From NCBI RefSeq assembly GCF_051622035.1, contig NC_135357.1, positions 33,522,191 to 33,586,190 on the forward strand: 64,000 nt of DNA, written 5' to 3'. Both the position numbers and the translations under genes were made by a program. The notes below the pieces were generated by a model. The model did not search any database. It was not told where the DNA came from and saw only the letters and a list, made by a program, of their open reading frames with translations. Position 1 is the stretch's first letter. Each line of letters begins with the position of its first letter. Positions 1-64,000 of this stretch are shown piece after piece. Source of the DNA: Arctopsyche grandis. Its lineage: Eukaryota > Arthropoda > Insecta > Trichoptera > Hydropsychidae.

Positions 1-34
1 CTCAGCGCTCAGCGCATACACGTATTACATGTGT

Positions 35-120
35 ATAGTCATTGGTCAAGGAGTCTGGCGCAGCCATTGGCCGCAACGTCCGACTCCACCATTGGTCGGC
101 GTCACCATGACGTCACCGGT
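35..120. promoter_or_regulatory. Promoter-like block: three inverted CCAAT boxes and a CRE
   Basis: ATTGG (inverted CCAAT, the NF-Y core) occurs at 41-45, 66-70 and 91-95, exactly 25 bp apart, followed by the palindromic CRE TGACGTCA at 108-115. The block is much more GC-rich than its surroundings. This looks like a promoter or a short tandem repeat; no coding exon could be tied to it because the window starts here. Just downstream (about 170-200) is a degraded Helitron-like tail (GGGCAAAGCCGG). Confidence 0.35.
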
Positions 121-299
121 CTACGGGCGTCTCTCTTAATAACTTTACAATATTATGAATATATGCAAAACACGGGCAAAGCCGGACAGCACAACTAAGA
201 ATTTTATAAAATGCTTTATTTCTATTTTTATTTAAACCATCATATCTGGGCGCGACCTGAATCTTGTCATTCTAAAATAATGAAATGAAGGCTTTCATC

Positions 300-971
300 A
301 CGAGTTTGTGTATTTGTAAAACAGATGAATTGAAGAATAAAATATTTTACGTCAGATTTTTCCATATGTGTACGTCATTTTGCTATCGATCTCATTGTCC
401 CAATCTCTATAATATTTGCCTGCAGCCACTGCATAATCCAATACATTCTGGATCACTCCACCGATTTCGAAACAATGAGCAGCTTAATTTGAAATTTAAA
501 AACAATCATTATAACTGTGCGATTTTTTATTGAGTGTTAAGTAAATAAACTGCGTACCGCTGATGACTAGATTTCTGCTGATAATTGTTCCACCGCAAAT
601 TAGAGTCATAGCAAAATTTCTTGTAGCATTTTAATAGATACCGACGTGCCAAGGCGTGTCACCTAAAACCGCCTCTTGGCCACCTAATATATTTCCAGCA
701 CCTTAAACTATCTGGCCACAATCTATCAAAAAACATACATATATGTAAAAAACTTTCAAATGTGTCTAAAAATTACGGTGAAATTAAGCAATACCTGGTT
801 TGCATTTTGGAGTATTACTGTTCCATGCGCCATTCTTGCAAGTTAATACTTTCAATTTATGTTCCAAAGTGGGTACATGGTAACTTTTGCACGATGTGGT
901 GACAGTTGTTTCAACTGGCAATATTCCATTGCAATCAATAAGTTCACCTTTATATATGCATTTGAAGTCAA
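300..971 (-). pseudogene. Modular serine protease (sushi + trypsin-like) pseudogene
   Basis: Three minus-strand pieces line up like exons of an insect modular serine protease (ModSP/HP14 type). Piece 1 (971-795) is a 177-nt phase 1-1 exon with a GCAG acceptor and a CAG|GTATT donor. It encodes a sushi/CCP-like module with five cysteines ending KNGAWNSNTPKCKP. Piece 2 starts at 722 after an AG, in matching phase, and reads CGQIV-stop-GAGNILGGQEA, then TPWHVGIY-stop, then ICGGTIISRNLVIS. The position of the catalytic AAHC reads GTQF, so His and Cys are lost. Stops are at 703-705 and 631-633. Piece 3 (from 428) reads VAAGKYYRDWDNEID and stops at 352-354. Such proteases act extracellularly at the top of Toll and melanisation cascades. 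This copy is dead at least in its protease part; the sushi exon is intact. The Ser and Asp catalytic regions are not visible. Confidence 0.62.
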
Positions 972-1939
972 CTGCATATATATATGTACATATGTATATA
1001 ATTAATATTGTAAAAGCATTGGACATGTTTTCATCAACCAGAAACACTTCCTTTCAAATTCACACTTGCTATATATACATATATATTACATATATAAGAA
1101 TATTTTTAATAAAATTCAATCTTGAAAAATTGCTCGCTGGAATCTGATACCATTATAATTGTGACATTGCATTAGTCATGGATTTGAATTCCGAAAAATG
1201 GATGCAAATCTTCAGACACGAAATACAAGTACGTATATACACTAATACGAGCCCGCAATGGACCGTTTATTGAAACCATCACATAATACAGTCATGGAAT
1301 GGTAATTAAAATGGCGCTCGCTCGGAACGACAAAATTTATACGAAAATATCACGGTTTAACCGCATTTTTCTCCTGATCTAATTGCGAGATGAGTTTTTG
1401 CAGACGTTCGAAATGCGAATGCAAAAAAAAAGGCTAATAATCGGATATATGTTGGGTAACCTTTTGGCTCGTGTACCCATTTGGACATACATATGTACGT
1501 ATGTAATGTGCAATTTTGGCATTTTTAAATAATAACAATAATGACGATGTTATGGAAGCCGTATAATCTTCATCAGTAAGGTATTTGTGTAAATAAGTTG
1601 ATTGGTTAATTTTGTATTAGGAAATATTATAGCGAATTTAATGAAAGTTTGATGTTGACTGAAATCCATCTAAACATGTATAACTTTTACAGTAGATAAT
1701 TTTAAATGTTTTTTTTTTCAAAGAAAACTTCCTTACGCACGGTAGAGTGATTCGGAACTCCTTTTTGAGAATAACCATTCACGGCTTACTTGTGTCTTAT
1801 CCGGTGTTTATTGTGCATATTGTTTGTATAATACATGATAATGTAAAGATGCTATGTTATACATATATACTACGGTAAAATAAAAATATGCTGAAAGTTA
1901 ATATATTATTTTTATTTATATTTTTACATAAATAATATA
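972..1939. other. AT-rich spacer, no gene seen
   Basis: AT-rich DNA with short ATGTATGTAC-type motifs. I found no further sushi or LDLa exon of the protease pseudogene upstream of its first visible exon, and no other coding signal. Confidence 0.4.
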
Positions 1940-2362
1940 CCAGGAAGGCTTGACAGGAAGACACCAATGCACCTTCCTGTACAATTAATTACAAACAATG
2001 CAGCATTTTATTATAACAAAAATCACTGTATTTCCAGAAGCTGAAGAACACGAAATAACAAGTAATTTATTAATAAATTAAATAATTAATCAATTGAGAC
2101 ATCTGTGGATTTTAGATTTATACATATTTTTTTACAAATTGTATGTACAATAAATACAGAAGATTTGTGACTACAGGAAAGACGTTTTTTGCTAATTTTG
2201 AGGAACCGTTTCAACAATGATCAGATAAAATTTGCAAACTCTGATAAGAAACGATCGATTTGGTGTCACAAATACCCCCAAATCTAACCAGCAGTATAGC
2301 AGATCGAACCCACTGATCACTTGGTGCTAAACATACACGCTACTATTGAGCCATACTGCTGG
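1940..2362 (-). mobile_element. tRNA-derived SINE copy 1
   Basis: On the minus strand the element starts at 2362 with a tRNA-like head (box B read as GGGTTCGATC) and runs through the family body. It ends at 1940 with the self-complementary tail (AGGAAGG ... CCTTCCTGG). Related copies in this window lie at 16867, 34618, 42797, 45961, 56078 and 60926. Confidence 0.75.
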
Positions 2363-2397
2363 CTATATTTGAAAGTGGCGGAAGTCCAATTTTCAGT

Positions 2398-2555
2398 TCC
2401 AAAAATACTATTTCTGTTTGACCTGATTAACAAAGTTTTATTTTAATTCGATATGTCCAGAATATCGGAAAAACAGAATAAACGTATTACAGGCCACCAG
2501 TGTGTGTACATATTGGTAAACGCAAAACATTATATTTAATGTATAGCGAAATAAT
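2398..2555. repeat. Interspersed repeat shared with 34392-34590
   Basis: A stretch containing ATTCGATATGTCCAG and GTATTACAGGCCACCAGTG recurs at about 34400-34590, next to another SINE but in a different arrangement. It is therefore a separate repeat family. Confidence 0.5.
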
Positions 2556-2628
2556 TCTCAAAATGAAGGGAAGTGGACTTACATATGTCGTCTTCAAATA
2601 TATCGGATCTTATGTATGAATGTGAATA

Positions 2629-2633
<5 letters not shown>

Positions 2634-2669
<36 letters not shown>
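2634..2669. repeat. (TA)n microsatellite
   Basis: Pure TA dinucleotide tract just upstream of the first glycine-rich gene. It is followed by ACAT-type repeats. Confidence 0.9.
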
Positions 2670-2672
<3 letters not shown>

Positions 2673-2767
2673 CATACATATATACATATATACAATATAT
2701 AAATGTATGTATCGTCATGGTATTGTTACGTTCGAGAAAAAAACGAAAGGAGATTGCTCTCTTTGCG

Positions 2768-2805
2768 TATAAATTGACGTGAATATTTTGCATTGGGCAT
2801 CAGTC
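2768..2805 (+). promoter_or_regulatory. Core promoter of gene A1 (TATA + initiator)
   Basis: TATAAA at 2768-2773 and an arthropod initiator TCAGTC at 2800-2805 place the transcription start near 2802. That is 46 nt before the ATG at 2848. The same arrangement precedes A2 (TATA 11683-11688, TCAGTC 11715-11720) and A3 (TATA 21719-21724, TCAGTC 21751-21756). Confidence 0.75.
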
Positions 2806-2847
2806 AGGTAGAGGCAACCAAACAAACAACATACCAAATATATTACT

Positions 2848-3880
2848 ATGGGCTTCATTGTGAGTTTTAAATGATATTGCAGGTAAAATTGTAACGAAAT
2901 AGCCACTAATTTAATCATATGTGCTTTAGATTGTCTTAAAACTAGCAGCTCTCTTGGCTGTGGCGGCTGCCTCAGCTGAGGAAAAGCAACAGCAGAAGAG
3001 GGGGCTATCAAATTTGGGGCATTATGGCTCATCTAGTGACTATTCCCAAGGAGGATACGATGGCGGACATGGAGGATACGGAGCTGGATCTGGTGGATTG
3101 GGAGGATTCGGAGGAGAATCTGGATTCGGAGGAGGTGATGGTGGTCTTGGAGGTGGAGCTGGTGGTTTCGGGGGTGGAGATGGTGGTTTCGGGGGTGGAG
3201 ATGGTGGTCTCGGAGGTGGTGATGCTGGAGTCCAAGTCAACACCGTGACCGTTCCCGTCCCCCAACCCTACCCAGTAACCGTCGAGCGTCGTGTCCCAGT
3301 TGAAGTACGAGTCCCAGTCAACAGACCAGTGCCGGTAGAAGTACCACAACCATACACAGTCAATGTAGAAAGGCGAGTTCCGGTCACCGTCAACAGACCA
3401 GTACCGTACACCGTAAGAGTGCCCGTTCAAGTGGTCCAGATCCAAAGAGTTGAAGTACCGGTGCCAAGACCGTACCCAGTCCCAGTCAATAGGCCAGTTC
3501 CAGTGCCAGTACCGAGGGCTATTATTATCGAAAGCCAAGTACCAGTTGTAGTAGGTGGAGGAGCTGGAGGAGCAGGAGGAGCTGGTGGAGCTGGTGGAGC
3601 TGGGGGTGCTGGTGGAGCAGGAGGTGCTGGTGGATTTGGAGGACTTGGTGGTGGATTTGGAGGTGGACTCGGTGGAGGATTCGGTGGACATGGTGTTTCT
3701 GGTGGATTCGGAGGGAGCTATGGAGGATTTAGCTCAGGTTCTCATGGTGGATACAGTTCCGGTGGATACAGCTCAGGTTCTCACGGTGGATTCAGCTCTG
3801 GTGGACTTTCTTCAATCCATGGTGGCGGATTCAGCTCAGGTGGAAAGACCTCTTCTCATCAAATCTCCATTAGACATTGA
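2848..3880 (+). CDS. Secreted Gly-rich / Val-Pro-Tyr block protein A1
   Basis: Two exons. Exon 1 is 2848-2859 (MGFI) with donor ATT|GTGAGT. A 70-bp intron ends in AG at 2928-2929, and exon 2 is 2930-3880, giving about 320 aa. Residues 1 to about 20 form a signal peptide (IVLKLAALLAVAAASA). Then come KQQQKRGLSNLGH, a Gly-rich arm (GGFGGGDGG type), a roughly 110-residue core rich in V, P, Y, R and Q with repeats like VPVPQPYPV, a second arm of GGAGGAGG and GGFGGG, and a Gly/Ser/His tail (SSGSHGG). AATAAA is at 3936-3941. The composition matches insect structural proteins of cuticle, silk or matrix. VPV/PYPV-rich cuticular proteins are known in insects (for example Drosophila Vajk proteins), but I cannot show orthology. 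A2 and A3 are near-identical copies. Without the tiny first exon the protein would lack its start and part of its signal peptide. The tissue role is inferred. Confidence 0.85.
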
Positions 3881-4135
3881 TTTATTATTATGCATAGTAT
3901 TGATGCTTTTTCCGCTGATATTTGATCATTGTTTTAATAAAATATAAAATGTTGATCATTTTTGTATGTTGGATGTTATATGTACTTAAAAAATAAAAAT
4001 ATATAAAAGTATTACTTGTGTTCTGTATTTTCTAATCACAAAAACACGTAATTACAATAAAAAATTATGTGATGAAAAAAGTACATAAAGTGAAATTTCA
4101 TATGAATATGAAAAAGCAGATTCATGGTCAATGAT

Positions 4136-4645
4136 AAGGGCAAAAACACACAGCAAGGAACGTGGCACATGGTATTTTTTGATACTTTTAAACAAGGTAT
4201 TCCACGAAAAAAAAGTGGAATACCTTGCACATATTCATGGCTCGCCGTCCCAAAATCAGCCCCCTAAAGTGTTTTTGGTAAAATTATATCATTGTATTTA
4301 TCCTTGCTTGAAAGTGATTGATAACGTTGTATCCCATATTTGAGAGATGTAGGAGAACCCCCACAGCGGGGAGTCAAGCACATAGCGTGCCGTTCTTCCC
4401 TGTGTGCAGTGCCGGTTTTAGGGGGGGGGGGCTAGGTCGTGCGGCGCCCGAGGGCGCCAAATAAGTTAGGGCGCCGCATGGTGCGCCAAAGGCACTTTAA
4501 AATTTAAAATTAGAGCGCCAAAAGCCATACAAAATTTTAGATTAGAGCGCCAAAAGCGAAACATTTTTTCTAAGGGTGCTTTAAAAAAAAATGCCCGAGG
4601 GCGCCATCGGGTGTAAGGCCGGCACTGCCTGTGTGTTTTCAACCT
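4136..4645. mobile_element. MITE with AGGGC-AAAACACACAG termini, interrupted
   Basis: The left end reads AAGGGCAAAAACACACAG and the right end is its approximate reverse complement (CTGTGTGTTTTCAACCT). It is the same family as the copy at 32504-32809. A second MITE (4407-4627) has inserted near its right end. Confidence 0.6.
4407..4627. mobile_element. hAT-type MITE with perfect 8-bp target duplication
   Basis: Terminal inverted repeats are CAGTGCCGGTTTTAG on the left and the complement of CAGTGCCGGCCTTAC on the right. It is flanked by the identical 8-mer CCTGTGTG at 4399-4406 and 4628-4635, the target-duplication size of hAT elements. It has no coding capacity (221 bp). It contains GGCGCC-rich sequence and a run of G, unlike the AT-rich host. 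It is inserted inside another MITE. Confidence 0.85.
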
Positions 4646-5405
4646 ATGTCCGTACATTTCATTGTTTGATCGTTTCATGTTGGTGGCTATTTATCAAGTC
4701 ATTGACAACTCATGCAAATATTTTTAATCCACAAAATTAATAATTAATCTTATGTTGACTGTAATTTTTGAAATGTATATTGAAACTGTTATTGAAATTT
4801 TTGGAACAATGTTTTTTTGAATAATATATATGTATTAACTCATTTTTAATAAAATGAGTTGAAAACTTTCTACCTTTCTTTTATCAACAAAACACAAAAT
4901 TATATATTTTTTAAAATTTTTTTTATTACCATATAAATCCGTTGGCAAGTGGGCTCCGTGATGAAATGGCCGTTCGACAAAATGTCCTAGAACCATTACT
5001 TAGAATACTATTTCACACGATTTCACTTTTGAGAAAATCATGTTTTCACAAAATAAACAGTTTGACAGTATTACTTTGGTCACAAATAGAAAATTTGGTC
5101 ACAAATCATCAATTTTTATTCCAATTCATGTTTTTTGTCACAGTTAAAAATCATTTACTTCATTGGAAACACATTCATTTTTTTAATCAAAGAATGCGGG
5201 ATTTTTCCGTAGTATTTTTACATATGCGAATTTCTCCAGGTGTCCAGTTTTCTGTGTGCTCTTCCTTTGAGTTCAGATTTTTCTCGAGCGGATTTTTAAT
5301 GTAGTTTTATCAGGTTATCGTTTGTATTAATCTTATATATGTTTGTAATTAAATAAAGTCAGTATCCTGATATAATCTCGGCTATTCCCAAGATTTTTGA
5401 CATCA
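4646..5405. other. AT-rich spacer, no gene seen
   Basis: No splice-consistent exon was recognised. Part of this spacer (about 5100-5290) resembles 16170-16400 near gene A2, so it belongs to the duplicated unit. Confidence 0.4.
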
Positions 5406-5870
5406 TCCTTCACCGTTCCATTGTTATGCAGTTCAAAAGATTGTTGTGTGATGAGCAACATAGCTTTACACCATGTCGTTCCACCACCACTAATCTTGCC
5501 TTTACAAATTTGATAATGTATAAAGCTGAAGTTGGTCAACAAGTACATGTAGTCTACTTTGACTTTCACAAAGTCTTTGATCGTGTCAGTAATGAAGCTC
5601 TTCTGATGAGGTTAGCTGAAGTGAAATTTTCAGCACGTTTTCTCAAACTTTTTGTATCTCAACTTGATAAGCAGCAATTCATTAGTTATGGTTTTTCTGA
5701 ATCATTTTTCACTAAATCTGGTGTAACTAAGGGTTCCACTTTTGGCCCCTTACTATTTACCATTCTCATAAATAACCTCCCTAGATAATATCCAATGCGT
5801 CATAACTCTTGTTTGCTGATGACGTCAAATTATTATTTTCTGTCAAGCTGATGTTAACGCTGTTTTAGAG
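5406..5870 (+). pseudogene. Jockey/CR1-like reverse transcriptase remnant (copy 1)
   Basis: An open stretch at 5426-5788 encodes RT blocks: a TPCRSTTTNL block, VYFDFHKVFDRV (the first catalytic Asp region) and SGVTKGSTFGPLLF. After a stop, the next block LFAD-D with its two catalytic Asp (5812-5823) continues in another frame. It is therefore a truncated, frameshifted LINE fragment. The same fragment recurs at 16494-16790, at a matching distance from gene A2, so it was present before the locus duplicated. Confidence 0.75.
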
Positions 5871-6108
5871 TTCAGTTATATTTTAAGTATAGAACTTAAT
5901 AATAATAATAATGAATTTTGATCTTCTCAATTCCATTTAGGCTTTGCAGAGATGTACATATTTTAATAACGACTGGTTCTTATACATATGTATGTATGTA
6001 TACCGGCTGTAGATGCGACATTCTCTACTTTGTATTTTATTATTTGGCATTTTTTTACTTTATCCGCTATTATTATAAAGCTATTGTTTTTTTACAATTT
6101 TATATAAA

Positions 6109-6614
6109 CTAGTGTTGTACCCGATGACATATCATCGCATGGCTGTTGGCATATTAAGTTATTAAATAAAAAAAAATTAAAAGAAATGTGTCGTGGGACA
6201 TGTGTTTGATTCTCACACGGTCGATTTTTTTCAAATACCTTTTAAATATATTTAATTGTTTAATATGAAAAAAAAAAGGTCAACTACCTATCTACCTACA
6301 TATAAACAATATAAAACACCGATTGAAAAATGAATTTATTAATTAATTAATTAAATAAATTTTCAGAGATTTAGCACCATCTATTTGCCTAGAGGAAGCA
6401 TTAGTATCGAACAGTATATACATATATAGCAGATTTTTGGCTTTCGTTATTATACTCGTATATATGTACGTTTTGGCAGTAGTTTAGCTGTGAAGTTTAT
6501 ACATATGTATGTACATATGTCGAATCGGAACGACTATTATAGTACGGCGAACGTTATCTCAAAAAGACAGAAAGACAGGCAGAATAGCGATACTATATGT
6601 ATATACATATATGA
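6109..6614 (-). mobile_element. Non-autonomous Helitron (family 2), solitary copy
   Basis: On the minus strand the element begins TCATATATG at 6614, with T on the plus side at 6615, and ends in CTAG at 6109-6112 followed by T. A short GATGA...TCATC hairpin lies before the 3' end, as expected for Helitrons. It is homologous to the insertions in the introns of genes B1 (7832-8202) and B2 (17966-18328). All three share the same outer boundaries, with different flanks here. Confidence 0.6.
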
Positions 6615-7641
6615 TGTATTTTTTTCCGTATAATATGTATGTATATATTTTTATTTTTCTCATCTCTCTGTATATTTTCGACCATTGAGGCGCATCAAGG
6701 ACTCCTGTAATTCCATTATGGTCCAAATTTAGACTTAAATAAATAAATAAAATATATAATAAAGGATATTTAATTGTAATTAATGGTCAGGAAATAAAAT
6801 AAAGTTTGGTACATGTGTACACACACATTCGGTTAAATAAACTTAAAACAGTCATAACAAATGGCCATCAATTGAATGATGGGAAGTTAGATGATTGTTT
6901 ATTTTATTCATATATGTATGTACAAGGAAAACCTAACATGTATGTATATGTATAACCCAATGCGCCTTTCTTGCAAATTACAATAAATATACTGTTTCAT
7001 AGAAACAGAGCTTAATGGATTATATGGATTGATCAGTTTTTTAATTAACTACTCAATTAATATTGATAGTTGGAAATACTATTTTCCTATTACACGTGAT
7101 TTAATTATTGTCTGAAGTGATAAAGACATTTTGATAAATTCAATAAAGGTATTTACTGACCAAACTAATATATGTAGTTACTGAGCAAAAATTTATTTGC
7201 CAATAAGTATAACATCAATCTTCGGAATAGAAGTCCAAATTGCTGTACCAAATTTATTGGAAATCAAACATATATACAATGCACATTTATTTATATGTAC
7301 ATATGTGTAATTTCTACAAATTTAATAAGTTCTCTTTCTTTATGAATTTGGTATTTCATACAATCCAAATAACTAAAATATTATTCATATTTTTCTCCAT
7401 TATTATGATTCAAAATGTATGTAAATTGTTTTTTAATTGTTAGACCGTGCAATAAACAGCTGAACGGAATTACAATAGGAAAATAACATTTCCTCCAGCT
7501 GAGATGATTTCTTTCAGTCACATATGCTCGAGTAAATTCCAAATCGTTACACAATGTACACATACATATGTATGTATATGCAAGAAGAATGTACATATGA
7601 CTGATTTATGTACATTCATATTACCAAAATTTGGAAATGGG
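6615..7641. other. AT-rich spacer upstream of gene B1
   Basis: A LINE-like 3' tail (AATAAATAAATAAA near 6735-6755) and AT-rich DNA, no gene seen. From about 7300 it is homologous to 17420 onward, upstream of B2. Confidence 0.4.
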
Positions 7642-7648
7642 TATATAA
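7642..7648 (+). promoter_or_regulatory. TATA box of gene B1
   Basis: TATATAA at 7642-7648 lies 63 bp before the ATG at 7711. The equivalent box of B2 is at 17776-17782 with near-identical flanks. The initiator is not clear-cut; CATTC motifs near 7674-7679 are candidates. Confidence 0.6.
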
Positions 7649-7710
7649 GCTGAGTGTTTGTATGGACAATTCATCATTCAAATCGGATCAGCAGTAGAAT
7701 CATCATCACA

Positions 7711-9098
7711 ATGATGAGCACGGTAATATTCCCATATAATTTTACAATAATAATATTGTTTTAAAGTATAAAAGCAAATTAAAACATTTTTAAAATGAAC
7801 TTGTATTACTCTTTTATAATAATTATATGTACTAGTGATGTACCCATAATGGATTTTTTTCAAATACCTTAAATATATAATTTAATATTTATATTTAATT
7901 GTTTAATATGAAAAAAATGGTAAAAACGTCATTTCTATCTACATACATATAAAAAATTATAAAACATCAATAGAAAAATAATGAATTAATTAAATAAATT
8001 TTCAATTTATGGCGGTAAATGCTCCGAGACTCCGCGCCGTATATTTGCCTAGAGAAAACATTGGTAGCAAACAGTATATTTAGCTGTGACGTACATATGT
8101 ATGTATGTCGAATCGAAACGACTATTATAGTATGGCGAGAGTTATCTCAGACATACAGACCGACACATAGAATTGCGATATTATATGTATATACATATAT
8201 GATCTACATATGTTTTATTGTGACAATTTGGTGTTTATTTTTTTAGTATTTAATAGTGTTGGCATTGTGTGCTGCATCGGGAGCAGCTGAAAACAAAAAG
8301 CAAGATAAACGAGGACTATCTGATTTGGGAGACGGAGGACATGGTTACTCCAGTGGAAGTTTTGAACACGGTGGATCAGGGGGAGGTTATAGTGGAGCTG
8401 GTGGATTTGGTGGAGCTGGAGGATTCGGTGGAGCCGGAGGATTTGGTGGAGCAGGTGGAGCTGGAGGATTCGGTGGAGCAGGTGGAGCTGGTGCAGCTGG
8501 TGGAGCCCCGCAAGTGATCACCAACACTATCCCAGTACCTCAGCCCTACCCAGTCCAAGTCGAGAGACAAGTCCCAGTACCTGTCCGAGTCCCTGTCGAT
8601 AGGCCCTACCCAGTACAAGTACCCAGGCCTTATCCAGTCCGAGTAGAGAGGCCAGTGCCTTACACCGTCGACAATCCCATTCCATACCCAGTCAGAGTTC
8701 CAGTGCGAGTAACAGTCATCAGGAGGGTCGAAGTACCAGTGGACCGTCCTTACCCAGTCCCAGTCTATAGGCCAGTTGCAGTGCCAGTGTCTCAGCCGTA
8801 CGTCGTTCAAAGGAACGTTCCAGTTTATATCAACGCAGGAGCTGGTGGAGCTGGTGGAGCTGGAGGTGCTGGAGGCTTCGGAGGAGCTGATGGAGGATTC
8901 GGTGGTGCTGATGGAGGATTCGGTGGTGCTGGAGGTTTTGACGGAGATGGAGGATATGGTGGAAACGGTGGAGATGGAGGTTTCGGTGGTCATGGATTAG
9001 GAGGTGGTAGTGGTGGATTTGGAAGCCATGGTGGCTCCTCTTCTTCCTATTCTTCTGAAAGTTCTTCAGCTCATGGAAGTTCATACTCCCACCATTGA
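7711..9098 (+). CDS. Secreted Gly-rich / Val-Pro-Tyr block protein B1
   Basis: Exon 1 is 7711-7722 (MMST, donor ACG|GTAATA). The intron is 7723-8246, ending TTTTTTAG, and exon 2 is 8247-9098, giving about 287 aa. The joined N-terminus MMSTYLIVLALCAASGAAEN is a signal peptide, followed by KKQDKRGLSDLGD. Next come a GGFGGAGG arm, a core with repeated VPVPQPYPV, RPYPVQV and VPVDRPYPV units, a second Gly arm (GGAGG, GGADGG, GGHGLGG) and a Ser-rich, His-ending tail. AATAAA is at 9144-9149. It is related to the A genes by its 12-nt first exon, the KRGLS(N/D)LG segment and its domain order, but it is a distinct subfamily. Its larger intron is explained by a Helitron (7832-8202). A structural extracellular role is inferred from composition. 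Confidence 0.85.
7832..8202 (-). mobile_element. Helitron insertion inside the B1 intron
   Basis: It starts CTAG at 7832-7835 on the plus strand and ends GA|T at 8202, i.e. TC...CTAG on the minus strand. B2 carries the same element at the same intron position (17966-18328). Removing it leaves an intron of about 153 bp. Confidence 0.65.
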
Positions 9099-9419
9099 TT
9101 ATTTTATGCAATGATATTTTGTACCAAATGTTAGGCTGGAATTAATAAAATTTATCAACCCAACAAATATACTCTTTTATTTGATAATATACACAAGTAA
9201 ACACATTGATTACAAAATTAAATAAATCAAATATTATTTTTATTTATTTACATATTTAAAAAAAAGTTTAAAATATACATTATACATATAATCTTAAATT
9301 TTATATGAACAGAATTATATTTTAATTCACGAATGCATTGACTGAATAGTTTTTAGTTAAAATGGATAGTAAAAGAAAATAAAAAAGAATAAAACATTTT
9401 TTTAATTATTGGAAACGTC

Positions 9420-10160
9420 GTAAGGCGACCATATTTCCCAGGTCTTCAAACGGGACGCTCCGCCGTAATAATAACCCTTAAATAACCTAATATTAATATT
9501 TTATAGGAATTATAATTTTTTTCCGAATGTACAATTCTTTTGTACATGTGAAATAGAAAGATAAAAAAATATACAATATGTGGTAATGATGCACCGCAGT
9601 CTGATTTTTTTCTGAATTGTATTAAATTAACAAATAAAATAACTACAAATATTTCAAAAATATATTCTCGATTTCTTATATTTACATAAATTATGTGAAA
9701 ATGAAAATTTCGATTTCATTAATCTTGATTCTTTGTTTTTTTAAGTAATATAATTTTTACTAGAACTTACATTTTTTTAAAAGAAGAAAATTAAACAAGA
9801 AAAAAAAATGATATAATATCGTATTTCACAGGTGTTTAAAATTAATTATGATGAAAATAAAAGCACAAAGCGATATTTTTTCAGAAACATGTAAATAATA
9901 TTTAAATATTACTTTAGAATGTATATATTGTATGTAAATGTATATTTATATAATAATATTTATTTTTGGGAAACAAATGATTTGGAAAAACAAGTAAAAA
10001 TATGAAGAAAAAAAATTTATCGAAAAAATTAATGAATTCTTATGCACATCAGTGGATGGGCAAAACTGGAAAAATCAAATAGTTTTACAAAAACAATATG
10101 CAGTACATAAAAAACTGTCCCGCCCAAACGGGACGTACAGTCAACCTACAAGGTCAAGGA
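9420..10160. mobile_element. MITE with TAGG-CGACC termini (copy 1)
   Basis: The left end GGCGACCATATTTCCCAGG and the right end GGGACGTACAGTCAACCTAC form imperfect inverted ends (TAGGGCGACCATA against TAGGTTGACTGTA). A shorter copy sits at 19507-20060, downstream of B2, so the insertion predates the tandem duplication. Confidence 0.45.
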
Positions 10161-10245
10161 CCTTTTACAAACTCTTTTTGAAGGCAGGAATTAAATTGTG
10201 ATTTTTATTTTATATATGTAAATCAGTAAAATTATACATATGTAT

Positions 10246-10540
10246 ATTAGGCATTGAAAGACACGAAGTAAGGGCGAAAATACACTGAATGGTAGGGGCC
10301 GTCACGTCCGTGGCAGCTTGCTGCTGTGACCGTAAACAATGGATGTTCCCCAAACCGAATTCGGGTGTAGTAGCACGTGCAGAATGCATTTGCTTGCAGT
10401 TCGCACTGGAGTCTATGCATATCCATATGCAAACGACAAGTTTCTCCTGCAGTTATTCAAATATGGGATTCACCGTTATCGATCACTGTCAAGCAAGGAT
10501 AAACTATCACCGAAAACACTCCAGGGGGTGATTTTTTCGC
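10246..10540. repeat. Degenerate AGGGCGAAAA-type MITE copy
   Basis: Contains GGGCGAAAATACACTGAATG and CTCCAGGGGGTGATTTTT, matching 20180-20400 and, in the other orientation, 32504-32809. The short ORFs in it are not conserved as protein. Confidence 0.5.
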
Positions 10541-11682
10541 ATATTTTAAAGTATCTAAAGAAAAGCAAGTATTATGTAGCAATCAGTGTGTTTTCATCTT
10601 AAAATGTGTATTTTGAAAAGAGTATTTTAAATGTTTTAAGACGAAAAATGTATCCTATACGTATTAAAACACATCTAACAAAGAACTGAAAATAAGTAGA
10701 CACCCTTTTCAATTTTCATTGGATCTGTGTGCAAAATTATGAGCATAAGTTTAAATAAAGGAATAAATGCACAATTAAAGAAAATATTCATCACAACTCG
10801 TCACAACAATTAATTTGAGCACATATGAGATAGCAAAACACTAAGAGGAGACAGTGTTCAAATTTTAATTTATTTGTCTTAAAAATCAAACTAAATAAAA
10901 ACATTCCAATATGTATCCATATGCTAAAGAAGGTGGTAAATTTTTTGAGTTTTACCCGAAGTGTATAAAAATTTTAAAATAAGCGGGACTAATAAGTTTC
11001 ACAACATCTTGTGCAAATCCGAATATGAAAGGTGAATGGCTTATGACATAAAAAATCATTACACATTATAAATAAATTAACGTATAATTGCACCGAATAA
11101 TATTATTTTCAAATTTATGTATTTTGTATAGGTATAATTATGGACACCGGTCTTGAAAATATCACTATAAACCTAATTCGTACTGCTTAATCGTGCTACA
11201 TAAACATAAATCACAAGGTAAAATGAGTTACTATTGGCATTATAAATTGGGTCTGGTAAGCGTTTAAGAGTTGGATTATTTTTAAAATTCAAAAATTAAA
11301 ATTCATCTAAAGTCATTCATCGAATCAAGAAATATCTAATTATGTACGGTGCATAAATTGAAATATCCATTTGGCAAATTTTTTGAGCTATTCCAATTGC
11401 TGCTGGCATGATTTGTATTTTACTATATAAATCCAGATTGGTCACTTCACGCTGAATTTAACTCAATCTCAAATATTTTTTTTACTAAATGTTTATATAT
11501 TTGTAAATTTGTTATTCTATTGTTTTCTATTTCTCCCACAGTTTGACGAATGATGTTTTTCAAAAACGGAAAATCTTTAGTTAGAACGAAAAATTGTCAA
11601 AATCTTCGTCAATGTGATGCAATGCTCAAAATCAAGAATGCATTAAGAAACAAAAAGAAAGGAGATTGCTCTGTAGTTTGCG
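10541..11682. other. Intergenic spacer upstream of gene A2
   Basis: AT-rich, no gene seen. It is homologous to 20460-21718 upstream of A3 but not to the DNA upstream of A1, which marks the left duplication breakpoint near 2735. Confidence 0.45.
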
Positions 11683-11762
11683 TATAAATTGCCATGCATA
11701 TGATGCTTTGGGCATCAGTCAGGTAGAGGCAACCAAACAAAGAACATACCAAATATATTACT

Positions 11763-12759
11763 ATGGGCTTCATTGTGAGTTTCAAATGATATTACAGGTA
11801 AGATTTTCACGGAATAACAACTAAATTTATCATGTTTGTTGTAGATTGTCTTAAAACTAGCAGCTCTCTTGGCTGTGGCGGCTGCCTCAGCTGAGGAAAA
11901 GCAACAGCAGAAGAGGGGGTTATCAAATTTGGGGCATTATGGCTCATCTAGTGACTATTCCCAAGGAGGATACGATGGCGGACACGGAGGATACGGAGCT
12001 GGATCTGGTGGATTGGGAGGATTCGGAGGAGAATCTGGATTCGGAGGAGGTGATGGTGGTCTTGGAGGTGGAGATGGTGGTTTCGGGGGTGGAGATGGTG
12101 GTCTCGGAGGTGGAGATGCTGGAGTCCAAGTCAATACCGTGACCGTTCCCGTCCCCCAACCCTACCCAGTAACCGTCGAACGTCGTGTCCCAGTTGAAGT
12201 ACGAGTCCCAGTTAACAGACCAGTGCCAGTAGAAGTACCACAACCATACACAGTCAATGTAGAAAGGCGAGTTCCAGTCACCGTCAACAGACCAGTACCG
12301 TACACCGTAAGAGTGCCCGTCCAAGTGGTCCAGATCCAAAGAGTTGAAGTACCAGTGCCAAGACCTTACCCAGTCCCAGTCAATAGGCCAGTTCCAGTAC
12401 CAGTACCGAGGGCTATTATTATCGAAAGCCAAGTACCAGTTGTAGTAGGTGGAGGAGCTGGAGGAGCAGGAGGAGCTGGTGGAGCTGGTGGAGCTGGGGG
12501 TGCTGGTGGAGCAGGAGGTGCTGGTGGATTTGGAGGACTTGGTGGTGGATTTGGAGGTGGACTCGGTGGAGGATTCGGTGGACATGGTGTTTCTGGTGGA
12601 TTCGGAGGGAGCTATGGAGGATTTAGCTCAGGTTCTCATGGTGGATACAGCTCAGGTTCTCACGGTGGATTCAGCTCTGGTGGACTTTCTTCAATCCATG
12701 GTGGCGGATTCAGCTCAGGTGGAAAGACCTCTTCTCATCAAATCTCCATTAAACATTGA
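11763..12759 (+). CDS. Secreted Gly-rich / Val-Pro-Tyr block protein A2
   Basis: Exon 1 is 11763-11774 (MGFI), the intron is 11775-11844 (70 bp, GTGAGT...GTAG), and exon 2 is 11845-12759, giving about 308 aa. It is near-identical to A1 across the signal peptide, the KRGLSNLG segment, the Val/Pro/Tyr core and the His-ending tail. It differs mainly by loss of one Gly-rich module in the N-terminal arm and one SSGGY module in the tail, so length variation lies in the Gly-rich repeats while the core is constant. The promoter has TATAAA at 11683-11688 and TCAGTC at 11715-11720; the polyadenylation signal is at 12815-12820. It presumably gives the same structural product as A1. Confidence 0.85.
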
Positions 12760-12829
12760 TTTATTATTATACATAGTATTGATGCTTTTTCCGTTGATAT
12801 TTGATCATATTTTCAATAAAATATAAAAT

Positions 12830-13203
12830 GTTGATCATTTTTGTATGTTGGATGTTATATGTACTTAAAAAATAAAAAAAAAAATAATAGTATTACTTGT
12901 GTTTGTTTTTCCTAATCACAAAAACAAGTATTTACAATAACAGATTATGTGACGAAAAAGGTACATAAATTGAGATTTCATATGCATTGAAACTTTGCCA
13001 TTTTGCGCAGTTTGGTCAACGATGGATATTACAATCAATTTTTATAGTTCGATGGTGAAAAATAATCGTCCAAATTAGCGGAAATTTTGATTACGGTGAC
13101 ATTTAATAGGTAGTTGCAGTATTTGTTTTACTTTTTGCCACCCACTCGTCTTGTTGGATTTTAATTGTTTAAACACCAATAAGTTTTTCATTTTCACACT
13201 ACA
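12830..13203. other. Spacer, no gene seen
   Basis: Continues the A-gene 3' flank, homologous to 3950-4110, then unique DNA up to the Helitron insertion point after A at 13203. Confidence 0.4.
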
Positions 13204-13424
13204 TCTAATCTATAATTTGGAAAGAGACTTTGTATGTATGTAAATATCCTTGGTCGTCGTCGTCGTCTTCGTCGTCGTCTTCGTCGTCCGTAGATCGGTG
13301 ACGTCATCGAACACGTGATTCGATTTTTTTTTTTTCGATCCATGGGCGCCGATTTTTTTTTTCGTTTCAATGGATTCACCCCCGCGGGGGCGCAAGGCGA
13401 GTAGTTTAATGGGGCCCCGCCAGG

Positions 13425-14255
13425 GGCGCCACAAGGGGCGCAGCCCCGTGGGGCCCCAGCCTCATGGGGCGCAGCCCCATGGGGATCAAAAGGGGGCGCC
13501 ACAAGGGGCACAGCCCCGTGGGGCCCAGCCTCATGGGGCGCAGCCCCATGGGGCTCAAAAGGGGGTGCCACAAGGGGCGCAGCCCCGTGAAGCCCCGAAG
13601 GGGGCGCGGGGGGCCCAGCCTCATGGGGCGCAGCCCCATGGGGCTCAAAAGGGGGCGCCACAAGGGGCGCAGCCCCGTGGGGCCCCGAAGGGGGCCCGGG
13701 GGGCCCAGCCTCATGGGGCGCAGCCCCATGAGGCTCAAAAGGGGGCGCCACAAGGGGCGCAGCCCCGTGGGGCCCCGAAGGGGGCCCGGGGGGCCCAGCC
13801 TCATGGGGCGCAGCCCCATGGGGCTCAAAAGGGGGCGCCACAAGGGGCGCAGCCCCGTGGGGCCCCGAAGGGGGCCCGGGGGGCCCAGCCTCATGGGGCG
13901 CAGCCCCATGGGGCTCAAAAGGGGGCGCCACAAGGGGCGCAGCCCCGTGGGGGCCCGGGGGGCCTAGCCTCATGGGGCGCAGCCCCATGGGGCTCAAAAG
14001 GGGGTGCCACAAGGGGCGCAGCCCCGTGAAGCCCCGAAGGGGGCGCGGGGGGCCCAGCCTCATGGGGCGCAGCCCCATGGGGCTCAAAAGGGGGCGCCAC
14101 AAGGGGCGCAGCCCCGTGGGGCCCCGAAGGGGGCCCGGGGGGCCCAGCCTCATGGGGCGCAGCCCCATGGGGCTCAAAAGGGGGCGCCACAAGGGGCGCA
14201 GCCCCGTGGGGCCCCGAAGGGGGCCCGGGGGGCCCAGCCTCATGGGGCGCAAGCC
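13425..14255. repeat. 90-bp GC-rich minisatellite
   Basis: Units with CAGCCTCATGGGGCGCAGCC recur at 13621, 13711, 13801 and 13891, an exact 90-bp period, with related units on either side. Since 90 is a multiple of three, several frames stay open on both strands and create long spurious ORFs. The units are rich in GGGGCGC and GGGCCC palindromes. Confidence 0.9.
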
Positions 14256-15090
14256 CTAATAGGCATTAACTAAGGGGGGCGAAGCCCTAGACGGCAATTA
14301 ATCATGGGGGCGCGGAGGGGCGAAGCCCTAAAAGGCAACTGATCATGGGGGCGAAGCCTTAGACGGCATTTAATCATGGGGGCGCGGAGGGGCGAAGCCC
14401 TAAAAGGCATTAACTAAGGGGGGCGAAGCCCTAAACGGCAATTAATCTTGGGGGCGCGGGGGGCGAAGCCCTAAAAGGCAACTGATCATGGGGGCGAAGC
14501 CTTAGACGGCATTTAATCATGGGGGCGCGGAGGGGCGAAGCCCTAAAAGGCATTAACTAAGGGGGGCGAAGCCCTAAACGGCAATTAATCTTGGGGGCGC
14601 GGGGGGCGAAGCCCTAAAAGGCAACTGATCATGGGAGCGAAGCCTTAGACGGCATTTAATCATGGGGGCGCGGAGGGGCGAAGCCCTAAAAGGCATTAAC
14701 TAAGGGGGGCGAAGCCCTAAACGGCAATTAATCTTGGGGGCGCGGGGGGCGAAGCCCTAAAAGGCAACTGATCATGGGAGCGAAGCCTTAGACGGCATTT
14801 AATCATGGGGGCGCGGAGGGGCGAAGCCCTAAAAGGCATTAACTAAGGGGGGCGAAGCCCTAAACGGCAATTAATCTTGGGGGCGCGGGGGGCGAAGCCC
14901 TAAAAGGCATTAACTAAGGGGGGCGAAGCCCTAGACGGCATTTAATCATGGGGGTGCGGAGGGGCGAAGCCCTAAAAGGCATTAACTAAGGGGGGCGAAG
15001 CCCTAAACGGCAATTGCTCATGGGGCGTGGAGGGGCGAAGCCCTAGAAGGCAAAGGCTCAGGGGGGCGCCGAGGGCGAAGCCCTAGAAGG
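14256..15090. repeat. 143-bp higher-order minisatellite of about 36-bp subunits
   Basis: Subunits of the form GGGGCGAAGCCCTAAAAGGC are arranged in a higher-order period. GGCATTAACTAA starts at 14406, 14549, 14692 and 14835, exactly 143 bp apart. The motif GCGAAGCC also occurs in the Helitron tail itself. Confidence 0.88.
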
Positions 15091-15262
15091 CAAAAAAAAA
15101 ATTTTGATTTTTTTTTGGATTTTTTAAAAATTTTTTTTTTAATTTTTTTTTTATTTTTTTTTTATTTTTTTTTTTTTTTTTTTTTTTGATTTTTTTTTTA
15201 TTTTTTTTTTATTTTTTTTTTTAATTTTTAAATTTTTTTTAAATTTTTTTTTTTTTTAATTA
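15091..15262. repeat. T-rich low-complexity block
   Basis: Long T runs interrupted by A or GA, within the Helitron before its 3' tail. Confidence 0.9.
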
Positions 15263-15329
15263 AATTAGCTTAGTCATGTTTAAGCGGTTTATATTATAAA
15301 CACTGAGCGAAGCCGGGTAATACAGCTAG

Positions 15330-16493
15330 TCTTATATAATTTGCATTATAGGCTCTCATTATCACTCATTAAATTAGTACTTCACTCATAGATAATATGT
15401 ACATATATTGAGTTTTTGAAATAATGTTTAAATTATCTTTTTATTTTATTTTATTATATTTAATATACATATATTAATTTTTATATATGTATATATTTTT
15501 TATATTACATTTACTAATCTTAGTAGGTTTTTTATATACATATTTTTTATATATTGACTTAATATTATATATACAAAATATATAAGAGGTTTGTTTTTAA
15601 AAACCTTTTTTATTATTTTTATGATTACTCAACACATACATAAATATAAATAAACTATTCGACGTGGGACACCTTGAAAATAATATTCAAATTTGTAAAA
15701 AGTATTGACACAATAATATCGCTTAGGGAAAACTTTGCTTTTAAGCCTGAATAGTTGATATTATATTTTTTTTATGTCGGAACATAAAATGCATAAATAA
15801 AATTAATGAAATAACAGTTTATTTGCAATTATAGATGGTCATCGTGATTTTTTTTTTTTTGAAGTTTGTATATGAGCCATCTAGTTTCAAAACCAGATAA
15901 GTCAGTTTTTATAAATTTTTCAGGAACAAGGAAAAACTTATAACTAGCTTAATTTTATTTTTATTTTTTTAAATATTTTATATAAACTGGTCATAGACGT
16001 TTACATCTTTGACTGTATTTTCACTTTTGACTGTATTTTCACAATAACTACGAGACTTACCTGATTTTGAAACAAACCTTGACTTTAGCTAAGTAATTCA
16101 ATAGGATGTAAATTCCTTTGAACTTTCTTACTTGGCCAACATATGGATCCGTATTTTATGATCATCCATCTTTCTTCCAAATCATGTTTATTGTCACAGT
16201 TAAAAATTATTTACTTCATTGGAAACATATAATTTTTTTTTAAATTAAAGAATACGGGATTTTTCTGTAGTATTTTTACATGCGCGCATTTCTCCAGGTG
16301 CCCAGTTTTCTGTGTGCAAGACCTTTGGGGAAAAAGGGAAGGAAAAGGAAAAAGGGAGACCTTTGAGTTCAGATTTTTCTCAAGCGGATTTTTAATATCG
16401 TAAGTATTTATAATACATATGTTTGTAATGAAATTTATAATACATATGTATTTTGCTATCATCTCGGCTATTCGCTTAAGATTTTTGATATCA
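15330..16493. other. AT-rich spacer, no gene seen
   Basis: Low-complexity AT-rich DNA. The right part (16170-16490) is homologous to 5090-5400 after A1. Confidence 0.4.
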
Positions 16494-16784
16494 TCCTTCG
16501 CCGTTCAATTCTTATGCAGTTCAAAAGATTGTTGTGTGATGAGCAACGTAGCTTTACACCATGTCGTTCCACCACCACTAATCTTGCCTGCTTTACAAAT
16601 TTGATAATGTCTAAAGTTGAAGTCGGTAAACAAGTGGATATAGTCTACTTTGACTTTCGCAAAGCCCTTGATAGTGTTAGTAATGACGCTCTTCTGATTC
16701 GGTTAGCTGAAATGGGATTTTCACCACGTCTTCTTAAACTCTTTGTTTCTTAACTTAGTGATAGGAAGCAATTTGTTAGTTATG

Positions 16785-16790
<6 letters not shown>
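16494..16790 (+). pseudogene. Jockey/CR1-like reverse transcriptase remnant (copy 2)
   Basis: It encodes CDEQRSFTPCRSTTTNL and IVYFDFRKALDSVSNDAL, then breaks at a stop and a (TA)n tract. It is the duplicate of the remnant at 5406-5870. Confidence 0.72.

Positions 16791-16847
<57 letters not shown>
16788..16847. repeat. (TA)n microsatellite
   Basis: Pure TA tract next to the 3' end of a SINE. Confidence 0.9.
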
Positions 16848-16850
<3 letters not shown>

Positions 16851-16866
16851 TTATTTTACATATATA

Positions 16867-17272
16867 CCAGGAAGGCCTTACAGGAAAATCCCAATGCGCC
16901 TTCCTGGCCAATTACAAATACAAATGCAGCATTTTTTTTTTATTATAAGTCGTTGAATTGCGAGACACTGAAAAAACTCGCAAATTAACGAGACATCTAT
17001 GAATTGTACATAAATTTTTATTGTACATCCATCAAATTTCAAATAGTGGTGACAGTAGGTAGGAAGGATTTTTAGCCAATTTTTTTTCCGGGAACCGTTT
17101 CAACAATGAAATCAGAGAAAATTGGCAAACTCTGATAGGAAACGATCAACCTGGAGTCACAAATCCAGGTCTGACCAACAGCATACTCTGAAAAATTCAT
17201 TTTCATTCAGGGATAGAACCCGGCACCTTCTTGACGATAAGCAGAAGCTTAACGTCCGAGCTATGCTGCTGG
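16867..17272 (-). mobile_element. tRNA-derived SINE copy 2
   Basis: Tail CCAGGAAGGCC at 16867, tRNA-like head ending at 17272 (AGCAGCATAGCTCGGACG on the minus strand, box B-like GGTTCTATCCC). It belongs to the same subfamily as 60926-61313. It is absent from the first duplicated unit, so it inserted after the duplication. Confidence 0.75.
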
Positions 17273-17775
17273 CTATATATATAATCATAGCTAATTACCC
17301 TGCTCGCGCAAATTAGGTGAGTATGTACCGTTTAGCATGCACCCTTTTTTTTTATCTTTCGATTTTTGATCTTTGCCTTTCGATATTTGTGTTTTCTGAT
17401 ATTTGCTTGATATTTGCTTTTTTACAAATTTAATAGGTTCCATTTCTTTACGAATTTGGTATTTCATATAATCCAAATAATTAAACTACAGTTTTTAATT
17501 TTTCCATCATTATGATTCAAAATGTATGCAAATCCATTATTTTAATGAAAATTGTTTTTTAGTTGTTAGACCTTGCAATAGACGGCTGAACGAACTTACA
17601 TACACTAGGAAAATAACATTTGCTCCAGCTGAGATGATTTCTTTCAGTCACATATGCTCGAGTAAATTCCAAATCGTTACACAATGTATGTCCAAATATG
17701 TATGTATATATATGCAAGTAGAATGTACATATGACTGATTTATGTATATTCATATTACCAAAATTTGGAAACGGG

Positions 17776-17782
17776 TATATAA
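17776..17782 (+). promoter_or_regulatory. TATA box of gene B2
   Basis: TATATAA, equivalent to the B1 box at 7642-7648 and 69 bp before the ATG. Confidence 0.6.
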
Positions 17783-17844
17783 GGTGATTGTTTGTATGGA
17801 CAATTCATCATTCAAATCGGATCAGCAGTAGAATCATCATCACA

Positions 17845-19236
17845 ATGATGAGCACGGTAATATTCCCATATAATTTTACAAAAATAATATTGTTTTAAAG
17901 TATAAAAGCAAATGAAAACATTTTTAAAATGAACTTGTATTACACTTTTATAATAATTATATGTACTAGTGATGTACCCATAATGGATTTTTTTCAAATA
18001 CCTTATATATAATTTAATATTTTTATTTAATTGTTTAATATGAAAAAAATGGTAAAAACTTCATTCCTATCTACATACATATAGACAATTATAAAACATC
18101 AATCGAAAAATAATTAATTAATTAAATAAACTTTCAATATATGGCGGCAAATGCTCCGAGACTCCGCGCCGTATATTTGCCTAGAGGAATCATTGGTAGA
18201 AAACAGTATATTTAGCTGTGACGTACATATGTATGTATTTCGAATAAAAGCGACTATTATAGTATGGCGAGCGTTATCTCAGACATACAGACCGACACAC
18301 AGAATAGCGATTTTATATATATGTATGATCTATATTTTATTGTGACAATTTGGTGTTTTTTTTTAGTATTTAATAGTGTTGGCATTGTGTGCTGCATCGG
18401 GAGCAGCTGAAAACAAAAAGCAAGATAAACGAGGACTATCTGATTTGGGAGACGGAGGACATGGTTACTCCAGTGGAAGTTTTGGACACGGTGGATCAGG
18501 GGGAGGTTATAGTGGAGCTGGTGGATTTGGTGGAGCTGGAGGATTCGGTGGAGCCGAAGGATTTGGTGGAGCAGGTGGAGCAGGTGGAGCTGGAGGATTC
18601 GGTGGAGCAGGTGGAGCTGGTGCAGCTGGTGGAGCCCCGCAAGTGATCACCAACACTATCCCAGTACCTCAGCCCTACCCAGTCCAAGTCGAGAGACAAG
18701 TCCCAGTACCTGTCCGAGTCCCTGTCGATAGGCCCTACCCAGTACAAGTACCCAGGCCTTATCCAGTCCGAGTAGAGAGGCCAGTGCCTTACACCGTCGA
18801 CAATCCCATTCCATACCCAGTCAGAGTTCCAGTGCGAGTAACAGTCATCAGGAGGGTCGAAGTACCAGTGGACCGTCCTTACCCAGTCCCAGTCTATAGG
18901 CCAGTTGCAGTGCCAGTGTCTCAGCCGTACGTCGTTCAAAGGAACGTTCCAGTTTATATCAACGCAGGTGCTGGTGGAGCTGGTGGAGCTGGTGGAGCTG
19001 GAGGTGCCGGAGGCTTCGGAGGAGCTGATGGAGGATTTGGTGGTGCTGATGGAGGATTCGGTGGCGCTGGAGGTTTTGGCGGAGATGGAGGATATGGTGG
19101 AAATGGTGGAGATGGAGGTTTCGGTGGTCATGGATTAGGAGGTGGTAGTGGTGGATTTGCAAGCCATGGTGGCTCCTCTTCTTCCTATTCTTCTGAAAGT
19201 TCTCCAGCTCATGGAAGTTCGTACTCCCACCATTGA
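17845..19236 (+). CDS. Secreted Gly-rich / Val-Pro-Tyr block protein B2
   Basis: Exon 1 is 17845-17856 (MMST, donor ACG|GTAATA), the intron is 17857-18366, and exon 2 is 18367-19236, giving about 293 aa. It is nearly identical to B1: the same signal peptide, KKQDKRGLSDLGD, an unchanged Val/Pro/Tyr core and the same Ser/His tail. The differences are extra GGA modules in the Gly-rich arms and a few substitutions (for example GGAEGF for GGAGGF). The intron carries the same Helitron as B1. AATAAA is at 19282-19287. Confidence 0.85.
17966..18328 (-). mobile_element. Helitron insertion inside the B2 intron
   Basis: CTAG at 17966-17969 and GA|T at 18327-18328. It occupies the same intron position and has the same ends as in B1, so it was inherited through the gene duplication. 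Confidence 0.65.
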
Positions 19237-19506
19237 TTATTTTATGCAATGATATTTTGTACCAAATATTAGGCTGGGATTAATAAAATTTATCAACCCA
19301 ACAAATATATTATTTTATTTGATAATATACATAAGTACATATATACAAATATACACATTGATTACAAAATTAAATAAATCAAATACTCTTTATAATTATT
19401 TGTATTTATTTACATATTTTAAAAACTAGAAGTTTAAAATGTACATTATATAATCTTAAATTTTATATGAACAGAATTATTTTTATTATTGGAAACGTCA
19501 CTTTAA

Positions 19507-20060
19507 AGTAGGGCGACCATATTTCCCAGGTCTTCAAACTGGACGCTCCGCCAAAAGTGTTGCACATAATAATAACCTAATATTAATAATTATTTCAATT
19601 ATCAATTTAAATTATTAATTTCAGTCACCGATACTAAGTTTCAGTTCGATAGGACTAACGGTGTTCAAAAAATCCCCAAAATACACACACACACACACAC
19701 ACACATTTTTTCTAAATCATGAAAACGTGATCAGTAATCGATTCCGAGTTCGAATCAGTCATAATCTCGAGTTCGAATTTTCGCATGATCACAAAACATG
19801 TAAAATTCATCATGTAAAAAATATTTAAATATTACTTTAGAATGAATATATTGTATGTAAATGTATATTTATATATTAATATTTGTTTTTGGGAAACAAA
19901 TGATTTGGAAAAACAAGTTTGAAAAAAAAAAAGAAATCTATCGGAAAAGAATTCTTCTGCTCATCAATGGATGGACAAAACTGGAAAAATAGTTTCACAA
20001 AAACAAGATGCAGTACATAAAAAACTGTCCCGCCCAAACGGGACGTACGGTCGACCTACT
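19507..20060. mobile_element. MITE with TAGG-CGACC termini (copy 2)
   Basis: The left end TAGGGCGACCATATTTCCC is at about 19509; the right end GGGACGTACGGTCGACCTAC is near 20040-20059. It is the duplicated counterpart of 9420-10160. Its interior holds a (CA)n run (19683-19704) and a piece of another repeat (CGATACTAAGTTTCAGTTCG), also found at 40140. Confidence 0.5.
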
Positions 20061-21718
20061 ATAAAATCATTTTGAAGGACCTTTTACAAACTCTTTTTGA
20101 TGGCAGGAATTAAATAGTGATTTTTTTTATAAATCAGTTAAATTCTACATATGTACATATGTATATTAGGCATTGAATGACACGAAGTAAAGGCGAAAAT
20201 ACACTGATTGGTATGGGACGTCACGTCTTTTGCTTCCCGCTATAATCGCAAACAGTGGGTGTTCCCCAAGCAGAATGCATATGCTTGGGAGTTCGCACGT
20301 TTATGCATATCCATATGCAACCGAAAAGTTTCTCCTGCATTCAAATATGGGATTCATCGTAAACTATCACCAAAAACACTCCAGGGGGTGATTTTTGGGA
20401 CTGTGTACCTTGTACCTTGTATATACCTTGAAAAGCACGTATTATGTAGCAATCAGTGTGTTTTCATCCTAAAAGGTGAATTTTGAAAAGCGTATCATTT
20501 TAAATGTTTAAAGACGAAAAATGTATCCTACAACTGTTAGATCACAGCTAATAAAGAACTGAAGACACCCTTTTCAGTTTTCATTTGATCTGTAAGCAAA
20601 ATTATGAGCATAAGTGCAAATGCAAAATTAAAGAAAATATTCATCACAATTCATCACAAAATTAATTTGAGCAAATAAAAACATTAAAATATGTATCATA
20701 TGCTAAAGAAGTGTGGTAATTTTTTTGAGTTTTTCCTGATATGTATAAAAAGTTGAAAGTTTGAAAATGGCGGTATAAGTTACACAACATCTTGTGCACG
20801 TCCGAATATGTAAGGCGATATAATATAATCTTTTTGATATGCCCAGGTTTACCACTAATTACTCATTGAACTCAGCTATGTTGAGACTGCACAGAGTTGG
20901 AAACGAATTATCCATGGTCGATTTATTCATTGTTAGTAAATATAACATGAAATCTATTTTATTTAAATATTTTTTTAATATAATGTAATTTATTTTGTAG
21001 TATATGAATGTATGTGTATTTTTCTTTTATATTTCATTTTAATTTTTTTTCTTTTTCTTTCTCTATTTCCAACATGTAAAATGGTCAATTTTTTCTTGAC
21101 CGTAAAATAAAATAAAATAAAAAATAAAAATAAATAAAAAATAATTCTGTGTCCATAATTATGTGTTTTGTATAATTTTGAAACACCGAAGTCTTGAAAA
21201 TATCACTTTGAACCTAATTCGTACTGGCTAATCGTGCTACATAATCAGAAATCACAAGTTGAAATGAGTACTATTGGCATTATAAATTTGGTCTGGTAAG
21301 CATTTGAGAGTTGGATTATTTAAAATTCCAAAATAAAATTCATCAAAAGTCATTCATCGAATCAAGAAATATCTAATTACGGTGCATAAATTGAAATATC
21401 CATTTGGAAATTTTTTCAGCTATTCCAGTAGCTGCTGGCATGATTTGTATTTTACTATACATATAAATCCAGATTGGTCACTTCACGCTGAATTTAACTG
21501 AATCTCAAGTATTGTTTTTACTAAATGTTTATATATTTGTAAATTTGTTATTCTATTGTTTTCTATTTCTCCCAAAATTTGACGAATGATGTTTTTCAAA
21601 AACGGAAAATCTTTAGTTCGAACGAAAAATTGTCAAAATCTTCGTCAACGTGATGCAATGCTCAAAATCAAGAATGCATTAAGAAACAAAAAGAAAGGAG
21701 ATTGCTCTGTAGTTTGCG
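20061..21718. other. Intergenic spacer upstream of gene A3
   Basis: Homologous to the DNA upstream of A2. It also holds a LINE-like 3' tail with AAATAAAATAAA repeats (about 20820-21150) not seen upstream of A2. No gene seen. Confidence 0.45.
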
Positions 21719-21798
21719 TATAAATTGCCATGCATATGATGCTTTGGGCATCAGTCAGGTAGAGGCAACCAAACAAACAACATACCAAATATATTACT

Positions 21799-22786
21799 AT
21801 GGGCTTCATTGTGAGTTTCAAATGATATTACAGGTAAGATTTTCACGAAATAACAACTAAATTTATCATGTTTGTTGTAGATTGTCTTAAAACTAGCAGT
21901 TCTCTTGGCTGTGGCGGCTGCCTCAGCTGAGGAAAAGCAACAGCAGAAGAGGGGGTTATCAAATTTGGGGCATTATGGCTCATCTAGTGACTATTCCCAA
22001 GGAGGATACGATGGCGGACACGGGGGATACGGAGCTGGATCTGGTGGATTGGGAGTATTCGGAGGAGAATCTGGATTCGGAGGAGGTGATGGTGGTCTTG
22101 GAGGTGGAGATGGTGGTTTCGGGGGTGGAGATGGTGGTCTCGGAGGTGGAGATGCTGGAGTCCAAGTCAACACCGTGACCGTTCCCGTCCCCCAACCCTA
22201 CCCAGTAACCGTCGAACGTCGTGTCCCAGTTGAAGTACGAGTCCCAGTTAACAGACCAGTGCCAGTAGAAGTACCACAACCATACACAGTCAATGTAGAA
22301 AGGCGAGTTCCGGTCACCGTCAACAGACCAGTACCGTACACAGTAAGAGTGCCCGTCCAAGTGGTCCAGATCCAAAGAGTTGAAGTACCAGTGCCAAGAC
22401 CTTACCCAGTCCCAGTCAATAGGCCAGTTCCAGTGCCAGTACCTAGGGCTATTATTATCGAAAGCCAAGTACCAGTTGTAGTAGGTGGAGGAGCTGGAGG
22501 AGCTGGTGGAGCTGGTGGAGCTGGGGGTGCTGGTGGAGCAGGAGGTGCTGGTGGATTCGGAGGACTTGGTGGTGGATTTGGAGGTGGACTCGGTGGAGGA
22601 TTCGGTGGACATGGTGTTTCTGGTGGATTCGGAGGTAGCTATGGAGGATTTAGCTCAGGTTCTCATGGTGGATACAGTTCCGATGGATACAGCTCAGGTT
22701 CTCACGGTGGACTTTCTTCAATCCATGGTGGCGGATTCAGCTCAGGTGGAAAGACCTCTTCTCATCAAATCTCCATTAAACATTGA
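21799..22786 (+). CDS. Secreted Gly-rich / Val-Pro-Tyr block protein A3
   Basis: Exon 1 is 21799-21810 (MGFI), the intron is 21811-21880 (70 bp) and exon 2 is 21881-22786, giving about 305 aa. It has the A-type domain order: a signal peptide (one Ala to Val change), KRGLSNLG, a short Gly arm, the conserved Val/Pro/Tyr core, the GGAGGAGG arm and the SSIHGGGFSSGGKTSSH tail. Relative to A1 it lacks a Gly module in each arm, and its tail has SSDGY in place of SSGGY. Promoter elements are at 21719 and 21751; AATAAA is at 22854-22859. The 3' flank diverges from A1 and A2 after about 22860, marking the right edge of the duplicated array. Confidence 0.85.
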
Positions 22787-22860
22787 TTTATTATTATTAT
22801 CTCTATATAATATCATTGCCTTTTTTGCTGATCTTTGATCATCATTTTTCCAAAATAAAA

Positions 22861-23469
22861 AAAATATATCATTTTTGTATTTTGGATGTTATACTTCTAC
22901 ATATAATAAAAAAAATCATATTTCACCAACCCACAACTTTATCTATGTATTTTGAGAAATGTGAGAAGTATAGAAAATAAAATTCAATTATGAAACATAC
23001 ATACACGTTCACACTTACCGATTATGAGAGCATATTCGATACAAATTGTCCGCAAATATAAGGAAACTTCCACACGATAAAATTTCTACTTTCGGTTATT
23101 GGATTTTGTTAAAAATTTTATTTTTACTTTAAATGACTATTTATAATATAAAAATAAAATATCAAGAAGATTAAAATAGTTTAAAGGGTCAAAATAAAAT
23201 AATGAAATATTGTTTTAAAAAAAATACGATTTCCGGTTTACGAATTCTGACCATAACCTAATTAACTCTAAGTTAGCCCATAATGAATACAAATATAAAT
23301 TTTCGGCTTGATGCGTTTAGTGTTGTGGAAAAAATCGTATGGTCAAAACATTTTTGACATTTCGGTTAATTAAATTTAGTGATTTTTTTTCATCACATTG
23401 ATTCAAATTTTTTAATGTATGTAGTTTCTCGTGAAGAGCACACATATAATATTTAAAGGGTCATATATA
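22861..23469. repeat. Fragment of the ACTTCCGGTT-type repeat
   Basis: Sequence from about 22920 to 23460 resembles 39170-39760: TCACCAACCCA against TGACCAACCCA, TTCCGGTTTACGAATTCTGACC in both, and TGTGAAGAGCACA against CGTGAAGAGCACA. No gene seen. Confidence 0.55.
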
Positions 23470-27313
<3,844 letters not shown>

Positions 27314-27339
27314 ATGATATTAAACTTAAACTTCTAGAT

Positions 27340-27526
27340 CAGTGGTTCTTAACCTGGGTTCGATCGAACCCTAGGGGTTCAGTGAGTCAGTCTCAGGGGT
27401 TCGGCAGAGGTCAAGACACATATGATTCGGGTGCCAATTAAGAAGGATTCCAATTAAGAAGGGTTCGGTGAATGCGCATATGAAACTGGTGGGGGTCAGT
27501 ACCTCCAACAAGGTTAAGAACCACTG
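27340..27526. mobile_element. hAT-type MITE with perfect 8-bp target duplication
   Basis: Ends CAGTGGTTCTTAACCTGGG and the complement of CAGTGGTTCTTAACCTTG. Flanked by TTCTAGAT at 27332-27339 and 27527-27534. At 187 bp it is non-coding. Confidence 0.88.
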
Positions 27527-27534
27527 TTCTAGAT

Positions 27535-28620
27535 ACTTATACACACACACACAACCCATATATTTGCTAGTTGAATTTTCTGAACTTCTCTTGAAAACGT
27601 GATCAGAGATCGATGATAAGTTCAAATCAGTCAAAATCTCGAGTAACAAAACCTCTCGAGTAAGTTGTTACAAAACCTCATTTATTGTACATAGATAAAG
27701 TAAAAATATATATTATTTATGATAAACTATTTATTATTATAAAAATTAAAATAAAAAAATCATGCATAATTCAATTAAATCAATGGTTTCAATGAAATAT
27801 TTCATACATTAGGATTAGATAGTTGTGTATATTACATATGAAATATTGATAAATTAATGAAAGTTTCATTTATTTGTAGAATATAAATTATCATAGATCT
27901 CAATAGATGTCTCAAAATTTTTATTATTTTTAATACATTTGCTTTTATTTTACAGAGCTAGTTCCATCAAGTAAAACTACTATCAGTTATTACAATTTAA
28001 TCTTTTGTAAACAAAAATAATCAAACCTTTTTGTTCGATTCGATATTGATTATTTTATTATAACACATAGAATACCACGGGCTATTGCTTAAAAAACAGG
28101 CGTGCGGCGGGGAGAATTTGCGGTAATCTTTGCATAAAACCGTAACTGTTTAAAATATCATATCTCTTTTACCAGTAAACATATAAAAATGAAATTTCGT
28201 ATGGATTACTTTAAAATTTCTTAATAGTAAAAGCAGTAAACTTCAAACTGTGAGTCACGTACTAATAAAATAAATAATTTAAATGTGTATAAATAAGGCA
28301 AATATACTTATGTTTTAAATAAACAAAATGTTCCTAGCAGCAATGAACCTTTTTGTAGCAAAAACAACAAATGTCGTTATTTGAAACCTATAAATACAAT
28401 GCAGTCAGATTCAATTCCATACGCGCTGCACCCGAGTTTTTCAAATTTGACATTGCCGACATCGAACAAGGTTGATCCCCTTTCTTAGAAATTGTGTCAT
28501 AAATAACAATTATATTTCAAATAGTGAGAAAATGTTAGGTCATCGGCAAAATCTAAGAGGAACATAAAAATCCCAAAGAAATATTTTTTAAATTCAAAGA
28601 AATATTTGGTACATTTGGTA
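27535..28620. other. AT-rich spacer with a small repeat fragment
   Basis: 27590-27700 matches the terminal part of the repeat at 40220-40340 (GAAAACGTGATCAG, CAAAATCTCGAG, ACATAGATAAAGTAAAAATA). The rest holds no recognisable gene. Confidence 0.4.
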
Positions 28621-29215
28621 TTGATTTTTAAATGCTTTTTATTATTATTAAATTATGTTCACAATACATCTCATCTATTTTAATAGCTATTTAATAGCTA
28701 CTGATCTACTGCTCATTTTCTATTTTACAATTTTAATTTAATTTGGTTAGTAATCATAGAATTATGTATATTATTCTCAATTTAATGTATAGCATAATTG
28801 GAAAAAATATCTCAAAAACCTATTTACAATTCATATGAATGCTCATAATACATCTAATACATAATATTAATTAAAGACTCTCTGAAGTCGATGACCTAAA
28901 GCAGATTGTGTTTAGGTAATCTGTATTTATACCTGAAGGGTACATTTTGTTGTAATCACCGAGACTCTTCACAAGTGTGTTAGTATGGTTATTAGTGATT
29001 CTGTGATAGAATCTACTGGTTAGTTTGTTAGTAATGTCTGTAACAAACCGAATATTATATATGGCATGCAGTTTTTTCACGTTAGTATACATATATGGGT
29101 GTATTATAAATTATTTTTAGGGATTTATTTTGTATTACTTGGAGCTTGGAAAGGTTAGTATTCGAGGCTTTATTGTACATTTGGTATAGTCCAGTTTCTA
29201 ACCATCTGGATTTTT
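28621..29215 (-). mobile_element. 5'-truncated Jockey/CR1-like LINE
   Basis: The 3' end (TAAAAAGCATTTAAAAATCA on the minus strand) is at 28621. It continues through the family 3' UTR to the end of the RT C-terminal region near 29175. The longer copy at 30223-31085 shows the coding part. Confidence 0.65.
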
Positions 29216-29526
29216 CAATATCGACATTTTTTAAATTATTTTAGTTAAATATCACCAACGACATATTTTACTAAGCCCCGATATGAATACATTATAACAA
29301 AAAAAAGGTTTAACGTGTTTTTTTTTAAAATGAAGTTGGAGTGATGCAAAGCACAAATTTGTGCACACGGTCGCAACAGACAGTTACTGAAACGCACAAA
29401 TTTGTGCACACGGTATTTTATGATAAAAATCCTAAATTCTTGAATATAATGGAAGACATATAGAAAGATAGTGAATAATAAAATGCTTATCAATGAAATA
29501 GCATATTTATTGTACGAAAAATGATT

Positions 29527-30222
29527 TCACGATTTATTTAAATTGCCAACTACTGCAATTTTTGACCTCAAATAACAGTTCTTTACAAGGATTTCGTCAT
29601 TAACTATGAAACTCGATCGAAACCAAAAAAACGCATACAAGCCTTCACGTTTCAAATTCAAAGATGGCAAAGGAGTCCACTTCTTTTTGATCTCATCGAA
29701 CTCCGAAACTTCATTCATAACACCATGTGCAGACTTTCCACCTGGATTTAAATAAAACCACATAACATTGAAACACTTGAAATAAGTCAACAATCCATTA
29801 CATAGCAACAAACCTATGCTTATCATTTTATTCCTGAACATGCACAGACCAGGACCCGTGCAAGGACTGGGCAAGTTGACAATCTGAGTCCAAGTATTGG
29901 ATGCTGGAACGTACCTCTCAATAATTGACGTGTATGTAGAGACATTAGCATAAGACGAGCAACCACCAGCGATGTTAATTTGTCTTTTTATTACATCAGC
30001 CTATTTGACCCAACTCTTTTATTGTAAAATAAAATTTGATTTAATTTTTTTTTAATTTTGTTCACCGTATGTACGTATTTGTTCATAGCCATTGGTGCAA
30101 GCTGATTCCAACTTTGGCTATCTAGGCTCAAAGCCCTGTTTTTGTTGTTCGGTTTTCTCATGATGCTGGCTCCTCCTGTCACGTAAATATACATATGATC
30201 CCGTTGAGAAAAACTGATGTTT
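29527..30222 (-). pseudogene. Partial kelch-repeat copy (last three exons of a kelch gene)
   Basis: Three minus-strand segments match exons 9-11 of the complete kelch gene. They are an exon-9-like piece ending at 30066 (IYVTGGASIMRK, donor ACG|GTGAAC), an exon of 30000-29814 and a last exon of 29741-29527 ending in TGA. The middle exon is 187 nt, phase 0-1, exactly like exon 10 (34036-33850); it reads NIAGGCSSYANVSTYTS, then WTQIVNLPSPCTGPGLCMF, ending MISIG. The last exon reads GKSAHGVMNEVSEFDEIKKK, then WTPLPSLNLKREGLY. All introns have GT-AG ends. The first segment is cut on its upstream side by a LINE at about 30223, and no earlier exons exist upstream. So this is either a dead partial duplicate or alternative terminal exons of the upstream gene. 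The middle and last exons have no stops. Confidence 0.65.
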
Positions 30223-31085
30223 GATTTTGATTTTTAAATGCTTTTTATTATTACTAAATTATGTTCACAATACATTTTATATCTATTTTAATAGCTATTG
30301 ATCTAATGATAATTTTCTATTTTACAATTTTAATTTAATTTTGTTAGTAATCATAGTATTATATTATTATAATGTTAATGTACAGCATAATAAGAAAAAG
30401 GGCTTAAAAACCTATTTCCAATTCTTATAAATGCTCATAAAAGATCTAGTAAATAATATTAATTGAAGACTCTCTAAAGTCGATGACCTAAAGCAGATTG
30501 TTGTTGTAATCACCGAGACTCTTCACAAGTGTATTAGTATGGTTATAAGTGATTCTGTCATAGAATCTACTGGTTAGTTTGTTAGTAATGTCTGTAATAA
30601 AGGGAATATTATTTATGGCATGCAGTTTTTTCAAGTTCGTATATAAATTATTATTATTATTATTCAAGGGTGTATTATAAATTATTTTTAGGGATTTATT
30701 TTGTATTATTTGGAGCTTGGAAAGGTTAGTATTCGAGGCGTTATTCCATACAGGTGAAGCATAGGTTAATAATGGTAATATGAGCGCGCGATATAATTTT
30801 ATTTTATTTTGAGTTGATAAAGAACTATGGCGATTAAATATTGGGTATATTGAGGATATACCCCGTATCGCCTTGCATTTCGCTGTCTCAATGTGAGGTG
30901 CTCATCTCATTATTTTATCGAACGTTACTCCTAAATATTTTATTACTGACTGCCATTTCAGACTTTCTCCAGAGGGGATTTTCAGATCTGAACTTGGCTA
31001 ATGCTTTCTAACACTAAAGAATATGGCGTCTGTTTTGGTTTGATTAATTTGAATTTTCCATAGTGCATTAACCCATTTAATAGCT
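30223..31085 (-). mobile_element. 5'-truncated Jockey/CR1-like LINE cutting a kelch exon
   Basis: The minus strand reads an RT C-terminal region: IKLYRALILPLLTYASPVWN, then NLSKLQIIQNKSLKIIYNT. A 3' UTR follows, ending TAAAAAGCATTTAAAAATCA at about 30223. Shorter relatives lie at 28621, 44571 and 49256. Confidence 0.72.
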
Positions 31086-31600
31086 TAAAAAATATGTATT
31101 GAAAGGGTGCAAAGGAGAATTACAAAGATAATTTTAAAATATAATTTCTGAACTTAAATAATTTTCTTGCAACGAAAGGTTGAAAATAATGAATGTCACT
31201 CCACTAGAGACGAAAAGAATAAGAGGTGACTTAATCAAACTCCTTAAAATTGAACATATGACTATTATAATAATCATTATCATTGTCGTATGTCCAAACT
31301 CATTTTGATTCTTCCTTTCAAACAGGATGGTTACAGTTTGAAATGAAGGATTTCTATAATTCTTCTGTTCCAAAATCTTTTCTTTATTTTTGTTTTCTTT
31401 TGGTTATTATGTTACCGTTTCAGATATCTTATTTTTATATTTCTTCTTTTGATATTTTCTCTTATTTAATATTTTTTTCATGTCTAATTTATCTTATTAT
31501 TGCTATGAATATTTCTGTTTTTATTTTATTATTTGTATAAGTCAAACCCGTGGGCCTGTCGGCTTTGCTGCCTTCCATATGTATTTAAATAAAAATAAAA
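31086..31600 (+). mobile_element. LINE 3' fragment, plus strand
   Basis: Reads IERVQRRITKII (31097 on) and, after a frame change, NERLKIMNVTPLETKRIRGD, the usual C-terminal pattern of CR1/Jockey-like RTs. It ends with an AAATAAAAATAAA tail near 31590. It is frameshifted. Confidence 0.55.
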
Positions 31601-32503
31601 GAACAAATTGACAAACGTACTAGTTTGTTCATGCACAAACTATTAAGTATTTTCAACCGTTTATCCCATCTTCTACGTATGTATACTTATCTTGAGTTAT
31701 AATTTATTTAATATTAGCGGAAAAGAGAATTACGGAAATGATCTATTAAGGTCTTCATAGAATTTCCCATTTCCAATATCTGGCATCTCAACGTTTTTGA
31801 CAGCTCAAAAGTTTCATGAGACACCTGGTGAGACTATTTGTAAATAGCTTTTGACCATTAGCACTAAAACCAAAGCCTTCGTGTATGAACAAACTATGTA
31901 GGATGTTCATGAACGAAACGAATTGAATCCTTGGAGTGTAACATATACATATATACATATATTCAATGTATGCACATACGTTTTTTCTGATTCAAATTTC
32001 AATGAAATGTAGTTTTTCCATTTTTTTTCGATCAATAATAAAGTTCATATTATATATTAAATACTATAAATAAATAAATGTTTCGTCTGTTGATATGAAG
32101 TTATAATAGCTCTCAATAGATGTCTCAAGAATTACTATTCGGTAGAATACATTTAATCGTTAATAATAATCGTCAATTCATGATATTATCGATGTCGAAA
32201 AAATGTTCATTATATAATGGAAAAACTACTGTTTATTAAAATTGACCAATATTTGACTTCTGATTGAAAAGTGATTCGGTTTTGTTTTAAAAAACAAAGA
32301 TATTGCATATGTATGAAGTAGTGATTCTGCGACGAGACGTTCCGAGACTTTTTTCCCGGGAATTCCCGGCTGTTTTGCTGACTCGAGACTTTCTAATTTT
32401 AAATGTGCGTGATATATTTTACATTTTACTTGTTGAAAATAATATTGTTATGACTGAAACCCCTGAAACAACTGTTTTTCATTATATGTATTCGACGACC
32501 GTC
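31601..32503. other. AT-rich spacer, no gene seen
   Basis: No splice-consistent exon and no kelch-like sequence. Confidence 0.4.
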
Positions 32504-32809
32504 TTAGGGCGAAAACACACTAAGTGGTACGTGTTTTTGTTAGATACTTTTTAAAATGCGAAAAAAATTCAGCATCCCTAGCCCATATTCATGGTATAAA
32601 GTCCCAAAAATCACCCCCTGGATAGTTTTCGATGATATTTATCCTTGCTTGACGGTGATCGATAACGGTGAATCCCATATTTGAAGAAATGTAGGAAAAA
32701 CTTGCATATGCATAAACGTGCGACCTCCTAAACATATGCATTCTGCACGTGCACAGTGGGAAGCCAAGGACACGTGACGTCCCATACCACTCTGTGTGTT
32801 TTGGCCTTA
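32504..32809. mobile_element. MITE with about 30-bp inverted ends
   Basis: The left end TTAGGGCGAAAACACACTAA is followed by GTGGTACG; the right end is the complement of TTAAGGCCAAAACACACAGA followed by GTGGTATG. It is the least damaged copy of the family also seen at 4136, 10246 and 20180. Confidence 0.75.
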
Positions 32810-33636
32810 AAGTGACCGTTCGCACTGAAAAAGTTTGACCGTGAAGTCCAGTTGACAATGAACTTTGCACAAATCATGCAATATATTTATCTAGCTGTAA
32901 TAGAAGTATTATACCAGATAAAAGATCAATATCAAATTGACGATGACTCTAATTATACCAACGAAGTATCCATTGAAGAAAGTGACTGAAAAACTGATAA
33001 TAATGAAACTAGGAATAATGTAATGAGTATCTTCCCAAAACTCACCATCTATAATGTTTTCGGTGATAGTTTATCCATGTATTGACATTCGCATGAAGAA
33101 ATGTAGAAGAAACTGTATCGATTTCATAATATGGTAAACACTGACATGAAGACTCAACAAGTTTGTAAAGCCATTTTCTTTCAATTCTAAAAATAGTCTT
33201 ACCCATCAGACGTCTTCATCTATCAATACTTATTATTATATTTTTATATATGTATGTATTCGTTAATAATTATTAATTGCTACAATATAATAATGATGTT
33301 TAGTTTAAAATATATTGATTGTTGATCGCAATTTTTTATTGAAAATGCTACGTAAATTTGTTATTAAATATGAGATCAAACTGAACTGCAAAACATATTT
33401 TGTGGTTAAGAATAAAAAAAATACAAATGTAATATAACGTGTATATTAAATTCTTAGCTAAAATGATGAAAAATAAATATTGAAAATGACAGGCGTGCGT
33501 TGATGTCTCTTAGATTTTCTGATATTAAATTACAGTTATTTCATATATTATATGTATTTTTGAAAAAAAAACTCATAAGATTATTATGATATCAATATAA
33601 TATTGCAATATAACAGTTCACATGTTGTATTATAAA
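32810..33636. other. 3' flank of the kelch gene
   Basis: AT-rich. A minus-strand AATAAA at about 33340-33335 is a candidate polyadenylation signal, roughly 300 nt after the kelch stop codon. A 43-codon plus-strand ORF (32858-32989, MNFAQIMQYI...) has protein-like composition, but nothing supports it as a gene. Confidence 0.4.
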
Positions 33637-36600
33637 TCATATTTTGACATTTTTCGGTACTACGAAAGCACAACTACCCTCCCGAGGAATGGTCAACGGA
33701 GTAAGATAAGTCCACTTACTATTTTCGTCATCATACTGCAAAACTTCATTCAGCAAAACGTACGAATTGCTTCCACCTGAAAAGATATCGGAGCATTATA
33801 TAAATATCACTTTAAATTTGAAGCAGCAAATATAAAAAAAAATACTCACCAATGCTGATAAATTTGTCTCTGTACAGGCAAATTGCAGGCGCGGTCCTAG
33901 GACTCGGCAAGAAACACATTTCAGTCCAAATATCTGATATCGGGTCATAAGATTCCACACTGGATACGTACGTATCGTATTTTCCATATTCCAAACAACC
34001 TCCAGCTACGTACAATTTTTCCTTTATAGCAGCCGACTACAAATTAAAAAATAAACAACATCACACGCAAAATGATTCTGTTTTAAAGTTTTGAAACTTT
34101 CCACTCACGCTATGTGCATGCCTTGCAGATTTCATGCGTGCTTTATAGACCCAACTATTCAATATAGGATTGTACATTATAAGTGTGTTGAAAGTTCCTA
34201 TGGTTCTTTTATGTCCACCAGTAACGTATATTTTCGCATTCAGAACTGCAGCTGAATGTGCGTGCATTCTCTGAGGCAATTGTGCCACCTTATTTTTCCA
34301 AACTTTAGTGTTACTGTTATATCTTGAAAGATATAGATATACTGTATTAAAATTTATCTTAATAATATTTAAGCACGCAAATCATATCAATACAATATTA
34401 GAGCCGTTATATTTGAGAGTACAAAAACACTATTTCTGTATGACTTATTCACAAATTGTTATCACTTCTGCTAATTCGATATGTCCAGTATCTTGGAAAA
34501 GTAGAATAAGCGTATTACAGGCCACCAGTGTTTTAAAACATTGTCAAACGCAAAACATTTTACATATTTAATGTTTTGCGAGATATTTCCCTCAGAGGCT
34601 CATATGTTTATCAAAGGCAGTATGGCTCGGTGGTTGCGTTTATGTTTAGCACCGAGAGGTTACCGGGTTCGATCCCGTGCTAATCTTTAATGCTGCTGGT
34701 CAGACTTGGATAATTGTGACACCAAGTCGATCTTTCCCATTCAGAGTTTGTCAATTTATCTGATTTCGTCGTTGAAACGGTTCCTCAAAAACGACCAAAT
34801 TGGCAAAAACGATCCTACTCGCTGTCACAAGTATCTGAATTTGATTTATGTACAATATGTAAAAATGTATGTACAAGTCTAAATCCAAAGATGTCTCAAT
34901 GGATAAAATTCATTAATTAATTAATTGTTAATTTGATGTTCTTCAGCCTCACTAAATACAGCGATTTATGTAATAAAAAATGCTGCAATGTTTGTAATTA
35001 AGTGTCTAGGAAGGCGAATTAGGTTTACCTGTTAGGCCTTCCTGTTAGTATATATCTATGTAATATAATATAAAATAAAAAATATATGTTCATACATACA
35101 TCCGTGTTTAAATGTATTATATAATACTATATATTTATATATGCCTATGTTTAATTAATTAAGTCAATATATATTATACTACAAATATATGTTTATTTAT
35201 TTCTAATATTTAAAAAAAAGTTTTGTAATGTAAAAAAATACAAAAATCAAAATTAAAAAACAATAAAATTTGAAAGAAGTTTCAAACAATAATTTTATCT
35301 ATTAAATATCAAAGTTTCCCCAGAAAATTTATACATATGTATGTATGTTCATATATTTGAACAGAAATAAAATGCTAATCAATGTAAAATTTTTAATATA
35401 TATACGCACGTATTTACATCTGAATCATTTACGATAAGATAAATAATAATTAATATTTTTATTATCAAAATAAAAAGAACACATTACTGACTTTTATTGT
35501 ATATTAAATAAATATATTAGAATAAACAAACTGACGTATGAAATTAGGATGGAGTGCAAAAATGCCACTTTGCTTGAGGAAAAAGATCTTCAATCAATGT
35601 GTGATGACGTATTGATGTGAAACTTGGAAATTGAACGCCAAGTTTCTACACAAAGTCACTCAAGTTGCACTCAAAAAAGTATGGAACGTTGTATGCTTGG
35701 CATAACGAGGAAATAATAAATAATTGGAATACGTGGTGAGAAGTATGACAAGGGTAGTGGATATAGTGGATAGGATTAAGAAATTGAAATGCCAATGGGC
35801 ACGTGGCCAGAAAAATGGAGGGCAGGTGGACAAAATAAGTGCTAGAATGGTACCCAAGAGAATGTGCTATTAGTTTATTAGATATTATGTCAATTTATAT
35901 ATGTATATGTGCATATATTCATGTATTCGTTTACATTGAATCAATCTAGTTAAAAAATGGAGTATATTAAAATCCTGAATTAAATATTACATATATGTAA
36001 GAGTGAAGTATAGAACGCTGTATGCTCGACATAACGAGGAGAGACAGGAAGTGGAACACGTGGGTGAGCGGCATGACAAGGGACATAGTGGATAGAGTTA
36101 AGAGATTGAAATGGCAATGGGCGAGCTGCGTGGCTATAAGAATAGACGAAAGGTGGACAAAATAAGTTCTTGAATGGTACCCGAGAGAATGCAAAAGGGT
36201 AAAAGGAAGACCGCAGGGAAGATGGGTAGATGAAATTAGGAAAATGTGTGGGGTGAGATAGATGAGAGTTGCGCAAAATAAAGACGAATGGTAGCGTAGA
36301 TGGTGAATGTCTGTAAATGATGATGATACAATAAATTTAAATTATTTGCAAATTTTATTTAGAATTACGATTCAATTCCGCACCATGCGCGTATACAGAA
36401 GAAGCGCATGAAAAATCCGAATGGAATAAAATACTTTTGATATGTTTACAATAAAATTATATATGACATACCTTTCCACAGTACCCAAAACTTTCGTCCC
36501 AGTACCCCCAATGACATAAACATCACTAGCAGCAGCTCGATGTATCACAACAGCAGCTGCATTGTATCGCGCTTGATGCAACGACGACAACACTTGCATA

Positions 36601-39600
36601 TTCCCAGTTTTGAAATCGATCAAATTAACCTGAAAAACGAATCAATTCAAAACCAACTTCAAGTACAACTTCAATTTAACAATCATCGACATTGATCTAC
36701 CATATCTGAAGCGTCACTTCTTGAGCCTATGTGACCTCCGATGATCATCAAAGAATCGTTCATAAGTACGGTGCAAAAGTTTTTCCTGTTGAATTCGAAT
36801 TCTTTAGACTTTTTCCAAACTTTCGTGCTCGGGTCGTACAGCTCCATGCAGTTTATACTCTGAAAATAATATAAATCATACCATTTGTATTACATAATAT
36901 ATCATATGTACCGTTTTAGATTTATTATACGTACTGCATTATCCCAACTTCCGACAACTAGTAGAGCAGATGTTGATTTACGATGCTTTGCTTTGGATTT
37001 GATGTTCGGGTTCATGATGGCTTGCATGGCTTCTGTGATTATTACGACACACTCGGGACTCCACGACAAATAAGGCAGGACTGCTTTGGTCATAAACTAC
37101 AATAAAAATGGTAAATACATTCATGACGTTCGATAATGGCGATTACCGTGACATGAAAAAATATCAAACATTCATATAGTGATACAATTTTTCTTTTGCT
37201 TACTTCAAAAAGAAGAAGCATTGTTATTAATCCACAAGAATAGTCGAAATATAATTTTTCTAAGTGGAATTTTATTTAATTCTTATATAAAGACAATTTA
37301 ATATATTATCCTTATTAATTCAATTCAGATTCGTATAAATACGAGTAAATACTAGTACGAGCTTTTAGCTCGCAATTTTACCGATTTAAAATTCAGCACA
37401 CTTCTAATTAACCCTTTTAAATGAAAACAAAAAATATTGTGGCCAGAACACTATCTCAATAAACATGTTTCAATAGAAAATACTCGATATAAAATAGTAT
37501 TAACTGTGGAAAAAAATCCCAAGTGAAAATACGTACTTTTGACTTTTGATTTGAACTGGACGACTACTTAGAGAGATTTGAAAGCTGAAAAGTACTGCAA
37601 ATGAAAGATAAAATACCCAACTATAGAATCCAATATTCATTTTGAGCAGGAAATTGACACATTTTGAGTCATCAACCGAACAACACCAAGATATAGAAAA
37701 ATCGCGCGATTAAAAAAATACATATATCCCCGAATCTCGAGCTAATCAACATTTTTTATTACCAGATTCTCGTCGAATTCTATAGAAGAATCGAATTATG
37801 TTTTAAAAACTATTCTAATGGATATTACATGTATTTATGTAAGTACTTACGTCCAACGAGAGGCATTTAAGTCTGACACAATTGAGCAGATCTAATGAGT
37901 GTTTTCGACGTTCCGATTCATTTTGGTCAATCCATAGTTTGAGAGCTTTGAATACTTCCTCTTCTGATGATACATTCAAGTCGTCAGATTGAAGGATGTA
38001 GGTTAAAACTGGGAGTGTCAAGTGATAAAAGTCATGCTCTCTGTAAAGCTGGAACATTTTGAATATTTATTAAAAATCAACTCGTAATTATTTCAAAGCC
38101 ACTTTAAAACAATTTTAAAGCTCACTAACCTTCATAAAATTTTCCAAAACCATATCCAGCGCATTCTTATATGCGTTAGGATTGAAGTTGCCTGAAAGTC
38201 TCACGACTTTCAAACACGTAGATACTTCTACCGTCTGATTTATGGACGCCAACATTTCAGTGATCTTTCCAATCTTGAGACGTTCAGTCAGTTCGTTGAA
38301 ATCATCCATGTCATCAATGTTCACACCTGAAACCATTAATCAAAGGTATATAAATCATTTTCTATTTTTAAATAGCCCATTTTATTTATTTAAATTGGCA
38401 CACATACAGCATAAAATATAAAAAAGAAAGCAGTATAGTGAGACAAAAAAATAATAAATACAAATAAAAATATAATATTCCATGTACAGTGAACACCACG
38501 TGGTAATATATGAAAACAAAAAACTTTTTAAATTAGTAGCGTACAAAATATCGAAATAAAAATCAAATTTAAATTTGAAATTGAATATCAAAATTAAAAC
38601 TATTATTATTATATTAAAATTAAATTCAAATATCAAAATAAAATTATAATCATTATATTAAAATTAAAATTAAATATTGAAAGTTAAAACAGAACATGCA
38701 CAATTTAAATAAATTTTCGAGATTGACCTAAAATTAGTTCATCAACAATCACATACAGGTAGTCCTCGACTTACGATGTTATGATTTACGAAGATACGCA
38801 CTAAGATCGAAAAAAAATCAACGAATTATTATTTTTACTTCCCCGTAAAGCACAGTTACTGAAAGTATATCATGTATTAGTATGGGTGATACAATGATCG
38901 TCGTTAATTCGGTGTGTTGTCGGTACACCAATCGGATATTTTTATTCTTCAATTGTTTCTCTCGTCGATATGAATAATATAGATTATTTTTTTTTATCTT
39001 TCACATCCGGTTGTTTTTTTTTCGGCTTTGTTTCGCGGTCGAAAGGATGAAGGTCAAGATTAGTTTCAAGTTGTCAATTTATATTTCGCTATTATCTGTC
39101 GTATATACTTTACTGTGATGCGCAATTGGTGGTGTTTTAGTACATGGAAAAAGTTCAATATAAAAAAAATTCGGGTGTGACCAACCCATGACTATATTTA
39201 TGTATTTGAGGAATATAAGAAAGTCGCAAAACAAAATTCTATATTGAACCGTACCGACACATTCACACATACCGGCAGCATTATGAAATACTAATAGCTA
39301 AGATAGCATTTTCGATAAAAATTGAGTGCAAATGTATGGAAACTTGCACAAGACAAAAGTTTTACTTCGGGTTGTCGGATTTTGTTCAATTTTTTTTCAT
39401 TACTTAAAATCACTATCAGTATTATACACATTAAATATCAAGAAAATAAAAATAATTTAAAAGTTCAAAATAAAATAATGAAATATTGTTTAAAAAAAAA
39501 ATACTACTTCCGGTTTACGAATTCTGACCAAAACCTTATCAGCTCTAAATTAGTACATAAAGAACACAAATATAAATTTTCAGCTTGATACGTTCAGGGT

Positions 39601-42600
39601 CGTGGACAGAGTAGTGGGCACAACATTTTTGACATTTCTAAGAGGTAAAAATCCCACTTCCGGTTTATTAAATTTAGTGATTTTTTTTTATTTTCATCAC
39701 ATTGATACAATAATTGTACTTGAATTTTTTTGTGAAGAGCACAGATGTTTAAGGGGTCGAAAAAAATAGTGGAATAAAAATCGAACAAGAGTAAACTGCC
39801 ACTTCCGGTTGAAGGATGATTACCAAATTTTATATATAACTTATTATTATGCTTAAAATTCTAGATATGAAATTTCAGTTCAATAAACTAAAAGATTTCT
39901 GAGGAAAACAAAGTAAAAGTACTACTTCCGGTTCAGATAAAAATATTCATATAAAAATATAAAGTTATAAAAATTATTATTTCTATCACATGTGAAAAAA
40001 TTTCAGTCCGATTCAGTTAGCTGTTTGGGAGATAATTAATTTCAAAAACTTAAAAAAGAGGACACCTATAAGGGGAGGTACCAATTCCGGTCAACTTAAA
40101 AATTTGAAAAAAATTTACGTCTGTCGATAAGAATTTCAGTAACCGATACTTAGTTTCAGTTCGATAGGATTAACGGTGTTCAAAAAATCCCCAAAATACA
40201 AAGACACACACACATTTTTTCAAGATCATGAAAACGTGATCAGTAATCGATTCTGAGTTTGAATCAGTCAAAATCTCGAGTTCGAATTCTTGCATGATCA
40301 CAAAACTTCATCTATTGTTACTACGTACATAGATAAAGTAAAAATAGAGAGTAGAACAGTAAAGTATATACACAATCACAGTAAAGTATATAATTTCTCT
40401 GCTTACGAGCGAAAAAAAATCTTGTTATTATTTCTTAAAAGTCGTCACGATATCCACTGTCTTCTGAGAAAACAATTATACGGCATCACACATCAGTCTA
40501 TATACGGTTGTATGAGTTGATTTGAGATTGTATTTGAATATTCATGAATTCGCTCCCATTCGATCAAAATTCACCCTCTTGTCGGTCATCACAAAGGGAA
40601 ATAATTTTAATAAATAAATCAGCTCAGAGGTAAAATTTATCGGATAATTTTATTTCGACGAAAGAAAAAAAAATCCTTTGACAAAATACCGACGTTGGTT
40701 TGTCAAATGTGTTTTTTTACCAATCATCGATGGCAGAATACATAGCACGACTTTTAAGAAATAATAACAAGATTATTTTTTGCTCGTAAGCACAGAAATT
40801 ATAATATTTCTCTGGTTGTAAATGCGTATCGTCGTAACTCAAAACATTGTTGTAATTCAAAACATCAACGATGATCTAATTTTAGCTCAATCTCGCTCTT
40901 TAGCTTAATTTTGATATTTTAATTAAAATTTTTTAATTTAATTTTTATTTCGATATTTTGTATCCTACTGGTTTAAAAAGTTGGCCGTGGGCCGTTTGTT
41001 GGTTAGGTGCGTACGCACCATTACACATATTTAAAAATATTGTAAGAGTCAGCACAAAGTTCGAAACAATCATCTAAACCAGGGTTTGCCAAACTATGTT
41101 CCGCGGAACATCAGTGTTCCGCTAAACCTGAATAGGTGTTCCGCGACAATTTGGAAAGTTTTTATACACTGCAACACATTTAAAGATTTTCTACTTCATA
41201 TTGAATAATTCAACAAAACAAAATAGTTGTTCAGGCAAAATTTTGACAAAATTTTATCAATTACACTGTTCGACAAATGACGACTATTTTTTTGGTTCAG
41301 GTACGAGATATGACTTTTCTTATAGATCTATGCCCATTGAATACGAATCTGGTAATAAAAATTGTTGATTGGCTCGAAATTCGGAGATATATGTGTTTTT
41401 TAAATTGCGCGATTTAAAAAACACATATGTATATCTCCGAATCTCGAGCCAATCAATATTTTTTATTACCAGATTCGTGTTCACTGGGCATAGATCTATA
41501 AGAAAAGTCATATCTAATTTCTGAACCAAAAAAAAAAAGTCGTCATTTGTCGAACAGTGTTCCTTCTGCTCATTTTTGATTTAACTACATATATGAGTAT
41601 AGTTGCAACCAAATCTTCGTATCTTGACATTTTCATTAGGATTAGTAGATAACTTCAATGCTTCATCTGGCTGGTTGACTAGATTTTTTTTTATATTTTG
41701 GCAACAGTAGTACAAACTATAGATACTACATCTGCTTAACTATAAGCGTTTTTCTTAATAAATAATAAGTGTTAAAATTATGAAACAAAAATTTGTGTTG
41801 TTAATATGATATTATACTCCTAACCAAGTGAAAATTTGATGATTCGGATTATCCGTGTTTTTCAATTATCCGTGCCCTCCCTCCCCAGCATTAGCCCTGA
41901 TAATCGAGAATGTACTGTATATGGTTTTATAAACTAAATTTTTGCCGCCTTACGTATAAATCCGGTGTACACGTACTCGAAAACTGCTTTTATGACGTCA
42001 TCATTGTAAGCCGAGATGATTTGGTTCACTTGTGACAGCTTGGAATCATCCGAGAAGTACTCGCTACTGGCTGACAAAATCAATCGGTGGCATTTGTATC
42101 TGCAAAATAATTAATTGTTTATTATATTTTTGTGAATGAAAATAGAGCAATCATTAAGAAAATGGATATTACGTTTTATTATTGGCCGTAAAGTGCATGT
42201 CAGTGTATTTATGACGTATTGCACAATTGAGCGTGTGTTTGGAAAGTGATGTTAAATAGTCTGGAGATTGAATCTCGATTATATCTCCGACAATTTTAGA
42301 GTCCATCATTTTTGACACCTTAAAATGTAAATTGGGATATATGTACATATGTAGTATCAATATAAATGACTTGTTTGAAATAATTTCAACAGATAAATCA
42401 CAATATAATATGTACCTACTATGTAGCTTACTCGATGAAGTTATCGAAGTAACTGCTTGTTTTTATGAATGAGTTTTGTTTTCTGCCATTATCTTGCGAA
42501 CAATAAGGATGTTTTGCACGATATTTTAGATTTGATTAGTATGCGGTTTATAATAAAATTGATGAATGGACATGGTTTTGGTTTGATTATTTTTTAAGAT

Positions 42601-43879
42601 AATGTTTCAAATAGTAAAAAATAAGACAAAACTATGTGGTGAAAAAGTTGCGGTTGTTTATAATACAAAGCCGCAATTTAAAATAAATAGTAAAATAATA
42701 AATAGTCGGTGTGTATATTATGCGGTGAATAATATTTACATTATAATGTCCTTGAAAAAGATAAGTAAATAGTAGTAAAAAAAGTAAATACGTAGGCAGA
42801 AGCAAGGTTCGGTGGTGGGGCTTTTGCCTAGCACCAAGAGCTGCTGGGTTCGATCCCGTGAGTTGACCTCGATTGAAAATAGTTTATTCTGAGTATATCT
42901 GTAATGCTGCTGGTGAGACTTGGATATTTGTGACTCCAGGTCGATCGTTTCCTGTGAGAGTTTGTCAATTTTTCTTTGTTGAAACGTTGCCTCCATTAAA
43001 TTGGATAAAAAAATTATATTCTGAACAATTATATCTGATCATTGTTGAAACAGTTCCTCAAAATTGGAAAAAATCATCTTTCCTGTTGTTACAAATCTTC
43101 TGTATTTATTGTATGTGCAATTTGTAAAAAAATATGTACAAATCTAAAATCCAAAGATATCTCAATGGATTAATCATTTAATTAATTAATTAATTAATTG
43201 TTATTTCGTGTTCTTCAGCTTCTGGAAATACAGTGATTTATGTAATAATAAAATGCTGCGTGGTTTGTAATTAATTGTCCAGGAAGGCGTATTGGGGTCT
43301 TCCTGCCGGTTTGGTGTTTACTGGTCACAGTCACTAAAATCTCTATAACGGAACAACTGGCAGCCGAAAAGTCCATCATACTAACGATAACTATCATAAT
43401 AACGAGAACTTGAGTGCCAAATATTGCTTTTTTGCGATTTTAATGGCAAAAATTGTCTTTGTGACCACCGCAATGTGAGTAATAATCCAATTACCCTTCC
43501 TGCCAAGCCTTCCTGGTAAACTATGTAAAAATAATAAAAAAAAAATATGTTTATGTCACAGTGAAATTATATAATATTTCAAGTGAAAATATATTTTTAC
43601 TGACGTTTCAGTGAAATCATAACCAGTTACTTTTTCACGGTTGGTTTTATTCATTTAATATTAGATTTTTAGGGTTGGTATTATTTAAGGGCTAAAATAG
43701 GTTAGGTTAAGTAAGGGTTGGCCCTATTCATTTATGATTGGGTTGTTAGGGTCAAATTTATTTTCACTTGAAATATGCTTCCACTGTAACATACATAACA
43801 TATATGCATAATACAAAATGCTTACATTTAAATGAAGTTCAAGTGCTTCGCACGAAGTGTGTGAGATACGATCCGCCAT
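33637..43879 (-). CDS. BTB-BACK-kelch protein, complete, 11 exons
   Basis: Exons on the minus strand: 43879-43826, 42318-42173, 42099-41954, 38326-38130, 38048-37851, 37096-36935, 36859-36701, 36629-36472, 34322-34109, 34036-33850 and 33776-33637. All junctions are GT-AG with compatible phases, giving 1761 nt (586 aa). Residues about 40-150 are the BTB domain (ALNCAIRH-type start as HTLNCAIRHKYTDMHF, then YKCHRLILSASSEYF). Residues 150-250 are the BACK domain (LPVLTYILQSDDLNVSSEEE, then VFKALKLWI). Residues 285-586 form six kelch blades, the first SALLVVGSWDN, the others with GG doublets (IIGGHIG, VYVIGGTG, IYVTGGHK, LYVAGGC, ISIGGSNS). The start MADRISHTSCEALELHLN sits in its own 54-nt exon. 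Such proteins usually act as substrate adaptors of Cullin-3 ubiquitin ligases; the substrate here is unknown. Exon 1 is inferred from frame and splice fit and is less certain than the rest. Confidence 0.85.
34392..34590. repeat. Interspersed repeat shared with 2398-2555
   Basis: Inside kelch intron 8. Contains ATTCGATATGTCCAG and GTATTACAGGCCACCAGTG. Confidence 0.5.
34618..35047 (+). mobile_element. tRNA-derived SINE copy 3 (kelch intron 8)
   Basis: The tRNA-like head CAGTATGGCTCGGTGGTTGC carries a box A-like stretch, with box B GGGTTCGATCCC. The body runs to the tail AGGAAGGCGAATTAGG...GCCTTCCTG. It is antisense to the host gene. Confidence 0.78.
35537..36330 (+). mobile_element. Degraded RTE 3' fragments (kelch intron 8)
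   Basis: Two pieces (35537-35870 and about 36001-36330) match the C-terminal coding part of the RTE element (GTATGGAACG, AGGAAGACCGCAGGGAAGATGG) and end in TGATGATGAT. Both have stops and deletions. Confidence 0.72.
37240..37790. repeat. Terminal part of a repeat family (kelch intron 5)
   Basis: The stretch from ATTAATCCACAAGAATAGTC to GAATCTCGAGCTAATCAAC recurs at 49900-50400 (reverse) and 61960-63005. In the last copy a solo LTR has inserted; this copy preserves the empty site (AAAATAGTATTAAC at about 37491). Confidence 0.65.
39170..40345. repeat. Unclassified repeat with spaced ACTTCCGGTT motifs (kelch intron 3)
   Basis: ACTTCCGGTT-like motifs recur near 39506, 39657, 39801 and 39924, with a weaker one near 40090, mostly 125-150 bp apart. 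Several are followed by ATTTCAGT(T/C). It ends with CAAAATCTCGAGTTCGAATT and ATAGATAAAGTAAAAATAGA. Pieces recur at 19620-19800, 22920-23460 and 27590-27700. No ORF. Confidence 0.55.
41095..41165. repeat. Possible hAT-like MITE end fragment
   Basis: CCAGGGTTTGCCAAACT followed by GTTCCGCGGAACAT and repeats of GTTCCGC resembles the terminal region of hAT-like MITEs. No matching right end was found. Confidence 0.35.
41263..41560. mobile_element. Foldback element: 300-bp near-perfect palindrome
   Basis: Starts ACACTGTTCGACAAATGACG and ends with its reverse complement. The arms are about 140 bp with few mismatches, meeting at AAATTGCGCGATTT near 41405. Single arms occur at 50955-51045 and 62930-63005, so this copy is a head-to-head dimer of an element end. 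It lies in kelch intron 3. Confidence 0.8.
42797..43517 (+). mobile_element. Composite SINE (kelch intron 1)
   Basis: A tRNA-like head (GGTTCGATCCCGTG at about 42847), the family body and tail, then an extra segment of about 200 bp from CCGGTTTGGTGTTTACTGG to ATTACCCTTCCTGCC. It ends in a second tail, CCTTCCTGG. The same composite occurs at 56078-56796 in reverse, so this is an amplified subfamily and not a chance insertion. Confidence 0.72.
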
Positions 43880-44370
43880 TTTGAATGTGGCGCAGTTGAA
43901 GGCACCATCTTTGTTTCTGTCGACCCCGTCAAAAATTTATCTCACCAACTTTGTACTAAGGGCGTGCGCCAAACACTACACCTTTCGCCCGGGTAGATAG
44001 GTACTCGTGCGAAGTTTGAGCGATGACGTGCGAATTGTTTGTTTCGTCCGGGGCCATTATACATTTAGGGCGCGCACTGCCGAACAATGCCTGCCCATTT
44101 CGTCAGAGAACACTACTGCGAACCGCCTCATTATGGACGACTGTTTGCACAGCCCTGATCGCCTCGCACAAAGGGGTCTATTGTTACGCGAAACAAACGC
44201 TTTCACTCGTCCGAATGGACGCACGGCGGGGTCCACTTAGTCGCCGGTGGATCTGGTCGAAAATCTCACACTTAAGACCGCCGCTTTATGTTCGCTGAAA
44301 GCGGATTTGCCGCAAGAGATCGATGTTTTTGCGGCGCTCGATTCGCACAGCGTGGACAAATAAAACCAGC
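43880..44370 (-). promoter_or_regulatory. GC-rich region upstream of the kelch gene
   Basis: The block directly upstream of the inferred kelch start codon is much richer in GC and CpG than the surrounding DNA. It contains several GCGCGC- and CGCCG-type stretches, as expected of a TATA-less housekeeping promoter and 5' UTR. Overlapping plus-strand ORFs of 77 and 91 codons look incidental. No TATA box was identified. Confidence 0.45.
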
Positions 44371-44570
44371 GTGGACGAATAGAAAATAGTTTTATTAAAA
44401 AATGTATAGATGTCACTATTAACAAAAATTTGATCGATATTGGTATTAATTAAAACCATTATAAAATTTCAATGGATGTCTCAGTAATTAAAATTTTTTT
44501 ATTAATTTTCATATTACTAAAACGAAAAAGAGTAATGAGTTTTAAGCGAAAAAAAAAACTATTTATTTTT

Positions 44571-44835
44571 TGATTTTTAAATGCTTTTTATTATTACGAA
44601 ATTATGTTCACAATACATACATCTTATATCTATTTTAATAGCCACTGATCTACTGATGATTTTCAATTTTACAATTTAATTGAATTTGGTTAGTAATCAT
44701 AGTATTATATTATTCTAATGTTTATGTACAGCATAATGGGAAAAAGAGCTCAAAAACCTATTTACAATTCTTATAAATGCTCATAATACATCTAATACAT
44801 AATATTAATTAAAGACTATCTTAAGTCGATGATTT
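44571..44835 (-). mobile_element. Jockey/CR1-like LINE 3' end
   Basis: Same 3' UTR as at 28621 and 30223 (TGATTTTTAAATGCTTTTTA on the plus strand). 5'-truncated. Confidence 0.6.
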
Positions 44836-44920
44836 ATTTTATGGTTTCCAATTATATCTTATTCTATGTATATATGCGAATATTATGTGTAGATCCTCAC
44901 ATATGATTTTGTATGAATTA

Positions 44921-45506
44921 TCTAATATATAATTTGGAAAGAGACTTTGTATGTATGTATGTAACCTTCGTTCTCGTTGGGTCGTAAATCCGTGACGTCA
45001 TCGAAGAAATAATTAGATTTTTTTCGATTTAAAGGATTCGAAGTCCCCGGGGGCAAAGGCACCGAGGGCGAAGCCGCCTTCGCACCGGGGGGCGCAACCG
45101 CGAGGGCGCAGGCGCCGGATTCTGGTATACACATAATTTCGTAAGAGCTTTACTATATATGTTTGTTTGTTCGCGACAGTCAATTTAATAAAAAAAAAAC
45201 AAATGAATATTCAAATAAATTTATATAAAATAAAACTATTCACATAAATTTAATAAAATGGTTACTATTAGATTAGTCATGTTTAAGCGGTTTATATTAC
45301 AAATACCGAGCGAAGCCGGGTAATACAGCAAGTAGTATGTATATAATTTCGAAAGAGTCTTCGTAGCTATTGTTGGTTCGTAGAAAAACAAAGGAATATT
45401 CAAATTTAAGTAAAATAAAACTAATATTAGATATATTAATATTAAAATGGCCATGTTTAAGCGGTTTATATTACAAATACCGAGCGAAGCCGGGTTAAAA
45501 CACTAG
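44921..45506 (+). mobile_element. Helitron family 1, tandem multi-tailed copy
   Basis: The 5' end is TCTAATATATAATTTGG at 44921, preceded by A. A CGTGACGTCATCGAAG region is shared with 13204-15329. There is a first tail (GCGAAGCCGGGTAATACAG) at about 45312 with a mutated terminus, and a second tail ending CTAG at 45503-45506, followed by T. It contains a single-copy stretch of the GAGGGCGAAGCC sequence that is amplified into a minisatellite in the larger copy. Confidence 0.65.
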
Positions 45507-45519
45507 TATAAAATACTGG

Positions 45520-45900
45520 CCAAAATGCTATACAAAGTTCAATGCACTCAAAGAAGTATGGAACGATGTATGCTCGGCATAACGAGGAAAGACAACAAGC
45601 GGAACACGTGGGTGAGAAGTATGACAAGGGTAGTGGACATAGTAGATACAGTAAAGAGATTAAAACGGCAATGGGCCAGCCACGTGGCTAGAAGAATGGA
45701 CGAAAGGTAGACAAAAGAAGTGCTTGAATGGTACCCGAGAGAATGCAAAAGGGTAAAAGGAAGACCGCAGGGAAGATGGGTAGACGAAATTAGGAAAATG
45801 TGTGGGTGAGATGGATGTGTGGGGTGAGTGGAAGCGTGTTGGAGAGGCCTTTGTCCAGCAGTGGATGGTGAATGGCTGTAGATGATGATGATGATGATAT
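45520..45900 (+). mobile_element. RTE 3' fragment
   Basis: Matches the C-terminal coding end of the RTE element (QCTQRSMERCMLGITRKD) and ends in GATGATGATGATGAT. It is truncated at its 5' side and carries stops. Confidence 0.75.
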
Positions 45901-45960
45901 AAATTTATATGTACGTACATTTGAATGTATATTTTATTTTAATTTTTATATAGATATATA

Positions 45961-46273
45961 CCAGGAAGCCTAACGGGTAAACCCCAATGCGACTTCCTAG
46001 ATAATTAATTAAAAACATTGCAGCATTTTTTTTACATGAATTTCGAAAGGCTGAAGGACACGAAATTAACAATTAAATAATTAATCAATTCATCCATAGT
46101 GTTATCTATGGATTTAGATTTGTACTTAAAATTTAACTTGTTGTACATAAATCAAATCGACTAGGAGTCACAAATATCCAAGTCTGACCAGCTGCATTAA
46201 AGATAAGCACGGGATCGAACCGGGTAACCTCTCGGTGCTTAGCATAAACGCAACCACTGAGCCATACTGCTGG
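45961..46273 (-). mobile_element. tRNA-derived SINE copy 5
   Basis: Tail CCAGGAAGCC at 45961 and tRNA-like head at 46210-46273. Shortened in the body. Confidence 0.7.
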
Positions 46274-46559
46274 ATAATATTTATGACTTTTTTCCGAGAT
46301 GGAAAACAAAATTCTGATTAATTTCTCTTGGCGTTTCATTATAACTTTTTATTTTTATTTTTAATCTCATCTCTGAAACTATCGGGTATGAAACAAAATG
46401 AAAATCAATATTTACGAGAGTAGCGAGTATCGTAGGAAACCTTTAACAATTACTCAGACAAAACAAACAATGTAAATACTCAAGTTACCTTTTGTATACT
46501 TGAGGTAGGCATTCACTTGAAAATTTGAAATTATATATACATAGGCACATTAACGTTAA

Positions 46560-46680
46560 CCACCGGTAGTTGAGTTAACGTAAACCACCGAGAAGTTTTC
46601 GGGTTCGATCCCGTGGGTTGACCTCGATTGAAAATAATTCATTCCGAGTACTTCTGTGGTGCTGCTGGTCAGACTTCTAC
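46560..46680 (+). mobile_element. SINE head fragment
   Basis: GGGTTCGATCCCGTGGGTTG and GCTGCTGGTCAGACTTC match the head and start of the SINE body. The element is then broken. Confidence 0.55.
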
Positions 46681-47600
46681 TAGTGTTGTGCTCATTGATT
46701 TCAACGGATGGTTTCGGAAAGAAATTGATACACGAATTAAAATAAAGTTATATGGTATGTATATAAATATAATGTTAGGTAATTTATAGACGCGCGCGCA
46801 CGTATTAATAGAAAAAGTTGAGTGCGCGCATTATACGCTCGTCGATCTAATCACCCGTTCGAAATGATGAATGAACGCGTGTGTGTGTCTTCGTGGATGT
46901 TTGTTTGTGTATACGCTCCCGCGCAGCGCATCTGAAGCTGACGTCACTGATTTCTTGGTGCTCAATATCAGAAGTTGGTTGATGGTTGGCGCGTCCGCTA
47001 CATACCCACAAACATACATACATCGCGTCCGTTTTTATATATATTCTAACTTTATATTATATATGTATGTATGTACAAGATTTTAGCTTGTCTTACTGTG
47101 CTAAAAAAAGTTCAATCATAAAAATCATTTTATCGTGTATTTAACGTCGAATAATATAAAATAATTTTAAGAAATTAAAAAAAAAATGATGGCTGAAGCG
47201 GAGCCGTCATTCCAAGGCGGATATCATTCTCACGCTGACCGTTGAGCGCGGCGTGTACTGAATTGCCTGTCTCTCTCGCATATTTGAGGCACTATTACAA
47301 GGAGCTTCCCGAGAAAATAATTATTTCTGTTGATATTGATCAATGTTTTTATTTTGTAATGACATATTTCAAATCATAGAGGTTTTGATCAGGTATATAT
47401 AAAATATGAAGACATTCCATTCAGTATATATGGAGAAATAAAATAAAATACAAGTCCTGGTCATTCGCTATCCATCACAGTGCGACAATACCATAGGCAT
47501 CACTCGGGGACAACTCGAAACGGCATAATTCATCAATTATTCCGCCTTCCAAATTATAAAAAAATAAAGACAACAGATGAGGATATGTTGCCAATTTATT
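46681..47600. other. Spacer with a moderately GC-rich block
   Basis: 46785-47030 holds GCGCGCGC, GTGTGTGT and a TGACGTCA CRE near 46940, with no convincing coding frame. No gene seen. Confidence 0.35.
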
Positions 47601-47627
47601 TGTAGCCGTTTTTACATTGAAATGAGA

Positions 47628-47766
47628 TAAATTTCCAACTCCAATAGGAAACGATTGACCTGTAGTCGCATATACCTAAGGTTTCGCCAGTAACACTGGG
47701 CCAGGGGTTGAATCCATAGCCTCTCAGTTGAAAGCGCCATATGCTAACTACTGAGCTATGTTGATC
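47628..47766 (-). mobile_element. tRNA-like SINE head fragment
   Basis: The minus strand reads ACATAGCTCAGTAGTTAGCA, a good box A, then a box B-like GGATTCAACCC. The body is related to the SINE family. It is not a functional tRNA, because no acceptor stem closes. Confidence 0.5.
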
Positions 47767-48059
47767 TGTATATGTCAATGGCCACCTTTACTCAACTCAC
47801 AGCATATCTACAAAAACATATCATTAAGTACACATTGAAAAAGAATTCCACACACAATATACGAACAGTCAATCCCTTTCAGTACTCGAAAATGTCCCTT
47901 TAGAACGCCCTATGGGTTTTGCGATAAAACAGTAATGATCGCGTGTAATTTTACGGCCAACTTAAACCTTCTTTATTCTCAGCACGTAATATGAAACTAC
48001 CGGTTGAAAAGGAAAAACAAAAACACAAAATATATACATACATATATTTTTTTACAACC

Positions 48060-48362
48060 TTTCTTTTACTATCATCGGTGTTTTTAGGTGTTGTTTACCG
48101 CGAGAGTGCGTTCAGATCTGGGGGATTATTTATTTGCGGGGGAGTCGGTTCGGTCCCACCCCGGCTTCCCCCGGTGTCGGAAAATCGGTTATTTGAAAAA
48201 CGTTTCGATAAGTTTTATTGTACCCACACCCCGGCCACGGTTCGTTCGGCTATAACACTATACGTTCTAATTTGGCTCGCCTGCCTAGGGTTGAGCGCCT
48301 CTGGGATTTCGGGGCTCTGTTCGAATTACCGACACGAGACGAGAAAACCACCCCGGTAATTT
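48060..48362 (+). other. GC-rich exon-like block
   Basis: A CpG-containing block in AT-rich surroundings, open in one frame up to 48359 (YRESAFRSGGLFICGGVGS...). It is followed by a donor-like CCCCGGTAATTT. It could be a 5' exon or promoter of a plus-strand gene whose other exons I cannot find. No protein family is recognised. Confidence 0.25.
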
Positions 48363-48869
48363 CTCAAATGTTTTATTTTCATCGTTAGATTATATTTGTA
48401 TGTGTTATATGTACGCACAAGCACAAAGGGGATGTTATGCGTGTGTACGGTCGTGTATAATAATATAATAAAAAAATTAAATTAAACTTGAGTCGCTTTG
48501 TAGTTGGACTTTTTCATTTTTTTGTTCACATTCGTAATATCTATTTTGTTTAGCTATACTCTACTGTGCATTTAATAAAAAAAACTTAAAACATATGTGT
48601 AAATATTTTATTGTGAATAAAAAAATTGATTAAATACTTCAAAAGCGTCTTAAAACAATTTTTCAATATAAATTGTTATATATTTCAATATAAATGAAAT
48701 GTTAGTAGAAATATTTTCAAAATAACTACATACATACATACACTAAGCAACAAACAAAATTACCGGAGCGGGGACTAATCAATTTTTACTGAAATTGATT
48801 CGCTAAATTCGAATATGATAATGATTTATATTGGTTTCATCGATTATGAGATATAATATGAGAGTTTGA

Positions 48870-49436
48870 AAAAATGCAAGAATTGTAAATAGGTTTTTGA
48901 GCTCTTTTTACATACCTCCTTTTAGCTTACTTACGATTACAATTCAGGAAAAAATTTGCCTCTTATCCGATCGTTTTCATACTTTGCCATATTGCTCATT
49001 TTGGTCATCAATATAAGTAAATGTATCCTCCGCCATTACGATGGAGAAAAATATCGTTTTAGACGCGTTTGAAATTTTAATTTCTGAAAAGTACCAGACG
49101 TTTATCCAGTTTTTAGTTTAAACATAGATGGCGGTAGTAAAATAAAATTATTGGTATTTTTATTTAAAATAATAATTTTATATACAAATTATAGAAGAGT
49201 TATGTTTTTAAAAAACTTTTTTTTAAATTGAAATTCAGTTTTTTATATACTAGATTTTTCCTATTATGCTGTACATTAACATTAGAATAATATAATACTA
49301 TGATTACTAACAAAATTAAATTAAAATCGTAAAATAAAAAATGATCAGTAGATCAGTAACTATTAAAATAAATATAAGATGTATTGTGAACATAATTTAG
49401 TAATAATAAAAAGCATTTAAAATTCAAAATCAAAAA
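48870..49436 (+). mobile_element. LINE 3' end split by a MITE
   Basis: The Jockey/CR1-like 3' UTR (AATTGTAAATAGGTTTTTGA at 48881) breaks after GAGCTCTTTTT. It resumes at about 49256 with CCTATTATGCTGTACATTAA, running to AAAAAGCATTTAAAATTCAA at 49436. Confidence 0.68.
48911..49252. mobile_element. MITE nested in a LINE
   Basis: Starts ACATACCTCCTTTTAGC. A second copy at 56832-57145 shows inverted end motifs (ACATACCTC ... GAGGTATGT). The interrupted LINE fixes its boundaries, with TTTTT on both sides. Confidence 0.62.
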
Positions 49437-49879
49437 AATGCGAATTTTTTTACAGATTTTTGACTTTTGCAGTCTCTAACTCAAAATGTAGAAATGTTGT
49501 GTCAAAAGTGAGTATTGGAATCAAAAGTCAAATGTTTTTTCTCTTGTTTGTGATATTTTTTTGCTTTAAAATACTTATAATTAGTTATCTAGCGAATTTT
49601 AAAAGTCAAAAATATACTTTTTTTAACACATTTTTATCTGAACGTACCAATTAACATAAACTCATTACGGTGGCACGACAAATCAGCGCAAACCAACTTA
49701 GTGTCGACCTTTCGGCGCATACAACTCAGCGCAACGACAACTCAGCGGATGACAATTCAGCGCATGGACTATTCAGCGCAAAATCATTTTTTTCAATAAG
49801 TTTCAAATGCGTTTTCAAAAATAATTACTGTATTGAAATTGTCGGTCATATCAACATGATAATTTCATAATTGCGAATA

Positions 49880-50400
49880 AATTTATTTGATACTCTTTGT
49901 GCCTTTGTGCCCAGCTTAGAAACCCTGCTTAAAAATAAATTTTTGATTGGCTCGAGATTCGGAGATATATATGTATATGTATTTTTTAAATCGCCCGATT
50001 TTTCTATATCTTGGTGTTGTTTGGTCGATGTTGCAAAATCTGTCAATTTCCTGTTCAAAATGAATATTGGAATCCATAGTCGGGTATTTTATCTTTCATT
50101 TGGTGTACTTTTCAGCTTTCAAATCTCTCTAAGTAGTCGTCTAATTCAAATCAAAAGTACGTATTTTCACTTTGGATTTTTTCCCACTGTTAATACTATT
50201 TTATATTGAGATTTTTGTATTGAATTTTAAATCGGTAAAATTGCGAGCTAAAAGCTCGTACTAGTATTGACTCGTATTTACTCGAATCTGAATTGAATTA
50301 ATAGGGATAATATATAAAATTTTCTTTATATGAGAATTAAATAAAATTCCACTTAGAAAAATCATATTTCGATTATTCTTGTGGATTAATAACAAAAATT
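49880..50400. repeat. Repeat family copy (reverse of 37240-37790)
   Basis: Contains GATTGGCTCGAGATTCGG and, at its other end, GTGGATTAATAAC. It is followed by a Helitron tail fragment. Confidence 0.6.
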
Positions 50401-50411
50401 CTTTTATTTTA

Positions 50412-50470
50412 TCGTCATGTTTAAGCGGTTTATATTACAAATACCGAGTGAAGCTGGGTAATGCGGCTAG
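50412..50470 (+). mobile_element. Helitron family 1, 3' tail only
   Basis: TCATGTTTAAGCGGTTTATA to GAAGCTGGGTAATGCGGCTAG, followed by T. Confidence 0.6.
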
Positions 50471-51219
50471 TACTTAATAATCAAATTAAATTATAGTTAA
50501 GTATAGGAAAGCATACGTGACAGACAGACAAACATCGATTTATATATGTAGATATGTAGGATTGTTATGAGTGGTACGTAATGTCAGGTTGGTATGAGTG
50601 GTACGTAATGTATTTGTACGTTGGCAATGCGTGCGCGCAAGTTGGTTACCAACGTAAACATTTCCTTAACTACACACTGGCGCTTCATACTTTCGCGTCG
50701 ATAAAATCTTAATTACAAATATTATTATTAAGAGTTTTTTCCCTTTTTTCTTCCAGTAATCTTTCCGGACATGCATACAATAAATTCTGAAAGTTCCATC
50801 GTAATCGGTTCAGTAGTTTAGGAGCTTATTCGAGACAGACAGGCAGACAGACAAACATTCAATTTAATTTTATATTTAGCACACTCGTCGCTTTGGAGCA
50901 ATCTGTTAGACGAGTGTGCTTGATTAATTGATTTTTGTTGAAATAAATATATATATAGATTCGTGTTCACTGGGCATAGATCTACAAGAAAAGTTATATC
51001 TCGTCTCTGAACCAAAAACAAGTCGACATTTGTCGAACAGTGTAATCACCGAACCATATGTAATACCTTAAGATGAAAGTATCGAGATTACTTCCTTAAA
51101 CTTAATACCAAGTTATACAAGGAGTGACTAACTCTAACGTCTCGGAATTAAGACGAATACTCAAGCTAATGTTCACCAGTGTGAACACCCCATTAGACAG
51201 GCTTCTATTATACAAATTT
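50471..51219. other. Spacer with TE remnants
   Basis: Contains GAGTGGTACGTAATGT twice (about 50568 and 50597), GACAGACAGACAAACAT motifs typical of element tails, and an element end at 50955-51045 homologous to the foldback arms. Confidence 0.4.
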
Positions 51220-51387
51220 TCACAGGCCAAATACACGCTCGACAAAATCCCGTCGATTTGCTCCATTGTTTTTATTTCGAAAATTGTCACTCACATCTGC
51301 ATAAAGAGCTAATTTCGCATCGGAATCATCATCAATTCCAGCCCACCTTTTGAGGCTCAAATCCCGAAAAGTCGAGACCTTTAGCAT
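51220..51387 (-). CDS. Small ORF, 55 codons, unknown
   Basis: It begins MLKVSTFRDLSLKRWAGID and ends NRRDFVERVFGL with a stop at 51220-51222. Composition is charged and complex, unlike the AT-rich noise around it. An overlapping minus-strand frame (51290-51102) is also open. This may be a decayed exon with a frameshift; I recognise no family and see no promoter. Confidence 0.2.
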   Translation of the reverse strand: MLKVSTFRDLSLKRWAGIDDDSDAKLALYADVSDNFRNKNNGANRRDFVERVFGL

Positions 51388-51958
51388 AAATTTCAATTTA
51401 ACGCACTACGAAAGACATAAACTCGAACGATAATAGCTAGATTTAAATGGAGGATATAAAGTGAGAGATTTATCACTGATATATGAGCTGGATATACCCA
51501 CCTTTCGTCGGACATCTGTACAAATTGTAACTGTGTGATAACAAATAGTTATTTACCAAGGACAAAGCGGACGCTAATTCGTAAATGAGATAAACTATCT
51601 GGTTTGTGCAATAATTCAAATACATACATACATACATAGTTGAAGTATAAATTTTACTGTTAATATTAAGACTTTTAAGACATCAAACTACGTTACGTAT
51701 ATCACTATTAACATAAGATAAAATCCTGTATAGGAACAATACTTATATATCATTGAATACAGCAATTGTTACAGTTTCAATGATATTCATAAAGGCAATG
51801 CTGAAAATTATGAATCTTCGTTAAAATGTTCTGGTATGTTCTTGCTGAGATATGATTTTTAAAAGCTAGGAATATTATTACACTACGTCATTTTTATGTT
51901 TTATAATTCAAACAGAAGAATATCGATCTAGTATCTGTATACATATGTACAACATATC

Positions 51959-52130
51959 AGATAAGATAAGTATATATGTATGTCTATATAAGCCACCACG
52001 AGTGAGACTACTGCGCCATTAGATCCGGTTTACGATTTTGAATCACGTCAGCGACCGTTATATTTGAGAACTTCTGCAAAATGGCTGCTAAATCCAAAAA
52101 TTTTACGTTCAGACATTGCGAAATCAACAG
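51959..52130 (+). other. Candidate promoter and first exon
   Basis: Twin GATA sites (AGATAAGATAAG at about 51959-51970) and TATATAA at 51985-51991 precede an ATG at 52081 in good context (CAAAATGG). The exon 52081-52130 encodes MAAKSKNFTFRHCEIN and ends with a donor-like CAACAG|GTTCGT. Such an arrangement is seen in fat-body or gut genes of insects, but no second exon was found. Confidence 0.25.
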
Positions 52131-52849
52131 GTTCGTTATTTAAATACTGGTTTCATATGTGCATATCGCGTTGAGCGCAGCCATACATCGATACATGTAT
52201 GTCGACACTTTTAGCATTTTTTTCAAGTAATTATAAATTGATTTTCTTTAGTTTTTTTAATAGATTTAAATACAAAATATCCTTGTTTTGAATTCATATT
52301 TAATTGAGACTTTTGTCGTGGTCTTTTTTGTGTTTAAATCTGTTTCATTTGAAGCGTTGCGTAATATTGTAAAACAGCGCACGCAGCATAGAACACTTTG
52401 TTTAATTAAAAACCGAGTTTAAGTAATTAAATTAATAATGTGTTCTTTAGCTTTGTATATTTATCTATAATAAGTAGTTCGTTTTAAATACATTTACGTT
52501 CTGGAAAGTTTTAATCCGAGAGATATATTTTGTGATGGTATATTCCAAAGCCTGAACGTGGAACTGGATAATGCCTTATCATTTCAAAAGCATGTTGCAT
52601 TATCTAAATATGAAAAGATAATTTTAATTTCAATGCATATTTTTACCAGCTAAAAATATTTTATTAAAATTTTTGATACGTGTACAAAGAAAATATTTCT
52701 TAAACATTGATGACTATGTACGTATGTATATATATAAAAAACATGTAACACTTTTACAATTATTTTTTTAAAAATTAAAAATATATACATATAACTAAGT
52801 TTAAATTCACTTTTTTGATACAAAATACTGTTACATATAATCATCATCT
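52131..52849. other. AT-rich spacer, no gene seen
   Basis: No downstream exon matching the candidate at 52081 was recognised. Confidence 0.35.
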
Positions 52850-53130
52850 ACAGCCGCTCACCATCCACTGCTGGATGAAGGCCTTTCCAACACGCTTCCA
52901 GTTGTCTCTGTTTTGCGCAACTCTCATCCATATCACTCCACACATTTTCCTAATTTCGTCTACTCATCTTCCCTGAGGTCTTTCTTTTACCCTTTTGCAT
53001 TTTCTCTGGTACCATTTGAGCACTTCTTTTGTCCACCTTTCGTCTATTCTTATAGCCACGTGGCCCGCCCATTGCCCTTGTCATACTTCTCACCCACGTG
53101 TTCCACTTTCTATCTCTCCTCGTTATGTTT
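52850..53130 (-). mobile_element. RTE 3' fragment, reverse orientation
   Basis: TCATCATCTACAGCCGCTCA and CCACTGCTGGATGAAGGCC are the complement of the RTE 3' end, followed by its C-terminal coding region with disruptions. Confidence 0.75.
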
Positions 53131-54118
53131 ATTATGTCAATTTATAAATCACACATTTATAAATTGACATAATATCTAATAAACTAATAGCATACCTTAT
53201 TTTTAATTAATGAAATTTAAGTTCATATACGCACAAAAAATATATATATTCTAAATATAAACTATAAAAAACTTAAATTTGACTCAATTAATATGTAGTA
53301 AAACGTGCAAATTACTATCATTACAGATTTTGCAGTGAAAATTGTCACCATTTCAAAACAACAATAAAAAAAAATAAGAAGAGACGTCATCTCGACACCA
53401 ACTTCAAACCGGAAGCAGCTTGATTTGAATTCAACGACACTCAAACTATATAAAAATTCAAGAATTTCGATAAACGTCGAACTTAGATTTCGTTCACGTG
53501 CCGCTAGGGTTTACATCGATGCGCTTTTTTTGCAACTTTGCACTTATTCGAGCCTCGTTTTTGGCATGCCGAATTGCGATGAATCTTCAACGTTTGCATG
53601 TGGTTTTCGCCATAATATTGTGAATGCAAAAGAGAGTAACGAACTTCAGGAGGAGAGTTGACTCTACTACACATCTACGATAATATGGTCAAAACCATAT
53701 GCAAGCATCGATGGGGTTAATTCGCAATTCGAGAAGTTGCAAAAGTGGTTTGGCTAATCGCAAAATTGGATAAGGGGCGTTTTGTGTAAAAACTTTTGGG
53801 GCATATGAACGACATTTAGGATCGGCGTGTACCGTAATATTTGACGTTTTATAGAGTTTGGGTATCGTTAAACTCAATTCATCTCGCTTCGGGTTGGTCC
53901 AAGAAGTCTTCACATACATACCTATGGACTTGGATATGGTCTTTGGATTGTGAAGATGTTCCAGACGACATGTGTTGGGATTGTAGTGGGAAATGCCACC
54001 AAGAAATCTGCTTGAAAGTATATCGTTGTATTTAAATACTGTTTTGCTATGCATATTGTAATGAACAAATAGATCAATAAACTGATACTATAACGTTTTT
54101 ATTTTTATTTATTTTATA
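53131..54118. other. Spacer with broken coding-like frames
   Basis: 53425-53661 (plus) reads GMPNCDESSTFACGFRHNI and 53841-54035 (plus, another frame) reads DCEDVPDDMCWDCSGKCHQ. The complex composition suggests a decayed gene or retrocopy, but I recognise no family. Confidence 0.25.
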
Positions 54119-54327
54119 CTAGTGGTTTCACCCGAATTTGCTCGGTATTTATAATATATACCGCTCAACCATGGCTAATCTAATAGTAAGCATTTTATTA
54201 AATTTATTTGAATTGTTTTATTTTATTTTTTATTTGAATATTATTTTTTTTATTAAATTTAACGTCACGGATTCTATGAACCAAAACTTACATACATACA
54301 AAGTCTTTTTCTAAATTATGTATTAGA
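54119..54327 (-). mobile_element. Minimal Helitron (family 1), 209 bp
   Basis: On the minus strand it starts TCTAATACATAATTTAG at 54327, preceded by A. It ends GAAACCACTAG at 54119, followed by T, with the family hairpin region ACCGAGCAAATTCGGGT. It has both family termini and none of the minisatellite. Confidence 0.7.
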
Positions 54328-55934
54328 TGTATATTTTTGTCTGGACACAGTGCAGTGCCATATTGTGGTACCATTTGAAGACATTGTAAATATTTTTTTT
54401 TATCTACATATGTATTTTTTTAATGACCTACATAAGTGAAAAAAATAGCCCAAAAGATTCAGTTGCATATGTATAAGGGACGAACTATACTAGCAGTTAT
54501 ATTTTACGATGTTACGTACATTTCCCAGGTCAGTTTTGCAAAAATATCGATCGATATTACATGTACATAGATAGTTGAGTTAGAGATAGTTATTGAGTTT
54601 AAAGTTATTGAGTTTAGTATAAAGGGTGTGTTCTATCTACATATGTTGTCTAGAAAATGCTATTTGGCCATCGCCTTTTACGCACGTGAGTAGGTACAGG
54701 TGTGACAGTGAATCTGAAATTGTGGGACGCCTTGAAATAATATAAAATTTAAAATATTATGCTATGGGTCGTTTATTAATATTACTGACCCGAAAGTTCT
54801 AATTGTTTATTGTATTTAAAAAATACTATTTATTATGATTTCTGACTATTTATTATAAATACTGACAGTTTGAAATAATTACTGACCATTTTTTATAATA
54901 ACTGCTCATTTATTATAAATACTGACCCAAATTTATTGACTAATTATTTTATTTACAAAATACTTACCAAATATTCACAATTATTTACCATTATAATGTA
55001 TTCATTATTAACAAATACTCAAATTTTATTTTATTTATTTCAATCGAACATGTACATACCGACGAGTGTACTTATTCAGATGCATTACAATAATACAATT
55101 AATATAAATATTTCTATACAATGCGAGTTCATACAAACATTAATATCTATAGTGACATCTATGGAGAAATTTTTGTAGAATTTTAGTATATATGTAAATT
55201 GGCGAACCTCAAGACGCTAAGTAACCTGAGATTTGCAAGAGAGATTAGAAAGAAAATGTAAATTTACAGGAACAGTGAATATGTTTTAATGAAAATCAGA
55301 AAAATTGGTAAAATCTAAAAGGAAACGATCGACTTGGAGTCACAAACCAAGGTCTGGCTAACAGCCACTAGTGGGAATCGAACCGTGATTACTCCGCCTG
55401 AAAGCATAATATACTAATCACTAGTAAAATATTTTACATACATACATACAATATTACTAACCATTTATTATTACTATTCACACATATCTATTGACAGATT
55501 TTAATTAAATATTTAACGAACATTGAAAAATGTACAAGGTTATTGACCACCTGTAATAACTATTTATTATAATTACTGATTGTTCACTTTAAAAATTGAC
55601 CATTGTTTTATAATAAATAAGAAGTTATAATTATTTATCGATAATTTTCCTCAAAAAACATTCATAAATAGTTGACATGTGACTTGACTATTTATTACAA
55701 TTTTTGACCATTTATTGTAATTTCTGACCTTACATAATAATAACCGACCAAAATTTTTATATTTTTAAAAAGCTTTATCAAGCTATCAGCTTCTAAGAAA
55801 GCTTAGTCAAAGCGCGACAAATGTCATTAACAGTACTTGAACTTCTATCCGTTCGAGCAACGTTGGATTATTCGCCTGCAATAATTAAAAATTTAACAAA
55901 CCAAGACAAAAACTGGGATATCAATATATTAAGA
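54328..55934. other. AT-rich spacer with a SINE fragment
   Basis: A SINE body and head fragment (minus) lies at about 55290-55410 (AGGAAACGATCGACTTGGAG). The remainder shows many TTTATTATAA- and ACTGACC-type words but no gene. Confidence 0.4.
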
Positions 55935-56059
<125 letters not shown>

Positions 56060-56077
56060 TTTTTTTTCATAGATATA

Positions 56078-56796
56078 CCAGGGAGGCTTGACAGGAAGAC
56101 CCCAATGCGCCTTCCTGGACAATTAATTACGAACAATGCAGAATTTATTATTTTTACATAGATTACCAGGAAGGCTTGGCAGGAAGGGTAATTAGATTGT
56201 TACTCACATTGCGGTGGTCACAAAGACAATTTTTGCCATTAAAATCGCAAAAATGCAATATTTGGCACTCAAGTTCTCGTTATTATGATAGTTATCGTTA
56301 GTATGATGGACTTTTCGGCTGCCAGTTGTTCCGTTATAGAGATTTTAGTGACTGTGACCGGTGCTTTGTGACCAGTAAACACCGAACCGGCAGGAAGACC
56401 CCAATGCGCCTTCCTAGACAATTAATTACAAACCACGCAGCATTATCTTATTACATAAATCACTGTATTTCCAGAAGCTGATGAACACGAAATAACAATT
56501 AATTAATTAATTAATTAAATAATTAATCCATTGAGACATCTATGGATTTTAAATTTGTACATAATTTTTACAAATTGTACATACAATAAACACAGAAGAT
56601 TTGTGACAGCAAGAAAGGTGATTTTTTGCCAATTTTGAAGAACCGGTTTAGCAATGATCAGATAAAATTGGCAAACTGTGATAAGAAACGATCGATTTGC
56701 AGTTTCAAATACTTCCAAATCTAACCAGCAGTATTGCGGATCGAACCCACTGATCACTTGGTGCTAAACATACACGCTACCATTGAGCCATACTGC
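56078..56796 (-). mobile_element. Composite SINE with a duplicated tail
   Basis: On the minus strand: tRNA-like head at 56796-56730, body, tail, the extra segment of about 200 bp (CCGGTTCGGTGTTTACTGG), a second tail at about 56164, then a third SINE tail ending at 56078. It has the same composite core as 42797-43517. Confidence 0.72.
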
Positions 56797-56831
56797 ATAT
56801 AAGATAAATAAATATTACGTCACACTGCTTT

Positions 56832-57145
56832 TTACATACCTCCTTTTAGCTTCACTTACGATTACAATTCAGGAAAAAATTTATCCGATCATTTTCATAC
56901 TTCGCCATATTGCTCACTTTGGTCATCAATATAAGTAAATGTATCCTCCGCCATGACGATGGAGAAAAAATATCGTTTTAGACGAGTTTGAAATTTGAAT
57001 TTCTGAAAAGTGCCTGACGTTTATCCAGTTTTTAGTTTTAAACATAGATGGTGGTAGTAAAATAAAATTATTGGTATTTTTATTCAAAATAATAATTTTA
57101 TATACTAATTATAGAAGAGGTATGTGTTTAAAAAACTTTTTTTTA
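56832..57145. mobile_element. MITE copy (ACATACCTC...GAGGTATGT)
   Basis: Second copy of the element at 48911-49252, including the TCCTCCGCCATGACGATGG segment. Confidence 0.6.
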
Positions 57146-57179
57146 TTCTAATTCGTACATATTACAGTTATACAGACAA

Positions 57180-57191
57180 TGCGCATGCGCA
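57180..57191. promoter_or_regulatory. Perfect NRF-1-type palindrome
   Basis: TGCGCATGCGCA is the full palindromic NRF-1 (Drosophila Ewg) recognition motif. It lies 270 bp upstream of a GC-rich block (57450-57650). Only the motif match is certain. Confidence 0.4.
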
Positions 57192-57449
57192 GTATTTCAA
57201 TTCACAGTTTTTTTAAACGGTGCACTAATGCGTACACCTGGTCTCTAGCTATAACATAAAACATTTTTTAAACTACTTACACGTATGTAATTCCGTATAT
57301 TTACTCACATAAATGTACATATGTATGAAGATATGTATCATAGATACGAGCTGGTACATCGAAATTGTTCTTTCAAAAACCGATGCGTATTCAACAGACG
57401 CATATAAATCACGTCGACGTTTGAACTTGAAAAGTTGCGTGTTCTATTT

Positions 57450-57690
57450 GTGTAAATCGATCACAGATTGAGAAGCTGTGGTGCAGACTGGGAGCAGAGG
57501 AGCAGAGGCATCGCGACGCCAGTTCGCTCGCGACCGTCGCACCGGGCGACCCTCCCGGAAAAGCGCTTTCCCGGAGCATCTCGCACTTTTCCGATCGCAA
57601 ATTCGAACATGGTACTCGACACCGACCTGTGTTTTCGCGGACTTTTCGCATGAAGCATCATCAAATCGAGTGATTCGAATGATTTAAGCC
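57450..57690 (+). other. GC-rich block, possible 5' exon
   Basis: CpG-rich (CATCGCGACGCCAGTTCGC, CGACCCTCCCGGAAAAGCGC), open in short frames on both strands, with no recognised domain. Together with 57961-58147 it may form the 5' untranslated region of a plus-strand gene extending past the window. Confidence 0.3.
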
Positions 57691-57960
57691 GGCTGAAATT
57701 TCCCAGTGTTGAATTCGTTCCTGCATTCAATCAGGAAAAACTTTTTATTTCAACTCAAAAATTGGTACAAAATAAATAAGCTCTCACTCTATACTATTTT
57801 AAAATATCAGTAATAAATTGTACGATCTGTCTGATTTTTCCGCTAGATTAAATTCAGAAATGTCGCATGTAATTTTAAACCTACAGTGTATGATATAAAT
57901 CAAATTTTTTTCAGGATCAAATTAAAATTTTCGGTTGAGAATTTTTTGATTTATTTGCAG

Positions 57961-58147
57961 TGCAGTGGCGGCGCGATCACTGTTTTATTTATTTGTATTT
58001 TTACTTTCTCACGTTACGCCCTTCGAATACGTCACTCAGTGAAAATTTCATCGTAGCCTTATTTCCCGTGTTACCGGTCGTGTGTACGAATTCGCAGATT
58101 CCGGGAAAATCCCGGGAAAGTAAGCAGGTGCGCGCCGGGATTTAGAG
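57961..58147 (+). other. Possible 187-nt exon
   Basis: Preceded by an acceptor (TTTGATTTATTTGCAG) and followed by a donor (GAG|GTAAAT). The interior is GC-rich (GGAAAATCCCGGGAAAG) and has no long conserved frame, which would suit a non-coding 5' exon. Confidence 0.3.
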
Positions 58148-60925
58148 GTAAATATTTATATGGAAACGAATTTTATATTCATTATTTTTTCACATTTCAA
58201 AATAAACATGTGTACTTTTGTGTATTATACTTTTAAATTTAAGCGGATCTCAAAATTGTACATGAATTCAAACAATATAACTCATTTTTATACTCTAAAG
58301 CTATTCAGACCCAATTCGATTTGAATAAATTGTTATAATTTGAAACATAATTGAATAATTTAATAATTTGACTGATAATACACATTAAAATGATTTTAAG
58401 TGTGTAAGTTGTAGACTTTTAACAAAAGTCTTACATAGATTAAATTTGGTAATAACATATCCTTAAATGAGCGTAAGTAATTATTTTATGGATTCAAAAT
58501 CAAAATGATTTAAAAAAAAATACTCTTTAGAGTTCAGGTATATTTTTTATAAATAGAATACGTTTATTCTACATACATTCCTAAATGTAAAAAAACATGA
58601 AACTTTCATAAATTAATAGCCTTCTAATTATCGAAAAAAAAAACCGTCTAATTTTTTCGACATGTTAAGGACCATTCTAATATGTTTTTTAATTCATTCA
58701 AAAGTAATTGTGCGCTAATTTCTAATAAAAAATTGATTTCTAATTATTATTAGTAAAACGTTGATTTATAAATTATTCACAATATATGTAACTATTCTGT
58801 ATGAAACATTTTTATTTAGTTTATTTTATAAATTTAACTTACATAGTATTATAAATTTTTCCGCTCTACAAAATGCAGAACGATCTTATTTCCCTATTTT
58901 TAGTACGCTCTACCTGCTCTAATAATATTATAATATTAAATTTACGTTTTCAGAAACTCTCATCTTTTGTACAATATAGTTTAAACATACGATACAACAA
59001 GATTATATATTAAAAATGAACAAAAATAAAAAAATAAAGTAGAGGCTGAATATATTTCTATTATATTACATTAGGAAATATTTGGCATTGTACATATAAT
59101 CTAAGGGTTTGGAAGTATCCTTTGGGAAAATCATGGACATAATTGGAATTAAACGGCACTTTGCCGGTAATTAAATTTACACAGCTCTCTGTGGACTCCT
59201 ATTAGTGTAGCGTTTTGGGAAAATCGAGCGGAAAAACTGCGATTTTTCCATTACCGTATTTCACGCTATAATTGATCGTACAATTGGATCAAGCACACTT
59301 TCCAGCAAAATTCAACCTAATTTTCAAACAAAATTTAGCACTCAATTACACATCACAGGTATATAAATGTACACATTCATTTTATAATGGCAAAAACAGT
59401 TCATTTTAAATAAATAAAACTTCACGCGTTTGAGTGAGCGTTATCTCGTCTCTTTGATCTTTTCCGACTCGATTTGCATGTAATTTTTTTTTCCTACGGA
59501 TTATTTCAGACGAGTCCTTCAAAAAGACACACTGTCACATTTTCAGGCACAAAAGACCCCCACACACACATACAGGGTGTTTCAGCGAGCTATTACAATA
59601 AATTTGCTCGAGCTTATCGGATGTTCTCGCACAATGAGGGGCATTTATTGCGCGCACATTCTCAAGAGATAACCTTTGATATGCTAATACCATCTTCTCA
59701 TATCATATTACGCATATAAAATATCAACACGAAGGACGAACGCGATCCAAAATGCCGGGTTTTATTTGGGAAAACATGAAAAACTTCCGGTGTAAGTCGA
59801 GTCGAAAGGCGGCAGGAAAATATTCATCATTACATAGCTTTCAGGTTAAATTGCTCTAAAATAAGTATTTTAAGTGAAATTTTATATTCCAATTTAACAA
59901 GGCTTTGTGGATATACTTTACCGTATGATATTCAAAAAAGGACATGCCTTCCTTTTAGAATAAAATAAGTGATCTTTATCCTTTGTAAAAATCGTCATGC
60001 TTTTGCCTTTATTTCAAATAAGATCAATATGAAATATACATATGTACACAAGTACGTTAACAGATATAGAAAACAAGGGCTTGTATTTCAATGTTCAATT
60101 ACTGATTCATATGTTCGGTCAGTAAATCATATAAATTGTAAATAATACCGAAATGCTCAGTTCGTATTGTAAGTAGTCTGAATATAATAATCTGTTAAAT
60201 GGAAATAAATTAAATGGTCTGTAATTAAGTAATCATTTATAAAAAGGATAAATATTTAAATTAAATGGTCAGTAGTTCAAAAGAAGGACATTCCATCAAC
60301 AGTTAAATGAATTAATCGGAATATATGAAAAAAATCACTGTATGATTTGAACACACCCGTAAAAAAATACACGAAATATTGTTAGAAAACGGCTTGAACC
60401 TAAAAAATAATATGCAAATATCTAATTATTTGATAGAATTAAAAAATAACATTTAGAGAAATACCAAAATTAGTCATGGTCAAGTAGAACAGTGGTGTAA
60501 TTGTGAACCTTATTGAGAAAACACAATCAGATAATTCAGCATATCTGGTGTTGCTTTTTACTGACCATTTTTATGAATACTTTCTGACATTTTTTATTTA
60601 GTTACTGACCGTTATTGTGATTACTTACTGACCATTATTATATTTAGTAACTGCTAAAAATATGAAATCGACATCCTACTAATTTTAAAATGAAAATTTA
60701 CTCTCAAAATATTATACATATATAGTGTTGAATATAAAGCTTTGATATAATAAATTGATTTTTCTTTCACATTTTAAAATTAAATGTTTTTCATTTCGAT
60801 TCCTACAAAGTCCTTTATTTATTTTGAGGATGAAAAGATTACATGTTTTTCATTTCAATTCCTCCAAAGCCCTTTATCAAAATTTATTCGTCCTCCAGTC
60901 TTATTATTTTTATGTTTGATCACGC
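58148..60925. other. AT-rich region, no confirmed gene
   Basis: Mostly low-complexity AT. At 59752 an ATG opens MPGFIWENMKNFR before a good donor (CGGT|GTAAGT), but no continuation was found. Confidence 0.3.
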
Positions 60926-61313
60926 CAGCAGCATAGCTCGGACGTTAAGCTTCTGCTTACCGTCAAGAAGGTGCCGGGTTCTATCCCTGAATGAAAATGA
61001 ATTTTTCAGAGTATGCTGTGGGTCAGACCTGGATTTGTGACTCCAGGTTGATCGTTTCCTATCAGAGTTTGCCAATTTTCTCTGATTTCATTGTTGAAAC
61101 GGTTCCCGGAAAAAAAAATTGGCTAAAAATCCTTCCTACCTACTATGTCACCACTATTTGAAATTTGATGGATGTACAATTCATAGATGTTTCGTTAATT
61201 TGCGAGTTTTTTCAGTATCTCGCAATTCAACGACTTATAATAAAAAAAAGCTGCATTTGTATTTGTAATTGGCCAGGAAGGCGCATTGGGATTTACCTGT
61301 AAAGCCTTCCTGG
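60926..61313 (+). mobile_element. tRNA-derived SINE copy 7
   Basis: Head CAGCAGCATAGCTCGGACG, box B-like GGGTTCTATCCC, and tail CCAGGAAGGCGCATTGGG...GCCTTCCTGG. It is the closest relative of 16867-17272. Confidence 0.78.
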
Positions 61314-61959
61314 TATATATGTAAAATAAAAAAAAATAAAAAAATAAATAAAATAAAATTTACATAGTTTGGATTCAAATATGAGACGTTGTTCAATATT
61401 TAAACGTATAACGTAATATTTGAATATAACATGTGAACATCAGTTTCTCGTAGAATGCTTTCAATATTTTCTAATAAATAAATAATCTTCTAAGGAAACA
61501 CACATACATAGATATTCAGACATAAATTTCATAAATGATTGCTTGAGCAGTCTGCATTTTTCTTCGAAACAGGTGTCTGGCTGAATTATTTAACAGGTGA
61601 AAGATACGATATGTATAGGTACATATTTACATACATATGTACATATGTACCTATACATATGTAAGTGCAGAACGTAAAATTACATTCTTAATAACATGTC
61701 AAACGATATATGTATGTATATATATATATAAAGTATTTTTTAAAAGAAAACGAAAAGTCTCTTAAATGTAAGTTCCATCATGTAATGCTTTTCTTTTATG
61801 AATTTTTATGTAATAAGAAGCACACAAAAATAGATTGTAAGATTATCTATCAATTTTCAATGAGCCTTTTAGTGTTGAAATACAAACATATAGTTTTTGA
61901 ATTGGCTTGCGACTAAGCACGGTTGACTTTTTACTAGCCTCTTCTTACTTTCACTGGAT
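61314..61959. other. AT-rich spacer, no gene seen
   Basis: Includes a palindromic stretch of ACATATGTACATATGTACC-type words near 61620-61660. Confidence 0.4.
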
Positions 61960-63024
61960 TAATAACAAAAATTCGTTTATTTTATCGAGGTAAGCCAGTT
62001 ATCAATACAATTTTTGTTATTAATCCACAAGAGTAGTCGAAATATGATTTTTCTAAGTGCAATTTTATTTAATTCTCATATAAAGATAATTTAATATATC
62101 ATCCCTATTAATTCAATTCAGATTCGTGTAAATACGAGTAAATACTAGTACGAGCTTTTAGCTCGTAATTTTACCGATTTAAAATTCAGCACACTTCCAA
62201 ATAACCCTTTTAAACAAAAAAAAAATAGTGTGGTCAGAAAATTACCCAATAAGCATGTTTCAATAAAAAAAAGTCAATATAAAATAGTGTTACGTCCGCC
62301 GCGGATTGAGCGAATTGCACTTAGACTAACGGATATCTGTTATCGGATTAACTAAATGCATGCACTTACTTCCAAAGATTATATCTGGACTCTAAGTGCA
62401 TTTAGGCTAAACAATGACCGTTATTAGTTATTTCTCAGAATCGGTACGGGAAGACCCAATGTCTTGGAAATAGATATCCGAATAGGTGACTATACAACAG
62501 GTAAACAGATTAGGCGTCCTGAGAGATCTACCCTTTATAAGGCGGTACGTAGGCGATATAATTCATTCTGGACTTAGCAGTGACACTGCGTGTATCTCCT
62601 TCATCATCAATAAATGCTGTGAAACGACTGTTGGCCTTTTACTTGGATCCTCCACCCACCCCTACGCAACAATAGTATTAACAGTGGGAAAAAATCCCAA
62701 GTAAAAATACGTACTTTTGACTTTTGATTTGAACTGGACGACTACTTAGAGATATTTGAAAGCTAAAAAGTACTATAAATGGAAGATAAATTACCCGACT
62801 ATAGATTCCAATTTTCATTTTGAACAGGAAATTGACAGATTTTGAGACATCGACCGAACAGCACAAAGATATAGAAAAATCGCGCGATTTAAAAAACACA
62901 TATACGTATATCCGAATCTCGAGCCAGTCAACATTTTTATTACCAGATTCGTGTTCACTGGGCATAGATCTATAAGAAAAGTCATATCTTGTCTCTGAAC
63001 CATTTTTAGTGTTAACAGTGTTAT
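61960..63024. mobile_element. Longest copy of the 37240-type element, split by a solo LTR
   Basis: Matches 37240-37790 across 61980-62287 and 62672-62945. It ends with the arm also found in the foldback element (CACTGGGCATAGATCTATAA ... AACAGTG). Confidence 0.6.
62288..62671 (+). mobile_element. Solo LTR with 4-bp target duplication
   Basis: 384 bp starting TGTTACGTCC and ending TACGCAACA, flanked by ATAG at 62284-62287 and 62672-62675. It has a TATA-like TTTATAAGG (about 62533) and AATAAA (about 62608), as in an LTR promoter and polyadenylation signal. The related repeat at 37490 has the uninterrupted site. TG...CA ends and the target size suit a Gypsy-type retrotransposon. No internal genes remain. 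Confidence 0.82.
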
Positions 63025-64000
63025 TAATGCTTAGTTTAACAATTTCATATGAATAAAATTAAACGATGGGACTCATGTAAATACTTATACTAATCATAAA
63101 TGTATATGTATGTATATGGTAAATCCAAAAAAAAAACAAAAAACCTTTGGAAAACCTTTATATATTTTGTTACGAGTCAAATAAAGCAGTCACGTAAAAA
63201 TGTATGTAAATCTATGTATATAATCATACATAATATTAAAATTGCAGGATGGTATGATTATCTCAGTTTATTGTACAAACAATAACGTTACGACTATTTT
63301 GATATTCACGAGCATGTAAGAAGATGATAATGATGCCTCGTACATAATATTATAAGCCTAAATAATACGGCAAATAACATTCGAACAAGAAGCCTAATTA
63401 GACCGTATTTTTTTTTCATGTAGCTTTTTTCGTGTGGCCCAATTTAAATATACTTTTTATTCACTGTTTCATACCCTTTTGATGTGCCCCCCCTTTATCC
63501 CTCCCCCGAATGACTTGTTTGTGATTTTTTTTCATCTCTTCCCTCCCCCTCCCGTTATGTACATATTTTATTAGGGGGTATTTACTCGAGAGAGCGCTTT
63601 TTACTTCGGAATTAAAAATGAAAACGAGGAGTATAAATCCTCATCTGCAATTCTTGAAACAAAATGGTGTTATATTACGACGGTTATTATATCGGAAAGA
63701 CTTTCAAATTCACACTCAAAAGCAGATAGGATCATTACTGTGAAGTATGCGTTGTAAAACATTCATTTTGTAATGAAAACTACAGTAAAATGATACAAAA
63801 AAAGCTTAAAATATATACTATATATATTTTACAAATATACATAATTAAATGCATACATAAAAATGAATTTTTGATTGCTTCAAATGAAAATTTAAATTTT
63901 TCAATTGAAGTCGTTATACAAGGTGCTGAATTATATACGTATGTAGTGGTTTTGGTGTCAGAAGTGGGATATATTATATTTTATCAAGTAATCATTCTTG
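63025..64000. other. Spacer to window end, no gene seen
   Basis: AT-rich with a short C-rich stretch (CCCCCCCTTTATCCCTCCCC near 63487). A TATAAAT at about 63631 precedes a 21-codon ORF from 63664, too short to support a gene. Confidence 0.4.

What the first reader, a model, noticed from the sequence alone, without database searches (positions are those of the whole stretch)
2735..22860. Alternating A-B-A-B-A array of block-copolymer-like secreted proteins
Five intact genes of two related subfamilies alternate in direct orientation. The central Val/Pro/Tyr core is almost unchanged between copies, while Gly-rich arms vary by whole modules. That pattern suggests selection on the core and slippage or gene conversion in the arms. 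The combination of Gly-rich arms around a VPVPQPYPV core could be a self-assembling cuticle, silk or adhesive material; I cannot name a described family with certainty. This is the best candidate in the window for an undescribed system.
Basis: partly seen in the sequence, partly recalled or inferred. Interest (0 to 1): 0.8.

Follow-up and report, generated by a model that had tools for sequence, protein, structure and literature searches.

The report
Duplicated insect cuticle-type protein genes
Five neighbouring insect genes make secreted proteins with flexible glycine-rich arms around a strictly patterned valine-proline core; they look like members of a known class of cuticle protein, multiplied and kept alike by gene copying, and their core follows an unexpectedly strict every-second-residue rule that many relatives in other insects share.

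Summary
Five intact genes (A1, B1, A2, B2, A3; all + strand) lie at 2848-22786 and form a tandem array of an approximately 10-kb A-B unit.

It is not an isolated undescribed system. The same genome has a 14-gene cluster on contig C13 and weaker relatives elsewhere, and related proteins occur in at least eight insect orders. Architecture and PV/PY-pair density fit CPLCP/Vajk-type cuticular proteins; no hit bears that name and no expression was seen, so membership is inferred.

Within A and within B the cores are identical in protein. Core dN/dS against C13 copies is 0.07-0.12. Similarity includes silent sites and near flanks, then drops to 78-82% in spacers, which indicates gene conversion; the 432-bp B1/B2 identity run spans the core and ends inside both arm repeats.

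Unexpected: a parity rule. In 19 of 19 cores every proline sits on one residue parity and 91% of Val/Ile on the other. Of 75 further sequences with a PV core, 39 keep all prolines in phase. This suggests an extended two-residue register with one hydrogen-bonding edge blocked; limited searches found no description of it.

The parts
2848..3880 (+). Gene A1: exon 1 2848-2859, intron 2860-2929, exon 2 2930-3880; TATA at 2768; core 3233-3553 (107 aa)
   Evidence: exon 1 inferred from sequence
7711..9098 (+). Gene B1: exon 1 7711-7722, intron 7723-8246, exon 2 8247-9098; TATA at 7642; core 8517-8831 (105 aa)
   Evidence: exon 1 inferred from sequence
11763..12759 (+). Gene A2: exon 1 11763-11774, intron 11775-11844, exon 2 11845-12759; TATA at 11683; core 12127-12447 (107 aa)
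   Evidence: exon 1 inferred from sequence
17845..19236 (+). Gene B2: exon 1 17845-17856, intron 17857-18366, exon 2 18367-19236; TATA at 17776; core 18646-18960 (105 aa)
   Evidence: exon 1 inferred from sequence
21799..22786 (+). Gene A3: exon 1 21799-21810, intron 21811-21880, exon 2 21881-22786; TATA at 21719; core 22163-22483 (107 aa)
   Evidence: exon 1 inferred from sequence
8438..8869 (+). 432-bp run identical between B1 and B2 (silent sites included), spanning the core and ending inside the N-arm repeat (8392-8506) and the C-arm repeats (8837-8931)
   Evidence: 0 of 2000 shuffles reach it
3506..3872 (+). Run of 352 aligned identical positions between A1 and A2: end of the core plus almost the whole C-arm (an indel lies inside it)
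   Evidence: 0 of 2000 shuffles reach it
9405..11035 (.). B1-A2 spacer with three blocks colinear with the B2-A3 spacer (19485-20818) at 78-82% identity: the divergence not homogenised

Best explanation
The array is a lineage-specific tandem amplification of an A-B pair of secreted structural proteins of the insect CPLCP/Vajk type (proline-rich low-complexity cuticular proteins). A signal peptide and a KR site lead into a three-block mature protein. The 105- or 107-residue core is an extended chain with a strict two-residue register: Val/Ile, most Tyr and many Arg on one side, all Pro with Glu, Thr, Asp and other Arg on the other. In a strand this leaves one edge short of amide donors, so the core could pair on its free edge (with another core or with chitin) without growing into an open sheet. 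The Gly-rich arms stay disordered and fill or cross-link the matrix. More copies raise output, and gene conversion, probably helped by the arm repeats, keeps copies alike. Shown here: gene structure by sequence, core constraint, length lock, parity, conversion-like tracts. Inferred: cuticle location, strand conformation, one-edge pairing, cross-linking, dosage.
For: Cores of 105 or 107 residues in 19 of 19 genes while N-arms span 29-311 and C-arms 27-190. PV+PY pairs 16-23 per core, no Gly or Cys in any of 19 cores. All Pro on one parity in 19 of 19. Core dN/dS 0.07-0.12 in eight window-C13 comparisons. Silent divergence 5-13 per about 230-250 sites against 268/1233 in spacers. Identity runs. 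Core-only AlphaFold2: pLDDT 80 with pTM 0.17, fitting a locally defined chain that does not fold on itself. Literature passages: CPLCP defined by PV/PY pairs (PMC7497268); recovered mosquito CPLCPs only in the unextracted pellet (PMC5395146); CPLCPs abundant in moth scales and likened to articulins (PMC8062583); conversion in Drosophila CPR arrays associated with coding repeats (PMC2793513).
Against: No expression or proteome data. None of the 78 database hits is named cuticular, CPLCP or Vajk (names as listed, some cut). Only 10 of 78 passed a crude test for Gly-rich blocks on both sides. Of 75 sequences with a PV core, 26 have two or more prolines out of phase. The full-length model is low confidence, and neither model shows a sheet. 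No Nimrod-type neighbour supports a Vajk orthology. B1/B2 whole-gene dN/dS is 0.36, not different from 1 by a site test.
Confidence: 0.68

Rival explanations
1. The proteins are a secreted silk, glue or egg-coat material, with Gly arms as the amorphous phase and PV cores as linking segments, not exoskeleton cuticle.
For: Gly-rich low-complexity arms with repeats, signal sequence and no Cys in the mature protein; tandem copies suit high output.
Against: Related PV-core proteins occur in orders without shared silk or glue; composition fits the published CPLCP description. No expression data either way.
Confidence: 0.15
2. There is no conversion: the copies are simply young, and the spacers diverged faster or are older insertions.
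For: Spacers hold repeats and transposon pieces, so part of their divergence may not date the duplication. The spacer figure counts alignment gaps as differences. The A2/A3 and A1/A3 runs are only modestly unusual (66 and 167 of 2000 shuffles).
Against: Colinear spacer blocks lie between gene blocks of much higher identity within the same duplication. The A1/A2 intron differs at 14/70 while silent sites differ at 13/251 (P 3e-4). B1/B2 core 0/87 silent against intron 31/510 (P 0.015). Two identity runs beat all 2000 shuffles.
Confidence: 0.15
3. The parity is only inherited unit structure: cores grew by duplicating even-length units (4 or 8 residues), with no structural demand for the register.
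For: Even-lag self-similarity, strongest at lag 8 for B (z 6.6); a unit-based origin gives even spacings automatically. My Markov null does not model this.
Against: Core changes between A and B (57 replacement differences) created no proline on the other parity: 0 of 1016 residues over 19 genes. Arms of the same genes show odd-length indels, cores of 10 chosen close pairs none. Parity persists in hits from several orders.
Confidence: 0.35
4. The core is a flexible polyproline-II or disordered elastomer, and alternation has no strand meaning.
For: Proline 21-27% of core residues; no strand in the core-only model, where DSSP gave nothing.
Against: A three-residue helix does not predict a two-residue rule (textbook knowledge); Val/Ile at alternate positions suits an extended strand.
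Confidence: 0.35
5. They are intracellular epiplastin/articulin-like skeleton proteins.
For: 4-11 VPV modules per core, above the more-than-3 mark used for articulins; [quoted passage not shown]
Against: N-terminal signal sequence and KR site in all five window genes; no Pfam family above cut-off; that paper reports apparently one copy per insect genome, against at least 19 here.
Confidence: 0.03

Closest known systems
CPLCP cuticular proteins (low complexity, proline-rich), including Drosophila Vajk proteins
   Same: Proline as PV and PY pairs, enrichment in V and Y, signal peptide, no Cys in the mature part. An Anopheles paper names Vajk-4 as the D. melanogaster orthologue of CPLCP3, acting in cuticle barrier formation (PMC8667434, passage).
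   Different: Here long Gly-rich arms flank a core locked at 105 or 107 residues; direct homology to a named CPLCP or Vajk protein was not shown. Lysine, listed for CPLCP, is largely replaced by arginine in the A and B cores.
CPG glycine-rich cuticular proteins
   Same: Gly-rich repeats in the arms; three silkworm CPGs were later renamed CPLCPs (PMC8062583, passage).
   Different: Here Gly is confined to the arms: 0 Gly in 19 of 19 cores.
Articulins / epiplastins (protist membrane skeleton) and insect epiplastin-like proteins
   Same: Medial V/P-rich domain with many VPV modules between head and tail (PMC6212826, passages; counts).
   Different: Signal sequence present; few acid-base dyads (0-7 per core); multicopy here.
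Concertedly evolving CPR cuticle-gene arrays (Drosophila 67F, 84A)
   Same: Tandem paralogues homogenised around the central domain, conversion associated with coding repeats in 84A (PMC2793513, section 7 part 1).
   Different: Different protein family: no R&R chitin-binding domain was matched here.

Membership tests
CPLCP | High proline content as PV and PY pairs (PMC7497268, passages) | tested here: met
   16-23 PV+PY pairs per 105-107-residue core in 19 genes; 20 or 23 in the five window genes
CPLCP | Secreted (signal peptide) | tested here: met
   Hydrophobic N-terminus split by a phase-0 intron in 5 of 5 window genes, by inspection; no signal-peptide predictor was run
CPLCP | Three conserved sequence motifs of the family (mentioned in PMC8062583) | not tested
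   Motifs are not given in the passages seen
CPLCP | Sequence homology to a named member | tested here: inconclusive
   78 hits in three capped searches, none so named
CPLCP | Present in cuticle | not testable with these tools
   No transcript or proteome data for this genome
Vajk (Drosophila) | Location in the Nimrod gene cluster (title of Cinege et al. 2017, seen only as a reference in PMC13207783) | tested here: inconclusive
   The one EMI-domain match in this genome is at C1:32.78 Mb, 9.7 Mb from the nearest PV-protein genes and not on C3 or C13; the exon-wise search can miss Nimrod genes, and EMI as a Nimrod marker is recalled
Vajk (Drosophila) | Chitin binding / barrier function | not testable with these tools
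   Only passing statements in papers seen
CPR (R&R consensus) | Chitin-binding R&R domain | tested here: not met
   No such match at E up to 1 in 5 of 5 proteins
CPG | GXGX or GGXG repeats (PMC12426002, passage) | tested here: met
   Arms 46-50% Gly with tandem repeats; but the core carries none
Articulin/epiplastin | More than 3 VPV modules in the medial domain | tested here: met
   4-11 per core in 19 genes
Articulin/epiplastin | Numerous acid-base dyads in the medial domain | tested here: inconclusive
   0-7 per core; 2 in A1-A3 and 4 in B1-B2
Articulin/epiplastin | Encoded in an organism that assembles an epiplast | tested here: not met
   Insect-type genome, by nearest relatives; proteins carry signal sequences

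The most novel reading that the evidence does not exclude
Insect PV-rich cuticle-type proteins obey a parity code. Over about 100 to 280 residues proline is allowed only on one side of an extended chain, and core indels must be even. The core is a long 'one-edged' beta-strand: its proline edge caps sheet growth, and its Val/Tyr/Arg side pairs with one partner (another core or chitin). This is a built-in limit on aggregation in a self-assembling material whose Gly arms are free in length: a design rule for a protein class spread over insects, not found in print (open-licence papers only).
Probability: 0.33. Interest if true: 0.75.

Novelty: new member of a known kind. Interest (0 to 1): 0.5.

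Why it matters
As a gene array it is another case of cuticle-gene amplification with conversion, here in a class that the Drosophila study I read left out (PMC2793513 excluded CPLCP; passage). The length and parity lock gives a sharp structural prediction for a protein class for which no clear solved relative was found. If right, it explains how valine-rich chains can assemble into insoluble cuticle without open-ended sheet growth, and it offers a simple rule for block-copolymer materials. [quoted passage not shown]

Tried and rejected
Rejected: (a) B exon 1 immediately before exon 2: it would need a 27-nt intron and B1 and B2 do not share the same ATG frame there; the shared TATA plus MMST|GTAATA exon about 520 bp upstream was taken instead. 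(b) The piece at 6223-6624 as a B promoter relic: it matches the B intron, and a further copy of part of it lies on C13 near 23460500-23460650, over 6 kb from the nearest listed family gene, so it looks like an interspersed repeat. (c) Keratin-head (below cut-off in 4 of 5 proteins), GRP and weak PDB matches: taken as compositional. (d) Nimrod synteny: no support. (e) Full-length model: pLDDT 49.5, pTM 0.17; no fold search was made on either model. (f) Rfam and tRNA scans of the window: 0 matches. (g) Plasmid collection: no match.

Results against my reading: 26 of 75 sequences with a PV core have two or more prolines out of phase, and 7 of 82 examined had no core of at least 70 residues and were dropped. 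For database proteins alone: 71 of 78 had a core, 35 perfect, 45 with at most one off, 2363 prolines in phase and 120 not. Two rotifer hits (P0019, P0054) are 21/13 and Cimex P0075 is 32/10. Relatives were found with family profiles, so they are not a random sample. Only 10 of 78 database proteins passed the crude two-arm Gly test. One C13-C13 core comparison gives dN/dS 0.27, and for one distant pair dS was saturated. DSSP 'gave nothing' for the core model, which may mean no element or no answer.
Full report
What is there. Five intact frames lie in direct orientation at 2930-3880 (A1), 8247-9098 (B1), 11845-12759 (A2), 18367-19236 (B2) and 21881-22786 (A3). They are exon 2 of two-exon models. 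The first coding exon is 12 nt: ATGGGCTTCATT before GTGAGT for A (70-bp intron), and ATGATGAGCACG before GTAATA for B (524- and 510-bp introns). Each model has a TATA box 69-80 nt upstream of the ATG and an AATAAA 45-67 nt after the stop. The introns are phase 0 and split the signal peptide. These exon calls rest on sequence alone; in A2 and A3 another ATG/donor pair just downstream scores higher.

The array. Self-comparison shows a unit of about 10 kb, A plus B plus spacer. Three spacer blocks between B1 and A2 are colinear with those between B2 and A3 at 78-82%. So A-B-A-B-A is (AB)(AB)A. The A2 protein searched against the whole genome (475.7 Mb, 189 contigs) gave 34 matches. On C3 only the five window genes matched. 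Fourteen genes in mixed orientation lie on C13:23.41-23.48 Mb, with A-like copies up to 89% identical, and weaker matches lie on C8, C1, C6, C2 and elsewhere on C13. The C13 cluster, one C8 gene and three C1 genes were fetched and read. A search with B2 did not complete, so counts are lower bounds.

The proteins. Each window protein has a signal sequence, a KR site, a Gly-rich N-arm, a V/P/Y/R core and a Gly/Ser-rich C-arm. In 19 of 19 genes (5 window, 14 C13) the core is 105 or 107 residues; the alignment needs one 2-residue gap. N-arms range over 29-311 and C-arms over 27-190 residues; for one C13 gene without a KRG match the N-arm figure (53) includes the signal sequence. In 10 close pairs chosen by me, not independent of each other, the core has no indel and the arms have many, odd lengths included. 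The core is constrained: A1/A2 9 silent and 0 replacement changes (Fisher 6.4e-6), A2/A3 5 and 0 (0.0014); eight window-C13 comparisons give dN/dS 0.07-0.12, four comparisons within C13 give 0.05-0.27, and a fifth was saturated.

Concerted evolution. Silent differences between copies (13/251, 9/244, 5/230) are far below spacer differences (268/1233, gap columns counted as differences; P 1.4e-11 or less). The A1/A2 intron keeps 14/70 differences while the exons do not (P 3e-4). For A2/A3 the similar block runs from about 600 bp upstream to just after the stop codon and then falls off. B1 and B2 share a 432-bp identical run, 8438-8869, which contains the whole core (8517-8831) and ends inside the repeats of both arms. 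A1 and A2 share 352 aligned identical positions over the end of the core and the C-arm. Both runs exceed all 2000 shuffles; the A2/A3 and A1/A3 runs are reached by 66 and 167 of 2000. Published work on Drosophila CPR arrays describes conversion associated with coding repeats in the 84A array, but not in 67F, and homogenisation of the central domain (PMC2793513, section 7 part 1). A and B look independent of each other: silent divergence in the core is above 1.

The parity rule. Counting from the start of the core, all prolines (23-28 per core) fall on one parity in 19 of 19 genes, with 32-39 Val/Ile on the other parity and 2-5 on the same. Pooled, 0 of 1016 residues on the second parity are proline; 665 are Val or Ile, 124 Arg, 107 Tyr; on the proline parity 63 of 997 are Val or Ile. 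Among 78 database proteins and four paralogues, 75 of 82 had a PV-dense core of at least 70 residues. In 39 of 75 every proline is in phase, in 49 at most one is not; in total 2583 against 120. Named examples: Tribolium 34/0, Bemisia 35/0, Homalodisca 38/0, Dufourea 61/0, Aphomia 63/0, Bacillus rossius 32/0, Lucilia 21/0, Ischnura 30/1, Zootermopsis 52/1, Drosophila novamexicana 29/2, Cimex 32/10. A dipeptide-based Markov null reached the observed value in 0-2 of 5000 simulations for nine cores that I chose. The null does not model duplication of even-length units, and the relatives were found with family profiles.

What the rule suggests. A two-residue repeat is that of an extended strand, not of polyproline-II or an alpha-helix (textbook knowledge). 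In a strand, alternate residues point their amides to opposite edges, so proline confined to one parity blocks one edge only: a core could pair once and stop. AlphaFold2 of the B2 core with 32 relatives gives pLDDT 80 (91 of 105 residues at 70 or more) but pTM 0.17, and DSSP gave nothing; the full-length A2 model is low confidence. This fits a locally defined chain that does not fold on itself, but it is weak support, and the strand is inferred.

What it is. Pfam gives no family above cut-off for the window proteins and the PDB no clear relative. The 78 database hits include beetles, hemipterans, wasps and bees, moths, flies, a damselfly, a stick insect and a termite (species names; orders from my knowledge), plus rotifers that are probably compositional; all three searches hit their candidate cap. 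The published description of CPLCP, proline as PV and PY pairs (PMC7497268, passages; PMC12105342, passages), is met. In mosquitoes, recovered CPLCPs were found only in the unextracted pellet (PMC5395146, passages). CPLCPs are among the abundant proteins of moth scales and have been likened to articulins (PMC8062583, passages). A survey of protist epiplastins notes insect VPV-rich proteins of unknown function, apparently single copy (PMC6212826, passages). The two papers that would settle details (Cinege et al. 2017; Cornman and Willis 2009) are not held and were not read.

Verdict. The system is best read as an amplified, concertedly evolving set of CPLCP-type cuticle proteins, ordinary in kind. 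The strict length and parity of the core is the part worth following.

Noticed in passing
13423-15257: GC-rich minisatellite next to A2 (90-bp unit, then a 72/143-bp unit), followed by a T-rich tract, in an otherwise AT-rich region.
   Followed up: no
24172-27166: Large reverse-transcriptase-like frame (24596-27166, 856 aa) with an overlapping upstream frame (24172-24690), a non-LTR retrotransposon by reading its residues; pieces of its 3' part recur at 35557-36297, 45519-45960 and 52837-53079.
   Followed up: no
5105-5695 and 16161-16789: Two 79%-identical copies of a reverse-transcriptase-like fragment, one in each A-B spacer.
   Followed up: no
6223-6624: Partial copy of the B-gene intron (72-82% identical); part of it also on C13 near 23460500, so the B intron seems to hold an interspersed repeat.
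   Followed up: partly
29527-30000 and 34061-34381 (- strand): Open frames that read like kelch-repeat fragments (by eye).
   Followed up: no
G000:C13:23453065-23454639: Family member with a 311-residue N-arm of GxxQGSFG-type repeats around an unchanged 107-residue core.
   Followed up: partly
G000:C1:23.02-23.05 Mb (L021, L022, L023): Three PV-rich genes with cores of 263-271 residues, all prolines in phase (63/0, 65/0, 69/0); one has the EKKLDKRGLLNLGYGYG start also seen in Drosophila hits.
   Followed up: partly
P0024 (database protein, unnamed contig): 81% identical over 185 residues to the short C13 gene at 23482265, with the same 105-residue core, so a fairly close relative has been sequenced.
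   Followed up: partly
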